Positions 1 through 53,210 of a stretch of DNA of 53,210 nt are shown one piece after another (positions within the stretch are counted from its first letter, which is position 1; each line of letters opens with the position of its first letter). Below the pieces are notes generated by a model. That model was not told the origin of the DNA. It did not search any database and worked only from the letters and a program-made list of their open reading frames with translations. Source of the stretch: a virus; the IMG/VR virus record IMGVR_UViG_3300034061_003829, positions 1 to 53,210 of that record. One strand, written 5' to 3'. Both the position numbers and the translations under genes were made by a program.

Positions 1-14
1 TTATTGGAATTAGT

Positions 15-725
15 ATGAATAAAACGACAATAATAAGTGATTTACACTTAGGTAGTAAGGCGGCAAGAAGGGAAGATATTATCAAGTTTTTAGATGAATT
101 AAAAACTGAGGTATTGATATTAAATGGCGATATTATTGATGGATGGGCTCTTCAAAGGGGTTCTAAATGGACTAAACAGGATACAAAAATCATCAGGAAG
201 TTATTAAAGATGTCAGAAACTGGGACTGAAATAGTTTGGGTTAGGGGAAATCACGATGAGTTTATTAGGGAGTTTATCCCTATGATGTTGGGTGATATTA
301 AGATGGTTGAGGATTACATTATTCAATCGAACGGTGTAAGATATTATGTTTTTCATGGTGATATATTGGATGTTTTTATTACAAAGATTAAGTGGTTGGC
401 TTATATTGGTTCAATTGGATATGATATTGCATTATGGATTAATCGCTGGTATAATAGATGGAGAAAGTGGAGAGGATTACCATACTATTCAATATCAAAG
501 GATATAAAAAATGGGATAAAGAAAGCAACCAATTTCATAAATGATTTTGAGGATAATGCTATAAGAATTGCCAAACAAAAAGATTGCCAAGTTGCCATTT
601 GTGGACATATTCATCAACCAGCAATGAGGGATAATTATTTTAATTCTGGTGATTGGTGTGAAAATTGTACTGCTTTGGTTGAAACAAAAAATGGTGAGTG
701 GAAAATAATTGATTTTCATAAATAA
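15..725 (+). CDS. Calcineurin-like metallophosphoesterase, LpxH-like
   Basis: This 236-residue protein carries the complete motif set of the calcineurin-like metallophosphoesterases: SDLHLG at residues 8-13, NGDIIDGW near 37-44, RGNHDE near 78, FHGDILD near 115 and CGHIHQP near 200. These Asp, Asn and His residues normally bind two metal ions. The overall pattern is closest to the UDP-2,3-diacylglucosamine pyrophosphatase group (COG2908, LpxH-like), which acts in lipid A synthesis, but the substrate cannot be read from sequence. Length is normal for that group. It is followed by a thioesterase gene. In a phage it could alter host lipid A or act on another phosphodiester; that is inference. 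Confidence 0.8.
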   Translation: MNKTTIISDLHLGSKAARREDIIKFLDELKTEVLILNGDIIDGWALQRGSKWTKQDTKIIRKLLKMSETGTEIVWVRGNHDEFIREFIPMMLGDIKMVEDYIIQSNGVRYYVFHGDILDVFITKIKWLAYIGSIGYDIALWINRWYNRWRKWRGLPYYSISKDIKNGIKKATNFINDFEDNAIRIAKQKDCQVAICGHIHQPAMRDNYFNSGDWCENCTALVETKNGEWKIIDFHK

Positions 726-727
726 TT

Positions 728-735
728 TATTTATA
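728..735 (+). promoter_or_regulatory. Late-type promoter box TATTTATA
   Basis: Perfect TATTTATA in the short gap before the thioesterase, 26 nt before its ATG. It is one of about 20 copies found upstream of late genes in this window. Confidence 0.55.
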
Positions 736-761
736 TTTCATATATAACATAAAAAAATAAT

Positions 762-1217
762 ATGGAATTAATAAGTTCTCACATTTGCAAGGCAAGTGAA
801 ATAGGTGTTCATAATAATATGTTTGGGGGTTATATTCTATCCCTTATAGATGATGCAGCGGCAGCATACGCATCTCAGATTTGTGATACACCAAGAGTTG
901 TCACAATTAAAATTGATGAATTGGTATTCAAGAAACCTGTTAAAGTTGGTAGCATTTTAAAGTGTTATGGTGAGGTAAAAGAGTTTGGAACAACATCTGT
1001 CACCTTATATATTGAAATGAGAAGGCACAATGTATATACGGGTAAGCAAGAAGTGGTTACACATACCAATATCAAGTTTGTAAGGATTGATGATGAAGGA
1101 AATCCATTGGCTATCTCTAATAGAGTTAAAGGTAGGTATTTTGAACGAATTAAAAAGTATGGTAAAGGTTTATTAAGTGAAGAAGAAAGAACATTAGAAA
1201 CTGAAAACAAGAAATAA
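762..1217 (+). CDS. Hotdog-fold acyl-CoA thioesterase
   Basis: A 151-residue protein resembling the YciA/acyl-CoA hydrolase branch of the hotdog superfamily. Near the N-terminus is HNNMFGGYILSLIDDAAAAYA, the family pattern in which an Asn/His-Gly-Gly segment and the following Asp form the active site on the hotdog helix. The middle segment VTIKIDELVFKKPVKVG matches the central strands. Such enzymes hydrolyse acyl-CoA thioesters; the chain length is not predictable. The C-terminal 30 residues are charged and probably flexible. Next to an LpxH-like gene it may belong to a lipid-related function, which is inference. Confidence 0.8.
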   Translation: MELISSHICKASEIGVHNNMFGGYILSLIDDAAAAYASQICDTPRVVTIKIDELVFKKPVKVGSILKCYGEVKEFGTTSVTLYIEMRRHNVYTGKQEVVTHTNIKFVRIDDEGNPLAISNRVKGRYFERIKKYGKGLLSEEERTLETENKK

Positions 1218-1226
1218 TTTTTAAGA

Positions 1227-1234
1227 TATTTATT
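1227..1234 (+). promoter_or_regulatory. Late-type box TATTTATT, 4 nt before ATG
   Basis: A one-mismatch copy of the TATTTATA box. Only four bases separate it from the ATG at 1239, so a transcript started here would be leaderless or nearly so. Confidence 0.45.
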
Positions 1235-1238
1235 AGGT

Positions 1239-1472
1239 ATGAGAGTAGATTTAAACGGAGCAAAAACAATTACAATTGTTCCAGCACAAACAAAAACATT
1301 AAGTTCATTAACAATTGACAGAGTTGTAGATTTACAAGGAGATAAAAAAGTATTTGCAATTATAAATGAATTATATGAACCTGTTGATTTATGGGTTGGA
1401 GCGGATTATGATGCTGTCGGACAATGGACAGATACAGATGTTGCTAACAGAATTAGAGAGATTTTTGCGTGA
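1239..1472 (+). CDS. Small protein of unknown function
   Basis: A 77-residue protein that I do not recognise. It is rich in beta-prone segments (KTITIVPAQ, KVFAIINELYEPVDLWVG) and ends in a short helix (DVANRIREIFA). There is no signal peptide, membrane segment or cysteine. It has its own TATTTATT box four bases before the ATG. Its stop codon overlaps the GTG start of the next gene, which implies translational coupling with the glycosyltransferase. A small structural or accessory role is possible but not shown. Confidence 0.65.
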   Translation: MRVDLNGAKTITIVPAQTKTLSSLTIDRVVDLQGDKKVFAIINELYEPVDLWVGADYDAVGQWTDTDVANRIREIFA

Positions 1473-2380
1473 TACAAAGAGGTTATCAGGAACATGAGTT
1501 AATGAAATACACCCTTAGAGAGCCAGAATTAAAGGTTTTTGAGGGTAAAGAGATACTTATGCACTTAGATTCGTTCTGTTTAGGTGATACTATCTGTTTT
1601 TCAAGTATGATTTATAAGTTTATGGAGGTTCATAAACCTTCTAAACTCATAATTTCCACATTTTTACCACATTTATTCGATTTTCAAGACGAAAGGATAA
1701 GAATTGTCAAATCATCAGACCCAACAATAACAACAACTGCCGATCAGTTAATAAATATTGGTTATGATAAGAATAATTTAGAACATACCAAATATGGGAT
1801 GTTTTACGCTACAAAAGATACTATGTTGATACCTTTTGACAGCAAACCAGGAAAAGTCCCTGTAAAACCCCTAAAAAGGGTTAAAAATGACAAAAAAATA
1901 GTAATTGCGCCCGAATCTTTAAAGAAAATAGCTAGATGGGACTACTTTGGGGGTAAAGGATGGCAAATTGTGGTTGATTATTTAACATCAAATGGGTATG
2001 AAGTATATAATATTTCGTATGAAAACACATTAAATCTAAGGAATGTTCATCAATATAACGGATTTAAGGACATAAATGTTGCTTTGGGACATATATTATC
2101 ATCAAGATTATTTATTGGGTTATCATCAGGGTTAAGTTGGTTAGCTTGGGCTTATGATGTTCCTGTTGTAATGATTTCTAATTTCACTAAATCGTGGAAT
2201 GAGTTTGATTGTTATAGGGTTGATAATCCTGCTGGGTGTAATGGGTGTTTTAATATATTCCAAAACATAAAAAGTCATTGTCCGATATTTGAAGGGACGT
2301 TAAGGGAAAATGAATGTCACAAAAAAATTACACCTGAGATGGTAATTCGAAAAATTGACTTGGCTTTGTCAGAAAATTAG
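1469..2380 (+). CDS. Heptosyltransferase-like glycosyltransferase with four-Cys finger
   Basis: A 303-residue GT-B-type glycosyltransferase of the heptosyltransferase (GT9-like) kind. The donor-binding region is visible in RLFIGLSSGLSWLAWAYDVPVVMIS. Its C-terminal part matches bacterial autotransporter heptosyltransferases (TibC/Aah type): Cys257-x2-Cys260, Cys271 followed by Pro, and Cys283 inside ENECHKKITPEMVI. In that family these four cysteines bind iron, and the enzymes put heptose on hydroxyl residues of repetitive adhesins. The protein is shorter than those enzymes and seems to lack their N-terminal accessory domain. The start is GTG, overlapping the previous gene; an ATG at 1502 is an alternative. 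Two giant repetitive fibres begin 1.6 kb downstream, making them candidate acceptors (inference). Confidence 0.75.
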   Translation: MIQRGYQEHELMKYTLREPELKVFEGKEILMHLDSFCLGDTICFSSMIYKFMEVHKPSKLIISTFLPHLFDFQDERIRIVKSSDPTITTTADQLINIGYDKNNLEHTKYGMFYATKDTMLIPFDSKPGKVPVKPLKRVKNDKKIVIAPESLKKIARWDYFGGKGWQIVVDYLTSNGYEVYNISYENTLNLRNVHQYNGFKDINVALGHILSSRLFIGLSSGLSWLAWAYDVPVVMISNFTKSWNEFDCYRVDNPAGCNGCFNIFQNIKSHCPIFEGTLRENECHKKITPEMVIRKIDLALSEN

Positions 2381-2382
2381 TT

Positions 2383-2390
2383 TATATTTG
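2383..2390 (+). promoter_or_regulatory. Bacteroidota-type -7 element TATATTTG
   Basis: TATATTTG matches the Bacteroidota TAnnTTTG element. A TTTG lies upstream at 2365-2368, but the spacing of 14 nt is shorter than the usual 19-20. The next ATG is at 2410. Confidence 0.4.
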
Positions 2391-2409
2391 ATAAAAAGGA
2401 GAAAATAAT

Positions 2410-2586
2410 ATGAGTTATGTAATTGCAAGACCAAGTGATATTAATGGTAAATTACCAGTTTTAATTGTTGATGATCATGGTGAGATTATGGAGTTTGAAA
2501 AAATGACAGATGCTGAGTTTGTTGTAAAAGTTTTGAAATCTAACGATCCGCAAGATAGGGAATACACAATTAAAAAGATTGGATAA
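2410..2586 (+). CDS. Small protein of unknown function, 58 aa
   Basis: Begins MSYVIARPSDINGKL and ends YTIKKIG. It has a beta-rich N-terminal half (PVLIVDDHGEIMEF) and a helix (KMTDAEFVVKVLKS). It is preceded by an A-rich leader and a TATATTTG box 19 nt upstream, and it is separated by one base from the next gene. The short length, regular spacing and normal composition support a real gene. No function is recognisable. Confidence 0.55.
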   Translation: MSYVIARPSDINGKLPVLIVDDHGEIMEFEKMTDAEFVVKVLKSNDPQDREYTIKKIG

Positions 2587-2587
2587 A

Positions 2588-2752
2588 ATGGGAAAGACAA
2601 AAGAAATGATGGAGTTTTACGAATATTCTGATGAATACATAAATGAACAAATACATTTAAAACTAAATGTAGATGCTCAGCATTATATAGATTTATATGA
2701 GCAAGATATTCAAGAGGGATCAAAAGATTTAGATTATGAAGATAAAAATTGA
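2588..2752 (+). CDS. Small acidic protein of unknown function, 54 aa
   Basis: Begins MGKTKEMMEFYEYSDEY and ends LDYEDKN. It is helical, acidic and has no cysteine or membrane segment. It starts one base after the previous stop and overlaps the next gene by 17 bases, a spacing typical of this compact operon. No family is recognised. Confidence 0.5.
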   Translation: MGKTKEMMEFYEYSDEYINEQIHLKLNVDAQHYIDLYEQDIQEGSKDLDYEDKN

Positions 2753-3293
2753 TTTTACAGAAAAAACTATTCTTAATTTAATTGATAGGGATTTCCCATT
2801 CTTTACCATTTATAGAATAATGGAAGCTACTAATTGGAGATGGTTTGATAGTCCAAACATACCAACATTTGATAGAATTAAAAAAACATTATTTAATTTA
2901 ATCAATTCAGCTAAAAAATATGGTTGTGCTGGGACTGGTGGATTTGAGGTTGAGTATAAAGAAGAAACTTATAATATAAGATTTGATGTTGCCACATTTG
3001 CATTTACTGAAAAATCTGATAAATGGGATAATGAAGATTTATCATATTTATCAATGTTTATTGATAAGGTTGAAGCAACGGAAATCATATTAAACTCAAC
3101 ACTCGCCTTACTTAGGAATAGTGAGAAAGATATTTTCTTTATGAGAAAATGTAATGAGTTTATAGATAGTGGATTGTCTTATGAATATGATAAGAAATTA
3201 GGTTTAATATTTAGAAAAGAAGATAATGGTGATGATACACCGCCATTATATGAATTAATATTTGTTGGTGTAGATAAAAGTTTTGAAGTATGA
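2736..3293 (+). CDS. Phage protein of unknown function, 185 aa
   Basis: The N-terminal 60 residues, including YRIMEATNWRWFDSPNIPTF, look like a small helical domain with several aromatic residues. The middle (GTGGFEVEYKEETYNIRFDVATFAF) is a beta hairpin region. The C-terminus is acidic. No catalytic motif, signal peptide or membrane segment is visible. It overlaps the genes on both sides (17 bases upstream, 4 downstream), so it is translated as part of the 2410-3762 operon. No function can be given. Confidence 0.65.
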   Translation: MKIKIDFTEKTILNLIDRDFPFFTIYRIMEATNWRWFDSPNIPTFDRIKKTLFNLINSAKKYGCAGTGGFEVEYKEETYNIRFDVATFAFTEKSDKWDNEDLSYLSMFIDKVEATEIILNSTLALLRNSEKDIFFMRKCNEFIDSGLSYEYDKKLGLIFRKEDNGDDTPPLYELIFVGVDKSFEV

Positions 3294-3478
3294 TTTGGAT
3301 TGGATATATATTATTAGTATTAATAAATGTTTTTGTAGCATTTTTAATAAAGATGTCGAGAAAGACATCATTCTGGGGTAGAATTGTATTATTATTACCA
3401 CCATTAGCGATTTGTTATGGGATAGCTTTCCTATTATTAACTTTATTCTATTTTATTAAATATTATTTAAAGGATTAA
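3290..3478 (+). CDS. Small inner-membrane protein, two TM segments
   Basis: A 62-residue protein with two predicted transmembrane segments: residues about 2-20 (WIGYILLVLINVFVAFLI) and about 32-55 (IVLLLPPLAICYGIAFLLLT), joined by a short basic loop (KMSRKTSFWGR). The basic loop suggests both ends face the periplasm. It starts inside the stop region of the preceding gene (ATGA-type overlap). Small membrane proteins in phage operons can be exclusion or lysis accessories; nothing here allows a choice. Confidence 0.6.
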   Translation: MIWIGYILLVLINVFVAFLIKMSRKTSFWGRIVLLLPPLAICYGIAFLLLTLFYFIKYYLKD

Positions 3479-3480
3479 AG

Positions 3481-3762
3481 ATGGTAGTTAGTTTTAATAT
3501 TGGTTATGATTTAGGTGGATGGGCTGTATTAAGCCCATTCCCTGTTTTAGAGTATTGTGATAATATTCGTGAATTAACAAACAGAATTAGGGAGGGTGTT
3601 CCTGATTTATATAATTGGGCTATTCAATCATCAGTTCCACCTGAAACAATGAGATTGTATTTGGTTATACATGAAGAAGGATTACCTGAAAAGAAGTTTA
3701 TTATTAGGTCTTATTATATAAGGGAATACAAAGAGTATTTAGAAATGAAGAAGGGTGAATAA
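3481..3762 (+). CDS. Phage protein of unknown function, 93 aa
   Basis: The last gene of the first operon, starting two bases after the membrane protein. The sequence has a beta-alpha-beta pattern (VVSFNIGYDLGGWAVL, NIRELTNRIREGVPDLYNWA, TMRLYLVIHEE) and ends in a basic and acidic helix (REYKEYLEMKKGE). It has one cysteine and no membrane segment. Its stop codon lies within a rho-independent terminator hairpin. No family is recognised. Confidence 0.6.
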   Translation: MVVSFNIGYDLGGWAVLSPFPVLEYCDNIRELTNRIREGVPDLYNWAIQSSVPPETMRLYLVIHEEGLPEKKFIIRSYYIREYKEYLEMKKGE

Positions 3763-3776
3763 TCATCCTTTTTTTG
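3750..3776 (+). terminator. Terminator overlapping the stop codon
   Basis: AAGGGTGA pairs with TCATCCTT across a short loop that contains the TAA stop of the preceding gene (one G-T pair), and a run of T follows. It ends the 2410-3762 operon. Confidence 0.65.
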
Positions 3777-3787
3777 TGCTTTTATGT

Positions 3788-3889
3788 TTAGTATATATCA
3801 ATTTTTGATATAGCATCTATTGTATTATTCCACCATTTTTTGATGGCTTGAATGATGTGATTAAGTTTGGATTTTCTTTTTTCTCCCAT
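3788..3889 (-). CDS. Possible 33-aa basic micropeptide
   Basis: In the 211-bp gap before the first fibre, the minus strand has a 33-codon frame beginning MGEKRKSKLNHIIQAIKKWW and ending in AISKIDIY. The N-terminus is strongly basic and the middle can form an amphipathic helix with two tryptophans. Upstream on that strand is TATATTTT, close to the Bacteroidota -7 element. The frame is short enough to arise by chance and no homologue is recognised. Confidence 0.3.
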   Translation of the reverse strand: MGEKRKSKLNHIIQAIKKWWNNTIDAISKIDIY

Positions 3890-3913
3890 AATACTAAAAT
3901 ATAGTAAATAAAC

Positions 3914-3921
3914 TATTTATA
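3914..3921 (+). promoter_or_regulatory. Late-type promoter box TATTTATA (fibre 1)
   Basis: Perfect box with the preferred preceding C, 52 nt before the fibre ATG. The leader between them holds a small hairpin, GGC-TTCG-GCC at 3936-3945, that may stabilise the mRNA 5' end. Confidence 0.55.
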
Positions 3922-3973
3922 GTAAATAATTTGTTGGCTTCGGCCTGTATCAATAATTGATGTAAATTAAAGT

Positions 3974-6900
3974 ATGGCGTATAATATAAAAGGGGATTTA
4001 AGTGTTCTTCGTAGGATATTTTCAAGGTTCATAAGAGTTGAAACCTTATCAGGTAATACAGGTAATGTATTAGCTGCGGATAATAATGGTGAAATTATAT
4101 CAAGAAATGTAGATTTCTTTTTAACTGGTTCAACAATATTCAATAACAAAGTAGATAATTCTACTTTTTATGGTTATACATCAGCCACAAATACTTTAAT
4201 TGGGACAAAATTAGACACATCAATATACACAGCTTTTACTAATAGTTTTTATACTTATACAAGTGCAACCAATACTTTAATTGGGACAAAATTAGATACA
4301 TCAATATTTGCCAATTATACCGCAAATACAGGATCAAATGTATCTGCAGCATTTACCGCTTTTACTCAAACATTTTATCAATACACATCTGATACAAATA
4401 ATCTAATAAATACTAAATTAGATAAAACAACATTTACTGCTTTCACAAATAGCTTCAATAGTTATTCGGCTAATACTCAGAACACCATAAACAATAATTA
4501 TAGTGAGTTTACAGCATTTACCAATAGTTTCAATAGTTATTCAGCCAATACCCAAACTCAATTGAATAATAAGTATGATAAAAGTGGTGGAACAATATCT
4601 GGTAGTGTAACCATTCTTGGTAATTTAATTGTTAATGGGACAGCAACAACAATTAACACACAAAACTTATTGGTATATGATCCGATAATTGGATTAGCTT
4701 TAGTTCAATCAGGTTCAACAAATCCAACATTAGATTCTGGTTTTATAATTGAAAGGGGTGTATCAGGAAACACAGGTTTCTTATGGATTGAAACAAATAA
4801 ACAATTTGAATTAGGTTATACAAATAATACATATAATGATTTAAATGTATCTATAAGTAATTATGGTAATCTAAAACTTGGTGGTTTAAAAACGAATTAT
4901 CTTTATGATAGTTTAGGAACAACAGGATTAACTAATTATATTTTAACAACAACACCAACAGGTGTAAGATGGTTAAGTGGTTCAACTAATGTTGATATAT
5001 CAGGTAAATTGGATATATCAGTTTTTACAGCATTTACAGATAGTTTCTATGGTTATACCGCCAATACTCAGAATACTATAAATAATAATTATAGTCAGTT
5101 TACATCATTTACTAATAGTTTTTACTCATACAGTTCGAATACTCAAAATACTATCAATAACAATTATAGTCAATTTACAGCTTTCACGAATAGCTTTAAT
5201 AGTTATTCGGCTAATACTCAAAATACTATCAATAACAATTATAGTCAGTTTACGGCTTTTACTAATAGCTTCTATTCATATAGTTCAAACACTCAAAATA
5301 CGATAAATAACAATTATAGTCAGTTTACATCATTTACTAATAGTTTTTATTCTTATAGCTCAAATACTCAAAATACTATCAATAATAATTATAGTCAGTT
5401 TACGGCATTTACTAATACTTTTTATACGTATAGTGCTCAAACAGATAGTAGATTATTGTTTAGTTCAACAACAACAGGTTCGACATTTAGAATAAATAGT
5501 AATAACCTAGCATCAGCACAATATTCAACTGTAAGTGGTGGTAGAAATAACATATCATCAGGTGATTATGCATTTATAGGTGGTGGTTGTGCTAATACAG
5601 CATCTGGTAATTGTTCAATTATAGGTGGTGGGGATAATAATAAAGCTTTAGGTTCATCATCAACAATTAGTGGTGGTATTTATAATACTACTACATGTAA
5701 TAACTCATCAATTGGTGGTGGTTGTTATAATATTATTGATTGTTGTAATAGTAGTGTAATTGGTGGTGGTATAGGTAATTATATTGTTAATAATAAATCA
5801 TCTATTGGTGGTGGTTTAATGAATGTTATTGGTTGCACATCAACATATTCGGGTTATTGGGATACCTCAAAAATAAACATTTTGGGTGATGTATCAACAC
5901 TTTTTAATAGTAGTGATAATGTAGGGGCTTTTAATATTGCTGAAAACTCATTTAAAATAACATCAGTATCAAATTCATATTTTAACTCAGGTGTTGGTTG
6001 TACAGAAATAACATTAAATACTTCATTAGGTGGCTCTAGTAATATAGTATTATATAATAAAACAACTTCAAGTGTTAGTGGTTTTTATAATACAATAGGT
6101 GGTGGTTTAGGTAATGTATCTTATGGGAATTATTCAACAATAGGTGGTGGGTGTAGAAATACATCATCTGGTTATTATTCATTTATTGGTAGTGGTTTTT
6201 TAAATACTACATTATGTAGTCAATCATTCATAGGTGGTGGTTTAAGAAATACATTATCAGGTAATTCTTCAGTTATTGGTGGTGGTGAGTTTAATACGGT
6301 ATTAAATGCTTATTCTATTATTTCAGGTGGACAAAATAATACATCATCGGGATATACATCAGGTATTGGTGGTGGTAATGGGAACGTTGCTTCAGGTCAA
6401 AACTCTTTTATTGGTGGTGGTCTTAGTAATTCAACGACTGAAAATGCTAATGTTGTAAGTGGCGGTATGTCAAATACTGTGTCAGGTTATAGGTCAGCCA
6501 TACTTGGTGGTCTTAGTAATACTGTTTCAGGTTGTTATTCTGTAAATGGTGCTGGTAAAAATAATATAGTATCAGGTTGTTTTTCAGCCATACTTGGTGG
6601 ATGTAGTAACACAGCGAGTGGGAATAATACATTTGTTTTAGGTTCTAATTTAATTGGTTGTAGTGATAACACAACATATGTTCAAAACTTAAAAATAAAC
6701 AATGGAACTGAAGCTTTATTTACTACAACAAATAAAACATTAACGACAGGATTAAACTCTTTATATGTTTTACCAACAGTATATGATGGAGCATTCATTG
6801 ATTATGTTGCTAAGTGTGGTGCTAATTATAGAGCCGGACAAATGATGTCTACTTGGAGTGGTGGGACTATTGTATTTAATGAAACAACGACTGTCGATAT

Positions 6901-7015
6901 TGGAAATACAAATCGTATTTATATGTGTATGATAATATCAGGTGGAAGTCCTGTTTTTATATCATCAGCAACAACATCAGGATGGTGTGTTAAATCAATA
7001 ATTAAGGCAATTTAA
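3974..7015 (+). CDS. Giant tail fibre 1: stalk plus beta-roll adhesin
   Basis: A 1013-residue repetitive virion protein. Residues 1-40 form a likely attachment segment. Residues about 45-215 and 345-495 are stalk repeats of the type NTINNNYSQFTAFTNSFYSY, with an exact 25-residue period in the second block. Between them is a non-repetitive domain. Residues about 505-900 are short beta-roll repeats (IGGGxxNTxSGxxS), like the head repeats of trimeric autotransporters, interrupted by one insert near 620-680. The roll is closed by FVLGSNLIGCSDNTTYVQNL and followed by a C-terminal globular domain. Cysteine often follows the GGG. Probably a trimeric fibre that binds the host; the receptor is unknown. 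Confidence 0.75.
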   Translation: MAYNIKGDLSVLRRIFSRFIRVETLSGNTGNVLAADNNGEIISRNVDFFLTGSTIFNNKVDNSTFYGYTSATNTLIGTKLDTSIYTAFTNSFYTYTSATNTLIGTKLDTSIFANYTANTGSNVSAAFTAFTQTFYQYTSDTNNLINTKLDKTTFTAFTNSFNSYSANTQNTINNNYSEFTAFTNSFNSYSANTQTQLNNKYDKSGGTISGSVTILGNLIVNGTATTINTQNLLVYDPIIGLALVQSGSTNPTLDSGFIIERGVSGNTGFLWIETNKQFELGYTNNTYNDLNVSISNYGNLKLGGLKTNYLYDSLGTTGLTNYILTTTPTGVRWLSGSTNVDISGKLDISVFTAFTDSFYGYTANTQNTINNNYSQFTSFTNSFYSYSSNTQNTINNNYSQFTAFTNSFNSYSANTQNTINNNYSQFTAFTNSFYSYSSNTQNTINNNYSQFTSFTNSFYSYSSNTQNTINNNYSQFTAFTNTFYTYSAQTDSRLLFSSTTTGSTFRINSNNLASAQYSTVSGGRNNISSGDYAFIGGGCANTASGNCSIIGGGDNNKALGSSSTISGGIYNTTTCNNSSIGGGCYNIIDCCNSSVIGGGIGNYIVNNKSSIGGGLMNVIGCTSTYSGYWDTSKINILGDVSTLFNSSDNVGAFNIAENSFKITSVSNSYFNSGVGCTEITLNTSLGGSSNIVLYNKTTSSVSGFYNTIGGGLGNVSYGNYSTIGGGCRNTSSGYYSFIGSGFLNTTLCSQSFIGGGLRNTLSGNSSVIGGGEFNTVLNAYSIISGGQNNTSSGYTSGIGGGNGNVASGQNSFIGGGLSNSTTENANVVSGGMSNTVSGYRSAILGGLSNTVSGCYSVNGAGKNNIVSGCFSAILGGCSNTASGNNTFVLGSNLIGCSDNTTYVQNLKINNGTEALFTTTNKTLTTGLNSLYVLPTVYDGAFIDYVAKCGANYRAGQMMSTWSGGTIVFNETTTVDIGNTNRIYMCMIISGGSPVFISSATTSGWCVKSIIKAI
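5063..5437 (+). repeat. Five 75-bp tandem units encoding fibre stalk
   Basis: Units begin at 5063, 5138, 5213, 5288 and 5363, each starting with the codons for NTQNTINNN and encoding 25 residues. They are highly similar at DNA level, differing mainly in third positions and in a few Phe/Tyr and Ser/Ala choices. Related single units occur near 4475-4560. The array is prone to length change by recombination. Confidence 0.85.
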
Positions 7016-7025
7016 TAAAATTAAG

Positions 7026-7033
7026 TATTTATA
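7026..7033 (+). promoter_or_regulatory. Late-type promoter box TATTTATA (fibre 2)
   Basis: Perfect box 36 nt before the ATG of the second fibre, followed by an A-rich leader. Confidence 0.55.
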
Positions 7034-7069
7034 GGAATAATAAAATACCTGGAAAGTGAAAGGTAAAAA

Positions 7070-10000
7070 ATGGCAAATGAGTTTAGAGTAAAAAATGGTC
7101 TGATAGTTGATGGTGATTCAACTTTAAATGGTAAAATATATGATGTTTCTGGTTCAACAGGGTCATCAGGACAAATCCTTAGTTCATCACCTAATGGTGT
7201 ATTATGGATAAGTGGTGGAACAAGCTTAACCTTAACACCTAATTTTGATTATATTGATTTTACAACGGGTTATACAACAACGGCTAAAACAGCAAGAGTT
7301 TATTACGATTCAAATGAGCAAGCATTATCTTATTTCCCTAATACACCTAGCATGGATGTAACCGTTAATATCGGTCAAGAAAGTTTAATAAGGGTATATA
7401 ATAATACAGGGGTACAAATTAATAATGGTTCTGTTGTTCATATATCCGGTTCATCATTAGGTCTTCCAACAATTGTTTTATCAAATGCTGCTTTTGATGA
7501 TAGAGCTGAAGTTGCAGGTTTTGCAACTCACGACATTCCAAATAATACTATTGGTTTTATTACCAATTTTGGTATTGTAAGAGATGTTAATACATCAGCA
7601 TTTAATGTGGGTGATGAATTATATTTATCAGATACAATATCCGGTGGTTTCACAAATAATGTAATTGGGATTAATTTTAGTTCCAGAGTTTGTTCAGTTG
7701 GTTGGGTTGTAACGACTGGCGTAACCAATGGTAAGATATTAGTGTCAATTACGAATGAAAATAAGGTTCAAAGTTTAACAAATAAACAAGTAAATATTTT
7801 ATTAGGTAATACCATATCAACAGGTGTTTTTGAATACACTGGTCTAACTAAAACATCAAATACGACATTCCAAATCGCACCTGTTAGAGGTTGGTTTGTT
7901 GATAACACAACAAACCCTGTAATACCATATGTATTACAAGTTAATTATAGTGGTAGTACAACAGGACAAACAACACCTTATTTATCGACTAGTGATGCAA
8001 CATATATATTATTAACGTCAGCCGGAACAATAAGTTATCAAACATCGTTTCCTTCCCCACAACAAAGGAGACAAAATATTTTCTTAGGTAAGGTTGTTCA
8101 TCCAAGTAGAACGTCAATATTAAATATAAATAATACTGTTGATTTTGATGTATCACCAATGCAGGCACTACGTGATTTGTGGACACCAATTAAATTAATA
8201 AATGATGGTATTATAGTATCTCCGAATGGTGCTAATTTAAATATTAATACATCGGCAGGAGGATTGTGGGGTAATGGTATTGGTTGGACTACAAATCAAT
8301 TAAACCCCAATCAGGTATCAATAGCAGCCAAATCACCTGCTTCTTTCTTTTATAGGACTCAAACAGGTGGTACTTCTTCTTCCGTAACATTGATTGATCC
8401 AACAAAATATGATGTTGGTGGTGCTATAACTAGTATGGGTGGTGCGGGTAGTGATAACGCCAGTAACCAACGAGTTTATTTATATCCAACAGGTGTTATA
8501 AATATATTATACGGACAAACAAACTACCCCAACTTAACAGCCGCAGTTGCTGGAATACAAACCGAAACTTTCGTTACATATCCTAACGCTCAAACCACTG
8601 GTGTTTTAATTGGTATTATTTCAGTAAGGAATGATATTGTTGCGGATGGTCAACCATTGACTAATACTAATTATGCTAAATTTACTTCAGTATCTAAATT
8701 TGGTGAATTAATAGGTGGAACTGGTGGTTTATCAACAACTACATTACAACAAGCATACGATAACTCAGTTCAACCTGAAATATTAACTAACTCAACATTG
8801 GGTGCGGTTACATTTAAAAGAGGGAGTGCATCTGAATCGGATAACGTAATTGAGGTTCAGAGTAACACAGGTAATAATACATTTGCCGTTACAGGAGAAG
8901 GTAATGTAAGTGGTAATTCATTTAACGTAAAAACTTACATATATGATAGTTTAAATACTTCAGGGGTGACAAATCAGGTATTATTTACATCACCATCAGG
9001 TGTTATATGGAATAATATTGATTATATTGTAACAGGCTTAACAAATAATAAAGTTATTGAATTAGGTAGTGGTGTAGGTTCTACATTAAGAATAAGTAAT
9101 AGTAATTTATCATCAGGTAGTTATTCTGGTGTATTAAGCGGAACGGGTAATACAGCTTCAGGTAGTTATTCTCTTGTGGGTGGTGGTGTATCTAATATTG
9201 TGACAGGTGAAATAGGATTTATAGGTGCTGGATGCTTGAATACAATCACATCAACATTTTCATCTGTAAATGGTGGTTGTAATAATGATATATTTGGTGA
9301 TTATTCATTTATAGGTGGTGGTAGAAGTAATTTAGTTTCAGGTCTTTGTTCGGTAGTAGGTGGTGGTTCAACAAATACCGCATCAAATACATTTACAACA
9401 ATCGGTGGTGGTTCAGGTAATACTGTATCATCAATATTTTCAACAACAGCCGGTGGTGTATTAAATACGGCATCAGGTAACTACGCATCAATCGGTGGTG
9501 GGTGTAGAAACATTGTTGGTGGTTTATTTGGTACAGTTGCTGGTGGTAGATTTAACTCAGCCGGTGGTGAAAGTTCTATTGTATTAGGTGGACAACAAAA
9601 TGCAGCTGTTTTTACAGGTGGTGCCATTGCAGGTGGTTGTTTAAATACATCTAACTGTTTCTATGTAACAATTGCTGGTGGTTGTTGTAACTCATCAAAT
9701 GGTGATAGTGCAACTATTATTGGTGGTAGATGTAATAGATCATCGGGAGCTTGTTCAACAATATCAGGTGGATATGCTAATACATCATCAGCGGCTTTTT
9801 CAAATGTAGGTGGTGGTTTTAGAAATATAGTGTCAGGAGCTTGTTCATTTATTGGTGGTGGTTCAGGACATACGGTTTCAAACTCTTTTTCAAGTCTTGT
9901 TAGTGGTTGGAGGAATACCGTATCAGGGACTTATTGTGGTATTGCAGCAACTGCTAACTCGTTGGTTGGTGGTGTAGGTAATGCAATTAATACATCTTTT

Positions 10001-11236
10001 TCAGGTGTTACAGGTATAAACTATGTTGGTTATTCATTCGTAGGTGGTGGATTAAGTAACTCTAATTTTGGAACTTTCTCAACACTATCAGGTGGTTATT
10101 TAAATAGAACTTGTTCGGTATCAACGACTGTTGGTGGTGGTTGTGGTAATACTTCATCAGCGAGGTATTCAACTGTGGTAGGTGGTCATGGTAATACAGC
10201 ATCAGGTAACTGTTCGGTGTCTGGTGGTAGGTTGGGAGTCGCATCTCAACCAGGGACAGTTTCTTTTGGGGTTTTTAATACCGCATCAGGAACTTATTCA
10301 CTTGTTGCCGGTGGAAGAAGTAGCACGGCTTCAGGATACGCATCAGCAATCGCAGGTGGTAGACAAAATACAACTACAGCTTGTTGTTCATTTGTAGGTG
10401 GTGGTTGGAGAAATGTATCGTCAGGTATTTTTTCAGTTGTAGGTGGTGGTTGTAATAATTTATCACAAGGTGCTTATAGTGGTATATTAGGTGGTTTATC
10501 AGGATTTACAGGTGCTTATTCAGTAGTTGTTGGAGGTAAATCAAATACAGCTTCAGGGACATATTCAGGTATTCTTGGTGGTTCAGGTAATACTATAACA
10601 ACAACTAACTCATTTATTATTGGTTCAAATATTTCAGCCACAACTAATAACACAACCTTTGTTCGTTCACTAAACGTATCAGCAACACAATCTGTGGCTG
10701 GTAATCAGGAAACAGGTATATTAGTAAGAGGTTCCGGAACTGTTGGTGGAAACGAATTTTTAGATTTTATAAGAGGTGAAAATACATTTTCTAGTGCTAC
10801 TAACACTAAAAAAACAATTAGAATAAACAATATCGGCACCTTTGAAATTGTTAATAACGCATATAGTACCGTAATATTATCCCTTACAGATGCCGGTGTT
10901 TTAAGTACACCTGGTGGTGGAACTTCCGATATTAGAACCAAAACAAATATAGAATATATTAATGATGATTATATACCATTTATAAATAAATTAAAACCGG
11001 TAAGGTTTGAGTTTAATGGTAATATTGGAGTTAAAAGACATGGTTTTATCGCTCAAGATGTTTTAGAAATTAAACCTGACTTAGTTTTAGGTAATGGTGG
11101 TGATGAAAATGGAACATATGGTTTAGATTATGATGGTATATTATCTTTAACAGTTAAAGCATTACAAGAAGCTAATTCTAAAATAGAAAGTTTAGAGAAA
11201 GAAATTACAGACATAAAAGCTTTATTAAATAAGTAA
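7070..11236 (+). CDS. Giant tail fibre 2 with C-terminal S74 chaperone domain
   Basis: A 1388-residue fibre. The N-terminus (MANEFRVKNGLIVDGDSTL) is a typical fibre attachment segment. Residues about 50-640 are globular beta domains. Residues about 670-1190 are beta-roll repeats (GGGxxNTxSG) closed by FIIGSNISATTNNTTFV. The last 103 residues are a peptidase S74 intramolecular chaperone: SDIRTK starts at Ser1286 with Lys1291 five residues on, the spacing of the known Ser/Lys self-cleavage dyad, followed by RHGFIAQDV and a C-terminal coiled coil. In that family the domain trimerises the fibre and then cuts itself off before the Ser. It is the only giant fibre here with this domain. An APS kinase gene follows after 19 bases. 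Confidence 0.85.
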   Translation: MANEFRVKNGLIVDGDSTLNGKIYDVSGSTGSSGQILSSSPNGVLWISGGTSLTLTPNFDYIDFTTGYTTTAKTARVYYDSNEQALSYFPNTPSMDVTVNIGQESLIRVYNNTGVQINNGSVVHISGSSLGLPTIVLSNAAFDDRAEVAGFATHDIPNNTIGFITNFGIVRDVNTSAFNVGDELYLSDTISGGFTNNVIGINFSSRVCSVGWVVTTGVTNGKILVSITNENKVQSLTNKQVNILLGNTISTGVFEYTGLTKTSNTTFQIAPVRGWFVDNTTNPVIPYVLQVNYSGSTTGQTTPYLSTSDATYILLTSAGTISYQTSFPSPQQRRQNIFLGKVVHPSRTSILNINNTVDFDVSPMQALRDLWTPIKLINDGIIVSPNGANLNINTSAGGLWGNGIGWTTNQLNPNQVSIAAKSPASFFYRTQTGGTSSSVTLIDPTKYDVGGAITSMGGAGSDNASNQRVYLYPTGVINILYGQTNYPNLTAAVAGIQTETFVTYPNAQTTGVLIGIISVRNDIVADGQPLTNTNYAKFTSVSKFGELIGGTGGLSTTTLQQAYDNSVQPEILTNSTLGAVTFKRGSASESDNVIEVQSNTGNNTFAVTGEGNVSGNSFNVKTYIYDSLNTSGVTNQVLFTSPSGVIWNNIDYIVTGLTNNKVIELGSGVGSTLRISNSNLSSGSYSGVLSGTGNTASGSYSLVGGGVSNIVTGEIGFIGAGCLNTITSTFSSVNGGCNNDIFGDYSFIGGGRSNLVSGLCSVVGGGSTNTASNTFTTIGGGSGNTVSSIFSTTAGGVLNTASGNYASIGGGCRNIVGGLFGTVAGGRFNSAGGESSIVLGGQQNAAVFTGGAIAGGCLNTSNCFYVTIAGGCCNSSNGDSATIIGGRCNRSSGACSTISGGYANTSSAAFSNVGGGFRNIVSGACSFIGGGSGHTVSNSFSSLVSGWRNTVSGTYCGIAATANSLVGGVGNAINTSFSGVTGINYVGYSFVGGGLSNSNFGTFSTLSGGYLNRTCSVSTTVGGGCGNTSSARYSTVVGGHGNTASGNCSVSGGRLGVASQPGTVSFGVFNTASGTYSLVAGGRSSTASGYASAIAGGRQNTTTACCSFVGGGWRNVSSGIFSVVGGGCNNLSQGAYSGILGGLSGFTGAYSVVVGGKSNTASGTYSGILGGSGNTITTTNSFIIGSNISATTNNTTFVRSLNVSATQSVAGNQETGILVRGSGTVGGNEFLDFIRGENTFSSATNTKKTIRINNIGTFEIVNNAYSTVILSLTDAGVLSTPGGGTSDIRTKTNIEYINDDYIPFINKLKPVRFEFNGNIGVKRHGFIAQDVLEIKPDLVLGNGGDENGTYGLDYDGILSLTVKALQEANSKIESLEKEITDIKALLNK

Positions 11237-11255
11237 TTATACCTATTATTACCAT

Positions 11256-11711
11256 ATGACTAAAATTATATGGTTAATAGGGCAAGCAGGACATGGTAAA
11301 ACAGTTCTTGCAAAATTATTACAAGAACACATTGATAGAGTTGGTGTAAATGACGTGTTTCACATTGATGGTGATGATTTAAGAAATCTTACAATTAATA
11401 AAGATTATTCAAGAGCTGGAAGAGAGCAAAACATTAGAAATGCTCAGGTTATTGCTAAATATCTACAAAATAAAGGATATCATGTGGTAGTTTCACTTAT
11501 GACACCATATAGGGATTTAAGAGAAGAGTTTAAGGAAAACACAGAAAATGTATATGAGATTTATGTTCATACCACAGATATAAGAGGTAGAGAGCAGTTT
11601 CACGTTGAAGATTTTCAAAAGCCCGTATTCAATTATTTAGATATGGATACAACAAATATAACACCAGAAGAATGTTTAAAGGAGATTATAGATTATGTCG
11701 GATTGGTATAA
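11256..11711 (+). CDS. cysC: Adenylylsulfate (APS) kinase, CysC family
   Basis: A 151-residue kinase that would phosphorylate APS to PAPS, the sulfate donor for sulfotransferases. The Walker A loop is GQAGHGKT at residues 9-16; the family motif IDGDDLR is at 37-43; the substrate region NKDYSRAGREQNIRNAQ follows; VVVSLMTPYRDLREEF and EIYVHTT are also characteristic. It is shorter than cellular CysC (about 200 residues) but keeps all core motifs. It overlaps the following nucleotidyltransferase by 17 bases, and a DUF2061 gene comes next. A PAPS-dependent sulfotransferase lies 26 kb downstream in the same window, which gives the PAPS a possible use. Confidence 0.85.
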   Translation: MTKIIWLIGQAGHGKTVLAKLLQEHIDRVGVNDVFHIDGDDLRNLTINKDYSRAGREQNIRNAQVIAKYLQNKGYHVVVSLMTPYRDLREEFKENTENVYEIYVHTTDIRGREQFHVEDFQKPVFNYLDMDTTNITPEECLKEIIDYVGLV

Positions 11712-12099
11712 AAAAGTACACGTTCAGTCATCATTAGAACGTAAAGAAGGACAATATGCTATGTTTATTGGTAGATGGCAACCATTACATAAAGGACATC
11801 AAGAGATGTTTCAACAAGCAATGAATGAAGGTAAGAATATTTTAATTTGTATTAGAGATATTCAACCTGATGAAAAAAACCCATATTCAGCTGAGGAAGT
11901 AAAAGCTAATATTGTAAATCATTATTCTAATGAAGTATCGGAGGGTAAAGTAAAAGTAATGGTAATTCCTGATATTTGTTCAGTTGAGTTTGGTAGAGGT
12001 GTTGGGTATGATATTATTGAGCATTTACCACCATTGGATATTGCAAATATCTCAGCAACAAAAATAAGAGAACAATTAAAATCTGAGGGAAAATTATAA
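11695..12099 (+). CDS. HxGH nucleotidyltransferase of the APS kinase cassette
   Basis: A 134-residue protein of the cytidylyltransferase/NMN-adenylyltransferase superfamily. GRWQPLHKGH at residues 26-35 is the nucleotide-binding HxGH motif, and ISATKIRE at 119-126 is the second signature. The core is about the minimal size for this fold. Its partner could be nicotinamide mononucleotide or a pantetheine-type substrate. Because it sits between an APS kinase and a DUF2061 protein, and because ATP sulfurylases share this fold, a role in making APS is possible but unproven. Its stop overlaps the next start (TAATG), so the three genes are likely translated together. Confidence 0.75.
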   Translation: MSDWYKKVHVQSSLERKEGQYAMFIGRWQPLHKGHQEMFQQAMNEGKNILICIRDIQPDEKNPYSAEEVKANIVNHYSNEVSEGKVKVMVIPDICSVEFGRGVGYDIIEHLPPLDIANISATKIREQLKSEGKL

Positions 12100-12524
12100 T
12101 GAAAACTTATAAAATAAGATTTAATACTGCATCTACAAATGATAATGTGAGATGGAGATTAATACCTGATAATGGTGAAGAAATATTAGTATCTGATATT
12201 TTTATTGATGGTGAGGTATTCACAACAAAAGACCATATAGATGGTATAGGTTACAAATGGCATATTACTTGTAAAGGTAATTGTTTAATTAAAGATAATG
12301 TTGCTTATATTACTACACCACCAAAGGATTCCGCAGTTAAAAGACATTTATTAAAAACAATCTCTTATAGATTTTTGGGGACATTAACAACAGTAGTAAC
12401 CGCATATATTTTAGGAGCACCAATAGCGTTGGCTTCAATGTTAGGTATAGGTGAATTGGTATTAAAACCGATTATTTATTTTTTACACGAAAGAGCTTGG
12501 TATAAGTACATAAAAATAAAGTAA
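12099..12524 (+). CDS. DUF2061 membrane protein with N-terminal extension
   Basis: A 141-residue protein. Residues 1-80 form a soluble beta-rich domain (KIRFNTASTNDNVRWRLI, GYKWHITCKGNCLI). Residues about 83-141 match DUF2061: a basic start (KRHLLKTISYRFLGT), two hydrophobic segments around TVVTAYILGAPIALASMLG and VLKPIIYFL, then HERAWYK. DUF2061 proteins are known to occur near sulfate-activation (cys) genes in bacteria, and this copy directly follows an APS kinase, so a link to sulfate activation or to a membrane sulfation step is likely. The biochemical role of DUF2061 is not known. Confidence 0.7.
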   Translation: MKTYKIRFNTASTNDNVRWRLIPDNGEEILVSDIFIDGEVFTTKDHIDGIGYKWHITCKGNCLIKDNVAYITTPPKDSAVKRHLLKTISYRFLGTLTTVVTAYILGAPIALASMLGIGELVLKPIIYFLHERAWYKYIKIK

Positions 12525-12525
12525 G

Positions 12526-12533
12526 TATTTATG
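12526..12533 (+). promoter_or_regulatory. Late-type box TATTTATG, 4 nt before ATG
   Basis: A one-mismatch copy of the late box, with four bases before the ATG at 12538. Confidence 0.45.
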
Positions 12534-12537
12534 TATA

Positions 12538-13407
12538 ATGGGAGTAATAATACAAAATCAATCAATAGTAAGAGGTAACGTAGTTATTAATCGGTTAAAT
12601 CCACCATCACCTTATAATTCATTAAATACAATAGCGAATTATTTAAGGGGTAATATGACAGCCTTTAGAAACCCAAGTTTTTATACTTATTGGTTAGATA
12701 ATGGTATTCCACCAACTTATTCTACAGCAGGAATACCTGATGGTGTTCAAATAAATGATGGTGGTGCCGATATGTTTGATGGTGGTAATATAACAACACC
12801 ATGGCTTAGAAATAATGTAACATATACTACTACCGCAGGTTGGTCAGCTGCGTCATATCCTAACTCTATTAATTACAGTAGTTCAACAATCAATAACATA
12901 GATAGTGATTTTTATTATACGAGTTTGGGTTATATTAGATATTCAGGTGGAACTCAAAATGGTTTATACCATCCTTTAACTGTTATTGGTACAAGGCTTA
13001 ATCAAGGAAGTCCTATTGGTTGGCAAATTGGTGGTAATTCAGGTGCGGATGGTGGTGGTATATTAGCATCAGGTTTATTATATAATGGAGATGTTTTAAG
13101 TGGATTTACGGTATATGCTTTTTTTAGGGAAACATATAACGCCACTGATCCTTCACATTGTAATTTATTTATTTTAATGGGACATCCAAATTGGCGTTCA
13201 GGTTATGGGGCTGTAAGAACATTTGCCGACCCTGTGTCGAATGGTGGTTGTGGTGGTTTTTTAGCTATGACAGGTTCTTCAATTAATAACTTATTGGCAA
13301 TACAAACCCTATTAAGTAAAGCTAGTGGTGTATTAGTTACATCGGCAGAGTGTCAGACAGTCGTCCAAAACTTCGTGTTAAAAGTTAAAGAAGCCGTTAA
13401 TTTTTAA
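12538..13407 (+). CDS. Probable virion protein, Gly/Asn/Tyr-rich, 289 aa
   Basis: No family is recognised. The composition (Gly, Asn, Ser, Thr, Tyr, few Lys/Glu) and the position between fibre and baseplate-type genes suggest an exposed virion protein. Residues about 35-245 look like an all-beta globular domain with many aromatics (NPSFYTYWLDNGIPPTYS, GWQIGGNSGADGGG, FILMGHPNWRSGYG). The C-terminal 40 residues are helical. Three Cys lie in the last third. The phrase 'LDNGIPPTYS' and the Trp-rich pattern could belong to a carbohydrate-binding tip, but this is a guess. It is preceded by a late-type box and followed by tandem boxes. Confidence 0.6.
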   Translation: MGVIIQNQSIVRGNVVINRLNPPSPYNSLNTIANYLRGNMTAFRNPSFYTYWLDNGIPPTYSTAGIPDGVQINDGGADMFDGGNITTPWLRNNVTYTTTAGWSAASYPNSINYSSSTINNIDSDFYYTSLGYIRYSGGTQNGLYHPLTVIGTRLNQGSPIGWQIGGNSGADGGGILASGLLYNGDVLSGFTVYAFFRETYNATDPSHCNLFILMGHPNWRSGYGAVRTFADPVSNGGCGGFLAMTGSSINNLLAIQTLLSKASGVLVTSAECQTVVQNFVLKVKEAVNF

Positions 13408-13418
13408 TATTTTGCTTT

Positions 13419-13442
13419 TATTTATAAAGTAAAGTATTTATA
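13419..13442 (+). promoter_or_regulatory. Tandem late-type boxes
   Basis: Two perfect TATTTATA copies, at 13419-13426 and 13435-13442, start 16 bp apart. The second ends four bases before the ATG at 13447. Confidence 0.55.
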
Positions 13443-13446
13443 ATAG

Positions 13447-14130
13447 ATGAACGAGGCAATATCAAAAGAAAGATTATCTTCTAAAGATTTATATTTAAAT
13501 AGATTCCTTAAAAAGGATAAAAAACCAAAGAAAGAACCAAATCTAGATGATAGTTATTTGGTTAAACTTAGGAATGCTGTTAAAAGTATAAACTATAAAG
13601 ACATAGATTTTCAATCAACAGAACAGTATCAGAGTGAGCAGTTCTATAACGTGGAAATAGATAATAAGGAAATCAATCTATTACTAACTTATGTTAAGAA
13701 TTATGCGTTACAAGATAAAGTTGCCGGTGAAAAAGTAAAACCTGAAAAGTTTGAGTTTGTTGTTAGTGTAAATGAAACAGATTTCAATAGAGTTCATTTT
13801 CGTAAATCTTTACCTAAATTATTAAGAGGTATTGGTCTTGGTTATAAAATATATAAATCATTAGCCTTTAAATTAGGTTATATATCATCAGATAATACAG
13901 CCACATTCGCAGCTCAATCAGTATGGTATTATTTAATACAAGACCCAGATTTTAATTATATTTTACATAAAAACTTTGTATTCATAATAATACGTGATTT
14001 ACCAGTTCAAAAGAAAATAAATGCAGTTATTTCATATATGAAGCATTACAAATGGTTATTTGAAGATGAGAGTGAGTTTGATATTGATGATGAATTAGTT
14101 CAAGAATTAGAAGAATATGGCAATACCTAA
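13447..14130 (+). CDS. Phage protein of unknown function, 227 aa
   Basis: The N-terminal 35 residues are basic and probably disordered (KKDKKPKKEPN). The rest is mixed alpha/beta, with a long conserved-looking core (LPKLLRGIGLGYKIYKSLAFKLGYISS, FVFIIIRDLPVQKKINAVISYM) and an acidic C-terminus. There are no cysteines or membrane segments. It overlaps the following gene by 14 bases, and that gene has a paralogue downstream, so this protein probably belongs to the same tail or baseplate assembly. I do not recognise the family. Confidence 0.6.
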   Translation: MNEAISKERLSSKDLYLNRFLKKDKKPKKEPNLDDSYLVKLRNAVKSINYKDIDFQSTEQYQSEQFYNVEIDNKEINLLLTYVKNYALQDKVAGEKVKPEKFEFVVSVNETDFNRVHFRKSLPKLLRGIGLGYKIYKSLAFKLGYISSDNTATFAAQSVWYYLIQDPDFNYILHKNFVFIIIRDLPVQKKINAVISYMKHYKWLFEDESEFDIDDELVQELEEYGNT

Positions 14131-14920
14131 GAAAACTGTAAATATTGTCGCTCAGAAACAATTAAATAATGAAAGAGTTCATTTAGTTGAGCGTATTAGG
14201 CAGAACGAAAGTTTTCTACCTAAAGGGATATTGCATGAAGATTTGGATAGGGGTTTTGTTGATTTTGTAAATAACGATATAACTCTAAATATTGATGGTA
14301 AGGGTGTTCCTGTTTTGTTTATATCATTACAGAATTGGAATGAGTTTACAAAAACTTGGGAGTTTGCGGATAAATATAAGAATGTTCAGATGCCGTTTAT
14401 CACTATTGTTAGGAATACAAATATAAACTTAAATGAACAAATGAGATATAATATTCCTTACCTTTTTAAAAAAGACTTGTTGAAATTCCCTGTATGGAAT
14501 GGTAATAGAAATGGTTATGATATATATGAAATACCACAACCTGTTAGGGTTAATATATCATATGATGTAACAATATTTTCAACAAGAATGAAGGAATTGA
14601 ATAGGTATAATAAAATTATGTTGACTAAATTTTCATCTAATCAGGCCTATACAACAATAAATGGGCATTATATCCCAATAAGATTAGATGGGGTGTCAAG
14701 TGATAACCAAGTTGATATAATGAGTAAAAAGTTTTATAAACAAACTTATAAACTTATTGAAGAAGGATTATTATTGGATGAAAATAATTTTGTAATAAAA
14801 CCAGCAATAGATAGAACAATAATAAATTATATTCCAGGTGTAGCTAAAGGTACTGCGGTTGTTGATCCAAGTGAGAATCAGTTTGTGGTTAATGGTTATA
14901 TTGATGATTATTTTGAATAA
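14117..14920 (+). CDS. Phage structural protein, paralogue A
   Basis: A 267-residue protein closely related to the N-terminal 230 residues of the protein at 16179-17543. Both share blocks such as VERIRQNE-FLPKG-LHEDLDRGF, VPVLF-S-QNWNEFTKTW, MPFITIVRNT and VWNGNRNGYDIYEIPQPV. The pattern recalls conserved virion proteins of large phages, but I cannot name a T4 equivalent. Both copies flank a short tail fibre, which suggests that they are baseplate or neck proteins holding fibres. No catalytic motif is visible. The fibre starts six bases after its stop. Confidence 0.65.
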   Translation: MAIPKKTVNIVAQKQLNNERVHLVERIRQNESFLPKGILHEDLDRGFVDFVNNDITLNIDGKGVPVLFISLQNWNEFTKTWEFADKYKNVQMPFITIVRNTNINLNEQMRYNIPYLFKKDLLKFPVWNGNRNGYDIYEIPQPVRVNISYDVTIFSTRMKELNRYNKIMLTKFSSNQAYTTINGHYIPIRLDGVSSDNQVDIMSKKFYKQTYKLIEEGLLLDENNFVIKPAIDRTIINYIPGVAKGTAVVDPSENQFVVNGYIDDYFE

Positions 14921-14925
14921 AAGAT

Positions 14926-16164
14926 ATGGGATTAGTATTAAGAGAAGTAAAAGGTAGTAAATTAACTATTCAAGAAATGGATGGTAATTTAACTTATTTG
15001 GATGGTGGTATTACAGCGAACACCCAAAATATTAACGCTAAATTAAATGTAAGTGATTTTAATTCATATAGTAGTAATACTAATACATTAATTGGTAATA
15101 AATTAAATGTAAGTGATTTTAATATATATAGTTCTACAACTAATACATTAATTAATTCTAAGTTAAATCTAACTGATTTTAGTTTATATAGCTCTACAAC
15201 TAATACATTAATTAATTCTAAGTTAGATCTAATTGATTTTAGTTCATACAGTTCAACCACAAATACAAGAATAAATAATAAATTAGATATTTCAATATTT
15301 GCAACATACACAGCAACCACGGCTTCAAATACGTCAGGTGTTACTTATAGTGATTTTGCGGCCTATACCGCAGCAACAAATACGAGAATAAATAATAAAT
15401 TAGATATTTCAATATTTGCAACATACACAGCAACTACAGCTTCAAACGTATCCGGTGTAACTTATAATGATTTTGCAGCTTATACCGCAGCAACAAATAC
15501 GAGGATAAATAACAATTTTAGTCAGTTTACAGGGTTTACTAATAGTTTTTATGTATATACATCAACAACAAACACGAGAATAAATAATAAAGTAGAAACA
15601 TCTACTTATAATACATTTACCGGAACTACATTACCAGTAACTTATTTTAGGTTAGGTGGTAATTCATTTGGGTCAAGCGCTTTATTAGGTACTAATGACA
15701 CTCAAAGTTTAGGGTTTGAAACTAATGCCTTAACTAGAATGACAATAGCAAGTGGTGGTAATGTGGCGATTAATACAACACCTACCGCTAATAGATTAGA
15801 ATTATATCAGTCAGGTGGAACCGTATTTAACGTTGGTGGTGGTGTTGGTAACTTATTTACTGTAAACGATTCAAATGTTGGTAATTTATTAACAGTTCAA
15901 GATGTTTCAGGTAATACTATATTTTTAACAACATCAAGTGGTCAATCAGGTTTTAATACATCAGCAATTACACAATCAGCTCAAGTTCAAATAGATAGCA
16001 CCACAAAAGGATTTTTACCCCCAAGAATGACAGGTGTTCAAGTGGAAGCCATACCATCACCAGCTGAAGGTTTATTGGTATATGCGACAGATGCTGGGGT
16101 TGGTTCAGTAACAAGTAAAGGTTGGTGGGGTTATGATGGATCAACTTGGGTTAAATTAAATTAA
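14926..16164 (+). CDS. Short tail fibre with 20-residue stalk repeats
   Basis: A 412-residue fibre. The N-terminus (MGLVLREVKGSKLTIQEMDG) is a common phage-fibre attachment motif. Residues about 38-230 are stalk repeats of the form TNTLINSKLNLTDFSLYSS, with an exact 20-residue period in the first four units, probably a trimeric coiled or triple-beta shaft. Residues about 240-340 are a beta domain with GGN-type strands. The last 65 residues contain STTKGFLPPRMTGVQ and end in GWWGYDGSTWVKLN, a C-terminal motif often seen in fibre-like proteins of Bacteroidota and their phages. It lacks the beta-roll head of the giant fibres and shares their stalk. Confidence 0.75.
   Translation: MGLVLREVKGSKLTIQEMDGNLTYLDGGITANTQNINAKLNVSDFNSYSSNTNTLIGNKLNVSDFNIYSSTTNTLINSKLNLTDFSLYSSTTNTLINSKLDLIDFSSYSSTTNTRINNKLDISIFATYTATTASNTSGVTYSDFAAYTAATNTRINNKLDISIFATYTATTASNVSGVTYNDFAAYTAATNTRINNNFSQFTGFTNSFYVYTSTTNTRINNKVETSTYNTFTGTTLPVTYFRLGGNSFGSSALLGTNDTQSLGFETNALTRMTIASGGNVAINTTPTANRLELYQSGGTVFNVGGGVGNLFTVNDSNVGNLLTVQDVSGNTIFLTTSSGQSGFNTSAITQSAQVQIDSTTKGFLPPRMTGVQVEAIPSPAEGLLVYATDAGVGSVTSKGWWGYDGSTWVKLN
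15061..15300 (+). repeat. 60-bp tandem units encoding fibre stalk
   Basis: Four consecutive 60-bp units (from 15061, 15121, 15181 and 15241) encode 20 residues each around TNTLINSKL. The middle two are nearly identical. The repeats continue in a more diverged form to about 15600. Confidence 0.85.
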
Positions 16165-16166
16165 AC

Positions 16167-16174
16167 TATTTATA
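16167..16174 (+). promoter_or_regulatory. Late-type promoter box, 4 nt before ATG
   Basis: Perfect ACTATTTATA context. Only four bases separate the box from the ATG at 16179, which is one of the clearest candidates for a leaderless start. Confidence 0.6.
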
Positions 16175-16178
16175 TATA

Positions 16179-17543
16179 ATGGGATTACCTAAAAAAAATA
16201 TACAAGTAAAAATACAAAAACAATTAAACGCTGAAAGAGTTTCATTAGTTGAACGAATAAGACAAAATGAAGCTTTCTTACCAAAGGGTGTATTGCATGA
16301 GGATTTGGATAGAGGGTTTGTTGAGTTTGCAAATAAAACTCTATTGTTAAATATAGATGGTAAAGAAGTACCAGTATTATTTTTATCAATACAGAATTGG
16401 AATGAGTTTACGAAAACTTGGCAATTCTCAGACAAATATAAGAATATCCAAATGCCATTTATTACAATAGTAAGAAATACGGATGTTGTATTGTCGGATA
16501 ATATGAAGTATAACATTCCTTATTTATACAAAAAATCAGTATTAAATGTCCCTGTATGGAATGGTAATAGAAATGGTTATGATATATATGAAATACCACA
16601 ACCAATATATGTTGATGTTAAATATGATGTAAGATTATTTTCAACAAGGTTAAGAGAATTAAATGAATTTAATAAAATTGTATTAACCGAATTTTCATCA
16701 GAACAAGCATATACAGATGTGAATGGACATTATGTTCCAATAACATTAGAAAGTGTAGATGATGAACACGAAATAAATGACATAAATAAAAAGAGATTTT
16801 ATGTTCAGAAATATAATTTTAATTTACACGGATTTTTATTAGACGAAGAAGAGTTCAATATTAAACCAGCAGTAACAAGAACATTATTAAGTTATAAGTT
16901 TTTAGGTGGTAAAAGAAATAAAAAAGGAGCTCCTAATATAGTTGTAAATAAAGGTAATGATGGGCATTTAGAAATTAATATTGAGTTTTTTGTTGGCTCC
17001 CCTTTAAACGTATCATTTGCAGCTGATGGGCAATACACAATTAATGGTATTGTAACAGACAATGTAAGTAGTTATGAAATATTAAAAAATGGTGTATCGG
17101 TGTCACCAACATTCAATATGACTTCAGGTGATGTGATAGAAATAACAGTTAGTCAAACTAACGATGGTGCAAATAGTAATTTTAATTTATTAGGAACATA
17201 TAATAGTGATATGGATATTAATAATTTCATTACTGACCCATCTACTAATGTTGCTGGTTATTATTTCGAAAAGAAAACAACTTATGATTTATTATATAAT
17301 CCAAATACTACTGAATTAAGTTTTACCAATTTATATCCTGGTGTATTGAAAGAAGTGACAAATGTTAAATCCGATATAACGTCATATAGTGTTTATAAAA
17401 ATAATAATTTAATCACATTACCTAATGATGTTGCCGTTAATGATACTATTAAAGTGATTATATCTAGGACGGATATAAATCAACCGAGTAATTTAAGTGT
17501 TATTCAAGTATTTAATAATAGTACAATAAGCATTAACGGATAA
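16179..17543 (+). CDS. Phage structural protein, paralogue B with extension
   Basis: A 454-residue protein. Residues 1-235 are a paralogue of the protein at 14117-14920. Residues about 250-454 are an extension absent from paralogue A: a beta-rich stretch with KNGVSVSPTFNMTSGDVIEITVSQ and a second similar unit ending VYKNNNLITLPNDVAVNDTIKVIISRT. These look like two Ig-like domains. Ig-like additions are common on exposed phage structural proteins and can bind carbohydrates weakly. Its stop overlaps the start of the next gene (TAATG), so they are probably co-translated. Probably baseplate or neck, by context only. Confidence 0.65.
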   Translation: MGLPKKNIQVKIQKQLNAERVSLVERIRQNEAFLPKGVLHEDLDRGFVEFANKTLLLNIDGKEVPVLFLSIQNWNEFTKTWQFSDKYKNIQMPFITIVRNTDVVLSDNMKYNIPYLYKKSVLNVPVWNGNRNGYDIYEIPQPIYVDVKYDVRLFSTRLRELNEFNKIVLTEFSSEQAYTDVNGHYVPITLESVDDEHEINDINKKRFYVQKYNFNLHGFLLDEEEFNIKPAVTRTLLSYKFLGGKRNKKGAPNIVVNKGNDGHLEINIEFFVGSPLNVSFAADGQYTINGIVTDNVSSYEILKNGVSVSPTFNMTSGDVIEITVSQTNDGANSNFNLLGTYNSDMDINNFITDPSTNVAGYYFEKKTTYDLLYNPNTTELSFTNLYPGVLKEVTNVKSDITSYSVYKNNNLITLPNDVAVNDTIKVIISRTDINQPSNLSVIQVFNNSTISING

Positions 17544-18013
17544 TGAATTCATTTAAACAAAATATAGTTGTTTTACCTACCAAAGTCGTAGAGCTTACAG
17601 GTAGTACAATACCAAAAGGTATTGAGATACCATTAGGAATACCATCATCAGGTAATTTTATTGGTGCTGTCCCTGGTTGGAATAGCTCAACTTATGTAAC
17701 TAACGCATTAGATGAGTTAAATAAAACATTATTATTATTTAGTGGTCAATCCGCAACTGCAAGTAAATCGGAATTATTATTTAATAGCACAACTGATTGG
17801 AGTGGTCCTACTGATGGTTATTATAGTGTTACATACCCAAAACTATCACATTTAAAAGGCACTAACCCTATTTATGTTATTCAAGAGTTAATTTCAGGTA
17901 GTTATTATGAAGTTAAACCAGATCATATCGTAGTAAGTGGTAGTGGTGATATGTCAATATATGTGATTGATGATCCCGATGGAAGATTTTCGGGAAGAAT
18001 TATAGTTGTTTAA
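17543..18013 (+). CDS. Probable virion protein, 156 aa
   Basis: No family is recognised. The sequence is Ser/Thr/Gly-rich with short beta segments (NIVVLPTKVVELTGSTIPKG, YYSVTYPKLSHL, GDMSIYVIDDPDGRFSGRIIVV), consistent with a small beta-sandwich tail component. It overlaps the end of the paralogue B gene by one base and ends 66 bp before the sheath gene, separated by a late-type box. There are no cysteines and no membrane segments. Confidence 0.6.
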   Translation: MNSFKQNIVVLPTKVVELTGSTIPKGIEIPLGIPSSGNFIGAVPGWNSSTYVTNALDELNKTLLLFSGQSATASKSELLFNSTTDWSGPTDGYYSVTYPKLSHLKGTNPIYVIQELISGSYYEVKPDHIVVSGSGDMSIYVIDDPDGRFSGRIIVV

Positions 18014-18035
18014 TGTTATTTGTAAAAATAATAAC

Positions 18036-18043
18036 TATTTATA
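18036..18043 (+). promoter_or_regulatory. Late-type promoter box (sheath)
   Basis: Perfect TATTTATA 36 nt before the sheath ATG, followed by an A-rich leader without a Shine-Dalgarno sequence. Confidence 0.6.
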
Positions 18044-18079
18044 GAGTAAATAAATTATAAAAAGATAAAAAAATAAATT

Positions 18080-21043
18080 ATGGCAGAACAAATAAACGTA
18101 TCACCTGGTGTATATACTAGTGAAGTTGACTTAACCTTTGCAGCGCAGAGTTTAGGTGTTAGTTCATTAGGTATAGTAGGTGAGGCTCAAAGAGGTCCAG
18201 CGTTTGAACCGATTCTAGTAAAGAATTATGACGAATTCACTACTTATTTTGGTGGTGCAAATCCTGAAAAGTTTTCAGGTACACAAATTGTAAAATATGA
18301 AGGAAATTACATAGCTAGGGAATACCTTTCACAAGCAAGTCAAATGTATATGACTAGAGTATTAGGTTTAAGTGGTTATGATGCTGGATCAGCTTGGTCA
18401 ATCAGCACAATCGCACAACCTGATATTTCGACAATTAATACAGCACCTATAACAAAAACAACATTGTTTTCTGATTTCTCGTATGATAGTAGTGTTGGTG
18501 TATTAAAAAATAATTATAATGGAGTTTATTCATACCCTTACCCTGTAAGTGATTATGCGAATAATATATCAGGATATACAACATCTCTTGTAACTTCTGC
18601 GATAAGTAATTATTCATCTAGACTTTACCCATTATCGGCAGCAACAATAAGTTATAAATTTGGTGACTTATCTTACGCATCAAACACAGTAATCACCGGT
18701 GTTACAAAAAATTCAATGACAAATATATTGGATTCTGATACTACTGATAGTACTTGGTTTAATACATTATTCACACAAAAAGCAGATACAACTTATTCAG
18801 GTGTAACATATGGTGTGTTTATTACAGGTTTAACTAAAAACGGTACAATTTATTCAGGTTCTACTTGTTATTTTATTGAAACAGCGTCGGCATCAACTTA
18901 CACATCTTGGAATAACCTTGTAGTTGCAACATTAAGAAGTGACGCTAATTGGACTAATAATACATTAACACCTGTTGTTAATGGTAATGTTATTAATCCT
19001 TTATTATCACCTATCGATGATATTACAACAAATGCTAAGGGTGCTTTTAAAATTTTAGTAACCGCAACAACGGGAAAACTTGAGTACACAGTTAGTATGG
19101 ATGACACTAAGAGAGAATACTTACCATTAGTGTTAGGTAAACAACCAAAAGAAAAACAAAGTGCTTTATTCGTTGAAGAGATTTATCCTGAGTTATTAAA
19201 CTATGGTTACTTAAAGGGTTATGTTAGAGGATTAAAAGCTACTTTAATTAGCAACTCATCTTCATCAGGTGTTAATATGACAGATTATAAAGAACAATGG
19301 GCTACACCAGCAACACCTTATTTCGTATCAGAATTAAGAGGTACTGACGTATTCAAATTGTTTAGAGTTGTTACAATCTCAGATGGTAATGCGGCTAACA
19401 CATTAGTTAAAATATCAATCCAAAACATCAATTTAGAAAGAAAAGAATTTGATTTAATTGTAAGAGATTTCAACGATACAGATGCTAATCCAGTTATTAT
19501 TGAAAAATACATCAGATGTTCAATGGATGAAAGTCAATTAACTTATATCGGTAAAAAGGTTGGTACTATTGATGGTAAATATGATTTGAAGTCTAAATAC
19601 ATTATGATTGAAATCGATCCTGATGCTCCATCTACAGCAGTTCCGGCAGGTTTTATGGGTTATACTTTTAGAACTTATGGTACAGGAACAACAAACCCTA
19701 AAATCCAATATAAAACTAAATACTTTACAGCAGGTGAGCAAATCACAAATCCACCAGCAGGTATTTCACCAATAATCTCAGGTGGTGATAACATTAGAAA
19801 ATCATTCTTAGGTATTTCTGATAGTAACTTCTGGGGTTATGATAGTGATTTCTTCCAATACAAAGGTAATGTAGCTTCAACTACAACTACTAATGGTTTC
19901 CATATGGATTCAGGTGCAACTAGCGTAAGTGTAAATGGTGTAGCGGCAACATTTGATGTGGGTGTAGCTCCATTCCAAACAGAGGCTGGAACAGCGGGAA
20001 CAGCTTATTCAAGTTTATTAAGTAGAAAATTCACAGCAGCACCTTATGGTGGTTATGATGGATGGGATATTTACAGATCTTACAGAACTAATGGTGATAG
20101 TTATAGAATCGGACAAACTATTTACACTAACGAAGGATTTAGTGCGTTAGGTAACTCTGACTATTATGCATACAAAACAGGTATCGATACATTCGCTAAT
20201 CCTGAAAATGCGGATATCAACGTATTAGTAACTCCAGGTATTGATATTGAAAACAACTCATCATTAGTTGAATATACTATTGATATGGTTGAAAATGATA
20301 GAGCTGATAGTATCTACATTCCAACTTTACCTGATATTAATATGTTTGCATCAGATTCATCAGATACAAATAACTGGAAAACTTCACAAGAAGCGGTTGA
20401 TTTAATTAATGAAGTTGGTGTTGATTCTAACTACACAGCAGTTTACTTCCCATTCGTTCTTTACAATGACACAGAAAACAATTCTAAAGTTTGGATTCCA
20501 CCTACAGCTGAAGTGGTAAGAAACTTAGCATTGACTGATAATATTGCTTATGAGTGGTACGCAATTGCAGGTGTTGAGAGAGGTTTAGTTAATTCAAAAC
20601 CAAGAGTTAAATTATCTCAAACTGATAGAGATACATTATATCCAGGTAGAATCAATCCAATCGCTACATTCAGAGGAGTTGGACCGGTTATTTGGGGTAA
20701 TAGAAACTTACAAATTAGAGATTCTGTTCTTGATAGATTAAACATCAGAAGATTGTTATTACAAACAAGAAAGCTTATCGCAGCAGTTGGTTTAAGATTA
20801 TTATTCCAACCAAACGATCAACAAGTGAGAAACGATTTCTTGAACTTAGTAAATCCAATCTTGGATGGTATTAGAAGAGAAAGAGGTTTAACTGATTTCA
20901 GAGTTAAATTGAGTAACGCACCTGAAGATATTGATAATAACGAGTTGAACGGTACAATTTACTTGAAACCAACTTCAGCTTTAGAATATATCAACATTCA
21001 GTTTGTAATTACACCACAAGGAGCTTCATTCGAGAACGTGTAA
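18080..21043 (+). CDS. Contractile tail sheath protein, T4 gp18-like
   Basis: A 987-residue sheath subunit. The N-terminus, MAEQINVSPGVYTSEVDLTF, is typical of sheath proteins. The C-terminal conserved domain is clear: VRNLALTDNIAYEWYAIAG, PGRINPIATFRGVGPVIWGNR, LNIRRLLLQTRKLI and LNGTIYLKPTSALEYINIQF. T4 gp18 has 659 residues, so about 300 residues are inserted, mainly around 105-340 and 560-680, where the sequence is Ser/Thr-rich and resembles the fibres in composition. The insertions probably face outwards. It is followed by a strong terminator and so forms a single-gene or end-of-operon transcript. Confidence 0.93.
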   Translation: MAEQINVSPGVYTSEVDLTFAAQSLGVSSLGIVGEAQRGPAFEPILVKNYDEFTTYFGGANPEKFSGTQIVKYEGNYIAREYLSQASQMYMTRVLGLSGYDAGSAWSISTIAQPDISTINTAPITKTTLFSDFSYDSSVGVLKNNYNGVYSYPYPVSDYANNISGYTTSLVTSAISNYSSRLYPLSAATISYKFGDLSYASNTVITGVTKNSMTNILDSDTTDSTWFNTLFTQKADTTYSGVTYGVFITGLTKNGTIYSGSTCYFIETASASTYTSWNNLVVATLRSDANWTNNTLTPVVNGNVINPLLSPIDDITTNAKGAFKILVTATTGKLEYTVSMDDTKREYLPLVLGKQPKEKQSALFVEEIYPELLNYGYLKGYVRGLKATLISNSSSSGVNMTDYKEQWATPATPYFVSELRGTDVFKLFRVVTISDGNAANTLVKISIQNINLERKEFDLIVRDFNDTDANPVIIEKYIRCSMDESQLTYIGKKVGTIDGKYDLKSKYIMIEIDPDAPSTAVPAGFMGYTFRTYGTGTTNPKIQYKTKYFTAGEQITNPPAGISPIISGGDNIRKSFLGISDSNFWGYDSDFFQYKGNVASTTTTNGFHMDSGATSVSVNGVAATFDVGVAPFQTEAGTAGTAYSSLLSRKFTAAPYGGYDGWDIYRSYRTNGDSYRIGQTIYTNEGFSALGNSDYYAYKTGIDTFANPENADINVLVTPGIDIENNSSLVEYTIDMVENDRADSIYIPTLPDINMFASDSSDTNNWKTSQEAVDLINEVGVDSNYTAVYFPFVLYNDTENNSKVWIPPTAEVVRNLALTDNIAYEWYAIAGVERGLVNSKPRVKLSQTDRDTLYPGRINPIATFRGVGPVIWGNRNLQIRDSVLDRLNIRRLLLQTRKLIAAVGLRLLFQPNDQQVRNDFLNLVNPILDGIRRERGLTDFRVKLSNAPEDIDNNELNGTIYLKPTSALEYINIQFVITPQGASFENV

Positions 21044-21063
21044 TAAACATAAAACAATAAATT

Positions 21064-21096
21064 AAAAGGGTGGGTAGTAATATTCACCCTTTTTTA
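21064..21096 (+). terminator. Terminator after tail sheath gene
   Basis: AAAAGGGTG and CACCCTTTT form a stem with a 12-nt loop, followed by a T-run. Confidence 0.85.
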
Positions 21097-21138
21097 TTTT
21101 ATATAACCAATTAAAAATCAAAACATTAAAAATAAGAA

Positions 21139-21169
21139 TTGGTAAAATAGTTAATAATTCCTATATTTG
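21139..21169 (+). promoter_or_regulatory. Bacteroidota-type promoter TTG-N20-TATATTTG
   Basis: TTG at 21139-21141 and TATATTTG at 21162-21169, 20 nt apart, upstream of the HAD gene at 21202. A late-type box follows, so this gene may be served by both promoter classes. Confidence 0.55.
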
Positions 21170-21190
21170 ACTAAAATTGACAAAACGTAA

Positions 21191-21198
21191 TATTTATA
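21191..21198 (+). promoter_or_regulatory. Late-type promoter box, 3 nt before ATG
   Basis: Perfect TATTTATA with three bases before the ATG at 21202. Confidence 0.55.
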
Positions 21199-21201
21199 TA
21201 T

Positions 21202-22371
21202 ATGAAAAATTTAATCGTAGAAGGAAGAAAACTTAGAGTATATAAATTTGATTGGGATGATAATATTTTAAATCTCCCAACAAAAATTAAAATGTATAAG
21301 AAAAATAAACCTGTTTATGTTTCAACTAGTGAGTTTGCCGAATTAAGAAATAATCCTGAGTATGAAGTTAGAGATGACGCATTTGAGGATTTTAAAGATT
21401 TTGGTGATAGAGGTGATGATGCGTTTATTGAAGATACTAAGACAGCTATCGCTAATAATAAGAAAGCACCTTCTTTTAAGAAGTTTAAAGAAGCTTTAAA
21501 ACACGTAAACTACTTTGCTATCATTACGGCTAGAGGACACGCACCAGAGACGTTAAAAAGGGGTGTAAGGACATTTATTAATTTAGCTCTAACTCCTGAT
21601 GAGAAGATTACATTTAAGAAAAACTTAAAAAAATTATATGGTGATTTACCTTTCAATGATTTAGTTGAAAAGTATTTGGTTAATCAAAAATACTACCCTG
21701 TATCATCACCTGAGTTTCAAAAACAATTTGGTTCTATGTCTGGAGCTGAAAAACCTGAAATTGCTAAACAAATAGCTTCAAGAGATTTTATCAATTATAT
21801 TGAGAATGTGGCTAACAATCTTGACGCTAAAGATATTAGGATTATGAATCCAAAATCAAAAGGTGAATTAGAAATTAGTGTTGGATTTTCAGATGACGAT
21901 AAGAAAAATGTAAAAGCAATGGAGGAGTTTATGAAAGCTCTGAAAAAAGAAAAACCTAATATGACATTTGTTATCTACGATACCTCAAACCCTAAAGATG
22001 TTAAAAAGACAGTTATTGAAGGTTTAATGAAAGAAAGTGATGAATATAATAAGATTAGTGATTATAAAAATATTGCTGATATTCATAGGGAAATTAAAAC
22101 TATAATTGAAGAATCTGGTTTAGTATATGACGATTACGAAGAATCTTTTGTTGAGTATGCTGATTATGAAGAGGGTGGGTATGAAGGATATTATGAAATA
22201 AAAATATCTTTAGATAGTCCAAGATATGCTGGTGATATTACACCTGAGCAATATTTAAGAGTTAAAGAAAAACTTAAAAGATTAGTTGGTGTTGATTATG
22301 TTGATATTAACACAAATAATAGAACAATAACAATCTCAATGATTGATGAATATCCTGATATGTTTATATAA
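21202..22371 (+). CDS. HAD-superfamily phosphohydrolase-like protein
   Basis: A 389-residue protein. Motif I is FDWDDNIL at residues 16-23 (Asp17 nucleophile, Asp19 acid/base); motif II is AIITARGH with Thr109; and VGFSDDDKKNV near residue 225 fits motif IV. The domain therefore has the full metal-dependent HAD set with a large helical cap between motifs I and II. Residues about 285-389 form a second, acidic domain. The N-terminus MKNLIVEGRKL ends in IVE, like the candidate capsid-targeting leaders of the head module. The substrate is unknown. The following gene starts three bases after its stop. Confidence 0.7.
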   Translation: MKNLIVEGRKLRVYKFDWDDNILNLPTKIKMYKKNKPVYVSTSEFAELRNNPEYEVRDDAFEDFKDFGDRGDDAFIEDTKTAIANNKKAPSFKKFKEALKHVNYFAIITARGHAPETLKRGVRTFINLALTPDEKITFKKNLKKLYGDLPFNDLVEKYLVNQKYYPVSSPEFQKQFGSMSGAEKPEIAKQIASRDFINYIENVANNLDAKDIRIMNPKSKGELEISVGFSDDDKKNVKAMEEFMKALKKEKPNMTFVIYDTSNPKDVKKTVIEGLMKESDEYNKISDYKNIADIHREIKTIIEESGLVYDDYEESFVEYADYEEGGYEGYYEIKISLDSPRYAGDITPEQYLRVKEKLKRLVGVDYVDINTNNRTITISMIDEYPDMFI

Positions 22372-22374
22372 TTT

Positions 22375-23436
22375 ATGATATTAACCGAATATAATAAAAA
22401 AGATGTCGATATCTTAAAAGAATTAGATAATCAATTTACAATCGCCTTTGAGTTTGAGTTAGAAACTGAAGATCCTCACAATCCTGAAGAGGTTGATGAC
22501 GAAATAGTTATTCAAACAATTAAAGATGGTGTATATACTCAATTAAGAGGTGATAGAAGAGCCAACCCTGAGTTTATTGATGATATTATAAGTCAGATAG
22601 AATTAGATGATGAAGATTTCACATATGATGAATTATTAAACCCATCTTTATATGATGGTAACAAAAGAAGAATGATTGAGGTGATTAGAGGTATTTCAAT
22701 GGAAAATACTAATGATACTTTATCATATTTAACATTGAAGGTGAAAGAGTATTTACCTAATTTTTACAGAAAATGGTCAGACAAAATGAAGTTTGAACTT
22801 GATAATTCGTTGGATAAAGGTATTGAATTTTCACCTATCACATACTTAAACTCAATTAGTGAAGCGATAGATTTGATAAATGACTTTTATGATGACTTTG
22901 ATAAACAATCATATTGGAAATTCACACAAAAAACTGGTTTACATATAAACATAGGTTTTAAAGAAAGAAAAGATTGGAATATCCTTAAAGGTGTTTTATT
23001 TTTAAGTGATGACCCATCAAAAACCAAAAATAAAATACCTTATGTATTTAAAGGTATTGAAAGAAGGATTGGTAGTAAGTATGCTGGTTCATTCAAAAGA
23101 TTGGTGTTTGATAAGGTGGGTAGTGATTCTGAAACATTTACAGTTAAAAAAGATAACTTAGAGAATGTTGAGGATTATTTTAATGAATATCTTTTAAAGC
23201 TTTTAGATACGGAGGGTTATGATAGCCCCACATATTTTAAGTTGTATGGATTAAATATTACAAGATTAAAGAAAGATAATTACATTGAGTTTAGATATCC
23301 AGGAGGTCCAATAAATAGGGAGGTATTAATTGATAAGTTATTCTATTTCTGTTACTTATGCGCTTTAATGACAAATCCTGACTACAAAAAAGAGCAGTAT
23401 TATAAGAGATTATATACTTTTTTAAAATTATTTTAA
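22375..23436 (+). CDS. Amidoligase-like protein (ATP-grasp-type COOH-NH2 ligase fold)
   Basis: A 353-residue protein with the sparse signature of the putative amidoligase family: FTIAFEFELE near residue 24 (acidic metal-binding strand), a central TGLHINIGF near 185 with the conserved His, and YIEFRYPGGPI near 300. These match the order of GxExE, His and EFR motifs in glutamine-synthetase-fold amidoligases, which join amino groups to carboxylates. The region between is long and acidic. The assignment is by motif order only. A peptide- or peptidoglycan-modifying role is possible. It is coupled to the HAD gene three bases upstream. Confidence 0.5.
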   Translation: MILTEYNKKDVDILKELDNQFTIAFEFELETEDPHNPEEVDDEIVIQTIKDGVYTQLRGDRRANPEFIDDIISQIELDDEDFTYDELLNPSLYDGNKRRMIEVIRGISMENTNDTLSYLTLKVKEYLPNFYRKWSDKMKFELDNSLDKGIEFSPITYLNSISEAIDLINDFYDDFDKQSYWKFTQKTGLHINIGFKERKDWNILKGVLFLSDDPSKTKNKIPYVFKGIERRIGSKYAGSFKRLVFDKVGSDSETFTVKKDNLENVEDYFNEYLLKLLDTEGYDSPTYFKLYGLNITRLKKDNYIEFRYPGGPINREVLIDKLFYFCYLCALMTNPDYKKEQYYKRLYTFLKLF

Positions 23437-23442
23437 ATTTTT

Positions 23443-23473
23443 TTTGGTGTTTTAAATTTTATCTGTATATTTG
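23443..23473 (+). promoter_or_regulatory. Bacteroidota-type promoter TTTG-N19-TATATTTG
   Basis: TTTG at 23443-23446 and TATATTTG at 23466-23473 with exactly 19 nt between them, 22 nt before the ATG of the DUF2786 gene. This is a near-perfect match to the Bacteroidota housekeeping promoter. Confidence 0.75.
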
Positions 23474-23495
23474 TATAACAATAAACAAATAAACT

Positions 23496-24221
23496 ATGAC
23501 TAACACTAAAAGAGAAACCATCATCAAAAGAATTAATTTGTTGAAGGAAAAAACCACAGCTAATGGTTGTACAGAGGCAGAAGCTATGTCAGCAGCTGAA
23601 ATGATTTCTAGACTTCTCCAAGAATACGATTTGTCTATGACAGAGGTTGAGGTTAAATCACAAGAGTTTATTACCGATTCTATTCAAATGGATAGTGGGA
23701 ATAAAAAACCAATTCACGATATTTTAGGTTCAATTGGTTATTTTACCGATACTAAAGTTTATTTCAATAAACGTATGGGAAATTATGTTTACAATTTCTT
23801 TGGAGCTAAAAAGGATGTTGAGTTTGCTGGTTATTTGTTTGATTTGTTATCACACGCAATGGATAATGAATACGCTAAATATCAAAAAACAGCTGAATAC
23901 AAATCTATTGGTGGTAGAACAGCTCGTGGTTCTTTCTATAAGGGTATGATTGTAAGATTAAGTCAAAGACTTCGTGAAATGAAGAATTCTATCCGTGAAG
24001 AAGCAAAATCATCTGGTTTGGTATTGTATAATAAAATGGCTATCACCGAACAAATGTTTAAAAAAGAAAACCCATTTTTAAGATTAAGGACATCTACATC
24101 AAGAATAACAATTTCTGATAACGATGCTTTTAATTCAGGTAAAGAAGCGGCTAATCGTGTAAATATTACGTCAGGGTTGGGTGGAAGAAAAGCTTCAGAA
24201 ACTATGAGATTGGGAGCTTAG
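23496..24221 (+). CDS. DUF2786 domain protein
   Basis: A 241-residue protein. Residues 5-50 (TIIKRINLLKEKTTANGCTEAEAMSAAEMISRLLQEYDLS) match the helical DUF2786 domain, which is found in many phage proteins of unknown role. Residues about 70-190 form a second domain that commonly follows it (ILGSIGYFTDTKVYFNKRMG, YNFFGAKKDVEFAGYLFDLL, SFYKGMIVRLSQRLREM). The C-terminus is basic and Gly/Ala-rich. Unlike the late genes it has a housekeeping-type promoter, so it may be expressed early. It ends convergently with the KTSC gene, overlapping by four bases. Confidence 0.7.
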   Translation: MTNTKRETIIKRINLLKEKTTANGCTEAEAMSAAEMISRLLQEYDLSMTEVEVKSQEFITDSIQMDSGNKKPIHDILGSIGYFTDTKVYFNKRMGNYVYNFFGAKKDVEFAGYLFDLLSHAMDNEYAKYQKTAEYKSIGGRTARGSFYKGMIVRLSQRLREMKNSIREEAKSSGLVLYNKMAITEQMFKKENPFLRLRTSTSRITISDNDAFNSGKEAANRVNITSGLGGRKASETMRLGA

Positions 24222-24526
24222 TCATTAAATCCCATCTTACTTTTTAACCTTTTTACATCTTCAATAATAACTTTAGGGTCTTCGGACCCTATTTTTTCGA
24301 CATTAAATTTGTTTTTAATATCACTAGCAAAGAATTTACCTACACTTTGAGCTTCTTGTAATCTTAAAAATGTTGGCATATCTACATTCATATACTTATA
24401 GATATTACCATTATTAAAGGTGATGTATAAATCGTTATCTAAGAAATTATAAACTGATTTATAGATATTTGAAGATTCGTAAATACTGATAATCTTATCT
24501 TTTTCTTTTTTGGTTTCAAGTAACAT
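24218..24526 (-). CDS. KTSC domain protein
   Basis: A protein of 102 residues when started at MLLETKKEKDK; the longer upstream frame is hydrophobic and AT-rich and is probably untranslated leader. Residues about 20-75 (SNIYKSVYNFLDNDLYITF, YKYMNVDMPTFLRLQEAQSVGKFFAS) match the KTSC domain, a small domain often found beside nucleic-acid-related domains and sometimes alone in phages. Its function is unknown. It is convergent with the DUF2786 gene and divergent from the small heat-shock gene. Its coding region contains the terminator of the opposite strand. Confidence 0.7.
   Translation of the reverse strand: MLLETKKEKDKIISIYESSNIYKSVYNFLDNDLYITFNNGNIYKYMNVDMPTFLRLQEAQSVGKFFASDIKNKFNVEKIGSEDPKVIIEDVKRLKSKMGFND
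24275..24297 (+). terminator. UUCG-loop terminator embedded in opposing gene
   Basis: AGGGTC-TTCG-GACCCT followed by ATTTTTT forms a stable C(UUCG)G hairpin in the + direction, about 54 nt after the DUF2786 stop. It lies wholly inside the coding region of the minus-strand KTSC gene. Confidence 0.75.
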
Positions 24527-24534
24527 AAAAAAAA

Positions 24535-24566
24535 TTTGACTTATGATGTTTATTTTATTATATATG
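24535..24566 (+). promoter_or_regulatory. Bacteroidota-type promoter for small heat-shock gene
   Basis: TTTG at 24535-24538 and TATATATG at 24559-24566, 20 nt apart, one mismatch from the TAnnTTTG form, 38 nt before the ATG of the Hsp20 gene. Confidence 0.5.
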
Positions 24567-24604
24567 TTATACAATAATAAATTAAAACTAAAAAAAATAA
24601 ACAA

Positions 24605-24964
24605 ATGTATCTATTAAAAAATTTAGACAGATTTCAAAAATCTTTTAATCATTTATTTTTAACAGGTTTTTCTGATGAGATTGGGGGTAGTTTAATTAAA
24701 ACAAATGTGATTGAGAATGATGAATCATACGATATTGAGTTCGTTGTTCCTGGTTTTAAGAGAGAAGAATTATCAGTAACTATTGAGGGTAAAAACTTGG
24801 TGGTTGAGGGTAAAAAGGAAGGTAAAGAAATTAAATATAATAAGAGTATTTATTTCCCTAATGGTGTAAAAACGATAACCGCTAAATTAGAAAATGGTAT
24901 TTTAACGGTATCAATACCAAAAGAAAAAACAAAAAAAGATAAAATTGTTGTTGATATTAAATAA
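24605..24964 (+). CDS. Small heat-shock protein, Hsp20/alpha-crystallin
   Basis: A 119-residue protein. Residues about 30-115 form the alpha-crystallin domain: IENDESYDIEFVVPGFKREE, LSVTIEGKNLVVEGKK, IYFPNGVKTITAKLENG and GILTVSIPKEK, the last being the conserved (A/G)-x-L signature region. The N-terminal 28 residues are short and hydrophobic. Such proteins hold unfolding proteins as oligomers without ATP. A tmRNA gene follows 27 nt after the stop, with only a late-type box between them, so two protein-quality-control genes are adjacent. Confidence 0.9.
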   Translation: MYLLKNLDRFQKSFNHLFLTGFSDEIGGSLIKTNVIENDESYDIEFVVPGFKREELSVTIEGKNLVVEGKKEGKEIKYNKSIYFPNGVKTITAKLENGILTVSIPKEKTKKDKIVVDIK

Positions 24965-24969
24965 AATAA

Positions 24970-24977
24970 TATTTATC
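24970..24977 (+). promoter_or_regulatory. Late-type box upstream of tmRNA
   Basis: TATTTATC, a one-mismatch late box, 14 nt before the mature 5' end of the tmRNA. A start a few bases downstream would give a short 5' precursor. Confidence 0.45.
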
Positions 24978-24991
24978 TTTGAATAAAGAAT

Positions 24992-25360
24992 GGGCAATTA
25001 CTGGTTTTGACCTGTAATGGTTGGATATCTTAAACAAGCAAGACCTACTTTAAGTCTTTAAAAACTGAGGTAAAAAATCAACTGGCAACGGTTACAACTC
25101 TGAGGACATGATGTCCTTACCAACTTCACTTATGAAGAGCTTCAAAACTCAAGAAGCTGAACTTGAGTTAGCTTAAGTGAACTTGGCTTAAAGCCAAACA
25201 CAGCAAACCCTTTTGTTAGAGTAGTCAATAACTATCACACATTTTTCCGATTGGTGTTAAAATAAGAGGGATATTTGGTTGTTAGAAAATAACCTAAGCT
25301 TGTAAATAATTTAGGTTATTACAAATTATGGGAACGGAGGTTCGACCCCTCCATTGTCCA
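24992..25360 (+). ncRNA. ssrA: Transfer-messenger RNA (tmRNA)
   Basis: A one-piece tmRNA of about 369 nt. The 5' GGGCAAT pairs with ATTGTCC (25353-25359) to form a seven-base acceptor stem whose third pair is G-U, the alanine identity signal. The 5' part has the conserved TGGTTTTGAC. The 3' part has a T arm, GGAGG-TTCGACC-CCTCC, then discriminator A; CCA is not encoded. The best tag frame resumes at GGC (25084) and runs 30 codons to TAA (25174-25176), starting GNGYNSED and ending QEAELELA. That is longer than common tags (about 10 residues) and ends in LA rather than AA. The tag frame is inferred; the two other frames stop after a few codons without a hydrophobic end. Confidence 0.93.
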
Positions 25361-25423
25361 CGTTAGTTTATCCATTCTATCAAAATGGATTGGTGGAGTG
25401 ATACGAATATGGTCACCTCGAAG
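25361..25423 (+). other. Structured 3' trailer of tmRNA
   Basis: Between tmRNA and its terminator is a 63-nt stretch with a hairpin ATCCATT (25370-25376) / AATGGAT (25384-25390) and a possible GGTG/CACC pairing. It has no tRNA cloverleaf and no frame. It is probably removed during 3' processing. Confidence 0.4.
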
Positions 25424-25453
25424 CCCGACAGAAATGTTGGGTTTTCTTTTTTA
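25424..25453 (+). terminator. Terminator after tmRNA
   Basis: CCCGACA-gaaa-TGTTGGG (one G-T pair) followed by TTTTCTTTTTT. It overlaps by a few bases the end of the convergent minus-strand gene. Confidence 0.8.
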
Positions 25454-26065
25454 TAGGTATCCTGAAACTAAATAAGATAATTTTTCAATTTCATCCATTT
25501 GTTCATCGGTTAATTTCATCTTATTCTTAATAAAAGATACTCTCACAAAACCGAATATAGAACCTTCAATATTTTCAATTACGAATCCGTAATCATTTTT
25601 AACTCCTTTGGTATATAAATAATTTTTCCAAGTTGTAGGATTTTTAGTGTCATTAGTATCTATACTATATCTTTTTTCATCAAAGAATGGCATAAAATGA
25701 TCTGAAAAAGGTGTAAGTAACACATCTTTAAACTCCATATTTTCAATTGATATCCCTGAAGATACAACTTCATAAATCATACTACCTTTAGTAAACTCTA
25801 CTTTTTGTCCTTTTTTATTGAAGAAAACACCTCCATTATGAAGAACTGTGATGGAAACTCTATCTGAATTAGTTATTTCTAATATTTGTTGTAACTTACC
25901 TACAATCTGTTTTGATTTGGTAATATTGCGTTTAACTCTTTCGATTTTATCAAGGTTTTTCTTCTTGTCCATTAGTATTTTGACAAAGTATCCAATAGCA
26001 CCACTAATTATCCCTAATAGTGACACAATAACTGGTGTGGGTATGTATAATCCAAAAAATATCAT
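25451..26065 (-). CDS. Membrane-anchored GAF-like protein
   Basis: A 204-residue protein. Residues about 4-30 (FGLYIPTPVIVSLLGIISGAIGYFV) form one transmembrane segment, followed by a basic helix (KKKNLDKIERVKRNITKSKQ) that probably faces the cytoplasm. Residues about 55-200 resemble a GAF/PAS-like sensor fold: ILEITNSDRVSITVLHNGG, NYLYTKGVKNDYGFVIENI, FGFVRVSFIKNK and a final helix. There is no kinase or cyclase output domain. Similar short proteins occur in large phages and plasmids; the role is unknown, perhaps membrane signalling. It is transcribed away from the next structural operon from its own divergent late-type box. Confidence 0.55.
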   Translation of the reverse strand: MIFFGLYIPTPVIVSLLGIISGAIGYFVKILMDKKKNLDKIERVKRNITKSKQIVGKLQQILEITNSDRVSITVLHNGGVFFNKKGQKVEFTKGSMIYEVVSSGISIENMEFKDVLLTPFSDHFMPFFDEKRYSIDTNDTKNPTTWKNYLYTKGVKNDYGFVIENIEGSIFGFVRVSFIKNKMKLTDEQMDEIEKLSYLVSGYL

Positions 26066-26085
26066 TTCATTAAAATTCTATACTC

Positions 26086-26093
26086 TATAAATA
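26086..26093 (-). promoter_or_regulatory. Minus-strand late-type promoter box
   Basis: TATAAATA on the + strand reads TATTTATA on the minus strand, 20 nt before the ATG of the minus-strand gene. The box follows gene direction, which supports a promoter role. Confidence 0.5.
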
Positions 26094-26113
26094 TATATAA
26101 TTGAAAAGGAAAC

Positions 26114-26121
26114 TATTTATA
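26114..26121 (+). promoter_or_regulatory. Late-type promoter box
   Basis: Perfect ACTATTTATA context, ten bases before the ATG at 26132 and back to back with the minus-strand box at 26086-26093. Confidence 0.55.
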
Positions 26122-26131
26122 TATAAAAAAA

Positions 26132-27538
26132 ATGGGAAAATATAGAACATATTTTAGTAAAAACAATACATTAGTTAGAAATTCGTATGTAAACACAGCT
26201 AGAAATCCTATCGCTGAGATATATTATGGGTTTGATGAAACTCAATCAAGAACATTTTCAAGATACATTTTTGATATTGATTTGACAAACATATATAACT
26301 TATATACAGGTAAAACAATAACTACATTAAATGGAACAACACACACATTAAACTTAAAGAATTGTTCGTCTTTTGATGAATTATTCGGTGAACTTGTTGG
26401 TACTAAAACAAGAGGTAATTCATTTGATCTTATATTATTTAAAATATCAGGTGAAACTTGGGATCAAGGTATCGGTTATGATTATGCTGATTATAAAACA
26501 GAAACTTTAATCAGAGATCCTTTTGTTTATACTGAAACACCTTCAAATTGGTATTATAATAAAACTAATTCAAGCTGGAATATCCCTGGTGTTTATAGTA
26601 CACCTAATATTATCGCAACGCAACATTTCGATTTAGGTAATGAGGATTTAAAGTTAGATGTTTCAAGTGAGATAAATAATAGATTACAAAATAAAATATT
26701 TAGCGGTGTTAGTTATGGTTTAGCATTTACAACATCATTGGAAAATATTCCGTATAGTGCCGTTACATCTGATGCTTCATTACAATATGTAGGTTTCTTT
26801 TCTAAATATACACAAACATTCTATCAACCATTTTTAGAAACAAACTATGACGATTTAATTCAAGACGATAGAAACTTCTTCTATAAAGGTAAAATGAATA
26901 ATTTATTTCTTTATGTTAATCAGAATGGAGCACCTAAAAACTTAGACAATTTACCTGTTTGTAGAGTGTATAATGAAAGTGGTGATATATTTTCAGCAAT
27001 TACAGGAACTCAAAAAACTGTCGGTGTATATTATGTAAGTTTGTATGTACCCGAAACTTACCCATATGATTCGGTATTATTTAATGATGTTTGGAGTAAT
27101 CTATCAATCAACGGAATAAGAAAAGTGGATGCTAGTTTAGAGTTTGAAGTTAAATGTGATGAATATTATAGTATCGGAACTGGTGAATTTTTACCGAAAG
27201 AATATGGTTTATCATTTAGCGGTTTGAAGAGAGATGAGGTGGTAAGAAAAGGTGAGGTAAGAAAGGTGGTTGTAAGCGTAAGAGAACCTTACGTTTATGA
27301 AGTACCCGTTTTAACTGATTTTGTTCAATATAAAATATACGTGAAAGAAGGACCTTTAAATGAAATCCTTGTTCAAGATTGGACTGATGTAAATAGAAGT
27401 GCAAATATGAATTATTTTATATTAGATAGTAGTTGGTTATTACCAAATAAGTACTATTTAGATATAAGGGTTAGTTCAAATCAAGAGATAAGAGATTATA
27501 AAGAAATAACTCAGTTTTTCGTAAGACAAGAATTATAA
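26132..27538 (+). CDS. Probable virion structural protein, 468 aa
   Basis: An all-beta, aromatic-rich protein placed at the head of the second giant-fibre operon. Residues 1-230 contain a domain with EIYYGFDETQSRTFSRYIFDID, GETWDQGIGYDY and SNIP-type segments that resemble a jelly-roll virion domain. Residues 230-468 look like repeated beta sandwiches (NNLFLYVNQNGAPKNL, GVYYVSLYVPETYP, KYYLDIRVSSNQEI), probably Ig-like. I do not recognise a named family. The fibre gene follows after 20 bases without its own box, so this protein is probably its baseplate-side adaptor. Confidence 0.65.
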   Translation: MGKYRTYFSKNNTLVRNSYVNTARNPIAEIYYGFDETQSRTFSRYIFDIDLTNIYNLYTGKTITTLNGTTHTLNLKNCSSFDELFGELVGTKTRGNSFDLILFKISGETWDQGIGYDYADYKTETLIRDPFVYTETPSNWYYNKTNSSWNIPGVYSTPNIIATQHFDLGNEDLKLDVSSEINNRLQNKIFSGVSYGLAFTTSLENIPYSAVTSDASLQYVGFFSKYTQTFYQPFLETNYDDLIQDDRNFFYKGKMNNLFLYVNQNGAPKNLDNLPVCRVYNESGDIFSAITGTQKTVGVYYVSLYVPETYPYDSVLFNDVWSNLSINGIRKVDASLEFEVKCDEYYSIGTGEFLPKEYGLSFSGLKRDEVVRKGEVRKVVVSVREPYVYEVPVLTDFVQYKIYVKEGPLNEILVQDWTDVNRSANMNYFILDSSWLLPNKYYLDIRVSSNQEIRDYKEITQFFVRQEL

Positions 27539-27558
27539 ACAAATAAAAATTAAAAAAG

Positions 27559-30500
27559 ATGTCAAGTTTAAATAATAATTATATAAATAAAACCTTTAAT
27601 TCATTATTAAAATTATTTAGTAATGAATCATTTACTGGGACAACTAAACACATTATTAGTGATGGTTTAGGAAATGTATTACCAATATCTTTTGATGTGG
27701 ATGGTACAACAATTATTTCAGGTGCAACGAAAGCTAATAAATTTATTGGTGGTGATAATACTTCAGCCGGTGGTGATGGAACGTTTGTTGGTGGTGGCGT
27801 ATCAAATGATGCAGCTGGACAATGCTCATCAATTGTTGGTGGTAAAAATAATACAGTATTTAGAGAATATTCAGCTATATTAGGTGGCGAAAATAACGTT
27901 TCAAATGAAACTTATTCGGTTATAGGTGGTGGTTTAAGTAACACTACTGAAGGACAATATTCAGGTATATTAGGAGGGCAAAATAATTATACTAATTTAA
28001 ATAATACATTTATAATTGGTTCTAATATAACCGCAACAACTACTAATACAACTTACGTTGAAAACATTAGTATTGCTGGTAATGTATATGATTCTAATAA
28101 TAGTAGTGGGACAAATGGACAAGTTTTATATAGAGGTGACACCGGTTTAGAATGGTTTACTATTAATATTGGTACAATTACAGGTAATAGTATATCTAAA
28201 GAAGTGTTTTACCAATACACAAGTGATACAAATACTTTAATCGGAACTAAATTAAATATAACTGACTTTAGTTCATATAGTGCCAATACAAATACTTTAA
28301 TTGGAACTAAAGTTGATAATATTAGCTTTTTTAACTATACAGCGGAAACTGAAACTAAAAAATTAGATACCAGTGTATTCGCATTCTATACCGCAAATAC
28401 ACCTTCTAATGTTAGTTATTTAACAACCGCATTTACACAAACATTTGTAAGTTACACTGCTAACACTAAAACAGAAATTGATTCTAAGTTAAATTATACA
28501 ACATTTACTGCATACACGGCAACAACAAATACAAGAATAAATAATAAAGTAGAAACATCTACATATAATTCATTTGTCTCAAGTACTAATTCTTCAATAG
28601 GAAGCTTAACGTCAGGTTTAGCGACTAAGGTTATTGAAGATGGTGGTTCTGGTTCAACTATAAGAATTAATAATAGTAACACAGTTCAAGGTACAGGTTC
28701 ATCAGTATTAGGTGGTTGTACTAACACATCTTCAGGTAATTTTTCAACTATATCAGGTGGTTATAGTAATACAAATGATACTAATGCAAATTGTTCAGTA
28801 ATTGTAGGTGGTTGTATTAATACAAATAGTGAAAGATTTTCATTTATAGGTGGTGGTTGTCGTAATACTTCATCAGGTAATTATGGCTTTATAGGTGGTG
28901 GTTGTCAGAATACGATTGGTAGTGTTGGTAAATCAACAATCGTAGGTGGTTCAACTAACGTAACTAATAGTAATTATACTTATGTGGGTGGTGGTAGCAC
29001 TAACTATGTTGGTACAAATGCTGATTGTGGTGTAATTAGTGGTGGTTTCCAAAATACAATATTAGATGGTGGTAGTGGAGTATGTTTATCAACAATAGGT
29101 GGTGGTGCATACAATCAAGTTGGTGGTAATTTTTCAAATGTTGGGGGTGGTTTCCAAAATACCGCAGCTTGTCAAGGTGGTTTTATTGGTGGTGGTACTT
29201 ATAATACATTACTTGGTAATTGTGCTGTAATTGGTGGTGGTTGTAATAACACAGCATCAGGTGGATATTCAATAATCGGTGGTGGTTGTAATAATAAAGC
29301 GAATGGTGATTACTCAAATATATTAGGTGGTAGTGGAAACGTAGCGGATGCTAACAATACGTTTGTTTTAGGTTCTAATATTAATACTTCAACACCAGAT
29401 ACCACGTATGTAGAAAGTTTGAATGTTTGTGGTGCTTTATATGATAATGGAGCATCTTCAGGTAGTGCTGGTAATATATTATCATCAACAGGAAGTGGTG
29501 CTAGATGGCGTTCAGCTGATAATTTAATATCAGGTAGTACGTCAGTAACAAGTAAATTAAGTTTAACTAATTTCAATACATACACATCTTCAACTAATAC
29601 ATTAATCGGAACTAAATTAAATATAACTGATTTTAGTTTATATAGTGCAAATACTAATACATTAATTGGATCTAAATTAAATTTAGCCGATTTTAGTGTT
29701 TATAGTTCTACTACAAATAATATAAAATACGATAAAAGTGGTGGTATTATTAGTGGTAATGTAACAATTACAGGTAATTTAACTTTGTTGGGTTCAGGTA
29801 ACACAATAAATGTTCAAAACTCAGTTATAACTTCACCTATATTATTACTAGCATCAGGTAGCACACTATCAACATTAAACGCTGGTTTATTAATTAACAG
29901 GGCTACAACAGGAAGCACAGCATTTATCTATAAAGAAGATTTAGGTGAATATCAATTAGGTTACACAACAGCAACAACAGCATCTGGATTATCAATAGTT
30001 AATTTTAATAGCTATGGTAAATTGCGTTTAGGTGGTTTATACACCACTAACGTATATGATAGATTAAATAATAGTGGTTCAGTAAATGACGTATTATTTT
30101 CAAAGGATAGTGGTGTGGAATGGGGTAATTTAGATTATAAACTAAATGTAGTTGATTTTAATTCTTACAGCTCAAATACACTATCAAACTTTATAAGTTA
30201 TACTGGTTTAACTAAAACACAAATAGATAGTAAATTAAATATAACTGATTTTAGTTTATATAGTTCAACAACTAATAATATTATTAATAATAAATTAAGT
30301 ATTTCAGGTGGTACAGTATATGGTGATTTAAATGTTTTAGGTAATGTTACAGCAAATACATTTTATGGTATTGGTGGTTATACTACATTAGGAACACCAG
30401 CAGATGGTAGTTATGATACAGGATTATTAGGTTTAACATCGGCAACAACAATTAATTACGCTGTTGATCAGATTGATACAATTCTAGCTTTATTAGCACC

Positions 30501-31947
30501 AGCTAAACCACCAAGATTAGATGCCTCATCTTGGATTAGTCCAGGTTATTCATCAGCAGTTGCTTCAGGTGATTGGGTTAATATTTCAGGAACTACAATA
30601 AGTAAAGTAATATTTAACAATCTATTACCTCAATTTAGAGTTACAGGCGGAACAAGTGGAACTTTTAGTGGGTTTTGGAATGGTTTATTAGGTGATATAA
30701 CATTTTATGTGAATGGTACATCTAATGGTTCTAAACTTTTAACAACAACAAGTGTAAACGCATCCACAGCTAATACAGGTACTTATTTAGGTTTAACCTT
30801 GAATGTAAATGATTATTATGTGAATCAAACAGGTAAATCAGGTTTCTGGTCAGCAATCGCAGCTTCAGGTAGAACACAGAGTATTTTATCAAACAACGCA
30901 TTTACATCACAAACATATACATTAACTCATACTGAAACAGGAAGTATATCGGAAAGTTTTTATGTTGATACCACTTATACCCCTACAATATCTAATATAT
31001 CGCAAACAGCAACACCTTCTTCAATAACAAGATATGTGTCAGGTGTTCCATCGTTAGCGGTAGGTGATTCTTTCACATATTCATATAGAGTTAATAATGC
31101 GGTAAGTAAGTTCTATACAACAGGAACATTTGCTAAAATGGATGGTTCTACTTGGACAATAAATAGTACATCATACGCTAGTAGTTCATTATCACCTAAA
31201 CCATTTTCAGGGCAATCAGTAACATTAACATCACAATCATTAGCAGCAACAACTAACAAATATAGTGAAAGTCCAAGTATTACTTTTTATGGTTATAACG
31301 CAATAAATGGTGTTGGAACTTCGTCATCATCATTAACAGGTTATAGAATTGATACGGTATCAAATGAAAATAGATTAAGAAATGCGGCGAATGGTGAAAA
31401 TAACCCTCCACCTACAAACTTTTACCCTGTACAGTATCAATTACCATATGATTCAACAGAAAGGATTGTGGGTAATGTAACTAATACGTCTTATAATTAC
31501 GAATTACAATTATTAAATGGTAGTTATCAAGTGCCAACAGGTCTTGATTATTCAACTTATACTGGTGGTTATAATTATTCATCAGTAGGTTCACAAACAA
31601 GATTTGTTTTATTAACAGGAACTCCATTAAGTTCGGTAAATAGTGTGACAATAACATTTAACGGAACAAGCCCTACTTGGACAGCAGCAGCTAATGGTGT
31701 CACTTCAGGATTAACTTTAAATGTAAGAGTTAGTGGAACAGATTGGATTGATGGTAACGCACCATACTCTGGTAGTGGAAGCCCATCGGCTAATGGTACT
31801 CCAGCAATGGTTTCATCCGATTCATCGGCAACAGTTAAAAAAATAACGTTTGGTTCAACTGCGAGAAGTGGGACTATTTATGTGAGAATAGGATTACCAG
31901 CATTAAGCGATAAAAAATTCACAGGAATATCAATAACAACATCATAA
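27559..31947 (+). CDS. Giant tail fibre 3: two beta-rolls, stalks, C-terminal domain
   Basis: A 1462-residue modular fibre. Order: attachment segment (1-50); short beta-roll closed by FIIGSNITATTTNTTYVENI (about 60-172); stalk repeats around TNTLIGTKLNITDFSSYSA (about 215-355); longer beta-roll closed by FVLGSNINTSTPDTTYVESL (about 370-630); stalk (about 660-720); a globular domain; more stalk (about 860-920); and a 500-residue C-terminal region from about 960 with a PAKPPRLD linker and Ig-like or lectin-like beta domains (WNGLLGDITFYVNG, YELQLLNGSYQV, TIYVRIGLPALSDK). The C-terminal region is unlike the other giant fibres and is the likely receptor-binding tip. There is no S74 domain. Confidence 0.75.
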   Translation: MSSLNNNYINKTFNSLLKLFSNESFTGTTKHIISDGLGNVLPISFDVDGTTIISGATKANKFIGGDNTSAGGDGTFVGGGVSNDAAGQCSSIVGGKNNTVFREYSAILGGENNVSNETYSVIGGGLSNTTEGQYSGILGGQNNYTNLNNTFIIGSNITATTTNTTYVENISIAGNVYDSNNSSGTNGQVLYRGDTGLEWFTINIGTITGNSISKEVFYQYTSDTNTLIGTKLNITDFSSYSANTNTLIGTKVDNISFFNYTAETETKKLDTSVFAFYTANTPSNVSYLTTAFTQTFVSYTANTKTEIDSKLNYTTFTAYTATTNTRINNKVETSTYNSFVSSTNSSIGSLTSGLATKVIEDGGSGSTIRINNSNTVQGTGSSVLGGCTNTSSGNFSTISGGYSNTNDTNANCSVIVGGCINTNSERFSFIGGGCRNTSSGNYGFIGGGCQNTIGSVGKSTIVGGSTNVTNSNYTYVGGGSTNYVGTNADCGVISGGFQNTILDGGSGVCLSTIGGGAYNQVGGNFSNVGGGFQNTAACQGGFIGGGTYNTLLGNCAVIGGGCNNTASGGYSIIGGGCNNKANGDYSNILGGSGNVADANNTFVLGSNINTSTPDTTYVESLNVCGALYDNGASSGSAGNILSSTGSGARWRSADNLISGSTSVTSKLSLTNFNTYTSSTNTLIGTKLNITDFSLYSANTNTLIGSKLNLADFSVYSSTTNNIKYDKSGGIISGNVTITGNLTLLGSGNTINVQNSVITSPILLLASGSTLSTLNAGLLINRATTGSTAFIYKEDLGEYQLGYTTATTASGLSIVNFNSYGKLRLGGLYTTNVYDRLNNSGSVNDVLFSKDSGVEWGNLDYKLNVVDFNSYSSNTLSNFISYTGLTKTQIDSKLNITDFSLYSSTTNNIINNKLSISGGTVYGDLNVLGNVTANTFYGIGGYTTLGTPADGSYDTGLLGLTSATTINYAVDQIDTILALLAPAKPPRLDASSWISPGYSSAVASGDWVNISGTTISKVIFNNLLPQFRVTGGTSGTFSGFWNGLLGDITFYVNGTSNGSKLLTTTSVNASTANTGTYLGLTLNVNDYYVNQTGKSGFWSAIAASGRTQSILSNNAFTSQTYTLTHTETGSISESFYVDTTYTPTISNISQTATPSSITRYVSGVPSLAVGDSFTYSYRVNNAVSKFYTTGTFAKMDGSTWTINSTSYASSSLSPKPFSGQSVTLTSQSLAATTNKYSESPSITFYGYNAINGVGTSSSSLTGYRIDTVSNENRLRNAANGENNPPPTNFYPVQYQLPYDSTERIVGNVTNTSYNYELQLLNGSYQVPTGLDYSTYTGGYNYSSVGSQTRFVLLTGTPLSSVNSVTITFNGTSPTWTAAANGVTSGLTLNVRVSGTDWIDGNAPYSGSGSPSANGTPAMVSSDSSATVKKITFGSTARSGTIYVRIGLPALSDKKFTGISITTS

Positions 31948-31959
31948 AAATTATAAAAA

Positions 31960-34900
31960 ATGGCAATAAGTACAAACGAAATAGCTCAAAGATTATTTAA
32001 AAAATTATTAGGTAAAGGTGATACATTTACTAATAGAGCATTCTATGAAGAACCATATAATGGACCACTTCAAATGTTTTCTAATAATGTTTGGACCGAT
32101 ACATCTAAAATACCAACAGTATTTTTCCCAACATCATCAACACAATCAGGGACAACGGTTCAAAGTTTGTTAAATGATTCTTATGTTTATCCAGATGGAA
32201 CAACAGGTTTAACCCAAAATAATGCAGTTGTTCAGATTAAAACATATAACCTAACATTAAATCCTGGTTCTAGTGGTGATACTCAAAGTTTTGCCTTTGT
32301 TAATCCAAACGCTGTTGATGTAGTACCTTCTACCTATGGAAGTGCGTATCAATATTATATAACATATAATAGTGGAACTGTGTTATCATTTGGTTCAGGT
32401 GATTCAGTATTTGACCCTGAATCAGGTATATTAAAGTTTTATACCAATACCCCTTCTGATTGGTCTAGTGGTGATTTTGTTATTAAAGCCGCTAAATATA
32501 TTGGTAATAAATTGTCAGCATATGATTTATCTCTTATTAATACCAATTCAGGTAGTACAGCGCAATTAAACTCATTTTTAAGTGGGTTTTATTCTTACAC
32601 ATCAAACACTAAAACACAAATAGATAATAAAGTTATTGAGGTTGGTAGTGGTGTTGGATCAACCATAAGAATAAATAACAATAACGAAGCATTTTCTGAA
32701 TATTCAAGTGTTTTATCAGGAACAGGTAATACTTCATATGGTAGTAGTTCAGTAATTAGTGGTGGTAAAGAAAATTTAATATCAGGTTCACCTAGTAATA
32801 GATTCTCAGTAATCGCAGGTGGATTAAAAAATACTATATTTGGTAATTCCAATTCAGGTTATGGTTCTTGTAGTGTAATTGGGGGTGGATGTGGTAATAT
32901 AACTTGTGGTGTAGTAACTGTCATAGGTGGTGGTTTTAATAATACCGCATACGCTGCTGGGGCTACAATATCAGGAGGTTATCGTAACGTATCAAATCAA
33001 ACATATTCGTTTATAGGTAGTGGTCAAAATAATAAAATAACAAATATTGCTGGTGGATGTGTATCTGTTATAGGTGGTGGTCTATTAAATACTATTTCGG
33101 GTAGTACATTATGTAATGCAGCTAATTTTATAGGTTCAGGACAAGGTAACACTTTATTTGATTCTAGATTTTCAGTAATAAATGGTGGTTTTAATAATAG
33201 ATTATTTGGGTTTAATTCTACTATTGGCGGTGGAACAATTAACACATCGTATTGTGATAATAGTACAATAGGTGGTGGATGTAGAAATATAATATTAGGA
33301 CCTGGTGGATTTATTGGTGGTGGATTAAATAATATAGTATCCGGTAACACATCAGCAATAGCTGGTGGTATTTGCAACATCGTAACAGGTAATACATCAG
33401 CAATTGTAGGAGGACAACAAAATATTATTACCTCCGATTTTTCCGGTATTTTAAGTGGTAGATTAAATAGGATAGAAAATAGTAATTCTACCATTGGTGG
33501 TGGTATAAGTAATACAATTTTAAGTGATTGTTCATTTATAGGCGGTGGTAATTGTAATACTACATACGCCGGTGGAGCTACAATATCAGGAGGTTATTGT
33601 AACACATCAGATCAAACAAATTCGTATATAGGTAGTGGTAGTCGTAATAAAATAGTAAGTATTGGGGGTGGATGTATATCTGTTATTGGTGGTGGTCAAT
33701 TAAACACTATTTCAGGCAGTACATTATGTAATATAGGTAACTTTATAGGTTCAGGACAAGGTAACACTTTATTTGATTCTAGATTTTCAGTAATAAATGG
33801 TGGTTTTAATAATACTTTAGTCGGATGTAACTCTACTATTGGTGGTGGAACAAATAACATATCGTATTGTGATAATAGTACGATAGGTGGTGGTTGCAGT
33901 AATAATATATTAGGTACTAATGGATTTATAGGTGGTGGTATAAATAATCTAATATCAGGTTCAACATCTGTTATTGATGGTGGTTCCAATAATGGTATAA
34001 CAGGTAATACATCAGCAATTGTAGGAGGACAACAAAATACTATTAAATCAGATTTTTCCGGCATTCTAAGTGGTAGATTAAATAGAGTGGAAAATAACCA
34101 TTCACTTATTGGTGGTGGTATAAATAATACAACTTTAGGTGATTGTTCATTTATAGGTGGTGGTTGTGGTAATAATATATTTAATTGTAGCCACAATTCA
34201 ATTGTTGGTGGTTCTTTAAATACTATTTCAGGTAGCTCATTTTCAATGATAGGTAATGGAGATAGAAATACAATAGCAACATCAGGTGGTATTCAAAATA
34301 TAATTGCGTCAGGTAAACTTAATTTAATATCAGGTAATACATTAAGTTCTACGATTTCTGGTGGGTATAAAAATACGATAATTGGTTCACAATCAACCAT
34401 TGCGGGTGGACAAAATAACATTGTAATAAACACCAATTCAGTAGTTGGTGGTGGTATTAATAATACAATTAGTGGAACTTTATCCGGTATAGTTGGTGGT
34501 TGTGATAATAAAACATTAAGTTCTGGTGGATTTATAGGTGGTGGTATTAATAATATAGTATCCGGTAACACATCAGCAATAGCTGGCGGATCTAATAATA
34601 TTGTAACAGGTAATACATCAGCAATTGTAGGAGGACAACAAAATATTATTACCTCTGATTTTTCCGGTATTTTAAGTGGTAGATTAAATAGGGTCGATAA
34701 TAACCATTCACTTATCGGTGGTGGTATAAATAATACAACTTTAGGTGATTGTTCGTTTATAGGTGGTGGTTGTGGTAATAATATATTTAATTGTTGTTAT
34801 AACTCAATAGTTGTTGGTTTTAGAAATACTATTTCAGGTAGCTCATTTTCAATGATAGGTAATGGAGATAGAAATACAATAGCAACATCACCAAATAGTG

Positions 34901-36876
34901 TTCAAAATATAATTGCGTCAGGTAAACTTAATTTAATATCAGGTAATACATTAAGTTCTACAATTTCTGGTGGGTATTGTAATACAATAATTGGGTCGTA
35001 TTCAACAGTTGCCGGTGGACAAAACAACACTATAACAAGTATTAACTCAGCAGTTAGTGGGGGTTTATGTAATACAATTAGTGGATGTTTATCAGGTATA
35101 GGTAGTGGATGTAGAAATACAATATTATCATCGGGATCAACAATTACTGGAGGTATTTGTAACACAACTTCAGGTGATTGTTCATTAATAGGTGGTGGAT
35201 TTAGAAATACTATATCATCAATTGGTTCAACCATAACAGGTGGTATTTGTAATACAACTTCAGGTGATTGTTCATTAATAGGTGGTGGATTTAGAAATAC
35301 CATTTGTGCTAACTCACCACATACTTTAATAGTTGGTGGTGAAAGAAACGTTATTAGTGGTTGTCATTCAGTAATTGTAGGTGGTAGTGGTAATACAATA
35401 ACTAGTCAAGCTAGATCATTTATTGCTGGTGGTTTTAGAAATACAGCACTTTGTAGTAACACATTTATTTTAGGTAGTAATTTAACAGCAACAACAGTAA
35501 ATACAACTTATGTTGAAAGTTTAAATGTTAAAAACTATGTTTATGATTCTACAAGTAGTTCAGGGACAACAGGTCAAGTTTTAACCACAACTAATTCAGG
35601 TGTTAGATGGAATACATCAGTTGATCCTGTAATTATATTAGGTACAGGAACAGGTTCTTCAGTAAGGAAAGGTAATAATAATACAACATTAGGTAGTTAT
35701 TCAACCGTAAGTGGTGGTCAATACAATACCTCATCAGGTAACACATCAACAATTGCCGGTGGTGGATATAATGTGATTGATGGTTTTGAAAGTTTAATAG
35801 GTGGTGGTGTTGGAAATTATGTGATTAATGATAAATCGTCTGTTGTTGGTGGTTTAATGAATATTGTAGGTGAATCTAAAATATATTCAGCTAATTGGAC
35901 TTTATTTAATACATTATTAACTATTTCAGGTGACGTATCAACTTATTTTAATGTTAATAATGAAGTAAGAGTATTTAATTTCAATGATAACTCATATAAC
36001 ACAACAACGATTTTAGCTTCAGTTTATGATAACCCATCTAATTCAACTCAATTATTATTAAAAGATAGTGTTGGTAGTAATAGTGATACAATATTTTATA
36101 ATAAAACAACATCAATAGAAAATGGTTGTTACAATTTCATTGGTGGTGGTATAGGTAATATATCTTATGGATGTCATTCATCAATAGTGGGTGGTTTTAC
36201 AAATATTACATCAGGTAATACATCAACAATTGCTGGTGGTTGTTATAATACATCGATTGAAAGTTATTCATTTATAGGTGGTGGTGTATGTAATACAGTT
36301 TCTAATACTTATTCAACAATTTTAACTGGTTATAAAAATACAATTACAGGTTGTCATTCAGGTATTATCGCTGGTTCAGGGAATACTATAACAAGTAATA
36401 ATTCAATAATTGGTGGTGGTTGTAAAAATACAATTTATGATTTAAGTGATTATTCAAATATTTTAGGTGGTTATAATAACTACATATCAGGTAGCACATC
36501 TTCTTTAATTATTGGTGGTGGTAATAATACTTTGATTACTACCAATAATTCGTGCCCATCTGAATATTCAAATATTATAGGTGGTCAATGTAATAAAAAT
36601 TATGGCGATTGTACCTCTATACTTGGCGGATCTAATAATACTATTAGTTTTAGAACCCCTGGTTCAGTTATTTTAGGTGGGGCTAATAATACAATACCTG
36701 ATAATATTTCAAGTAGTTTTATATTAGGTAGTAATATAACTGCAAATTGTAGTGACACAACATTCGTAAAATACTTGAATATTGGAGGAATAATAGAAAC
36801 AAACACATGTTCAAGTTTATCGCAAGGAACTCTTTGGAGATGTGTTGGTGATGATGTGGTAAGAATAAAATTATAA
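31960..36876 (+). CDS. Giant tail fibre 4: extended beta-roll
   Basis: The largest protein here, 1638 residues. Residues 1-200 are an N-terminal beta domain (FPTSSTQSGTTVQSL, YYITYNSGTVLSFGSGDSVFDPESG), then a short stalk (TNTKTQIDNK). From about 225 almost everything is beta-roll: over 70 short units of the GGGxxNTxSG type in two blocks separated by a YDSTSSSGTTGQVL adaptor near 1190 and an insert near 1310. Within the first block, superunits of about 203 residues recur. Each block closes with FILGSN-x-TTYV/TTFV. The C-terminus is short (LSQGTLWRCVGDDVVRIKL). Cysteine often follows GGG. There is no S74 domain; how it folds and trimerises is unclear. A hairpin and the glycosyltransferase gene follow. 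Confidence 0.75.
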   Translation: MAISTNEIAQRLFKKLLGKGDTFTNRAFYEEPYNGPLQMFSNNVWTDTSKIPTVFFPTSSTQSGTTVQSLLNDSYVYPDGTTGLTQNNAVVQIKTYNLTLNPGSSGDTQSFAFVNPNAVDVVPSTYGSAYQYYITYNSGTVLSFGSGDSVFDPESGILKFYTNTPSDWSSGDFVIKAAKYIGNKLSAYDLSLINTNSGSTAQLNSFLSGFYSYTSNTKTQIDNKVIEVGSGVGSTIRINNNNEAFSEYSSVLSGTGNTSYGSSSVISGGKENLISGSPSNRFSVIAGGLKNTIFGNSNSGYGSCSVIGGGCGNITCGVVTVIGGGFNNTAYAAGATISGGYRNVSNQTYSFIGSGQNNKITNIAGGCVSVIGGGLLNTISGSTLCNAANFIGSGQGNTLFDSRFSVINGGFNNRLFGFNSTIGGGTINTSYCDNSTIGGGCRNIILGPGGFIGGGLNNIVSGNTSAIAGGICNIVTGNTSAIVGGQQNIITSDFSGILSGRLNRIENSNSTIGGGISNTILSDCSFIGGGNCNTTYAGGATISGGYCNTSDQTNSYIGSGSRNKIVSIGGGCISVIGGGQLNTISGSTLCNIGNFIGSGQGNTLFDSRFSVINGGFNNTLVGCNSTIGGGTNNISYCDNSTIGGGCSNNILGTNGFIGGGINNLISGSTSVIDGGSNNGITGNTSAIVGGQQNTIKSDFSGILSGRLNRVENNHSLIGGGINNTTLGDCSFIGGGCGNNIFNCSHNSIVGGSLNTISGSSFSMIGNGDRNTIATSGGIQNIIASGKLNLISGNTLSSTISGGYKNTIIGSQSTIAGGQNNIVINTNSVVGGGINNTISGTLSGIVGGCDNKTLSSGGFIGGGINNIVSGNTSAIAGGSNNIVTGNTSAIVGGQQNIITSDFSGILSGRLNRVDNNHSLIGGGINNTTLGDCSFIGGGCGNNIFNCCYNSIVVGFRNTISGSSFSMIGNGDRNTIATSPNSVQNIIASGKLNLISGNTLSSTISGGYCNTIIGSYSTVAGGQNNTITSINSAVSGGLCNTISGCLSGIGSGCRNTILSSGSTITGGICNTTSGDCSLIGGGFRNTISSIGSTITGGICNTTSGDCSLIGGGFRNTICANSPHTLIVGGERNVISGCHSVIVGGSGNTITSQARSFIAGGFRNTALCSNTFILGSNLTATTVNTTYVESLNVKNYVYDSTSSSGTTGQVLTTTNSGVRWNTSVDPVIILGTGTGSSVRKGNNNTTLGSYSTVSGGQYNTSSGNTSTIAGGGYNVIDGFESLIGGGVGNYVINDKSSVVGGLMNIVGESKIYSANWTLFNTLLTISGDVSTYFNVNNEVRVFNFNDNSYNTTTILASVYDNPSNSTQLLLKDSVGSNSDTIFYNKTTSIENGCYNFIGGGIGNISYGCHSSIVGGFTNITSGNTSTIAGGCYNTSIESYSFIGGGVCNTVSNTYSTILTGYKNTITGCHSGIIAGSGNTITSNNSIIGGGCKNTIYDLSDYSNILGGYNNYISGSTSSLIIGGGNNTLITTNNSCPSEYSNIIGGQCNKNYGDCTSILGGSNNTISFRTPGSVILGGANNTIPDNISSSFILGSNITANCSDTTFVKYLNIGGIIETNTCSSLSQGTLWRCVGDDVVRIKL
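33055..34900 (+). repeat. Three-fold superrepeat of about 610 bp in fibre 4
   Basis: Segments such as the one starting ATAGGTTCAGGACAAGG occur at 33130 and 33745 (615 bp apart). The GGTAGCTCATTTTC segment occurs at 34231 and 34837 (606 bp apart). TCCGGTAACACATCAGC occurs at 33340 and 34561, 1221 bp apart, which is the sum of the two periods. Long stretches are nearly identical at DNA level, which indicates recent duplication. Confidence 0.8.
35131..35310 (+). repeat. 90-bp tandem duplication in fibre 4
   Basis: Two adjacent 30-residue units share an almost identical 90-bp period; the common core ACAACTTCAGGTGATTG is at 35164 and 35254. This is the most recent-looking duplication in the fibre genes. 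Confidence 0.8.
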
Positions 36877-36887
36877 TATTTACTAAG

Positions 36888-36927
36888 AGCGTAGTTTTCT
36901 TATATTCATTATATGAAAAACTACGCT
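36888..36927 (+). promoter_or_regulatory. Start-codon hairpin of glycosyltransferase mRNA
   Basis: AGCGTAGTTTT (36888-36898) is the exact reverse complement of AAAACTACGCT (36917-36927). The 18-nt loop holds the ATG at 36913, so the hairpin could hide or present the start codon. There is no T-run, so it is not an ordinary terminator. Confidence 0.55.
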
Positions 36928-37794
36928 TTATTTCACATAGAAGGTGGGTTGGGTAAACACGTTGCCGCCACCGCAGTTGCAAAATGTATAAAAAACAATC
37001 ACCCTGATAGGGAGCTTCTTGTTGTATGTGCATACCCTGAAGTATTCTTAAATCTTAATTTTGTTCATAAAGTATTTAGGTTAGGTAACACACCATACTT
37101 TTATCAAGATTATATTAAAGACAAAGATACTTTAATATTTAAACACGAACCTTACTTCACAGAAGATCACATTGGTAAAAAATTATCTCTTACTGAGAAT
37201 TGGTGTAAATTGTATAAATTAGATTACTTAGGTGAAACACCTGAATTAGTATTTAATGTTAGACAAACACAATGGGGTTTTAGAAAATGGCAAAGACAAA
37301 GACCCGTTATGGTTATTCAAACAAACGGAGGTCCATTAAATCAAGAAATGCCTTATTCTTGGACAAGGGATATTCCTTATCCTGTAGCACAAGCTTTAGT
37401 TGATTATTACGCTAAAGATTATCATATTATACAAGTTTGTAGACACGAAGAAAATAAATTATCTGGTTGTGAACACGTAATGGAATCAATGTCAAATATG
37501 GAATTATTCTCATTATTATTATCATCACAAAAAAGAATACTTATTGATAGTTGTTTACAACACGCAGCGTCAGCTTTAGGATTAAAATCAACCGTATTAT
37601 GGATTGGGACATCACCTAAATTATTTGGTTATGATTCACACGATAATATTGTAGCACAAATAAATGACAACATTAAATTACCTGATAGTTATTTATTTGA
37701 TTTTAGTTTTAATGGGGTATTACATGAATGTCCTTTAATGGATTTTAACATTTTCGATATGGATTCAATAATTTATTCAGTAAGCACACAATAA
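36913..37794 (+). CDS. GT-B glycosyltransferase, heptosyltransferase-like
   Basis: A 293-residue protein with the two-Rossmann layout of GT9-like enzymes. EGGLGKHVAATAVAKCIK (residues 10-27) is the acceptor-side glycine loop, and KRILIDSCLQHAASALGLKSTVLWIGTSP near 210-240 is the donor-side region. It lacks the four-Cys finger of the enzyme at 1469-2380. The donor sugar and acceptor are unknown. It lies directly after giant fibre 4 and its stop overlaps the start of the sulfotransferase (TAATG). A common acceptor for both enzymes is a reasonable inference. Translation may be controlled by the hairpin around its start codon. Confidence 0.75.
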   Translation: MKNYALFHIEGGLGKHVAATAVAKCIKNNHPDRELLVVCAYPEVFLNLNFVHKVFRLGNTPYFYQDYIKDKDTLIFKHEPYFTEDHIGKKLSLTENWCKLYKLDYLGETPELVFNVRQTQWGFRKWQRQRPVMVIQTNGGPLNQEMPYSWTRDIPYPVAQALVDYYAKDYHIIQVCRHEENKLSGCEHVMESMSNMELFSLLLSSQKRILIDSCLQHAASALGLKSTVLWIGTSPKLFGYDSHDNIVAQINDNIKLPDSYLFDFSFNGVLHECPLMDFNIFDMDSIIYSVSTQ

Positions 37795-38612
37795 TGGTAG
37801 AAAAAATATTCTTTCAGAGTTCGTTACCTAGAAGTGGTTCAACTCTATTACAAAACATAATGGGACAAAATCCAGACTTTTACGTCACACCAACATCAGG
37901 TGTATTAGAATTAGTATATGCAGCAAGAGCTAATTACACATCATCACCTGAGTTTAAAGCACAGGATTCTGAATTAATGAAGGAAGGATTCACAGCTTTT
38001 TGTAAGAATGGTATTGAGGGTTACTTTAACGCAATTACAGATAAAAAATACGCAATGGATAAATCAAGGGGTTGGGGTATTCATTATGGATTTCTTAATT
38101 CATTTTATCCTGAACCAAAAATTATCTGTATGATAAGAGACCCAAGAGCAATATACGCTTCAATGGAAAAAAACTTTAGAAAAAATCAACATTTAGATTC
38201 AGGTATTGTAGATCACGCACAAATGCAAGGTACGACAACTGAAAAAAGGATTGATATATGGACACAAGGACAACCAGTGGGTTTAGCATTAGAAAGATTA
38301 TATCAGGTATTAAGAGAAGGTATTGGACAAAAAATGTTGTTTGTTAAATTTGAAGATTTGTGTAGACAACCTGAAATTGAAATGCAAAGAATATATAAGT
38401 ATTTAGAAGTTCCTTATTTTCAACACGATTTCAATAATATTGAACAGATAACACAGGAAGATGATGCTGTATATGGTATATATGGTGATCACGTAATTAA
38501 ACCTAAATTAGAACCCGTTAAAAATGATTATAAAGAAGTATTAGGTGTAAATGCGGCTAATTGGATTAGAAATAATTTTAAATGGTTTTATGATGAGTTT
38601 AAATATATTTAA
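37794..38612 (+). CDS. PAPS-dependent sulfotransferase
   Basis: A 272-residue protein. SSLPRSGSTLLQ at residues 9-20 is the 5'-phosphosulfate-binding loop, and RDPRAIYASM at 115-124 is the 3'-phosphate-binding motif; together they define the sulfotransferase family that moves sulfate from PAPS to hydroxyl groups. The later part includes KFEDLCRQPEIEMQRIYKYLEV, also typical. Acceptors in this group are sugars, peptides or lipids and cannot be read from the sequence. It overlaps the glycosyltransferase by one base, and the phage also carries an APS kinase at 11256-11711 able to make PAPS. A strong terminator follows at once. Confidence 0.85.
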   Translation: MVEKIFFQSSLPRSGSTLLQNIMGQNPDFYVTPTSGVLELVYAARANYTSSPEFKAQDSELMKEGFTAFCKNGIEGYFNAITDKKYAMDKSRGWGIHYGFLNSFYPEPKIICMIRDPRAIYASMEKNFRKNQHLDSGIVDHAQMQGTTTEKRIDIWTQGQPVGLALERLYQVLREGIGQKMLFVKFEDLCRQPEIEMQRIYKYLEVPYFQHDFNNIEQITQEDDAVYGIYGDHVIKPKLEPVKNDYKEVLGVNAANWIRNNFKWFYDEFKYI

Positions 38613-38613
38613 T

Positions 38614-38642
38614 AAAAACCCTCGAATGTGAGGGTTTTTTTA
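38614..38642 (+). terminator. Terminator after sulfotransferase
   Basis: AAAACCCTC-gaatgt-GAGGGTTTT with a T-run, directly after the TAA stop. It closes the fibre-glycosyltransferase-sulfotransferase operon. Confidence 0.85.
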
Positions 38643-38651
38643 TTTTACAAC

Positions 38652-38659
38652 TATTTATA
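38652..38659 (+). promoter_or_regulatory. Late-type promoter box, distal
   Basis: Perfect ACTATTTATA context, 43 nt before the ATG at 38703. A second copy lies closer to the gene. Confidence 0.5.
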
Positions 38660-38691
38660 TCTAAATAATTTAACATTTTATAAAAATTAGA

Positions 38692-38699
38692 TATTTATC
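38692..38699 (+). promoter_or_regulatory. Late-type box TATTTATC, 3 nt before ATG
   Basis: A one-mismatch late box with three bases before the ATG at 38703. Confidence 0.45.
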
Positions 38700-38702
38700 A
38701 AT

Positions 38703-39053
38703 ATGATGCAAAGAATACTAGTACCTTCAACAAGCGCCGATTTTAACAATTATGTATATGATACAGTTGTTGTAACATCAGCATGTACAGTAACATTAAA
38801 TGGTACTACATACACATTTCCAGCGGGCGTAACATTTGAAATGGATGTTAAATCTGTTCAGGTAGGTAGTCCTGTGCTACTTTTAAGTGGTTATTTAACT
38901 ACATATATGTTTCCAGTTTATCTTGGAAATCCATGGACTACTGATTATTTAGGTAGACCAATAATAAATTCAGCGAATGGAGGTGTTTGGGCTATAACTG
39001 GTAATACATCATTTAGTTCAGTTACAGGTACACAATACGCATACTATAAATAA
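38703..39053 (+). CDS. Small beta-rich virion protein, 116 aa
   Basis: The sequence is a run of beta strands (NYVYDTVVVTSACTVTLNG, TYTFPAGVTFEMDVKSVQVG, LLLSGYLTTYMFPVYLG) followed by a Gly/Ser-rich tail ending YAYYK. It resembles small decoration or spike-type virion proteins in composition, but no family is recognised. Two in-frame ATGs (38703 and 38706) are equally possible. It starts a new transcription unit after a terminator and precedes the head-region genes by 19 bases. Confidence 0.55.
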   Translation: MMQRILVPSTSADFNNYVYDTVVVTSACTVTLNGTTYTFPAGVTFEMDVKSVQVGSPVLLLSGYLTTYMFPVYLGNPWTTDYLGRPIINSANGGVWAITGNTSFSSVTGTQYAYYK

Positions 39054-39072
39054 AAATTAAAACAAATAATAT

Positions 39073-40131
39073 ATGGACTCAATTAGAGCGGTAGGTAGTG
39101 AATTACTACAAGGACAAGAAAAACATAATAGATTAATTGAATTAATGGGTATTAAGAAAACCGTTAATGAATCTAAAAAATCGGTGAATAATGAAGATTA
39201 TATTATTCACGCAGCGGATGGTAAATCTTATGGTATTTTCAGAGAAAACAAAAACTTCTTTGTAAAATACGCTAATAAACATACTGAAGATTCAAACGAC
39301 TTTGAATACATTGGCGGATTAGTTAGAAAAACTAAAGAATTACACGAATCTTATTCAGATGCATTTAGAAGATTAAATGTAATGATTAGTGACATCAATC
39401 AAAAATATGGTGTTAAGAACCCTAAAACTTTATTTGAGGCTGACAAACAATATATGTTACAACCTGAAGCTCCAACTTCAGAAGCTCCAACTTCAGCACC
39501 TACAACAGATGCTGGACTTCCAGCACCGGCACCTGATACAACTCAACCGGCAGCTGAAGGTGATGAAAATGATCCAGTTAAAATGGTTCAAAGTTTAACA
39601 GGTAAATTAGGACAAGCTCTTAGAGATAACATGCAAAACGAACAAGTTTCTAATGCAGAAATGGTTAAGTATGTATTGAATTCAGTTTTATCAGCAGTTG
39701 ATTTAAATAAATTAACACCTGAAGATAAAGAAGTTTTAAATAATAAAATATTAGGTAAAGAAGAACAACCAGCAACACCTGAAGCAGGTGCTCCAACTGA
39801 AACTCCTGCACCTGAAGCGGCTCCAGCTCCTGAAGGTACAACACCTGAAGCGGGTAGTGAAGATCCATTCGCAGGTTTAGATCAAGCAGCAGCTGAAGCA
39901 GGAACTCAAACTGAAGGTTTACTTAATTTAGCTGTTACTTACGAACAAGAATTAGCTATTAACAATTTATTATCTCTTTGTGAAAACAAAAACATTAAAT
40001 TAAAAAGATATAAAGTTGAGAATGAAAATGTTATTTTCGAATCATCTAAAGGTAGAAAATTTGTTGTAAGACCAACTGGTGTTTCATTATTAATGACTGA
40101 AAATAAAGAATATAAAAAATTGTTAATCTAA
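39073..40131 (+). CDS. Head-region protein with Pro/Ala/Glu-rich linkers
   Basis: A 352-residue protein. Residues 1-125 are a helical and beta domain (DYIIHAADGKSYGIFRENKNFFVKYAN). Residues about 130-160 and 225-275 are low-complexity Pro/Ala/Glu/Thr linkers. Between them is a helical segment (DPVKMVQSLTGKLGQALRDN). The C-terminal 70 residues form a compact domain (INNLLSLCENKNIKLKRYKVENENVIFES, VVRPTGVSLLM). The architecture and position near the protease and scaffold suggest an internal head or core protein. It is unrelated to any T4 protein that I can name. Confidence 0.6.
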   Translation: MDSIRAVGSELLQGQEKHNRLIELMGIKKTVNESKKSVNNEDYIIHAADGKSYGIFRENKNFFVKYANKHTEDSNDFEYIGGLVRKTKELHESYSDAFRRLNVMISDINQKYGVKNPKTLFEADKQYMLQPEAPTSEAPTSAPTTDAGLPAPAPDTTQPAAEGDENDPVKMVQSLTGKLGQALRDNMQNEQVSNAEMVKYVLNSVLSAVDLNKLTPEDKEVLNNKILGKEEQPATPEAGAPTETPAPEAAPAPEGTTPEAGSEDPFAGLDQAAAEAGTQTEGLLNLAVTYEQELAINNLLSLCENKNIKLKRYKVENENVIFESSKGRKFVVRPTGVSLLMTENKEYKKLLI

Positions 40132-40139
40132 GGTAAAAA

Positions 40140-40511
40140 ATGTATCTTTGTTATATTAATAAGTTAGGTCCTAATTATAAGGGTGAGTTAATATACGAGT
40201 TCATTTTTACAAATGATATAGATAATGTGAATGGGGATGATTGGGATAGATTACCAGCTAGTGGTTATCCGGATCTTCCCCATTCTAATTTTATGTCAAA
40301 TGTAATGTTATTAAAGACAAGTATTTTAGATTTAGAATTAGCTAAGAATAATGATTTTTTTACTTATAATGATTGTAAAGAAGGAATTATAGCTATGGGA
40401 TGGGAAGAATCATACGTTATTGATAAAATGATATTCAAGTTTGGTGATGATTTGGAAAGTGTTAAAGATAAACTATATAGGAAAGATTACTATTTAGAAG
40501 AAATAAATTGA
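40140..40511 (+). CDS. Phage protein of unknown function, 123 aa
   Basis: A compact, acidic protein beginning MYLCYINKLGPNYKGELIYEF with a DWDRLPASGYPDLPHSN segment and an alpha-helical C-terminal half ending KDYYLEEIN. It has the look of a conserved single-domain phage protein, but I cannot name the family. It starts eight bases after the previous stop in the same direction. Downstream is a Bacteroidota-type promoter for the next gene. Confidence 0.6.
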   Translation: MYLCYINKLGPNYKGELIYEFIFTNDIDNVNGDDWDRLPASGYPDLPHSNFMSNVMLLKTSILDLELAKNNDFFTYNDCKEGIIAMGWEESYVIDKMIFKFGDDLESVKDKLYRKDYYLEEIN

Positions 40512-40538
40512 TAAAATAAAATAAAAAGTATATATTTG
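40507..40538 (+). promoter_or_regulatory. Bacteroidota-type promoter ATTG-N20-TATATTTG
   Basis: ATTG at 40507-40510 and TATATTTG at 40531-40538, 20 nt apart. The -7 element ends four bases before the ATG at 40543, so the transcript would be nearly leaderless. Confidence 0.6.
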
Positions 40539-40542
40539 TAGT

Positions 40543-41058
40543 ATGAATATTATTAAAAAATCCGATTTAATGGAGTTTGTTTCAGAAAAGAAACAAATGT
40601 TATTGGGTAGAAAAATGGAAGCATCTGCTGAACCAGCTGTTGCTCCACCAAAGACAAAGCCTGGTACTAAACCAGCACCATCAACACCTAAATACCCAAA
40701 ACCTGCGGTAACTCCAAAACCAAAGGCTATGGTTGAACCGGCTGTTGCCCCGCCAAAGACAAAGCCTGGTACTAAACCAGCACCATCAACACCTAAATAC
40801 CCAAAACCTGCGGTAACTCCAAAACCAAAGGCAGTGTTAAAAGGGTTAGATGAAGAAATGAAAGTATCTAAAAAAGTGAAACTTAACAAAAAATACCCAA
40901 AAAAATTTGTTAAAGAACATATTAATTCGTATTTTAGCGTAAACATTGTGAGTGAAACAATTAATGAGGATTATTCAGTTGAATTGCATTTGGTTGGTAA
41001 CAAATCAGAATTGGTTAAATGTTTAAAAAACCTTAAAGAAGGTAACGTAATAAACTAA
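40543..41058 (+). CDS. Pro/Lys-rich repeat protein, candidate internal head protein
   Basis: A 171-residue protein. Residues 1-15 (MNIIKKSDLMEFVSE) form a short amphipathic helix ending in VSE, similar to other leaders in this region. Residues about 30-99 are two 35-residue copies of a Pro/Lys-rich unit (EPAVAPPKTKPGTKPAPS and PKYPKPAVTPKPKA), strongly basic and probably extended. Residues about 105-171 form a basic alpha/beta domain (VKLNKKYPKKFVKEHINSYF). The basic composition would suit DNA binding inside the head. No family is recognised. Confidence 0.55.
   Translation: MNIIKKSDLMEFVSEKKQMLLGRKMEASAEPAVAPPKTKPGTKPAPSTPKYPKPAVTPKPKAMVEPAVAPPKTKPGTKPAPSTPKYPKPAVTPKPKAVLKGLDEEMKVSKKVKLNKKYPKKFVKEHINSYFSVNIVSETINEDYSVELHLVGNKSELVKCLKNLKEGNVIN
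40630..40839 (+). repeat. Two 105-bp tandem repeats
   Basis: Copies at 40630-40734 and 40735-40839 differ at only a few bases and encode a 35-residue Pro/Lys-rich unit twice. The high DNA identity indicates recent duplication. Confidence 0.9.
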
Positions 41059-41076
41059 TATCATTCAATATGTCAA

Positions 41077-42408
41077 ATGAGTAACAAAATATTTAAGAAA
41101 AAAGAAGTTTTAAAATTAATAAAAGAAGATATGATTCCATACGGAGATGACCCAAACAGAATTGAGCGTTCAATTGAGCGTAGAATAACTAATAGACAAA
41201 ATCCATTAGGTGCTAACCCAGCCTTCCCTGAAGGCACTCCTGAAAGTAATTTTGAGGAAATAATGGCATCTGAACAGTTTAAAAACTCTATTGAGAAAAT
41301 CAAAACATACGCTGGTAGAAAAAATATTCGCGTTGTAGATGGTAGAGGTGTAATTCAACCAATGGCTTTGGTTCAATTACAAATGGAGTTAGTTCGTGAT
41401 ATGGTTAATAAAGAAAGAAACCATAAACCACAATTAGAAAAATTAGCTATTAAATTATTAAAACAAGATTTTAATATCCCTGGACAATTACAATCTAAAA
41501 TAGAAAATGGTAGAACTATTTATTACGATGGATCATTACAGTATGACGTATCTTTAACATTACCTGTTGATTTGAGTGATGCTCAAACTGAGATGCAAAT
41601 GCAAATGCAACAAGAACCTGAAGAGGTTATTGAGAATATTGAAGAGTTGGATTTAGAAGTAGCTAAAAGAAGATTCTTAAATGCAATGATGGCAGGTGCA
41701 GCCTTCAAAGGACAATATATGTTCCATATGGCAGAAGATGAAATTAATTTTATCGATGAAGATTTAATTACGGAATATGGTTTATTAATGGCTATTACGG
41801 AATGGGCTTACTTTATGATTCCACCTGAACATGCGGCAGCCGCTGCAGCTTCAGGGGAACAAGCGGGTGGTTCTGAAAGAGTTGATTTTACAACCGAACC
41901 CCCTACATTAATTTGTAGGGCTAGATCATTCCCATTACTTTGTCACGAAATTGTTAAATCTTTTATGGAATTTATGTCAGCTTGGGGATTACCTCAAGGT
42001 GGGGAAGAAAGTGAAGTAAAAAAAGCTCAACATATTCTTAATAAAGCAGATTTTTTAGAAGCTGAAAATTGGGATTTAATGTTAGGACCTGGATTTTGGG
42101 CTAGATTTTTAGACGCTATCGATGAAAATGAAATAGATATTAAGTCTAATTTATATACGAAAATAGTTCAAATGCCAGTAAAAGAATTTAATTCATTTAT
42201 GAAAGAAGTTTTAAAGAAATCACCAAGAGGTAAACAAATGATGGTTGATTTGGCTAACGAAATTAAAGATGCTATCAGTAAGGAAGAATATAATACAGCG
42301 ATGATTCCATATAGTGAACCTGAAGAAGAACCTAATAATGAACCTAATAATGAACCTGATGAAGATATAGATGTTGATGATATAGATATATCTGACTTAT
42401 TTAAATAA
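41077..42408 (+). CDS. Large head-module protein with leader-like N-terminus
   Basis: A 443-residue, mainly helical, acidic protein. The first 18 residues, MSNKIFKKKEVLKLIKED, form a basic amphipathic helix ending in IKE, like several neighbours. The middle has a Met/Gln-rich stretch (QTEMQMQMQQEPEE) and conserved-looking helices (AKRRFLNAMMAGAAFKGQYMFHMAEDEINFID, PLLCHEIVKSFMEFMSAWG). The C-terminus repeats NNEP and ends in a very acidic tail (DEDIDVDDIDISDLFK). The position before the protease suggests a core or head-associated protein. I cannot assign it to a named family. Confidence 0.6.
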   Translation: MSNKIFKKKEVLKLIKEDMIPYGDDPNRIERSIERRITNRQNPLGANPAFPEGTPESNFEEIMASEQFKNSIEKIKTYAGRKNIRVVDGRGVIQPMALVQLQMELVRDMVNKERNHKPQLEKLAIKLLKQDFNIPGQLQSKIENGRTIYYDGSLQYDVSLTLPVDLSDAQTEMQMQMQQEPEEVIENIEELDLEVAKRRFLNAMMAGAAFKGQYMFHMAEDEINFIDEDLITEYGLLMAITEWAYFMIPPEHAAAAAASGEQAGGSERVDFTTEPPTLICRARSFPLLCHEIVKSFMEFMSAWGLPQGGEESEVKKAQHILNKADFLEAENWDLMLGPGFWARFLDAIDENEIDIKSNLYTKIVQMPVKEFNSFMKEVLKKSPRGKQMMVDLANEIKDAISKEEYNTAMIPYSEPEEEPNNEPNNEPDEDIDVDDIDISDLFK

Positions 42409-42410
42409 TA

Positions 42411-42437
42411 AAAAAACCCCTTAATTGGGGTTTTTTT
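42411..42437 (+). terminator. Terminator after 41077-42408 gene
   Basis: AAAACCCC-ttaatt-GGGGTTTT with a T-run. A-runs on the left arm also allow use from the other strand, so it may serve the convergent minus-strand gene as well. Confidence 0.85.
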
Positions 42438-42472
42438 ATTTTATAGGTGAGTTGATTCACCCATTAATCTAA

Positions 42473-42904
42473 TTATTTTTTATTAGGATAACATTCAATT
42501 TCGTTATTCTCAGTAAATATTTTAAGTAATTCTTCACATTTATTTTTAACGAATAGGACAATCTCATCCCTGAATGGATCTTGTGGTTCGTGGTAGAATA
42601 GAACCGTATCAACTGACATAAAGCTTTTTTTATCTTTAACCATACCTGAAGATCTTAAATCCAAATCAACAATCCATTTTCTATCGTTGAAAATTGAATT
42701 TTTAAGGCTGTCAGCCAATAAGTGTTTGTAGTTTTTAGTTAATTTTTTTATTAGGTTTTCATAATCTTCATAATCTTCATTTGGTTTTATCCAAGTGGAC
42801 ATTTGTAGATATATTGAAATGGGGTTCTTAATGTTCACAGTTCCGTAGCTAATCTTAAATCGCTCATCTAATGGCAAATTTAACTTTTTACCTGTTTTAA
42901 TCAT
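42473..42904 (-). CDS. Phage protein of unknown function, 143 aa
   Basis: A lone minus-strand gene within the head module. The protein is alpha/beta with segments ISIYLQMSTWIKPNEDYEDY, ADSLKNSIFNDRKWIVDLDLR and FRDEIVLFVKNKCEELLKIF. It has two cysteines, no membrane segment and no catalytic motif. It is convergent with the preceding gene and divergent from the prohead protease gene. The WIVDLDLRSSG core looks like a central strand of a folded domain. It is not recognised. Confidence 0.6.
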   Translation of the reverse strand: MIKTGKKLNLPLDERFKISYGTVNIKNPISIYLQMSTWIKPNEDYEDYENLIKKLTKNYKHLLADSLKNSIFNDRKWIVDLDLRSSGMVKDKKSFMSVDTVLFYHEPQDPFRDEIVLFVKNKCEELLKIFTENNEIECYPNKK

Positions 42905-42989
42905 TTGTTTTTTCTATGTGTTTTTTAGTTTATTATCTGATAAAACAATAAGTATTTTGTGTCATAATAACAAATTTTATTTTAGCTTA

Positions 42990-42997
42990 TATTTATA
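42990..42997 (+). promoter_or_regulatory. Late-type promoter box (protease), 3 nt before ATG
   Basis: Perfect TATTTATA with three bases before the prohead protease ATG at 43001. Confidence 0.6.
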
Positions 42998-43000
42998 TGT

Positions 43001-43702
43001 ATGACAAAATATATTGATTACTCTAAATTGAGAGTTCTTAAAGAGAATGAAGAAGGTTATGGTATTATAATTGACAATACCGGTTATATTGATCCTAAGA
43101 TTGAACGTAATTCTAGACTAGTAGAATCATATTCACTTGAACAAGATAAAGATATTATTTTATACGCTATTCTTCAAAAATACGATACTGAAAATAAAAA
43201 TGGTAGAATATACCCTGAGAAGGTATTAAAAGCTAATGTAGAAAAGTATCAAAAAGTTATTGATCAACATAGAGCAATATCAGAATTAAATCACCCAGAA
43301 ACATCAATTATTGACTTAGAAAGAGTTTCACACGAGATATTGGAAACTTGGTGGGAAGGAAAAGAATTATGGGGTAAATTGAAGATTCTTACTTCACCTG
43401 GATTTAAGAAATATGGTTATGTTGGTAATTACGCACCTGACATCGCAGCAAATCTTTTATTACACGGAATTACAATCGGTATTTCATCAAGAGGTATTGG
43501 TTCATTGAAAAAAGAAGGTAATAAAAATATTGTTCAATCGGATTTTGAGTTAATCTGTTTTGACTTGGTTTCACAACCATCAACACCAGGAGCTTATTTA
43601 TTTACTGATCAATCATTAAGTAAAGTTTATACAGAGAACATTAATAGAAATACAGTAATTTCTGAAGATGTAATAAAATCAATCGATAATTTCTTAATCT
43701 AA
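43001..43702 (+). CDS. Prohead core protease, T4 gp21-like (peptidase S80)
   Basis: A 233-residue serine protease of the T4 prohead family. The fold is marked by YAILQKYDTENKNGRIYPEKVL, ELNHPE with catalytic His98, GISSRGIGS with the serine pair 162-163, and CFDLVSQPSTPGA with Asp188. It should process scaffold, capsid and internal proteins, cutting after I/L-x-E. It is placed just upstream of scaffold and capsid genes as in T4, though four small genes and one other intervene before the scaffold. Its stop overlaps the next start. The LVSQPSTPGAYL block is nearly invariant in the family. Confidence 0.92.
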   Translation: MTKYIDYSKLRVLKENEEGYGIIIDNTGYIDPKIERNSRLVESYSLEQDKDIILYAILQKYDTENKNGRIYPEKVLKANVEKYQKVIDQHRAISELNHPETSIIDLERVSHEILETWWEGKELWGKLKILTSPGFKKYGYVGNYAPDIAANLLLHGITIGISSRGIGSLKKEGNKNIVQSDFELICFDLVSQPSTPGAYLFTDQSLSKVYTENINRNTVISEDVIKSIDNFLI

Positions 43703-43851
43703 TGGCAAAGGCAACAAAAGGTGGATCATCAGGAGCAAAAGTAAAATTAAACTCTAAAAAGAGTGGTAATGGTGTTCACGCTAAAGCAAAAACATCTAGC
43801 AATAAAAACTCAAAAAATTATAAAAAGCCATATGGCGGACAAGGTAGATAA
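43702..43851 (+). CDS. Small basic Lys/Ser/Gly-rich protein, 49 aa
   Basis: Begins MAKATKGGSSGAKVKL and ends YKKPYGGQGR. It has about twelve lysines and almost no acidic residues, so it is probably unfolded and nucleic-acid binding, perhaps packaged inside the head. The start codon overlaps the protease stop (TAATG), and the next gene starts one base after its stop. No family is recognised. Confidence 0.6.
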   Translation: MAKATKGGSSGAKVKLNSKKSGNGVHAKAKTSSNKNSKNYKKPYGGQGR

Positions 43852-43852
43852 T

Positions 43853-44371
43853 ATGAAAAAGATTAAATTAACAGAAGCGGATTTAACAAGAATAATCCAA
43901 AGAATCATTAAAGAAGATGATTCAGAGATGTACACAAATTATATGTTCTTCTCTAATTTAGAACAAATAAAACGTCAATGTGAGAAACTATTATCATTGG
44001 ATAAAAGTATGATTGATAATATCATCCAAAATAGACATGATTGGGCAGATGATCATATATCAGAAGCTAAAAACAATGTGGATCAAGTATTCGATTTCTT
44101 TATGGGTAAAGTAAACGAAGATTCGATGGAGATGAGTGAATGGATTATGAGAGTCCCAACCGATGAAAGTGAAGAAATGAATGAAAAGTGGGCTGGAAAA
44201 TCTGTGGTTAAAAAGACAGGTGAATATTCAGATAAAACAATTGCAGAATTAAAATCTGAATTAAAGAAGTTAAAAAATAATCCAGAAAAGACAGAAGCTT
44301 TAAAGAAAAAAGAAAGACAATTAATATTTGCTATCAGAGCAAAAGGTGGATGGAAGAAAGGAAAAATGTAA
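43853..44371 (+). CDS. Leader-bearing head-module protein, 172 aa
   Basis: Begins MKKIKLTEADLTRIIQ and continues RIIKEDDSEM; the N-terminal helix ends in IKE. I chose this start rather than an upstream in-frame ATG because the upstream part overlaps the 49-residue gene and because the leader motif begins exactly here. The body is helical and charged (SNLEQIKRQCEKLLSLDK, DQVFDFFMGKVNEDSMEM). The C-terminus is a basic coiled-coil-like segment (TIAELKSELKKLKNNPEKTEALKKKERQ) with GGWKKGKM at the end, a motif seen in small phage head proteins. A capsid-internal role is inferred. Confidence 0.6.
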   Translation: MKKIKLTEADLTRIIQRIIKEDDSEMYTNYMFFSNLEQIKRQCEKLLSLDKSMIDNIIQNRHDWADDHISEAKNNVDQVFDFFMGKVNEDSMEMSEWIMRVPTDESEEMNEKWAGKSVVKKTGEYSDKTIAELKSELKKLKNNPEKTEALKKKERQLIFAIRAKGGWKKGKM

Positions 44372-44372
44372 T

Positions 44373-44717
44373 ATGAAAATCATTATCACAGAAGAACAAC
44401 TTAAAAAAATCAAATCTACTGACTTTGAAGAATTTGCATCTAAAAGGTTTGGTGGGGCTGAAAAGATAGCTAATAACGCTAAAGAAAAAGGTGGGTCATC
44501 TATGTTGACATATCACCATTTTATAGTTAAATTACCATACTATAAAAAAGCATCTGAAGGTAAGTTTGATTTAGAAAAATCTAAATCTGAATTAAAAGAG
44601 CATATGGATAGAGTGTGTGGTTTAAGTGAGGATGTGAATATCGGACAAGTAGATTTCCAAAGGCTTTTAGGTAAAATAGAAGTATTAGGTGAATTAATTA
44701 TTAAACATAAAAAATAA
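44373..44717 (+). CDS. Leader-bearing head-module protein, 114 aa
   Basis: Begins MKIIITEEQLKKIKSTDF, a short amphipathic N-terminus like its neighbours with ITE at residues 5-7. The body (KRFGGAEKIANNAKEKGGSSMLTYHHFIVKLPYY, KSELKEHMDRVCGL, LLGKIEVLGELIIKHKK) is helical. It starts one base after the previous stop, and its own stop overlaps the next start (TAATG). I chose this ATG over an upstream in-frame one inside the previous gene for the same reason. No family is recognised. Confidence 0.6.
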   Translation: MKIIITEEQLKKIKSTDFEEFASKRFGGAEKIANNAKEKGGSSMLTYHHFIVKLPYYKKASEGKFDLEKSKSELKEHMDRVCGLSEDVNIGQVDFQRLLGKIEVLGELIIKHKK

Positions 44718-44896
44718 TGAAAACTATTTTATTAACGGAAGATGAGTTAATTTACTTAATTGAGAAATGGACAAAGAAATATAAAAAATCTATTAATTGT
44801 TCAAATCCAAAAGGTTTCTCTCAAAAAGCACATTGTGCAGCAAGGAAGAAAAGACAACATCATCAACCTACTAAATCTAAATCACCTTTTAAATAA
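44717..44896 (+). CDS. Leader-bearing small basic protein, 59 aa
   Basis: Begins MKTILLTEDELIYLIEKW, again a helix ending in LIE, followed by a basic body with the segment NCSNPKGFSQKAHCAARKKR. The Cys-x11-Cys arrangement with Asn-Pro-Lys-Gly-Phe recurs in phage head-region proteins that I have seen, but I cannot name the family. It ends in a Lys/Ser/Pro tail just before a terminator. It is the last gene of the protease operon. Confidence 0.6.
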   Translation: MKTILLTEDELIYLIEKWTKKYKKSINCSNPKGFSQKAHCAARKKRQHHQPTKSKSPFK

Positions 44897-44903
44897 AAAA
44901 TTA

Positions 44904-44933
44904 AAACTCAGACTTTCCAATCTGAGTTTTTTT
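44904..44933 (+). terminator. Terminator of the protease operon
   Basis: AAACTCAGA-ctttccaa-TCTGAGTTT with a T-run. The T-run merges into the next late-type box (44933-44940). Confidence 0.85.
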
Positions 44934-44940
44934 ATTTATA
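44933..44940 (+). promoter_or_regulatory. Late-type promoter box
   Basis: Perfect TATTTATA directly after the terminator T-run, 22 nt before the ATG at 44963. Confidence 0.5.
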
Positions 44941-44962
44941 GTTAAGTATAATTTAAAACAAT

Positions 44963-45196
44963 ATGGAAGAAAGAGATTTTTATTACTTTAAGTGTGTTAC
45001 CACTATGTCAATACCTGATGAGAATTCGGGTAAAATCAAAAAGAAAAACGAAGAGTTTATCGTAAAGGCTGTAAGTCCTACCGATGTAGAAGCTCAAATG
45101 GTTCAATTTATGAATGGAACAGTTTATGATTGGAGTATTACAAGTGTAACAAAAACTAAAATCGAATCACTTATCCAAGATGGAAAAGCGATTTAA
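44963..45196 (+). CDS. DUF4494-like protein, 77 aa
   Basis: The sequence (DFYYFKCVTTMSIPDENSGKIKKKNEEFIVKAVSPTDVEAQ and DWSITSVTKTKIESLI) follows the short beta-alpha-beta pattern of DUF4494, a family known from Bacteroidota and their phages. The match is by eye. It has one cysteine and no membrane segment. It is a single-gene transcription unit between two terminators, just upstream of the scaffold gene. Function unknown. Confidence 0.55.
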   Translation: MEERDFYYFKCVTTMSIPDENSGKIKKKNEEFIVKAVSPTDVEAQMVQFMNGTVYDWSITSVTKTKIESLIQDGKAI

Positions 45197-45202
45197 CCCT
45201 TA

Positions 45203-45227
45203 AAACCCCTTAATTGGGGTTTTTTTA
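45203..45227 (+). terminator. First of two tandem terminators
   Basis: AAAACCCC-ttaatt-GGGGTTTT with a T-run, the same stem-loop as at 42411. Confidence 0.8.
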
Positions 45228-45238
45228 TGTCCTTATAA

Positions 45239-45267
45239 TAACCCTCACAAAATGGGGGTTTTTTTGT
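45239..45267 (+). terminator. Second of two tandem terminators
   Basis: AACCCTC-acaaaat-GGGGGTT followed by TTTTT; the stem has an internal mismatch. Together with the preceding hairpin it isolates the scaffold and capsid unit. Confidence 0.65.
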
Positions 45268-45317
45268 GCTTTATAAAAAATATTTATGACAAAACTACAT
45301 TTTACCAAAAAACCCCC

Positions 45318-45325
45318 TATTTATA
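45318..45325 (+). promoter_or_regulatory. Late-type promoter box (scaffold and capsid)
   Basis: Perfect CTATTTATA context, 29 nt before the scaffold ATG. A weaker TATTTATG copy is at 45281-45288. The capsid gene has no box of its own, so it probably depends on this one. Confidence 0.6.
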
Positions 45326-45354
45326 GTGTATAAATAAATTTTTATTTAAGACAC

Positions 45355-46659
45355 ATGAAAAAAACAAATTCAATTATTGAAGAAGCTCTAATCGAAGCAA
45401 GTCAATTAGAGGAAGCAGTTAAAGAAGTAGGAAAGGAAGTTCTAGCTACGGCTATGAAGCAAGAGATCGATGAGATCATTAAAAGTTCATTAACTGAAGA
45501 AGAAGAGGAAGAATCACCTGAAATGGATTCTATGGGTATGGAAGCACCTGAAATGCCAGAAGCTCCTGAATCAACCGAAGTACCTGAAATGCCAGAAATG
45601 GAAGATGGTGAAGAAGATGAAGAAGTTATGGATATGACAAACGCATCTGACGCTGAAGTTATCAAAGTATTTAAAGCTATGGGTCCAGAGGATTCAATCG
45701 AAGTTACTAAAACAGAAGATGGAATACATTTAAAAGATGGGGATAATGAATATATCCTACAAATGGAAGGTGTGGAAGAAATGACTGATGAAGAACTTGA
45801 TGAGTATTTGGATGAAGCTACATTTGAAGATTTCGATGAATTAGATATCGAAGATGAAGATGAGGACGAAGATGACGATGAAGAAGAGTACGAAGAAGAT
45901 GAAGATGTCGAAGATGATGATTTAGAATTTGAAGGTTGGATGAATGAATTAATGGATGAAGATTCTATGTCAGAATATATGAGTTCTGAAAGTCCTGATA
46001 ATGAAGATATGAGTGAAGAGTACGGTGAAGTAGTTTACGAAATCGAACTTGACGAAGCATCTGAAGTTATGGATGAAGATATGGACGAAGCTGAAGAGGA
46101 TGAAGATTTAGAAGAAGCTGCAAGAACATATGGTAATGGTTCTAGAGATGGTAGTAGAGGTCTTAGAAAGGCAAGAACACCTAATAGATATTATTCATAT
46201 AGAAATGGTTTCGATGTTAAAGTTGAATCTGAAAACAGAGAGTTAAAAAACCAAATTAAATTAATCGAATCTGAATTAAAAGGATATAAAGCAAAAAATA
46301 ATGAATATAAATCAGCTTTAGGTTCTTTAAAAGAAAAGATGAATGAAATGGCAGTTTACTATACAAATCTTTCATACACTAACAAATTGTTCACAGAACA
46401 CACAACAACTAAAAAAGAAAAATTAGACATTCTTAGAAAGTTTGACAACGTAAAAAGTGTGAATGAGTCTAAAAATTTATTTAAAATGCTTTCTGAAGAT
46501 TTATCAAGCAAGAAAACAATTTCTAACTTGAATTCATTATCAGAAAACGTGGAGAAAACATTAACAAGTAGTTCATCAAAATTGACTGAATCAGTTGTTT
46601 ATGAAGATCCAAAAATCAAACAAATTAAAGATTTAATGTCAAAGTTAAATAGAAAATAA
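45355..46659 (+). CDS. Prohead core scaffold protein, T4 gp22-like
   Basis: A 434-residue scaffold. Residues about 1-265 are extremely acidic (runs of Asp and Glu around EEEESPEMDSMGMEAPEMPE and DEDEDEDDDEEEYEEDE). Residues about 275-434 are a basic to neutral coiled-coil region (SENRELKNQIKLIESELKGY, ALGSLKEKMNEMAVYYTNLSY, IKDLMSKLNRK). The C-terminal layout, with FVKVESENR-type helices and a final helix, matches gp22-like core proteins. The N-terminus MKKTNSIIEEALIEASQLEE has candidate I/L-x-E sites. The major capsid gene follows after 35 bases of A-rich sequence. The acidic half is longer than in T4. Confidence 0.85.
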   Translation: MKKTNSIIEEALIEASQLEEAVKEVGKEVLATAMKQEIDEIIKSSLTEEEEEESPEMDSMGMEAPEMPEAPESTEVPEMPEMEDGEEDEEVMDMTNASDAEVIKVFKAMGPEDSIEVTKTEDGIHLKDGDNEYILQMEGVEEMTDEELDEYLDEATFEDFDELDIEDEDEDEDDDEEEYEEDEDVEDDDLEFEGWMNELMDEDSMSEYMSSESPDNEDMSEEYGEVVYEIELDEASEVMDEDMDEAEEDEDLEEAARTYGNGSRDGSRGLRKARTPNRYYSYRNGFDVKVESENRELKNQIKLIESELKGYKAKNNEYKSALGSLKEKMNEMAVYYTNLSYTNKLFTEHTTTKKEKLDILRKFDNVKSVNESKNLFKMLSEDLSSKKTISNLNSLSENVEKTLTSSSSKLTESVVYEDPKIKQIKDLMSKLNRK

Positions 46660-46694
46660 AACAATAAAATAAAACAAATAAACAAATAACAACT

Positions 46695-48545
46695 ATGAGT
46701 AGTTTTTTATTAAAATCTGGTGAAGTAGGAAACATCGGATTAAAACAAATGAAACTTGTAAGAGAGCAAACTATTGAAAAATGGGATAGAATGGGCTTTC
46801 TTGAAGGTTTAGAAGGTCACACTAAAGACAATGTGGCTCAATTATTCGAGAACCAAGCTTCTTTCTTAATCAATGAAGCAACTGCAACAGATTCAGCAGG
46901 TTCTTTCGAAACAGTAGTATTCCCTATCATCAGAAGGGTATTCTCAAAATTATTAGCTAACGAAATCGTTTCAGTTCAAGCTTTGAACATGCCGATTGGT
47001 AGAATTTTCTACTTCGTTCCTAAAATTTCTCAGAGAACTCAAGTAGGTAATGTATGGCAACATTCAAATCCTTTTGGATATCCAAATACTGATACTAACA
47101 ACACACAATTCCAATCAACAAACTTGTATGATGCATACTATGATTCAACTTCAGGTTTAGACAACAACCAATTGTTTGACAGATCTAAAGGTGCTTACCA
47201 AGAATTCACAACAAACCCATTAACAATGGTTACTTTAACTACATTGTCAGGTGGAACATCAGTATTTACTAACGTTGCTACTGTAAACCAAACAGGTTGT
47301 ACAAGATATGTAACTTTTGAAGTATCTGGTTTCACTTCAGGTGGTGCTGGTAAAATCATCGGTCCAAATGGTAATGAAATGGATTCAGAAGAATTCTTAG
47401 CTTCATTCCAAATGTTAAATAACACTAACTTATTCTGTTGTACAGGTTCAACAGGTGGTGTTGGTTCAGGTAAAGGTACAACTATATCATACGCAGCTAA
47501 TTCACCAATGGAATTTAGAGTTGTAACTCAAAAGTACTCTAGACAAATCGTTGATTACTGGGCTCAAGTTCAAGGTAATTTAGGTGGACAAACAGTTCAA
47601 TCTTCAGCGCAAGATTTGTGTACTCCAACAGGTAAAATGTATGTTGAAGTAGATTTAAGTTGTCCAGCTTGTATCACTTGTGATTCAGTAGATGGTTATG
47701 TAGGTTCATATTTACCAGGTGGTGTTAATAACGAAGCTTTCTCAACATTCACCGCTAAATGGAGACAATATAGAGATTTAGAATTTGAATCAGCTTTAGG
47801 TGAAGTTTCATTCGAATTAGACTCAGTAACAATCTCTGTAACAGAAAGAAAATTAAGAGCACAATGGTCTCCTGAAATGGCTCAAGACGTAAGTGCATTC
47901 CATAACATCGACGCAGAAGCTGAATTAACAGCTATCTTGTCTGAAGAAATCGCAGCAGAAATCGATAGAGAAATCTTGAGAGATTTGAGAAAAGCAGCAG
48001 CTTGGAGATTAAGATGGGATTGGAACGGTTGGAAACGTGCAGCATCAGGTGGTGGTTTCAACGCTTACACTCAAAAAGACTGGAACCAAACATTGATTAC
48101 TACAATCAATCAGATTTCAGCTCAAATCTTCAAATCAACTTTAAGAGGTGGTGCTAACTGGATCGTATGTTCAGCTGAAGTTTCAGCAATCTTCGATGAT
48201 TTACAATACTTCCACGTTTCAAACGCTAACCCTGAAGAAGATCAATACAATATGGGTATTGAAAAAATTGGTACACTTCAAGGAAGATACAAAGTGTATA
48301 GAGATCCATACTTCCCAGCTAACAAAGTGTTAATCGGACACAAAGGTTCATCTATGTTAGATACTGGTTATGTATATGCTCCATACGTACCACTTCAATT
48401 GACTCCAACTATGTATAACCCATTCACTTTCGCACCTATTAAAGGTATCATGACTAGATACGCAACTAAGGTGTTGAACAATAGGTTCTATGGTGTTATC
48501 ACAGTAGATGGTATCAGAACTTTCAACGTAGCAGAATTAAGATAA
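46695..48545 (+). CDS. Major capsid protein, T4 gp23-like
   Basis: A 616-residue HK97-fold capsid protein of the T4 type. Diagnostic blocks are LFENQASFLINEA, SFETVVFPIIRRVFSKLLANEIVSVQALNMPIGRIFYF, LRAQWSPEMAQDVSAFHNIDAEAELTAILSEEIAAEIDREILRDL, ANWIVCSAEVSAIFDDL and YRDPYFPANKVLIGHKG. It is longer than T4 gp23 (521 residues), mainly through an insert around 130-340. T4 gp23 loses its N-terminal 65 residues; here an equivalent cut would be after Glu61 in LINE-ATA. Codon use is richer in C-ending codons (AAC, TTC, TAC) than in neighbouring fibres, as expected for a very highly expressed gene. Confidence 0.95.
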   Translation: MSSFLLKSGEVGNIGLKQMKLVREQTIEKWDRMGFLEGLEGHTKDNVAQLFENQASFLINEATATDSAGSFETVVFPIIRRVFSKLLANEIVSVQALNMPIGRIFYFVPKISQRTQVGNVWQHSNPFGYPNTDTNNTQFQSTNLYDAYYDSTSGLDNNQLFDRSKGAYQEFTTNPLTMVTLTTLSGGTSVFTNVATVNQTGCTRYVTFEVSGFTSGGAGKIIGPNGNEMDSEEFLASFQMLNNTNLFCCTGSTGGVGSGKGTTISYAANSPMEFRVVTQKYSRQIVDYWAQVQGNLGGQTVQSSAQDLCTPTGKMYVEVDLSCPACITCDSVDGYVGSYLPGGVNNEAFSTFTAKWRQYRDLEFESALGEVSFELDSVTISVTERKLRAQWSPEMAQDVSAFHNIDAEAELTAILSEEIAAEIDREILRDLRKAAAWRLRWDWNGWKRAASGGGFNAYTQKDWNQTLITTINQISAQIFKSTLRGGANWIVCSAEVSAIFDDLQYFHVSNANPEEDQYNMGIEKIGTLQGRYKVYRDPYFPANKVLIGHKGSSMLDTGYVYAPYVPLQLTPTMYNPFTFAPIKGIMTRYATKVLNNRFYGVITVDGIRTFNVAELR

Positions 48546-48567
48546 TCTTAATTGTTAAACTAAATAT

Positions 48568-48598
48568 AAAAGGTGGATTTAAGTCCACCTTTTTTTTT
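48568..48598 (+). terminator. Terminator after major capsid gene
   Basis: AAAAGGTGGA-tttaag-TCCACCTTTT with a long T-run. Confidence 0.9.
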
Positions 48599-48607
48599 GC
48601 TATTAAC

Positions 48608-48615
48608 TATTTATA
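48608..48615 (+). promoter_or_regulatory. Late-type promoter box, 4 nt before ATG
   Basis: Perfect ACTATTTATA context with four bases before the ATG at 48620. Confidence 0.6.
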
Positions 48616-48619
48616 ACAT

Positions 48620-49033
48620 ATGAACAAACTGCGTAAAATTATTAAAGAACAATTATTATTAGAAAAAAAAATTGCAGTACTTACCTCTAAAATAGAGGTA
48701 GCTTTTAAATTTGAGGTTGATAGAAGCACACACGCATATCTAAGAAGTAAAAGAACGGATATACCTAATTACGATGAAAGAGAAATATCAAACTCAGAAA
48801 TAAAGTATGTTATTGAGTTATCTATGCGTAAAATAGCGGAATCAATTATGTTAGGTGAAATAAAAGATGGGGTTCCATTTGTTATTAAATCAATACAAAA
48901 AGAAATAGCAATTGCTATAGACCCTACACTTATAGGTGGAACTTATTGGAAATTATTTGTTCTTACAGTATTTAGAGAATCTGAAGAATTACCTTTCAGG
49001 GTTAGTAAAGATCAGATTGTCATATGGATATAA
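48620..49033 (+). CDS. Leader-bearing head-module protein, 137 aa
   Basis: Begins MNKLRKIIKEQLLLEKK, a basic amphipathic helix with IKE and LLE, similar to other leaders here. The body is an alpha/beta domain (KYVIELSMRKIAESIMLGE, GVPFVIKSIQKEIAIAIDPTLIGG, YWKLFVLTVFRESEELPF) and ends in QIVIWI. No cysteine, no membrane segment. The body looks like a single folded domain rather than a disordered core protein. It is expressed right after the capsid gene from its own box. No family is recognised. Confidence 0.6.
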   Translation: MNKLRKIIKEQLLLEKKIAVLTSKIEVAFKFEVDRSTHAYLRSKRTDIPNYDEREISNSEIKYVIELSMRKIAESIMLGEIKDGVPFVIKSIQKEIAIAIDPTLIGGTYWKLFVLTVFRESEELPFRVSKDQIVIWI

Positions 49034-49143
49034 AAAAACAGGGTTTAGTATCTAAATCGTTTCTACCCTGTTTAAATTAGGGGTTTTCAGTCCTAATCAA
49101 ATTGTGACTGATTTAATTGTATCTGAATTGTTTCCATCAATCA
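49032..49143 (-). ncRNA. Candidate small RNA on the minus strand
   Basis: A promoter and a terminator face each other on the minus strand without a normal gene between them. The terminator is AAACAGGGT (49036-49044) / ACCCTGTTT (49065-49073) with an inner stem, and its T-run lies on the minus strand (A-run 49032-49038 on +). The promoter is at 49149-49179, giving a transcript of about 110 nt. A second hairpin, TCAGTC (49087-49092) / GACTGA (49106-49111), lies in between. A 14-codon frame beginning METIQIQL is also present and could be a leader peptide. No known RNA family is recognised. Confidence 0.5.
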
Positions 49144-49148
49144 CAATA

Positions 49149-49179
49149 CAAATATAAACAAAATATTTGATATACCAAA
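49149..49179 (-). promoter_or_regulatory. Bacteroidota-type promoter TTTG-N19-TATATTTG, minus strand
   Basis: On the minus strand, TTTG (49176-49179) and TATATTTG (49149-49156) are separated by exactly 19 nt, a perfect match to the host-type promoter. No gene of normal size follows, only the candidate small RNA. Confidence 0.65.
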
Positions 49180-49207
49180 AAAAAATAATCTTTTTTAAAA
49201 AATTGTG

Positions 49208-49215
49208 TATTTATT
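49208..49215 (+). promoter_or_regulatory. Late-type box TATTTATT
   Basis: A one-mismatch late box, 44 nt before the ATG of the small membrane protein. Confidence 0.35.
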
Positions 49216-49259
49216 GTCCAGCAATGAATAAGTAGTTGTTTCAATGAATAAACAATTCA

Positions 49260-49505
49260 ATGGTATGGACACAAAACGTAATGCTTCTAAAAATAAAAAG
49301 CAAAATAAAACAGAATTATCTTACCTTCATATTAATGATGGCGATGTTCTTCAATCCGTTTGGTTACGATATGATTTTTTTCACTATCCTCAGCCTGACC
49401 GGTTCATATTGGATTACAGTTTCAATTTTTTACCTCATATCTGGGTGTTTATTCTCTTTATATTTCTACTTGTCTAAAAAAAATAAGAAAATTAGTGAGG
49501 AATGA
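49260..49505 (+). CDS. Small membrane protein, two TM segments
   Basis: An 81-residue protein; initiation at Met8 (49281) is equally possible. Two hydrophobic segments are visible: about 20-40 (NYLTFILMMAMFFNPFGYDMIFF) and 44-70 (LTGSYWITVSIFYLISGCLFSLYFYLS), followed by a basic tail (KKNKKIS). The NPFGYD and GSYW turns look like a conserved family core, which is why I prefer this frame to the overlapping frame at 49244-49477, whose product has no such pattern. It comes just before the tail tube gene. Function unknown. Confidence 0.6.
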   Translation: MVWTQNVMLLKIKSKIKQNYLTFILMMAMFFNPFGYDMIFFTILSLTGSYWITVSIFYLISGCLFSLYFYLSKKNKKISEE

Positions 49506-49523
49506 ATATTTCTGAAAACACAC

Positions 49524-49531
49524 TATTTATA
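49524..49531 (+). promoter_or_regulatory. Late-type promoter box (tail tube)
   Basis: Perfect ACTATTTATA context, 30 nt before the tail tube ATG, with an A-rich leader. Confidence 0.6.
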
Positions 49532-49561
49532 TGTATAAACATAAAAAATTAAATTAAAAAT

Positions 49562-50050
49562 ATGGCAGATTTATTAAGCAAAATACCATTACCATTTGAA
49601 CCGTTAAGAAAAAATAGGTTCATCGTAAGATTTCCATCAACTTTGGGTATTAACGAATGGTATGTAACATCAGCATCAAGACCTACAATAACAATTGAAC
49701 CAACGGAAGTTCCATTTTTAAATACTTCTACTTATGTAGCAGGTAGATTTAACTGGGGAACAATTGACGTTACATTCAAAGACCCAATTGGACCTTCAGC
49801 ATCTCAAGCACTTATGGAATGGGTTCGTTTATGTGCTGAATCAGTTACAGGACGTATGGGTTATGCAGCTGGTTATAAGAAAGATATCGATTTAGAATTA
49901 TTAGACCCACCAGGAGCTGTAGTTCAAAAATGGAGATTAGAAGGAACATTCATATCTTCAGCTAACTTTGGTAGTTTAGATTATAGCTCTAATGATATTG
50001 CAGATATCACAGTAACATTAAGACCTGATAGATGTATATTAGTTTACTAA
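49562..50050 (+). CDS. Tail tube protein, T4 gp19-like
   Basis: A 162-residue tube subunit, the same length as T4 gp19 (163). Recognisable blocks are PFEPLRKNRFIVRFP, INEWYVTSASRPTI, WGTIDVTFKDPIGPSASQALMEWVRL, VQKWRLEGTFISSANFGSLDYSSND and ITVTLRPDRCILVY. It should stack as hexameric rings inside the sheath. It lies 28 kb from the sheath gene, whereas in T4 the two are adjacent. The next gene starts 12 bases after its stop. Confidence 0.93.
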   Translation: MADLLSKIPLPFEPLRKNRFIVRFPSTLGINEWYVTSASRPTITIEPTEVPFLNTSTYVAGRFNWGTIDVTFKDPIGPSASQALMEWVRLCAESVTGRMGYAAGYKKDIDLELLDPPGAVVQKWRLEGTFISSANFGSLDYSSNDIADITVTLRPDRCILVY

Positions 50051-50062
50051 TTTTATAATCAG

Positions 50063-50422
50063 ATGTGTTATAAGAGAGTTGCAATAATAGATGAAGATAT
50101 ATTAGCTAATATCCTTAATTCTAGGATTATTAGAGATAATCTTAAAGGTGTTATTACTTACGATTTTATCGACATTAATTTCGCATTGAGTTTTCTAACT
50201 AAAAATCCAGTCAATTTAATTGTAGTGGAAAAAAGTTTAGTTAAAAAAAGTATTGATAAAATAAAAGGGTGTCAAAAAGACACCCCTATTTATGTTCTAA
50301 CAGATAAGTTTGAAGATGATTTTTTTTCTAAGTATCCAACTATTAATAATTACATTAATAGCCCAATATTAAAATCAAATACACATATTATTGAGAAGGC
50401 GATTTTCCAGATAGCCCAATAG
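50063..50422 (+). CDS. Degenerate receiver-like protein
   Basis: A 119-residue protein with the alternating beta-alpha pattern of response-regulator receiver domains: VAIIDEDILANIL (strand 1 and acidic pair at 9-11), VNLIVVEKSLV (strand 3, with Glu where the phospho-acceptor Asp is expected), TPIYVLTDKFED (strand 4 with Thr) and NYINSPI (strand 5, with Ser in place of the conserved Lys before Pro). If it is a receiver, it would not be phosphorylated normally. There is no output domain. It follows the tail tube gene by 12 bases and overlaps a convergent minus-strand gene at its end. Confidence 0.5.
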   Translation: MCYKRVAIIDEDILANILNSRIIRDNLKGVITYDFIDINFALSFLTKNPVNLIVVEKSLVKKSIDKIKGCQKDTPIYVLTDKFEDDFFSKYPTINNYINSPILKSNTHIIEKAIFQIAQ

Positions 50423-50537
50423 TATCGTTATAATATTTCCTCAATTTTTCACCAAGAACCATGTCATTAGGCGTGGTTCTTATTATGTTCAGAATCTCTT
50501 CCAAAACTTTTTTACTATTGGATGGTATCGATTGCAT
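50388..50537 (-). CDS. Small protein of unknown function, 49 aa
   Basis: Begins MQSIPSNSKKVLEEIL and ends TIGLSGKSPSQ. A longer frame upstream lies wholly inside the thioredoxin gene, so I prefer this ATG, which overlaps the thioredoxin end by 23 bases. It is helical (LEEILNIIRTTPND, LGEKLRKYYND). Its last 35 bases overlap the convergent receiver-like gene. Short but in a tight operon. Not recognised. Confidence 0.45.
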   Translation of the reverse strand: MQSIPSNSKKVLEEILNIIRTTPNDMVLGEKLRKYYNDTIGLSGKSPSQ

Positions 50538-50817
50538 GAATAATATTTGTTTTAGGTTGTAATCCAACAATTTTATTCTTTACCTCACCACCTTTAATAA
50601 ATATCAAGGTTGGGACTGACATAATTTCGTATTTACCAGCTACTTCCATATTTTGATTAATATCAATATATAAAATATTAACATCTGTTCTTTCACCAGC
50701 TATTTCAGTCATAACAGGTTTTAATATTTTACAAGGTCCACACCAACTAGCACTAAAGTAAAGTATGTTTAATTTTTCATTGTCCAATTCTAATTGGTTA
50801 TTTGCTATCTCTATCAT
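50515..50817 (-). CDS. Thioredoxin 2
   Basis: A 100-residue thioredoxin. SASWCGPCK places the redox CGPC at residues 26-29, and MSVPTLIFIKGG holds the cis-proline. It reduces protein disulfides in the cytoplasm. The start overlaps the end of the first thioredoxin gene by 20 bases, so the two are translated together. It is closer to the classical Trx pattern than its partner. Phage thioredoxins can also be polymerase processivity factors or partners of ribonucleotide reductase; neither enzyme is in this window. The many cysteines in the fibres are another possible reason to carry it. Confidence 0.9.
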   Translation of the reverse strand: MIEIANNQLELDNEKLNILYFSASWCGPCKILKPVMTEIAGERTDVNILYIDINQNMEVAGKYEIMSVPTLIFIKGGEVKNKIVGLQPKTNIIHAIDTIQ

Positions 50818-51133
50818 AATTTTCTATTTCTTTTATTATTTCAACTATTTGTTCTTTTGCTAATAAACCATCCCTATTACTCATTAATTTTTCATTTTTT
50901 ACAAAATAAAATGCTGGTACAATAGGGACATGAAATTTTGAATCAACAAAATCTCTATTTACATCCACATCTACATTATATACATCAACTGAATCTTTAT
51001 ATTCTTCAGATATTTCTTCCATAATTGGTTTCATTTGACTACAAGGTCCACACCATTTAGCTGTGAAACAAATTATACTAGTTTTTTCTTGATTTAAATC
51101 AAATTTTTCAATACCTTCTAAATTAACTATCAT
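50798..51133 (-). CDS. Thioredoxin 1
   Basis: A 111-residue thioredoxin-fold protein with TAKWCGPCS (Cys28 and Cys31) and the cis-Pro segment HVPIVPAFYFVKN. It differs clearly from the second copy in the rest of the sequence, so the pair is not a recent duplication. It has a longer C-terminal helix (EQIVEIIKEIENYDRDSK). It overlaps the zinc-ribbon gene upstream by 4 bases and the second thioredoxin downstream by 20. Different partners for the two proteins are likely. Confidence 0.88.
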   Translation of the reverse strand: MIVNLEGIEKFDLNQEKTSIICFTAKWCGPCSQMKPIMEEISEEYKDSVDVYNVDVDVNRDFVDSKFHVPIVPAFYFVKNEKLMSNRDGLLAKEQIVEIIKEIENYDRDSK

Positions 51134-51345
51134 AACTTTAAATCAATTTCTTTTTCACATTTATTACAAACTAATACCTCATAAGGTATTAATGCTTCCC
51201 TACCTGTTGGGGATAATAATGCCGATATTTTTTTAACCTTTAAAAGTTCTTTAAATGTTTTGTTTCCACATTCACATTCATAGTCAGGTTGTTCCAACAC
51301 GGCTTTCGGAACACTCACAATTTTACCATTTCCTATATTTTCCAT
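51130..51345 (-). CDS. Zinc-ribbon protein, 71 aa
   Basis: A small protein with two Cys pairs, ECECG near residues 24-27 and CNKC near 61-64, that should bind one zinc ion. Between them is KELLKVKKISALLSPTGREALIPYEVL, a beta-type core typical of zinc ribbons. The N-terminus is MENIGNGKIVSVPKAVLEQ. Zinc ribbons of this size can bind nucleic acid or proteins, so the role is open. It is the first gene of the minus-strand thioredoxin operon and overlaps the next gene by four bases. Confidence 0.7.
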   Translation of the reverse strand: MENIGNGKIVSVPKAVLEQPDYECECGNKTFKELLKVKKISALLSPTGREALIPYEVLVCNKCEKEIDLKL

Positions 51346-51429
51346 TATATTTGTATCTTATATGTAGAATAATAAATAAAATGATTGTCAAAATAAACAA
51401 TATATATACCATAATTTTTAATTTTTTGT

Positions 51430-51460
51430 TTTGTAATTATAAAAAATTACCTTATATTTG
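51430..51460 (+). promoter_or_regulatory. Bacteroidota-type promoter TTTG-N19-TATATTTG
   Basis: TTTG at 51430-51433 and TATATTTG at 51453-51460, exactly 19 nt apart. The -7 element ends four bases before the ATG at 51465, so the mRNA is probably leaderless. Confidence 0.75.
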
Positions 51461-51464
51461 TAAA

Positions 51465-52040
51465 ATGAAAGTAGTATTTTTAGATAATGATGGGGTAATA
51501 TGCTTACCTAAAAATTGGGGTAGTAGGTTTAAGAAAACCAAAGCATACTCTAACGTGGTATTTGGTTTAGATGGTAATATCCCAGTAGAGTTTAGGTTTG
51601 ATAACTTTGACAAAAAAGCAATCAAAGTTTTAAATGAAATCTTAACGGAAACAGGTGCTGAAATAGTTGTTAGTTCAGATTGGAGACATCACGCCACATT
51701 GGAAGAAATGGGTGAATACTATACATCACAAGGTATTATTAAAAAACCTATTGGATTAACACCTAAAACTGAGGATATTGACTCTAAATGGTGGAGTAGA
51801 TTTAAAAATCAAGCTCTCTTAGAGGATGAAAGAGTTATTGAAATTAGGTATTGGTTAGAACATCATCCCGAAGTAACTCATTGGGTTGCTGTTGATGACT
51901 TAAATCTTGGTGTATATGAACCCATTTCAGGTGATATATTCAATGAGGATGGTTTAATCAATTTTGTCCATACAAGAAAACTCAATGAAGGAATTAAACA
52001 AACAGGTATAAAAGATAAGATATTAAACTTCCTTAAATAA
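51465..52040 (+). CDS. HAD-like phosphatase
   Basis: A 191-residue HAD protein starting at MKVVFLDNDGVICLPKNW (Asp7 and Asp9 of motif I). Motif II is IVVSSDWR with Ser70/71, and motif IV is VAVDDLNL with Asp144-145. The layout with SSDWR and a short cap resembles the HAD domains of small phosphatases and of some RNA-repair proteins; the substrate is unknown. I chose this ATG because the catalytic strand begins right after it and a promoter ends four bases before it. An upstream in-frame extension of 70 residues is hydrophobic and overlaps the divergent gene. It is one of two unrelated HAD proteins in the window. Confidence 0.75.
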   Translation: MKVVFLDNDGVICLPKNWGSRFKKTKAYSNVVFGLDGNIPVEFRFDNFDKKAIKVLNEILTETGAEIVVSSDWRHHATLEEMGEYYTSQGIIKKPIGLTPKTEDIDSKWWSRFKNQALLEDERVIEIRYWLEHHPEVTHWVAVDDLNLGVYEPISGDIFNEDGLINFVHTRKLNEGIKQTGIKDKILNFLK

Positions 52041-52067
52041 AAAAACCCCAATTAAGGGGTTTTTCTT
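52041..52067. terminator. Bidirectional terminator
   Basis: AAAAACCCC-aattaa-GGGGTTTTT lies between two convergent genes (HAD + and zinc-ribbon -) and has T-runs on both strands. Confidence 0.85.
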
Positions 52068-52098
52068 TGTTCTGGTGAATCCAAAATAGTTTTTTAAC

Positions 52099-52839
52099 TT
52101 ACACCTTAATTCCGCAATTTGGACAAAACTTAAAGGTTTCTTTTACTTTCTTACCACATTCAGTACAATATCTCTTTAAATCTTTACCTTCAATTGGTTT
52201 AGATGAAAATGGTAATATTTTGTATTTAACTTCTTTTGATGAATAATAGTTAAAATTACCATAAGATGTTTCAAATTTTTGATTACTTGAATCCCCTTTT
52301 TCAACTCTACCTGTTTCAACTGAGTTCAATGATAAAGAACCGGCAACATTTGTTGCGTATGAAGCTTTTATATCTCCAGTAATATTTGATGTGTATGAAC
52401 CAATAGTAAGGTTATTTGCATAACCCCCACCTGTTGTTCCGTACCATATGTTACCTGAATTGTATGAAGGTATATTATAATAGTTAGAGAAATATTCATT
52501 ATAGAACTTAACTTCAATATCCCCATTATTTCTAATTGCGTTTAAAGATTCATTTGTATTTTCAATATCATAAGTTTTATAAATAAACTTGTTATTGGAA
52601 TCAATAAATCTTTCTAAGAATATTCTTTGACCTGGATTTACAACAATACCTGAACCGGTTATTTCTTCTCCATTTAACCATATTTTGGCTAATACTCTGT
52701 TTGTTTTTGGGTTAAATAATTCGATTTCGAATACATCTCCATCATTTAAATAAAGATTGTTGTGATTGTAGATTTTAGCCCTTGATTTTTTTCTTGTGAT
52801 GTGCGCTTCGGGCATAGCATCGCTAATTGTTTGATACAT
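52099..52839 (-). CDS. Protein with C-terminal zinc ribbon, 246 aa
   Basis: Residues about 22-95 form a beta-rich domain (LNDGDVFEIELFNPKTNRVLAKIWLNGEEI, IVVNPGQRIFLERFID). Residues about 100-210 are low-complexity Asn/Tyr/Ser/Gly-rich. The last 25 residues hold a zinc ribbon with CTEC and CPNC pairs (YCTECGKKVKETFKFCPNC). The zinc-ribbon tail is of a type often added to diverse proteins. The N-terminal domain recurs in phage and bacterial proteins, but I cannot name it. The Asn/Tyr-rich middle may be an exposed linker. It is convergent with the HAD gene. Confidence 0.6.
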   Translation of the reverse strand: MYQTISDAMPEAHITRKKSRAKIYNHNNLYLNDGDVFEIELFNPKTNRVLAKIWLNGEEITGSGIVVNPGQRIFLERFIDSNNKFIYKTYDIENTNESLNAIRNNGDIEVKFYNEYFSNYYNIPSYNSGNIWYGTTGGGYANNLTIGSYTSNITGDIKASYATNVAGSLSLNSVETGRVEKGDSSNQKFETSYGNFNYYSSKEVKYKILPFSSKPIEGKDLKRYCTECGKKVKETFKFCPNCGIKV

Positions 52840-52958
52840 TGTTTTTAATTTTTAATTATAATTTATATTACATCTACCAATCCATTTGTGTCCTTAAACA
52901 CTCAAAAGCTAAAATAGCTCGGACTAATAGAATAAAAATCTTAAATTGTATTATACTA
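52840..52958. other. Intergenic region without clear genes
   Basis: A 119-bp AT-rich gap between two minus-strand genes. The only structure seen is a short AGCT-aaaata-GCT hairpin near 52907-52919. No promoter match is convincing. Confidence 0.4.
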
Positions 52959-53210
52959 TTACTTTAAAGTAAGTAAATATTTTAATTGGTTTAACTCACC
53001 AATAATTTCATCTCTGATATTTGTTAAGTTAGTATCTTCATCACCTAAATGTTCATCTAACTCATTAAATATATCTATGTGGTGCATAATAAACTTTTGA
53101 ACATCCATATCGTTTATATTATACACTCTAATAGTTCCATATCCACCATCAAAGTAGCATCTACCATATTTACCCATATATTCTTCCATAAACTTATCAG
53201 CTAAATCAGA
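52959..53210 (-). CDS. Phage protein of unknown function, partial
   Basis: The reading frame is open to the window edge: upstream of the first Met (53189) the codons read SDLADKF, so the true start may lie outside. The visible part is YMGKYGRCYFDGGYGTIRVYNINDMDVQKFIMHH, followed by an acidic helical C-terminus (LDEHLGDEDTNLTNIRDEIIGELNQLKYLLTL). It has one cysteine and no membrane segment. Not recognised. It is transcribed in the same direction as the zinc-ribbon gene. Confidence 0.55.
   Translation of the reverse strand, partial: SDLADKFMEEYMGKYGRCYFDGGYGTIRVYNINDMDVQKFIMHHIDIFNELDEHLGDEDTNLTNIRDEIIGELNQLKYLLTLK

Follow-up and report, generated by a model that had tools for sequence, protein, structure and literature searches.

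The window, that is, the whole 53,210-nt stretch of viral DNA analysed here (IMGVR_UViG_3300034061_003829), is a fragment of a T4-like phage. An open reading frame is present for every gene claimed by an earlier, sequence-only reading of the window (Table 1). The enzyme genes are read as the parts of one functional module that is broken into three blocks in the window. The stop codon of the fibre gene at 7070-11236 lies 19 bp from the start of the kinase gene, the kinase and NT frames overlap by 17 bp, and a TAATG is common to both genes at the NT/DUF2061 junction and again at the GTB/ST junction. Pfam matches and overlapping frames bear out the placing of an APS kinase, a nucleotidyltransferase and DUF2061 in one cassette; the modelled GT9 fold, the Sulfotransfer_3 match and the shared TAATG do the same for the glycosyltransferase-sulfotransferase pair at 36913-38612.

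Table 1. Features of the proposed module and the giant fibre genes in the window
Feature	Position	Strand	Description	Basis
GTA	1469..2380	+	TibC/Aah-like (GT9 superfamily) glycosyltransferase, 303 aa	TIGR04414 119 bits; PDB TibC
Giant fibre, 15-aa GGGxxN repeats	3974..7015	+	1013 aa, candidate acceptor	15 motifs; weak β-roll match
Giant fibre, GGG repeats and C-terminal Peptidase_S74 chaperone	7070..11236	+	1388 aa, candidate acceptor	Pfam 46 bits
APS-kinase family kinase, truncated lid	11256..11711	+	151 aa	Pfam APS_kinase 66 bits
NT, minimal NadM-like HIGH nucleotidyltransferase	11695..12099	+	134 aa; proposed APS-forming (sulfurylase-like)	CTP_transf_like; PDB-profile NMNAT
DUF2061 predicted membrane protein	12099..12524	+	141 aa; conserved N-terminal domain	Pfam DUF2061 52 bits
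Giant fibre, GGG repeats	27559..31947	+	1462 aa, candidate acceptor	Repeat count
Giant fibre, 33 GGGxxN motifs, directly upstream of GTB-ST	31960..36876	+	1638 aa, candidate acceptor	LbR_Ice_bind β-roll 52 bits
GTB, GT9-fold glycosyltransferase	36913..37794	+	293 aa	AF2 pLDDT 90; Foldseek
ST, PAPS-dependent sulfotransferase (Sulfotransfer_3)	37794..38612	+	272 aa	Pfam 77 bits; PAPS-binding motifs

GTA belongs to a protein-acting family, and a protein acceptor is predicted for GTA itself. Its sole PDB relative is TibC (4rap/4rb4), and its relatives in the BAHT family attach sugars to Ser residues of repetitive surface proteins (PMC4358343). Residues D40, W224 and C257/C260/C271/C283 are invariant in 11 aligned sequences; the cysteines align with the TibC iron-finger residues C339/342/358/370, D40 corresponds to the catalytic base D110, and W224 corresponds to the sugar-binding W305. 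GTA is related to the TibC/Aah enzymes that act on TibA and AIDA-I and retains their catalytic Asp and all four iron-finger cysteines (PMC4358343), and the candidate fibre acceptors are of a like class to the repetitive surface proteins that serve as TibC/Aah acceptors. In contrast to TibC/Aah, GTA is phage-borne, and its gene is linked to others for GT9 and GT8 glycosyltransferases, a sulfotransferase and PAPS supply. The sugar-binding R286 and T226 of TibC are not conserved (Ala/Ser and Leu stand at the aligned positions), and near the position of K230 there is a neighbouring basic residue that is itself non-conserved. Because the alignment begins at TibC residue 90, GTA lacks the N-terminal barrel. 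The sequence-only reading had assigned GTA to the autotransporter-heptosyltransferase type; the matches to TIGR04414 (Aah/TibC O-heptosyltransferase) and TibC uphold the kinship, but the TIGR04414 score falls short of the curated cut-off of 200 and heptose as the sugar is not established. GTB has no family-profile match, yet its structure model is confident and has a GT9 (GT-B) fold, with Foldseek matches to 3tov (E=3.5e-11) and also to WaaF, WaaC and TibC (E values ranging from 1e-7 to 1e-11).

The four fibres are rich in Ser, Thr, Asn and Gly and share the 15-aa GGGxxN repeats; in the fibre at 3974-7015, the motifs are spaced mostly 15 aa apart. The repeats have no match in NCBIfam to the AIDA-type heptosylation target repeat, an identity that was accordingly rejected for them. 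In many viral relatives, the genes are contiguous in the order GGG fibre, GT8, GTA (TibC-like), GTB (GT9), ST, kinase, NT and DUF2061, and the giant β-roll fibre gene is the upstream end of such cassettes. Hundreds of related viral sequences have such enzymes encoded beside giant fibre genes, and the recurrence of families and linkages in many contigs rules against chance or misannotation. The sequence-only reading had proposed a search for co-occurrence with GGG-repeat fibres, and this was found: a GGG fibre lies within 10 kb of ST in 42 of the 46 long ST loci. At most one non-cassette gene separates the two in 26 of 42 loci (12.0 expected), and 0 of 20,000 permutations placed them as close as observed, although the nearest GGG fibre is at least nine genes away in L055, L057, L073, L076 and L078. 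In the 28 MCP relatives that reach 20 kb or more, GGG fibres occur in 5/5 with ST and in 1/23 without it, a comparison that is not independent because the five relatives with ST form one clade.

Since enzymes that activate sulfate, add sugars and add sulfate lie beside giant fibre genes, a coating of sulfated sugars on the fibres is probable. The favoured reading, to which a probability of roughly 60% is given, is that the phage module decorates its own giant β-roll fibres with sulfated glycans, with the fibres as predicted acceptors. The glycan-sulfation system of the sequence-only reading is therefore kept insofar as PAPS supply, glycosyltransferases and ST belong to a single module associated with GGG-repeat fibres; heptose is kept only as a possible sugar, given the substitutions at R286 and T226.

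The strongest competitor, though a distinctly less probable one, is that the cassette acts during infection on a surface polysaccharide of the host (LPS or capsule) and sulfates it (e.g., to block superinfection or change a receptor), with the fibres as mere neighbours. Some phages are known to alter the serotype of their host through glycosyltransferases (noted in PMC12619734). One MCP relative, G026, carries kinase-NT-DUF2061 and a different sulfotransferase inside a glycan-synthesis cluster that also holds GT2s, a GT10-type enzyme and DegT; no fibre gene occurs in the 18 kb read, so the glycan in this relative may be one that is not borne on fibres. In S-SRM01, likewise, ST adjoins glycosyltransferase and sugar epimerase genes. 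Against a polysaccharide target, the distance between ST and fibre is below chance across differing gene orders and fibre types, the family of GTA acts on proteins, and neither a flippase nor a polymerase gene was noticed next to these genes in the window.

ST matches Sulfotransfer_3 well above the Pfam cut-off of 27 bits, and its PAPS-binding motifs (5'-PSB PRxGST and 3'-PB R115/S123) are invariant in 36 aligned sequences. The family has at least 214 relatives in viral contigs, whereas a pattern scan of 84,980 prokaryote genomes returned only 4 loci: two MAG contigs, at 62% and 56% identity, and two distant bacterial relatives, at 35%. A host origin for the gene was rejected on these counts, and sulfation by this module, if real, would be a widespread, virus-centred trait. 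More distant members, in two cyanophages and one Kyanoviridae single-cell record, sit among repeat-rich, fibre-like genes, and each of the two bacterial relatives immediately precedes an ORF of more than 2,100 aa; both contexts fit the favoured reading. An improbable alternative is that ST sulfates the fibre protein directly (e.g., on Tyr), in the manner of RaxST and RaxX, and that the glycosyltransferases are a separate matter. In the PDB, ST is closest to tyrosylprotein sulfotransferases (TPSTs), and the bacterial ST relatives, in Colwellia and Motiliproteus, stand beside their giant ORFs in stretches where GTB and GTA are absent. However, the similarity to tyrosine sulfotransferases is confined to the PDB comparison: an invariant Thr34 sits where the catalytic Glu of the TPST GEETR motif aligns. 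The best NCBIfam match, a weak one, is the glycan sulfotransferase NoeE, and GTB is found in 53 of 71 ST loci, which also speaks for a glycan as the substrate of ST.

The kinase of the window exceeds the Pfam APS_kinase cut-off of 21 bits but, at 69 bits, falls below the 138.7 of the NCBIfam apsK equivalog (CysC, TIGR00455). Its P-loop, its APS-site motif DGDxxR and its PY motif vary little or not at all across 24 aligned sequences, and its best PDB relatives are the archaeal APS kinases 7yq0 and 8a8h. NT is a HIGH-type nucleotidyltransferase (CTP_transf_like, 31 bits) whose NCBIfam and PDB profile matches are to NMN adenylyltransferase (NMNAT) rather than to the Sat/MET3 or CysD sequence families; a weak ATP-sulfurylase match in Pfam (E=0.0019) is under the cut-off. 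Its structure model has a pLDDT of 88, with weak Foldseek matches for all candidates. NT goes with the kinase in nearly all of its loci, as a linked gene or as a fusion, and this near-obligate linkage makes a plain NMN adenylyltransferase less likely. In 44 of 80 loci, a DUF2061 gene is no more than three genes away from NT.

Supply of PAPS by the kinase and NT, often with DUF2061, is supported by gene context, and independently of the window. The NT-linked kinases of L236, L239, L242, L243 and L244 pass the apsK cut-off (168-267 bits); in the first four of these, NT adjoins the kinase, and L244 is a fusion. Fusions exist in both orders (L039, L244). No NT was found in the homologous cassette L250, where ST is followed by a kinase of apsK grade in fusion with CysD, a canonical ATP sulfurylase subunit. 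The PAPS-supply part of the sulfation claim is strengthened accordingly, and NT, which had been given no role in the sequence-only reading, is now tied by gene linkage to bona fide APS kinases.

A still less probable possibility is that the kinase and NT make some other 3'-phosphonucleotide donor, or serve nucleotide metabolism, with no involvement of sulfate. In the synthesis of Campylobacter O-methyl phosphoramidate, a CysC-like kinase makes a different 3'-phosphonucleotide donor. The short lid of the window kinase (the KGLYKKAR lid is some 17 residues short) and the resemblance of NT to NMNAT would fit such a role, as would the kinase-NT fusions of the Stenotrophomonas phages Suzuki and DLP_6, near which no sulfotransferase is annotated and in the second of which DAD replaces DGD. 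The pairing and fusion of NT with curated-grade APS kinases and the apsK-CysD fusion after ST count against it, as does a strong association with sulfotransferases from different Pfam families: Sulfotransfer_3 or _2 genes occur in 28/40 NT records and in 0/22 controls (Fisher p=1.7e-8), while 11/40 NT records are without a detected sulfotransferase. Sulfur genes are known phage cargo, but a role of the kinase and NT as auxiliary metabolic genes in the sulfur assimilation of the host, with no tie to fibres, is very improbable here, as both adjoin ST, glycosyltransferase and fibre genes and neither a reductase nor any other gene for cysteine synthesis was noticed in the window.

Under the favoured reading of fibre decoration, NT would form APS from sulfate and ATP, and the kinase would convert APS to PAPS, perhaps close to the membrane with DUF2061. 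GTA would attach a sugar to residues in the fibre repeats, GTB would extend it (GT8 or GT25 also occur in relatives), and ST would transfer sulfate from PAPS to the glycan. The benefit may be a shield or a changed receptor contact. More tentatively, NT may be a new kind of ATP sulfurylase, of about 115-160 residues, NadM-derived and coupled or fused to APS kinase, that feeds the fibre-linked ST in making sulfated fibre glycans.

Known systems resemble parts of this proposal. PAPS synthetases are kinase-sulfurylase fusions and so parallel the kinase-NT pairs, in which the two genes stand side by side or, as in L039 and L244, are fused in one order or the other; the adenylyltransferase here, however, is a small NadM-like domain and not Sat/MET3 or CysDN. 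In Nod factor sulfation, NodPQ is a dedicated PAPS supply, and NodH and NoeE are glycan sulfotransferases; the layout is like that of the window module, whereas the substrate is a lipochitooligosaccharide and a fibre linkage is absent. The Xanthomonas Rax system (raxP/raxQ, raxST, raxX) also combines a dedicated PAPS supply and a sulfotransferase with a secreted product (PMC4216712, PMC6637879), but it is bacterial, sulfates Tyr in a small peptide, uses a canonical sulfurylase and lacks glycosyltransferases. In mycobacteriophages, virion proteins are decorated by phage glycosyltransferases (Freeman et al. 2023, cited in PMC12619734); there the glycans are on the capsid and tail tube and not on fibres, and the passages of PMC12619734 consulted do not mention sulfation. 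No published report of phage virion or fibre sulfation was found in the open-access literature. Phage virion glycosylation is already known; virion sulfation and the mini-sulfurylase, if true, would both be new.

With its small size, NT is a candidate new class of ATP sulfurylase that lends itself to direct testing. If the reading is correct, phages would equip their adhesion devices with charged glycans by a chemistry independent of the host, and receptor contact, stability, and recognition by host defences or grazers could change.

The 53,210-base viral contig carries T4-like structural genes (sheath, major capsid protein (MCP), tube, and prohead protease), named from their sequence and gene order in the window. 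The sequence-only reading had proposed that a set of its genes sulfates a glycan on giant fibres encoded between them. The open frames of these genes were confirmed, family profile searches upheld the families assigned, and the cassette genes are coupled in the window via gene overlaps. Inspection by eye also pointed to an LpxH-type metallophosphoesterase like UDP-2,3-diacylglucosamine hydrolase (15-725, close 5' of the TibC-like gene), a hotdog-fold protein resembling acyl-CoA thioesterases, odd for a T4-like phage (762-1217), and an Hsp20-like small heat-shock protein amid the structural genes (24605-24964).

Genes of the proposed fibre glycan-sulfation module
Gene	Position	Assignment
GTA, glycosyltransferase	1469-2380	TIGR04414 (Aah/TibC O-heptosyltransferase), 119 bits, below the 200-bit cut-off
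Kinase	11256-11711	APS-kinase family
NT, nucleotidyltransferase	11695-12099	HIGH type
DUF2061	12099-12524	Predicted membrane protein
GTB, glycosyltransferase	36913-37794	GT9 structures matched by model, pLDDT 90
ST, PAPS-dependent sulfotransferase	37794-38612	Sulfotransfer_3, 77 bits

A pattern search found 214 viral-contig relatives of ST, 80 of which were retained for analysis. The 71 distinct ST loci (46 of them long) include GTB in 53 and the kinase in 35. Co-occurrence with fibres carrying GGGxxN repeats (GGG fibres), the check suggested earlier, was found in 42 of the 46 long loci. The fibre lies at most one non-cassette gene from ST in 26/42 loci, versus 12.0 expected when the remaining genes of those loci serve as the reference (0/20,000 permutations), and any large S/T/N/G-rich gene is likewise near ST in 31/46 (18.6 expected; 0/20,000 permutations). 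Fibres immediately next to ST, with zero genes separating them, are no commoner than expected; the excess emerges once one or two genes are allowed in between. Gene order varies widely, which speaks against a single arrangement having simply been inherited. Mapped onto a 48-sequence ST tree, presence of a nearby kinase ("absent" meaning absent nearby only) requires 12 changes, of which supported branches force at least 8. In the 28 MCP relatives that are 20 kb or longer, GGG fibres occur in 5/5 with ST versus 1/23 without, the five counting as about one event because they are close kin of the window. Cyanophage STs sit amid repeat-rich fibre-like genes, and bacterial ST relatives (L252, L253; Colwellia, Motiliproteus; 35% identity) lie directly 5' of ORFs exceeding 2,100 aa. 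In L254 (AG-345-L05, Kyanoviridae), two sulfotransferases, GTB, and DUF6445 or oxygenase-like genes are interleaved with fibre-like genes.

The PRxGST motif and R115/S123 of ST are invariant in 36 aligned sequences. Its nearest PDB sequences are tyrosylprotein sulfotransferases, but an invariant Thr sits where their catalytic Glu aligns. A second ST paralogue, about 50% identical to the window ST and near or with the cassette in L019, L082, and L083, suggests more than one sulfation site. TibC is the sole PDB relative of GTA, and residue mapping of the TibC functional residues (PMC4358343) finds catalytic D110, W305, and 4/4 iron-finger Cys retained; R286 and T226 are not conserved, so the sugar may be other than heptose. 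GTB has no match in family searches; the best structural matches of its model include 3tov, WaaF, WaaC, and TibC. A GT8 gene precedes GTA in relative L010, and a GT25 gene lies between GTB and ST in L015.

The window kinase carries the P-loop and DGDxxR, has a partly missing lid, and scores 69 against the apsK cut-off of 138.7; NT is small and nearest to NMN adenylyltransferases. On its own, neither protein establishes PAPS synthesis, for which gene context gives the stronger evidence. The kinase is fused to NT or in the adjacent gene in 64 of 80 NT loci, and one intervening gene away in 13 more. Fusions occur in both orders (kinase-NT in L039, NT-kinase in L244), and full-length kinases above the apsK cut-off occur in L236, L239, L242, L243, and L244. 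In L250, a metagenome-bin contig (JABHJM010000084.1, binned as a Diapherotrites archaeon, probably viral and mis-binned), a homologous cassette of YadA_head/S74 fibre, GTB fusion, and ST is followed by a fusion of an apsK-grade kinase with a CysD-type sulfurylase domain, with NT not found near this fusion. Together, the linkage and fusions, the apsK-grade partners, and the L250 cassette lead us to infer a sulfurylase role for NT.

Among the 40 NT records 20 kb or longer, 28 contain Sulfotransfer_3 or Sulfotransfer_2 and another a weak Sulfotransfer_1 match, versus 0/22 MCP-related control records lacking the kinase (Fisher p=1.7e-8 for 28/40 against 0/22). A sulfotransferase was undetected in 11/40, soft absences since records may be fragments.

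Alongside the enzyme families, window coupling, recurring cassette, and fibre linkage established here, a pathway may be proposed in which NT would make APS and the kinase PAPS; GTA would prime a glycan on the fibre repeats, the candidate acceptors; GTB and other glycosyltransferases would lengthen it; and ST would sulfate it. Against this stand the 11 NT records, the short lid of the window kinase, and two further cases. The MCP-related record G026 has kinase, NT, and DUF2061 beside a Sulfotransfer_2 protein, of a family other than that of ST, in a sugar cluster; the PAPS gene set can thus serve other glycans. Stenotrophomonas phages Suzuki and DLP_6 (L256, L257) carry divergent kinase-NT fusions of phrog_10255 type (DAD replacing DGD in DLP_6) with no annotated sulfotransferase nearby, possibly another nucleotide pathway.

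Mycobacteriophage virion glycosylation (as cited in PMC12619734) and bacterial PAPS-plus-sulfotransferase sets such as Rax (PMC4216712) are already known; a search limited to open-access papers found no report of phage virion sulfation. NT is the part of the module that could be categorically new.

Follow-up and report, generated by a model that had tools for sequence, protein, structure and literature searches.

A phage tmRNA with a long tag and a conserved inner core in a T4-like phage and its relatives

The window, by which we mean the whole stretch of 53,210 bases analyzed here (IMG/VR virus record IMGVR_UViG_3300034061_003829), belongs by gene content to a T4-like phage and encodes a Gp23 capsid protein and S77 prohead protease, a tail sheath and a tail fibre. 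The features at and around its tmRNA gene are as follows.

24605-24964, plus strand: Hsp20 gene (PF00011, 2.8e-15), directly 5' of the tmRNA
24974-24981, plus strand: TATCTTTG, a -7-like promoter element, 10 bases 5' of the tmRNA start
24992-25360, plus strand: tmRNA (ssrA) gene, GGGCAAU...AUUGUCC-A, from RF00023 and acceptor/T-stem covariation
25084-25176, plus strand: tag frame, 30 codons GNGYNSEDMMSLPTSLMKSFKTQEAELELA and the stop codon TAA (25174-25176), from the RF00023 alignment, the A at -4 and the relatives
25102-25118, plus strand: hairpin GAGGACA-UGA-UGUCCUU within the tag frame, minimum free energy -7.7 kcal/mol
25102-25131, plus strand: tag core EDMMSLPTSL, an instance of the motif ED[MIV]MS[IL]PTS[LI], from an alignment of 41 distinct tags by their cores
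25125-25181, plus strand: predicted helix 25125-25132/25174-25181, enclosing the stop codon at the position of tmRNA helix 5
within 25125-25181, plus strand: inner hairpin 25146-25153/25162-25169, kept in six of six sequences
25420-25455, plus strand: hairpin with a T run, resembling an intrinsic terminator, 3' of the tmRNA

A first-pass annotation had identified a complete tmRNA from the acceptor stem, the T arm and the 5' core, with a G-U third acceptor pair and a gene end at 25360, and all of this is borne out. The Rfam covariance model RF00023 finds a full-length tmRNA at 24992-25363, scoring 55.6 bits where the gathering threshold is 47. The acceptor stem is of the alanine type, and its third pair is G-U in each of the six sequences of the window group; A25360 serves as the discriminator base, and CCA is not encoded. 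Two-sided changes at neighboring acceptor and T-stem pairs among the six sequences provide the covariation. The margin over the threshold is modest, since the model fits the central part of the RNA poorly; alignment is good at both ends, in the resume region and in the T arm. Stems are predicted in the central part, where the pseudoknots PK1-PK4 would be expected. Note that ARAGORN, which is a detection tool and not a biological criterion, returned no tmRNA gene in the window. The folding of the whole tmRNA is more favorable than that of shuffled sequences (z -3.28), and in the outer helix around the stop codon both strands are altered in the relative L010 with pairing kept, as read by eye from the sequences.

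Upstream of the tmRNA, the element TATCTTTG fits the Bacteroidota -7 consensus, TAnnTTTG; the motif is complete in L098 and L099 as well, and ATCTTTG is visible in L100, L101 and L102. In two further loci, L116 and L110, the tmRNA genes are directly preceded by GTTCTTTAACA, which resembles a boxA antitermination element. The Hsp20 gene and the tmRNA of the window possibly form a proteostasis cluster: a 119-residue open reading frame resembling Hsp20 by eye adjoins the tmRNA in L087, and in some close relatives of the window a different reading frame takes the place of the Hsp20 gene.

For the start of the tag a covariance-model search had been proposed beforehand, and RF00023 puts the resume codon at GGC 25084-25086, aligned to the consensus resume codon GCA. 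An A is present four bases 5' of this codon, the position reported as the main determinant of the frame in E. coli (PMC2481249). The frame thus opened ends in QEAELELA and is about three times as long as usual, the commonest tmRNA tag length being given as 10 amino acids (PMC11915505). The alignment of the resume codon, the A at -4 and the relatives all agree with the 30-codon reading from GGC that had been made from the sequence at the outset. A short normal tag in the +1 or +2 frame was rejected: these frames yield ATVTTLRT (8 residues) and QRLQL (5 residues), which lack a degron-like end and differ in the relatives, so that neither is a conserved short tag. A chance open frame is ruled out by the conservation of the tag.

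This conservation is evident among the closest relatives. A search with the tail sheath retrieved 79 loci, many of them short fragments, and RF00023, run over all 79 records, exceeded its cut-off in seven: five close relatives that carry this tmRNA, and two more distant records whose tag is a different one. The 30-residue tag is kept in all five close relatives, three being identical in protein and two at 87%, and the three identical ones differ from the window tag by synonymous changes alone. Tags of this group end in ELELA or ELEFA, the final AA missing. RF00023 found no tmRNA in the close sheath relatives L006, L007, L009 and L011, whose contigs of 4 to 7 kb may end before it.

In addition to the window and a 735-kb phage, profile and pattern searches identified 61 IMG/VR contigs with tags of 26-35 residues that contain the core ED[MIV]MS[IL]PTS[LI], a group that we call family A; the count is made up of 51 core-pattern matches, nine relaxed-pattern matches and the contig of L010. 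A profile of the close-relative tags retrieved 16 IMG/VR loci with tag identities down to 50%. The core pattern retrieved 51 stretches, and for each of them a long tag is read either in the locus itself or in a second locus of that contig. Leaving three core codons (x-M-S) free, with I, P, T, S, L/I and T still imposed, added nine tags, one of them cut by the end of the locus; all nine read ED[IM]MSIPTS with M and S invariant, and seven more matches of this pattern were discarded as ordinary protein frames without the core. RF00023 was applied to part of the family A contigs and exceeded its cut-off in 35 of 39 records (38 from IMG/VR and the 735-kb phage). Of the four others, one scored 46.6 bits, two reached 40.2 and 32.6 bits once the filters were relaxed, and the 735-kb phage gave 21.1 bits. 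The model was also run on two of the nine added tags, with 51.4 bits and, for the one cut by the locus end, 40.2 bits. In the 735-kb record, LR756501, the tag reads GDYKMNAEDMMSIPTSLTGKVATESFVEDLVLA.

The 41 distinct family A tags measure 27-35 residues, and one of the nine later tags has 26. At -4 relative to the resume codon 41 of 41 have an A, with the starts assigned by eye and partly from the resume context including this very A; in L134, an in-frame stop codon just upstream supports the late start of the AED-type tags. In the core, E, D, M, S and T are present in 41 of 41 tags; P, the second S and the L/I position are each kept in 40, and a T follows in 34, several of these positions having been imposed by the search patterns. 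The window tag belongs to the family by its core EDMMSLPTSL within 30 residues and by the in-frame hairpin described below, and it has M after the core where those 34 tags have T. A hydrophobic residue followed by AA forms the C-terminus of 27 of the 41. Elsewhere in the collected loci a relaxed core motif gave five matches, all of them one stop-interrupted stretch. A generic tmRNA 5' pattern gave 12 matches, eight of them tmRNA-like by eye with tags of about 10 to 38 residues and the core in none, so that phages have several types of tag, with family A as one of them.

Of the family A records, 21 of 44 encode Gp23 capsid protein, as do four of six records of a second family, B, introduced below; none of 14 cellular controls was positive, and 24 of the 25 positive family A and B records are over the cut-off. 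The marker phrog_2 was set aside, as it was positive in 11 of the 14 controls. A host origin of the tag was considered and rejected after searches of 84,980 prokaryote genomes, which covered contigs of 3 kb or more. Here the window-group profile matched 75 stretches, none of which was confirmed, and the exact core pattern, a type of search that can miss diverged tags, matched twice in Domibacillus, with no such tag and no T arm nearby; both matches look like chance. A tblastn search of 50,697 phage records with four tags led to just two uncultured records of 735,411 bases, with E values of 0.7 to 7, which we accepted because a tmRNA surrounds the match; the window tag itself gave no match in these records.

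Codon differences among the phages show coding selection on the tag. Synonymous and nonsynonymous codon differences in the core number 2029:787 in frame, as opposed to 255:3039 and 110:3091 in the two other frames. As the search patterns bias this figure, the comparison was repeated on SLTR, which lies outside the core pattern, and yielded 508:515 in frame versus 199:1168 and 67:1327 out of frame. For the tag tail the numbers are 884:2265 versus 170:3212 and 247:3153. Outside core and tail the signal is weak, with 50:200 in the leader versus 38:241 and 25:230.

The codons of the core also form an RNA hairpin. Synonymous choices are linked across it, GAG GAT occurring with AGT ATC, GAA GAC with TCT and GAG GAC with TCC, and in L156 the combination of GAG GAT with TCC still pairs with one wobble. 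The closest relatives of the window combine GAG GAC with AGC CTC and form a different, weaker hairpin (-3.7 versus -7.7 kcal/mol). Over 19 unique cores the folding energy averages -4.69 kcal/mol. Column-wise shuffling of the codons gives -2.65 (sd 0.32), and random synonymous codons give -2.04 (sd 0.31); none of 1000 randomizations reached the observed mean under either null, although, with the core sequences being related, the figures for the hairpin are not strict probabilities. In the eight distinct TCN-type cores 40 of 40 cells pair, and one pair is split between AU and GC, with four cores each. Their covariation score was reached by 8 of 500 shuffles, whereas two-sided pair changes (389/500) and further pair types (493/500) were not above the shuffles. 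From the hairpin and its linked synonymous codons, both the peptide and the RNA of the core seem to be constrained. An internal start codon, suggested by a Shine-Dalgarno-like GAGG before AUG in some members, was rejected, as the GAAGAC members lack it.

The two distant sheath relatives, L088 and L091, carry 25-residue tags that start with DNDFIVSENFL, and a pattern search extended this family B to 27 contigs (L230-L256, with L255 and L256 being the contigs of L091 and L088), with tags of 25-26 residues starting in the same way, 17 of them distinct. RF00023 was run on two of these contigs. As evidenced by PF00574, ClpP is encoded in 25 of the 27 records, the two without it being 4.7-kb fragments, and tblastn places clpP on the same strand and 5' of the tag in 24 of the 27 loci, at a distance of 214-639 nt in 20 and of about 1.9 kb in four; note that the contigs are in part near-identical and the 24 loci not independent cases. 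ClpP was found in none of 16 tail-sheath relatives without a tmRNA, defined as having no RF00023 match at E 0.01 (L037 among them gave 5.6 bits). It was present in five of 50 family A records, which are fragments, and is thus not a general partner of the family A tag, although in one case, L103, clpP ends 113 nt before it. Neither ClpP nor Lon was found in the window and its five close relatives, all of them fragments. SmpB was found in one of 42 records other than that of the window, the five close relatives being negative: the 735-kb phage (LR756501.1 199506-199931, L195) encodes it, with 179.7 bits, in addition to its family A tmRNA. The start of the family B tag also contains a short palindrome, whose mean folding over the family stands at 3/1000; for a single sequence, however, 20% of its random synonymous recodings already attain the stability of this family mean, and we regard this hairpin as no more than suggestive.

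Charging of a tmRNA, rescue of ribosomes and tagging with the tag translated in full are established tmRNA biology. We consider it reasonably probable that the phages possess a working tmRNA whose bipartite tag, with a docking core and a degron-type end, delivers tagged chains to proteolysis. In such a pathway the phage tmRNA, including a presumably active copy in the window, would be charged with alanine, use the SmpB of the host and rescue stalled ribosomes during infection, adding the long bipartite tag to stalled chains. The ELxxAA-like C-terminal end could serve as a degron-type signal for an unfoldase such as ClpX and its presumed protease, and the core as a putative docking site for an adaptor, an unfoldase domain or a phage factor, whose binding would steer the tagged chains to proteolysis or set its speed. 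The hairpin in the core probably compacts the long stretch of message between the resume codon and helix 5. The conservation of an inner core far from the tail suggests recognition by a partner, and the clpP neighbor in family B indicates proteolysis as the fate of the tag; for the window tag itself, this fate is suggested by family resemblance. A tentative extension, to which we give appreciably less credence, is a tag-and-destroy pathway of the phages' own, apart from host SsrA-ClpXP, in which an adaptor or unfoldase chosen by the phage would read the core, some phages would contribute the upstream ClpP, and the core would double as the hairpin.

The linked synonymous sites of the hairpin raise the question of whether the tag is long for the sake of RNA structure, with the peptide core as a by-product of the hairpin and the last residues alone needed for proteolysis. 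The palindrome in family B adds weakly to this view, which we nevertheless hold to be unlikely, as two registers of the hairpin, with AGY or TCN serine codons, encode the same peptide, and TS[LI], located past the end of the hairpin, is preserved through synonymous changes in its codons. That the tag might shield proteins from host proteases or mark them for another fate, as the first-pass annotation had proposed, would be in line with the ends ELELA or ELEFA of the window group in place of LAA. The hydrophobic-AA, degron-like ends of the 27 family A tags and the clpP gene 5' of the tmRNA in family B speak against protease avoidance, so that we favor degradation, perhaps by a modified route, and judge a protective or otherwise different fate improbable. 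Given the ends of the window group, an altered susceptibility of its tags to host ClpXP is possible. Least probable is a role of the RNA mainly as a decoy or sensor that titrates SmpB or reports stalling, with the tag of minor importance. It has a precedent in mycobacteriophage DS6A, where a form consisting of the tRNA-like domain only is described and such a molecule is reported to inhibit the tmRNA of the host (PMC4131195, PMC11915505), but the strong coding selection on the core of the frame is not expected for a decoy.

In the E. coli SsrA tag an inner site for the adaptor SspB is combined with a C-terminal ClpX signal, which makes it the model for the proposed bipartite phage tag, although the phage core motif is a different one. 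With standard tmRNA the window gene shares the 5' and 3' tRNA-like domain, the resume determinant and a tag frame with a hydrophobic end, and it differs in its 30-codon tag, the conserved inner core, the in-frame hairpin and its location in a phage. The SsrA tag of Mesoplasma florum is similarly long, with 27 residues, and is described as read by a dedicated protease, Mf-Lon, for which regions of the tag are crucial in recognition (PMC9097571). It is unrelated in sequence to the phage tag, and a phage-encoded Lon, found in none of 43 phage records, was discarded as a candidate.

Complete tmRNAs on phages, as in the window, have been counted over phage genomes including Melnitz (PMC9004378) and listed (PMC4131195), and huge phages with both tmRNA and SmpB, as in the 735-kb phage, are reported in PMC7162821. 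Among the matches listed, mainly from non-subscription literature, none described long conserved phage tags, their core motif and hairpin, or a clpP gene next to the tmRNA. Family A is apparently an undescribed, conserved family of long tags common to many large phages, pointing to a version of ribosome-rescue quality control that the phages operate themselves. While phage tmRNAs are already known, why phages carry them is unsettled; a core-bearing tag that extends from T4-like contigs to a 735-kb phage, together with the pairing of clpP and tmRNA in family B, makes their purpose testable and raises the direct questions of which protease reads the tag and whether it is the phage's own. The tag may also provide a new degradation signal for laboratory use.

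Two further observations concern other phage tmRNA genes in the collection. A match to a group I intron lies in the 3' part of the tmRNA of the 735-kb phage, and such matches are located at the 3' part of the genes in L109 (1610-1838) and L129 (2747-2978) and, truncated by the end of the locus and scoring under the gathering threshold, in L222 (1-132). In L199, from position 3448 onward, a tmRNA-like gene may encode a tag of a different type with 38 residues, DKSLVSKLAAEAVANCNSDSRIYKTGTVVETEAFELVA.

Follow-up and report, generated by a model that had tools for sequence, protein, structure and literature searches.

In phage T4, the cut motif of the prohead protease gp21 is L/I-X-E, and the capsid-targeting sequences (CTSs) are 10–19 residues long (PMC9026906). 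The internal proteins of the T-even phages are diverse and have the CTS alone in common (PMC3012670). In giant phages of the phiKZ/SPN3US type, a gp21-related prohead protease removes the propeptides of head proteins after x-x-E (PMC5694885, PMC7411985). Read directly, the T4 leaders are MKTYQEFIAE↓A in ipII and ipIII, and MKTFKEF...STITE↓A in ipI (↓ marks a cut site, here and below). N-terminal amphipathic helices also direct cargo into the protein shell of bacterial microcompartments, where they are known as encapsulation peptides (e.g. that of EutC).

We analyzed a 53,210-base virus record with a T4-like head module (the window, i.e. the whole stretch of DNA under study). An earlier note had proposed that unrelated proteins of this module start with leaders ending in I/L/V-x-E, serving as capsid-targeting signals cut by a gp21-like protease. 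Of the explanations considered, this one gives the best fit to the comparative data, although several of its single assignments fail.

The head module and its prohead protease

The gp21-like protease proposed at 43001 was borne out by matches to Peptidase_S77 (PF03420, 4.7e-21), phrog_207 (2.6e-43) and the T4 prohead protease (PDB 5jbl, 1.9e-12), with which it aligns over 54–206. Both catalytic regions are kept (His in ELNHPE and Ser in GISSRG); at the position of this Ser, Ala is found in the deposited T4 chain, which is presumably an active-site mutant. The major capsid protein gp23 has a predicted cut site of its own after E61 (FLINE↓A, 46877/46878). At this position, the window and its relatives have LINE↓A/S/T, MLNE↓S and similar sequences, with [IL]-x-E in 20 of the 22 variants listed and V-x-E in the other two. 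The nearest gp23 relatives in annotated phage records, about 42% identical, were from uncultured huge phages, Microcystis phage Mel-JY01 and Flavobacterium phage immuto, and a Bacteroidota host is plausible for the window phage. A further candidate site, LIE↓A in the acidic scaffold-like protein encoded at 45355 in the head module, failed on homologues and was rejected. The coordinates of the features are given in Table 1.

Also in the head module, the gene at 42473–42904 lies on the minus strand, and similar-looking ORFs in L009 (6429) and L012 (8637) are found on the plus strand, upstream of gp21; judged by eye, this orientation suggests a local inversion. Very long fibre-like proteins with IGGGxxNTxSG repeats, YadA head-like by eye, are encoded at 3974–7015, 7070–11236, 27559–31947 and 31960–36876, and a sulfotransferase gene (37794–38612; PF13469, 4.2e-21) adjoins the fibre genes.

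Table 1. Leaders, candidate cut sites and associated proteins in the window
Feature	Position	Strand	Evidence or remark
MKNLIVE start	21202..21222	+	Weak candidate
N-terminus MNIIKKSDLMEFVSE from the earlier note	40543..40587	+	Site unconserved
Leader MSNKIFKKKEVLKLIKE, predicted cut after E17	41077..41127	+	Leader exchange, separate helix
41077 body, conserved head-module protein	41128..42408	+	pLDDT mostly >80, residues 31–408
gp21-like prohead protease (Peptidase S77), predicted cutter	43001..43702	+	PF03420, phrog_207, PDB 5jbl
Canonical leader MKKIKLTEADLTRIIQRIIKE, predicted cut after E21	43853..43915	+	LTExxL
43853 body, YMFFSNLEQIKRQCE domain, predicted mature cargo	43916..44371	+	Conserved body, exchanged leaders
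Leader variant MKIIITEEQLKKIK, without distal I/L-x-E	44373..44414	+	Kept in five relatives
Short leader MKTILLTEDELIYLIE, candidate cut after E16	44717..44764	+	Kept in L002, L005, L006
Major capsid protein gp23	46695..48545	+	PF07068, 1.1e-74
Leader MNKLRKIIKEQLLLE, candidate site LLE↓K after E15	48620..48664	+	Conserved

N-terminal leaders in the window

All the ORFs and peptides listed in the earlier note were found where it had placed them, the starts of 43853 and 44373 being internal ATGs within longer mechanical ORFs. The motif on which the note relied was loose: 16 of the 51 window genes had [IL]xE within residues 4–22, where shuffling gave about 10, so the bare motif proves little, and we discarded its count as a test on account of this background. 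The concentration of the motif in the head module nevertheless stood (10/14 genes vs 6/37 elsewhere, Fisher p = 0.0003). A more specific leader, M-x(0-7)-[LI]TE-x-x-L (hereafter LTExxL), starts the adjacent genes 43853, 44373 and 44717 (3 observed vs 0.0 shuffled).

The strong cases among the listed sites were 43853 and 41077. The leader of 43853 is predicted to be helical over residues 8–22 (AlphaFold model of modest confidence, pTM 0.33), and the P1 Glu of its site (RIIKE↓D) is invariant in the 24 leader-bearing homologues, with I/L, once V, at P3. For the YMFFSNLEQIKRQCE body, no family was matched in Pfam or PHROGs. Most relatives have the canonical tag in front of this body, others have MKNLNNIIKKVLKE, MKNLNTLIKKVLRE or MSSIIINEKQLEKLVSKLKTNINE, and the leaders of the family end at the same junction (RIIKE, KKVLKE, KTNINE). 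In a 642-kb huge phage (LR756502; L018, ~10001–10207), the body is found without the tag, fused to a Lys-rich N-terminal region, KKWIKDAIEHPGSLRRSLKKKKGEKIT.

The AlphaFold model of 41077 consists of an isolated low-confidence helix (residues 8–18) followed by a well-folded body, for which the fold search gave no PDB match at E ≤ 0.001 and one uncharacterised phage protein only. Upstream of this body, the window has KKEVLKLIKE↓D, L085 has the canonical RVIKRIVKE↓A, and KRLVSRINE↓A, KKLKTKINE↓A and LLSLYKQNLQE↓M occur in G002 (L420), G006 (L376) and L261, respectively; the leaders again end at one junction (KLIKE, RIVKE, SRINE, NLQE). The site (LIKE↓D) is kept in close relatives and is backed by this leader swapping. 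As a conserved head-module gene, 41077 may, like some other members, encode a core component rather than cargo.

Three further assignments are plausible, two of them in altered form. The site at 44717 (YLIE↓K) is conserved in the close relatives retaining the gene. At 44373, the IITE that had been read as terminal corresponds to the LTE of the leader motif, with no distal [IL]xE, and the leader is a plausible variant; ITExQL, as found here, also starts other viral proteins. At 48620, homologues keep the Glu of LLE↓K (E15) and not that of the proposed IIKE (E10), the site reading LLLE↓KK in the window, LLLE↓KR in L131 and LLIE↓KK in L081. The case for 21202 (LIVE↓G) is weak: its homologues in L082 and L053 have tag-like leaders and that in L086 has none; the protein contains an FDWDDN motif and is HAD-like by eye. 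The assignment at 40543 (VSE↓K) did not hold, its P1 Glu being replaced with D and N in the close relatives L007 and L008. In T4, Asp at the P1 position stops processing but not targeting (PMC9026906).

A leader common to unrelated viral proteins

A search with the degenerate pattern LTEx[DE]Lxx-hydrophobic-[IV]x[KR]-hydrophobic-hydrophobic-[KR]E gave at least 120 matches in viral contigs, on very different proteins, and nearly all of the viral matches listed lay 3–8 residues past an ATG. In 257 Gb of cellular genomes, the same pattern gave 6 matches, one of which looked like a genuine tag (L144, a 39-kb MAG contig). In a bacterial MAG (L141:4845–5747, minus strand), the microcompartment cargo protein EutC (PF05985) starts with MLTEKELREIVESVIKE, and its N-terminus matches the tag pattern. 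In L081, L089, L100 and L130, an LTExxL...IxE module was found 16–45 residues past the nearest ATG, inside a longer frame with an uncertain start codon.

The second scan fixed residues 1–12 only, leaving the distal end unbiased, and yielded 146 non-redundant, unrelated bodies, with a virus-wide tag consensus of roughly MKKIIRLTESDLxRIVKRV-I/L-x-E. Information content was high through residue 22 and then fell, after the Glu, from 3.3 to 1.2 and to ~0.2 bits per column (n = 146). Column 20 was I/L in 127 sequences and V in 16, and column 22 was E in 135, such that residues 20–22 read [ILV]xE in 134/146 and [IL]xE in 127. Nine of the 11 bodies without Glu at position 22 have four extra residues and [IL]xE at 24–26; the putative cut motif is thus kept at the end of the predicted helix despite a one-turn change in helix length. 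Leaders are 14–22 residues long, or 26 with the extra turn. In an alignment of 140 tagged proteins, the leader was fully conserved, with a mean column identity of 5% outside it. The tag codons vary synonymously, and it is therefore the peptide, rather than the nucleic acid, that is under selection; this variation also led us to reject a signal in the DNA or RNA at gene starts.

A tblastn search of 50,697 phage records with the 23-residue consensus tag returned no match, but the query may have been too short or masked, so this negative result carries no weight. Flavobacterium phage immuto, the closest isolate examined, has no LTESDL tags. A full-text literature search for descriptions of the tag, or of a CTS in metagenomic T4-like phages, found none, but its coverage was incomplete and does not establish priority.

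Tagged contigs and their putative cargo

S77 was detected in 29/50 tagged contigs and 7/50 random viral contigs. The corresponding values were 18/22 vs 5/10 for contigs of at least 100 kb (p = 0.10) and 29/48 vs 7/26 for those of at least 30 kb (p = 0.008), and we regard this enrichment as supporting evidence only, since within this last set neither size class reaches significance by itself; S77 is, in any case, often present in large phages. The tagged contigs are mostly T4-like. The largest one without S77 (G007, 233 kb) encodes a T4-like sheath and tube but gave no terminase, portal, gp21 or gp23 match and is, for this reason, most likely a partial genome. A T4-like sheath was also found in seven further tagged contigs with no protease match, vs one control without S77. 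Searching with phrog_207 did not rescue the contigs lacking S77, and phrog_2, which we took to be the large terminase, was rejected as a contig classifier because it was too insensitive.

A distal [ILV]xE was present in 10/19 LTExxL-type leaders in G006 (320 kb read), 8/13 in G002 and 9/18 in G024, corresponding to about 10 complete tags in a large genome. The control contigs G058 and G091 had one and no LTExxL-type leader, respectively, and immuto had none; for G006, the 19 observed compare with 0.04 expected. Part of the per-genome counts is accounted for by the MKYLITESQLDRVIFRYLD family of small proteins, which start with ITESxL and mostly lack the distal cut motif; these paralogues are present in several copies per genome in G024, G002 and G006 (L424, L422 and L372). 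Tagged genes often form islands away from the head genes, as in G002, in which they lie at 129–156 kb and gp21 at 99 kb.

Very few of the 140 non-redundant tagged proteins had any match in Pfam, PHROGs or NCBIfam. Those in Pfam were to peptidoglycan-binding (4), LysM (2) and esterase-like hydrolase families; PHROGs added endolysin-like and tape-measure-like matches, and the PADLOC matches were single and weak. The tagged bodies are not generally basic (median pI 5.8), unlike the T4 internal proteins.

Proposed function and alternative explanations

We consider it likely that the leader is a T4-like capsid-targeting signal, removed by the gp21-like protease, because it is N-terminal and virus-specific, occurs on unrelated bodies, stops abruptly at [ILV]-x-E, is swapped between homologues at that point and is found in a T4-like S77 context. 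The basic amphipathic N-terminal helix would bind the scaffold core during prohead assembly, bringing the tagged protein inside the head, where the S77 protease of the phage would cut after the terminal (I/L/V)-x-E and release the mature body within the capsid. We infer core binding, cleavage, virion residence and ejection into the host from the T4 precedent (PMC9026906, PMC5694885, PMC3012670). One detail speaks against T4-like cutting: the residue after the tag Glu is mostly Q/E/S/N/D, whereas it is A/S/T at the capsid site of these phages and A in the T4 CTSs. The tag also contains an inner L-T-E, a second possible cut site.

The leader could instead be an uncleaved tag docking many proteins onto a shared phage or host partner in the infected cell, with no relation to packaging. 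Such a role would suit a basic amphipathic helix carried by many small proteins whose genes cluster in islands, often a long way from the head genes, but the arrest of conservation at (I/L/V)-x-E would then be unexplained, as would the four-residue insertion that keeps the end motif one turn later and the unrelated leaders on homologous bodies that have only this motif in common; we judge this explanation unlikely. Rather less probable still is a leader that targets the prohead but stays on the protein, or whose cut falls at the inner L-T-E and not at the distal I/L-x-E. The inner triplet fits L/I-x-E, does not vary among the scanned sequences (the pattern itself required it) and is the sole site at 44373; nevertheless, conservation ends sharply at the distal Glu, and leaders such as MKNLNNIIKKVLKE are entirely without LTE.

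The possibility that short amphipathic N-termini with I/L-x-E are simply frequent, and were picked out by the earlier reader, gains from the background of the bare motif described above and accounts for 40543, and perhaps 21202, the sites of which are unconserved. It fails for the LTExxL leaders, given their excess over expectation in the window and in G006, and for the virus-wide consensus. Chance is thus already refuted for the LTExxL set and stands for 40543; as a general explanation, we find it very improbable.

Under the capsid-targeting reading, it is quite possible, but we suggest it tentatively, that a single modular address-and-cut tag, of an origin separate from that of the T4 CTS, marks a large unrelated pool of proteins (peptidoglycan-binding proteins, a hydrolase and many small family-less proteins) as injected head cargo in a major uncultured T4-like lineage. 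If the capsid-targeting reading is right, virion cargo could be predicted from sequence alone by the tag. A testable prediction (packaged, trimmed and probably ejected) would then exist for a large amount of viral dark matter, and the tag could be used to look for proteins of host takeover or counter-defence that enter together with the genome. The tag would, in addition, be a second capsid-targeting peptide unrelated to the first, and the separation of targeting from cleavage known in T4 would become testable across the lineage.

Comparison with known targeting signals

Microcompartment encapsulation peptides resemble the tag in being N-terminal helices, and one EutC fits the tag pattern, but they are cellular and have no associated prohead protease; the resemblance of EutC to the phage tag is probably convergent. 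The propeptides of phiKZ/SPN3US-type phages are also N-terminal, cut at x-x-E and carried by ejected proteins. However, they are mostly longer than 100 residues, with A-x-E in SPN3US, and do not constitute a short tag across many unrelated proteins.

The T4 CTSs (IPI, IPII, IPIII and Alt) are the closest counterparts, since they are N-terminal, 10–20 residues long, end in L/I-x-E and are shared by unrelated proteins of phages that encode an S77 prohead protease. The tag is not a new principle, because the T-even internal proteins are likewise diverse and share only the CTS; on our best reading, it is a capsid-targeting leader that is new in sequence and scale. It differs from the T4 CTS in its number per large genome and in having Q/E/S/N/D, not A, after the Glu, and the two sequences (LTESDLxRIVKRVIxE vs MKTYQEFIAE) have only the end motif in common. 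Likeness to the T4 CTS sequence is not a defining feature, however, as the T4 CTSs differ among themselves.
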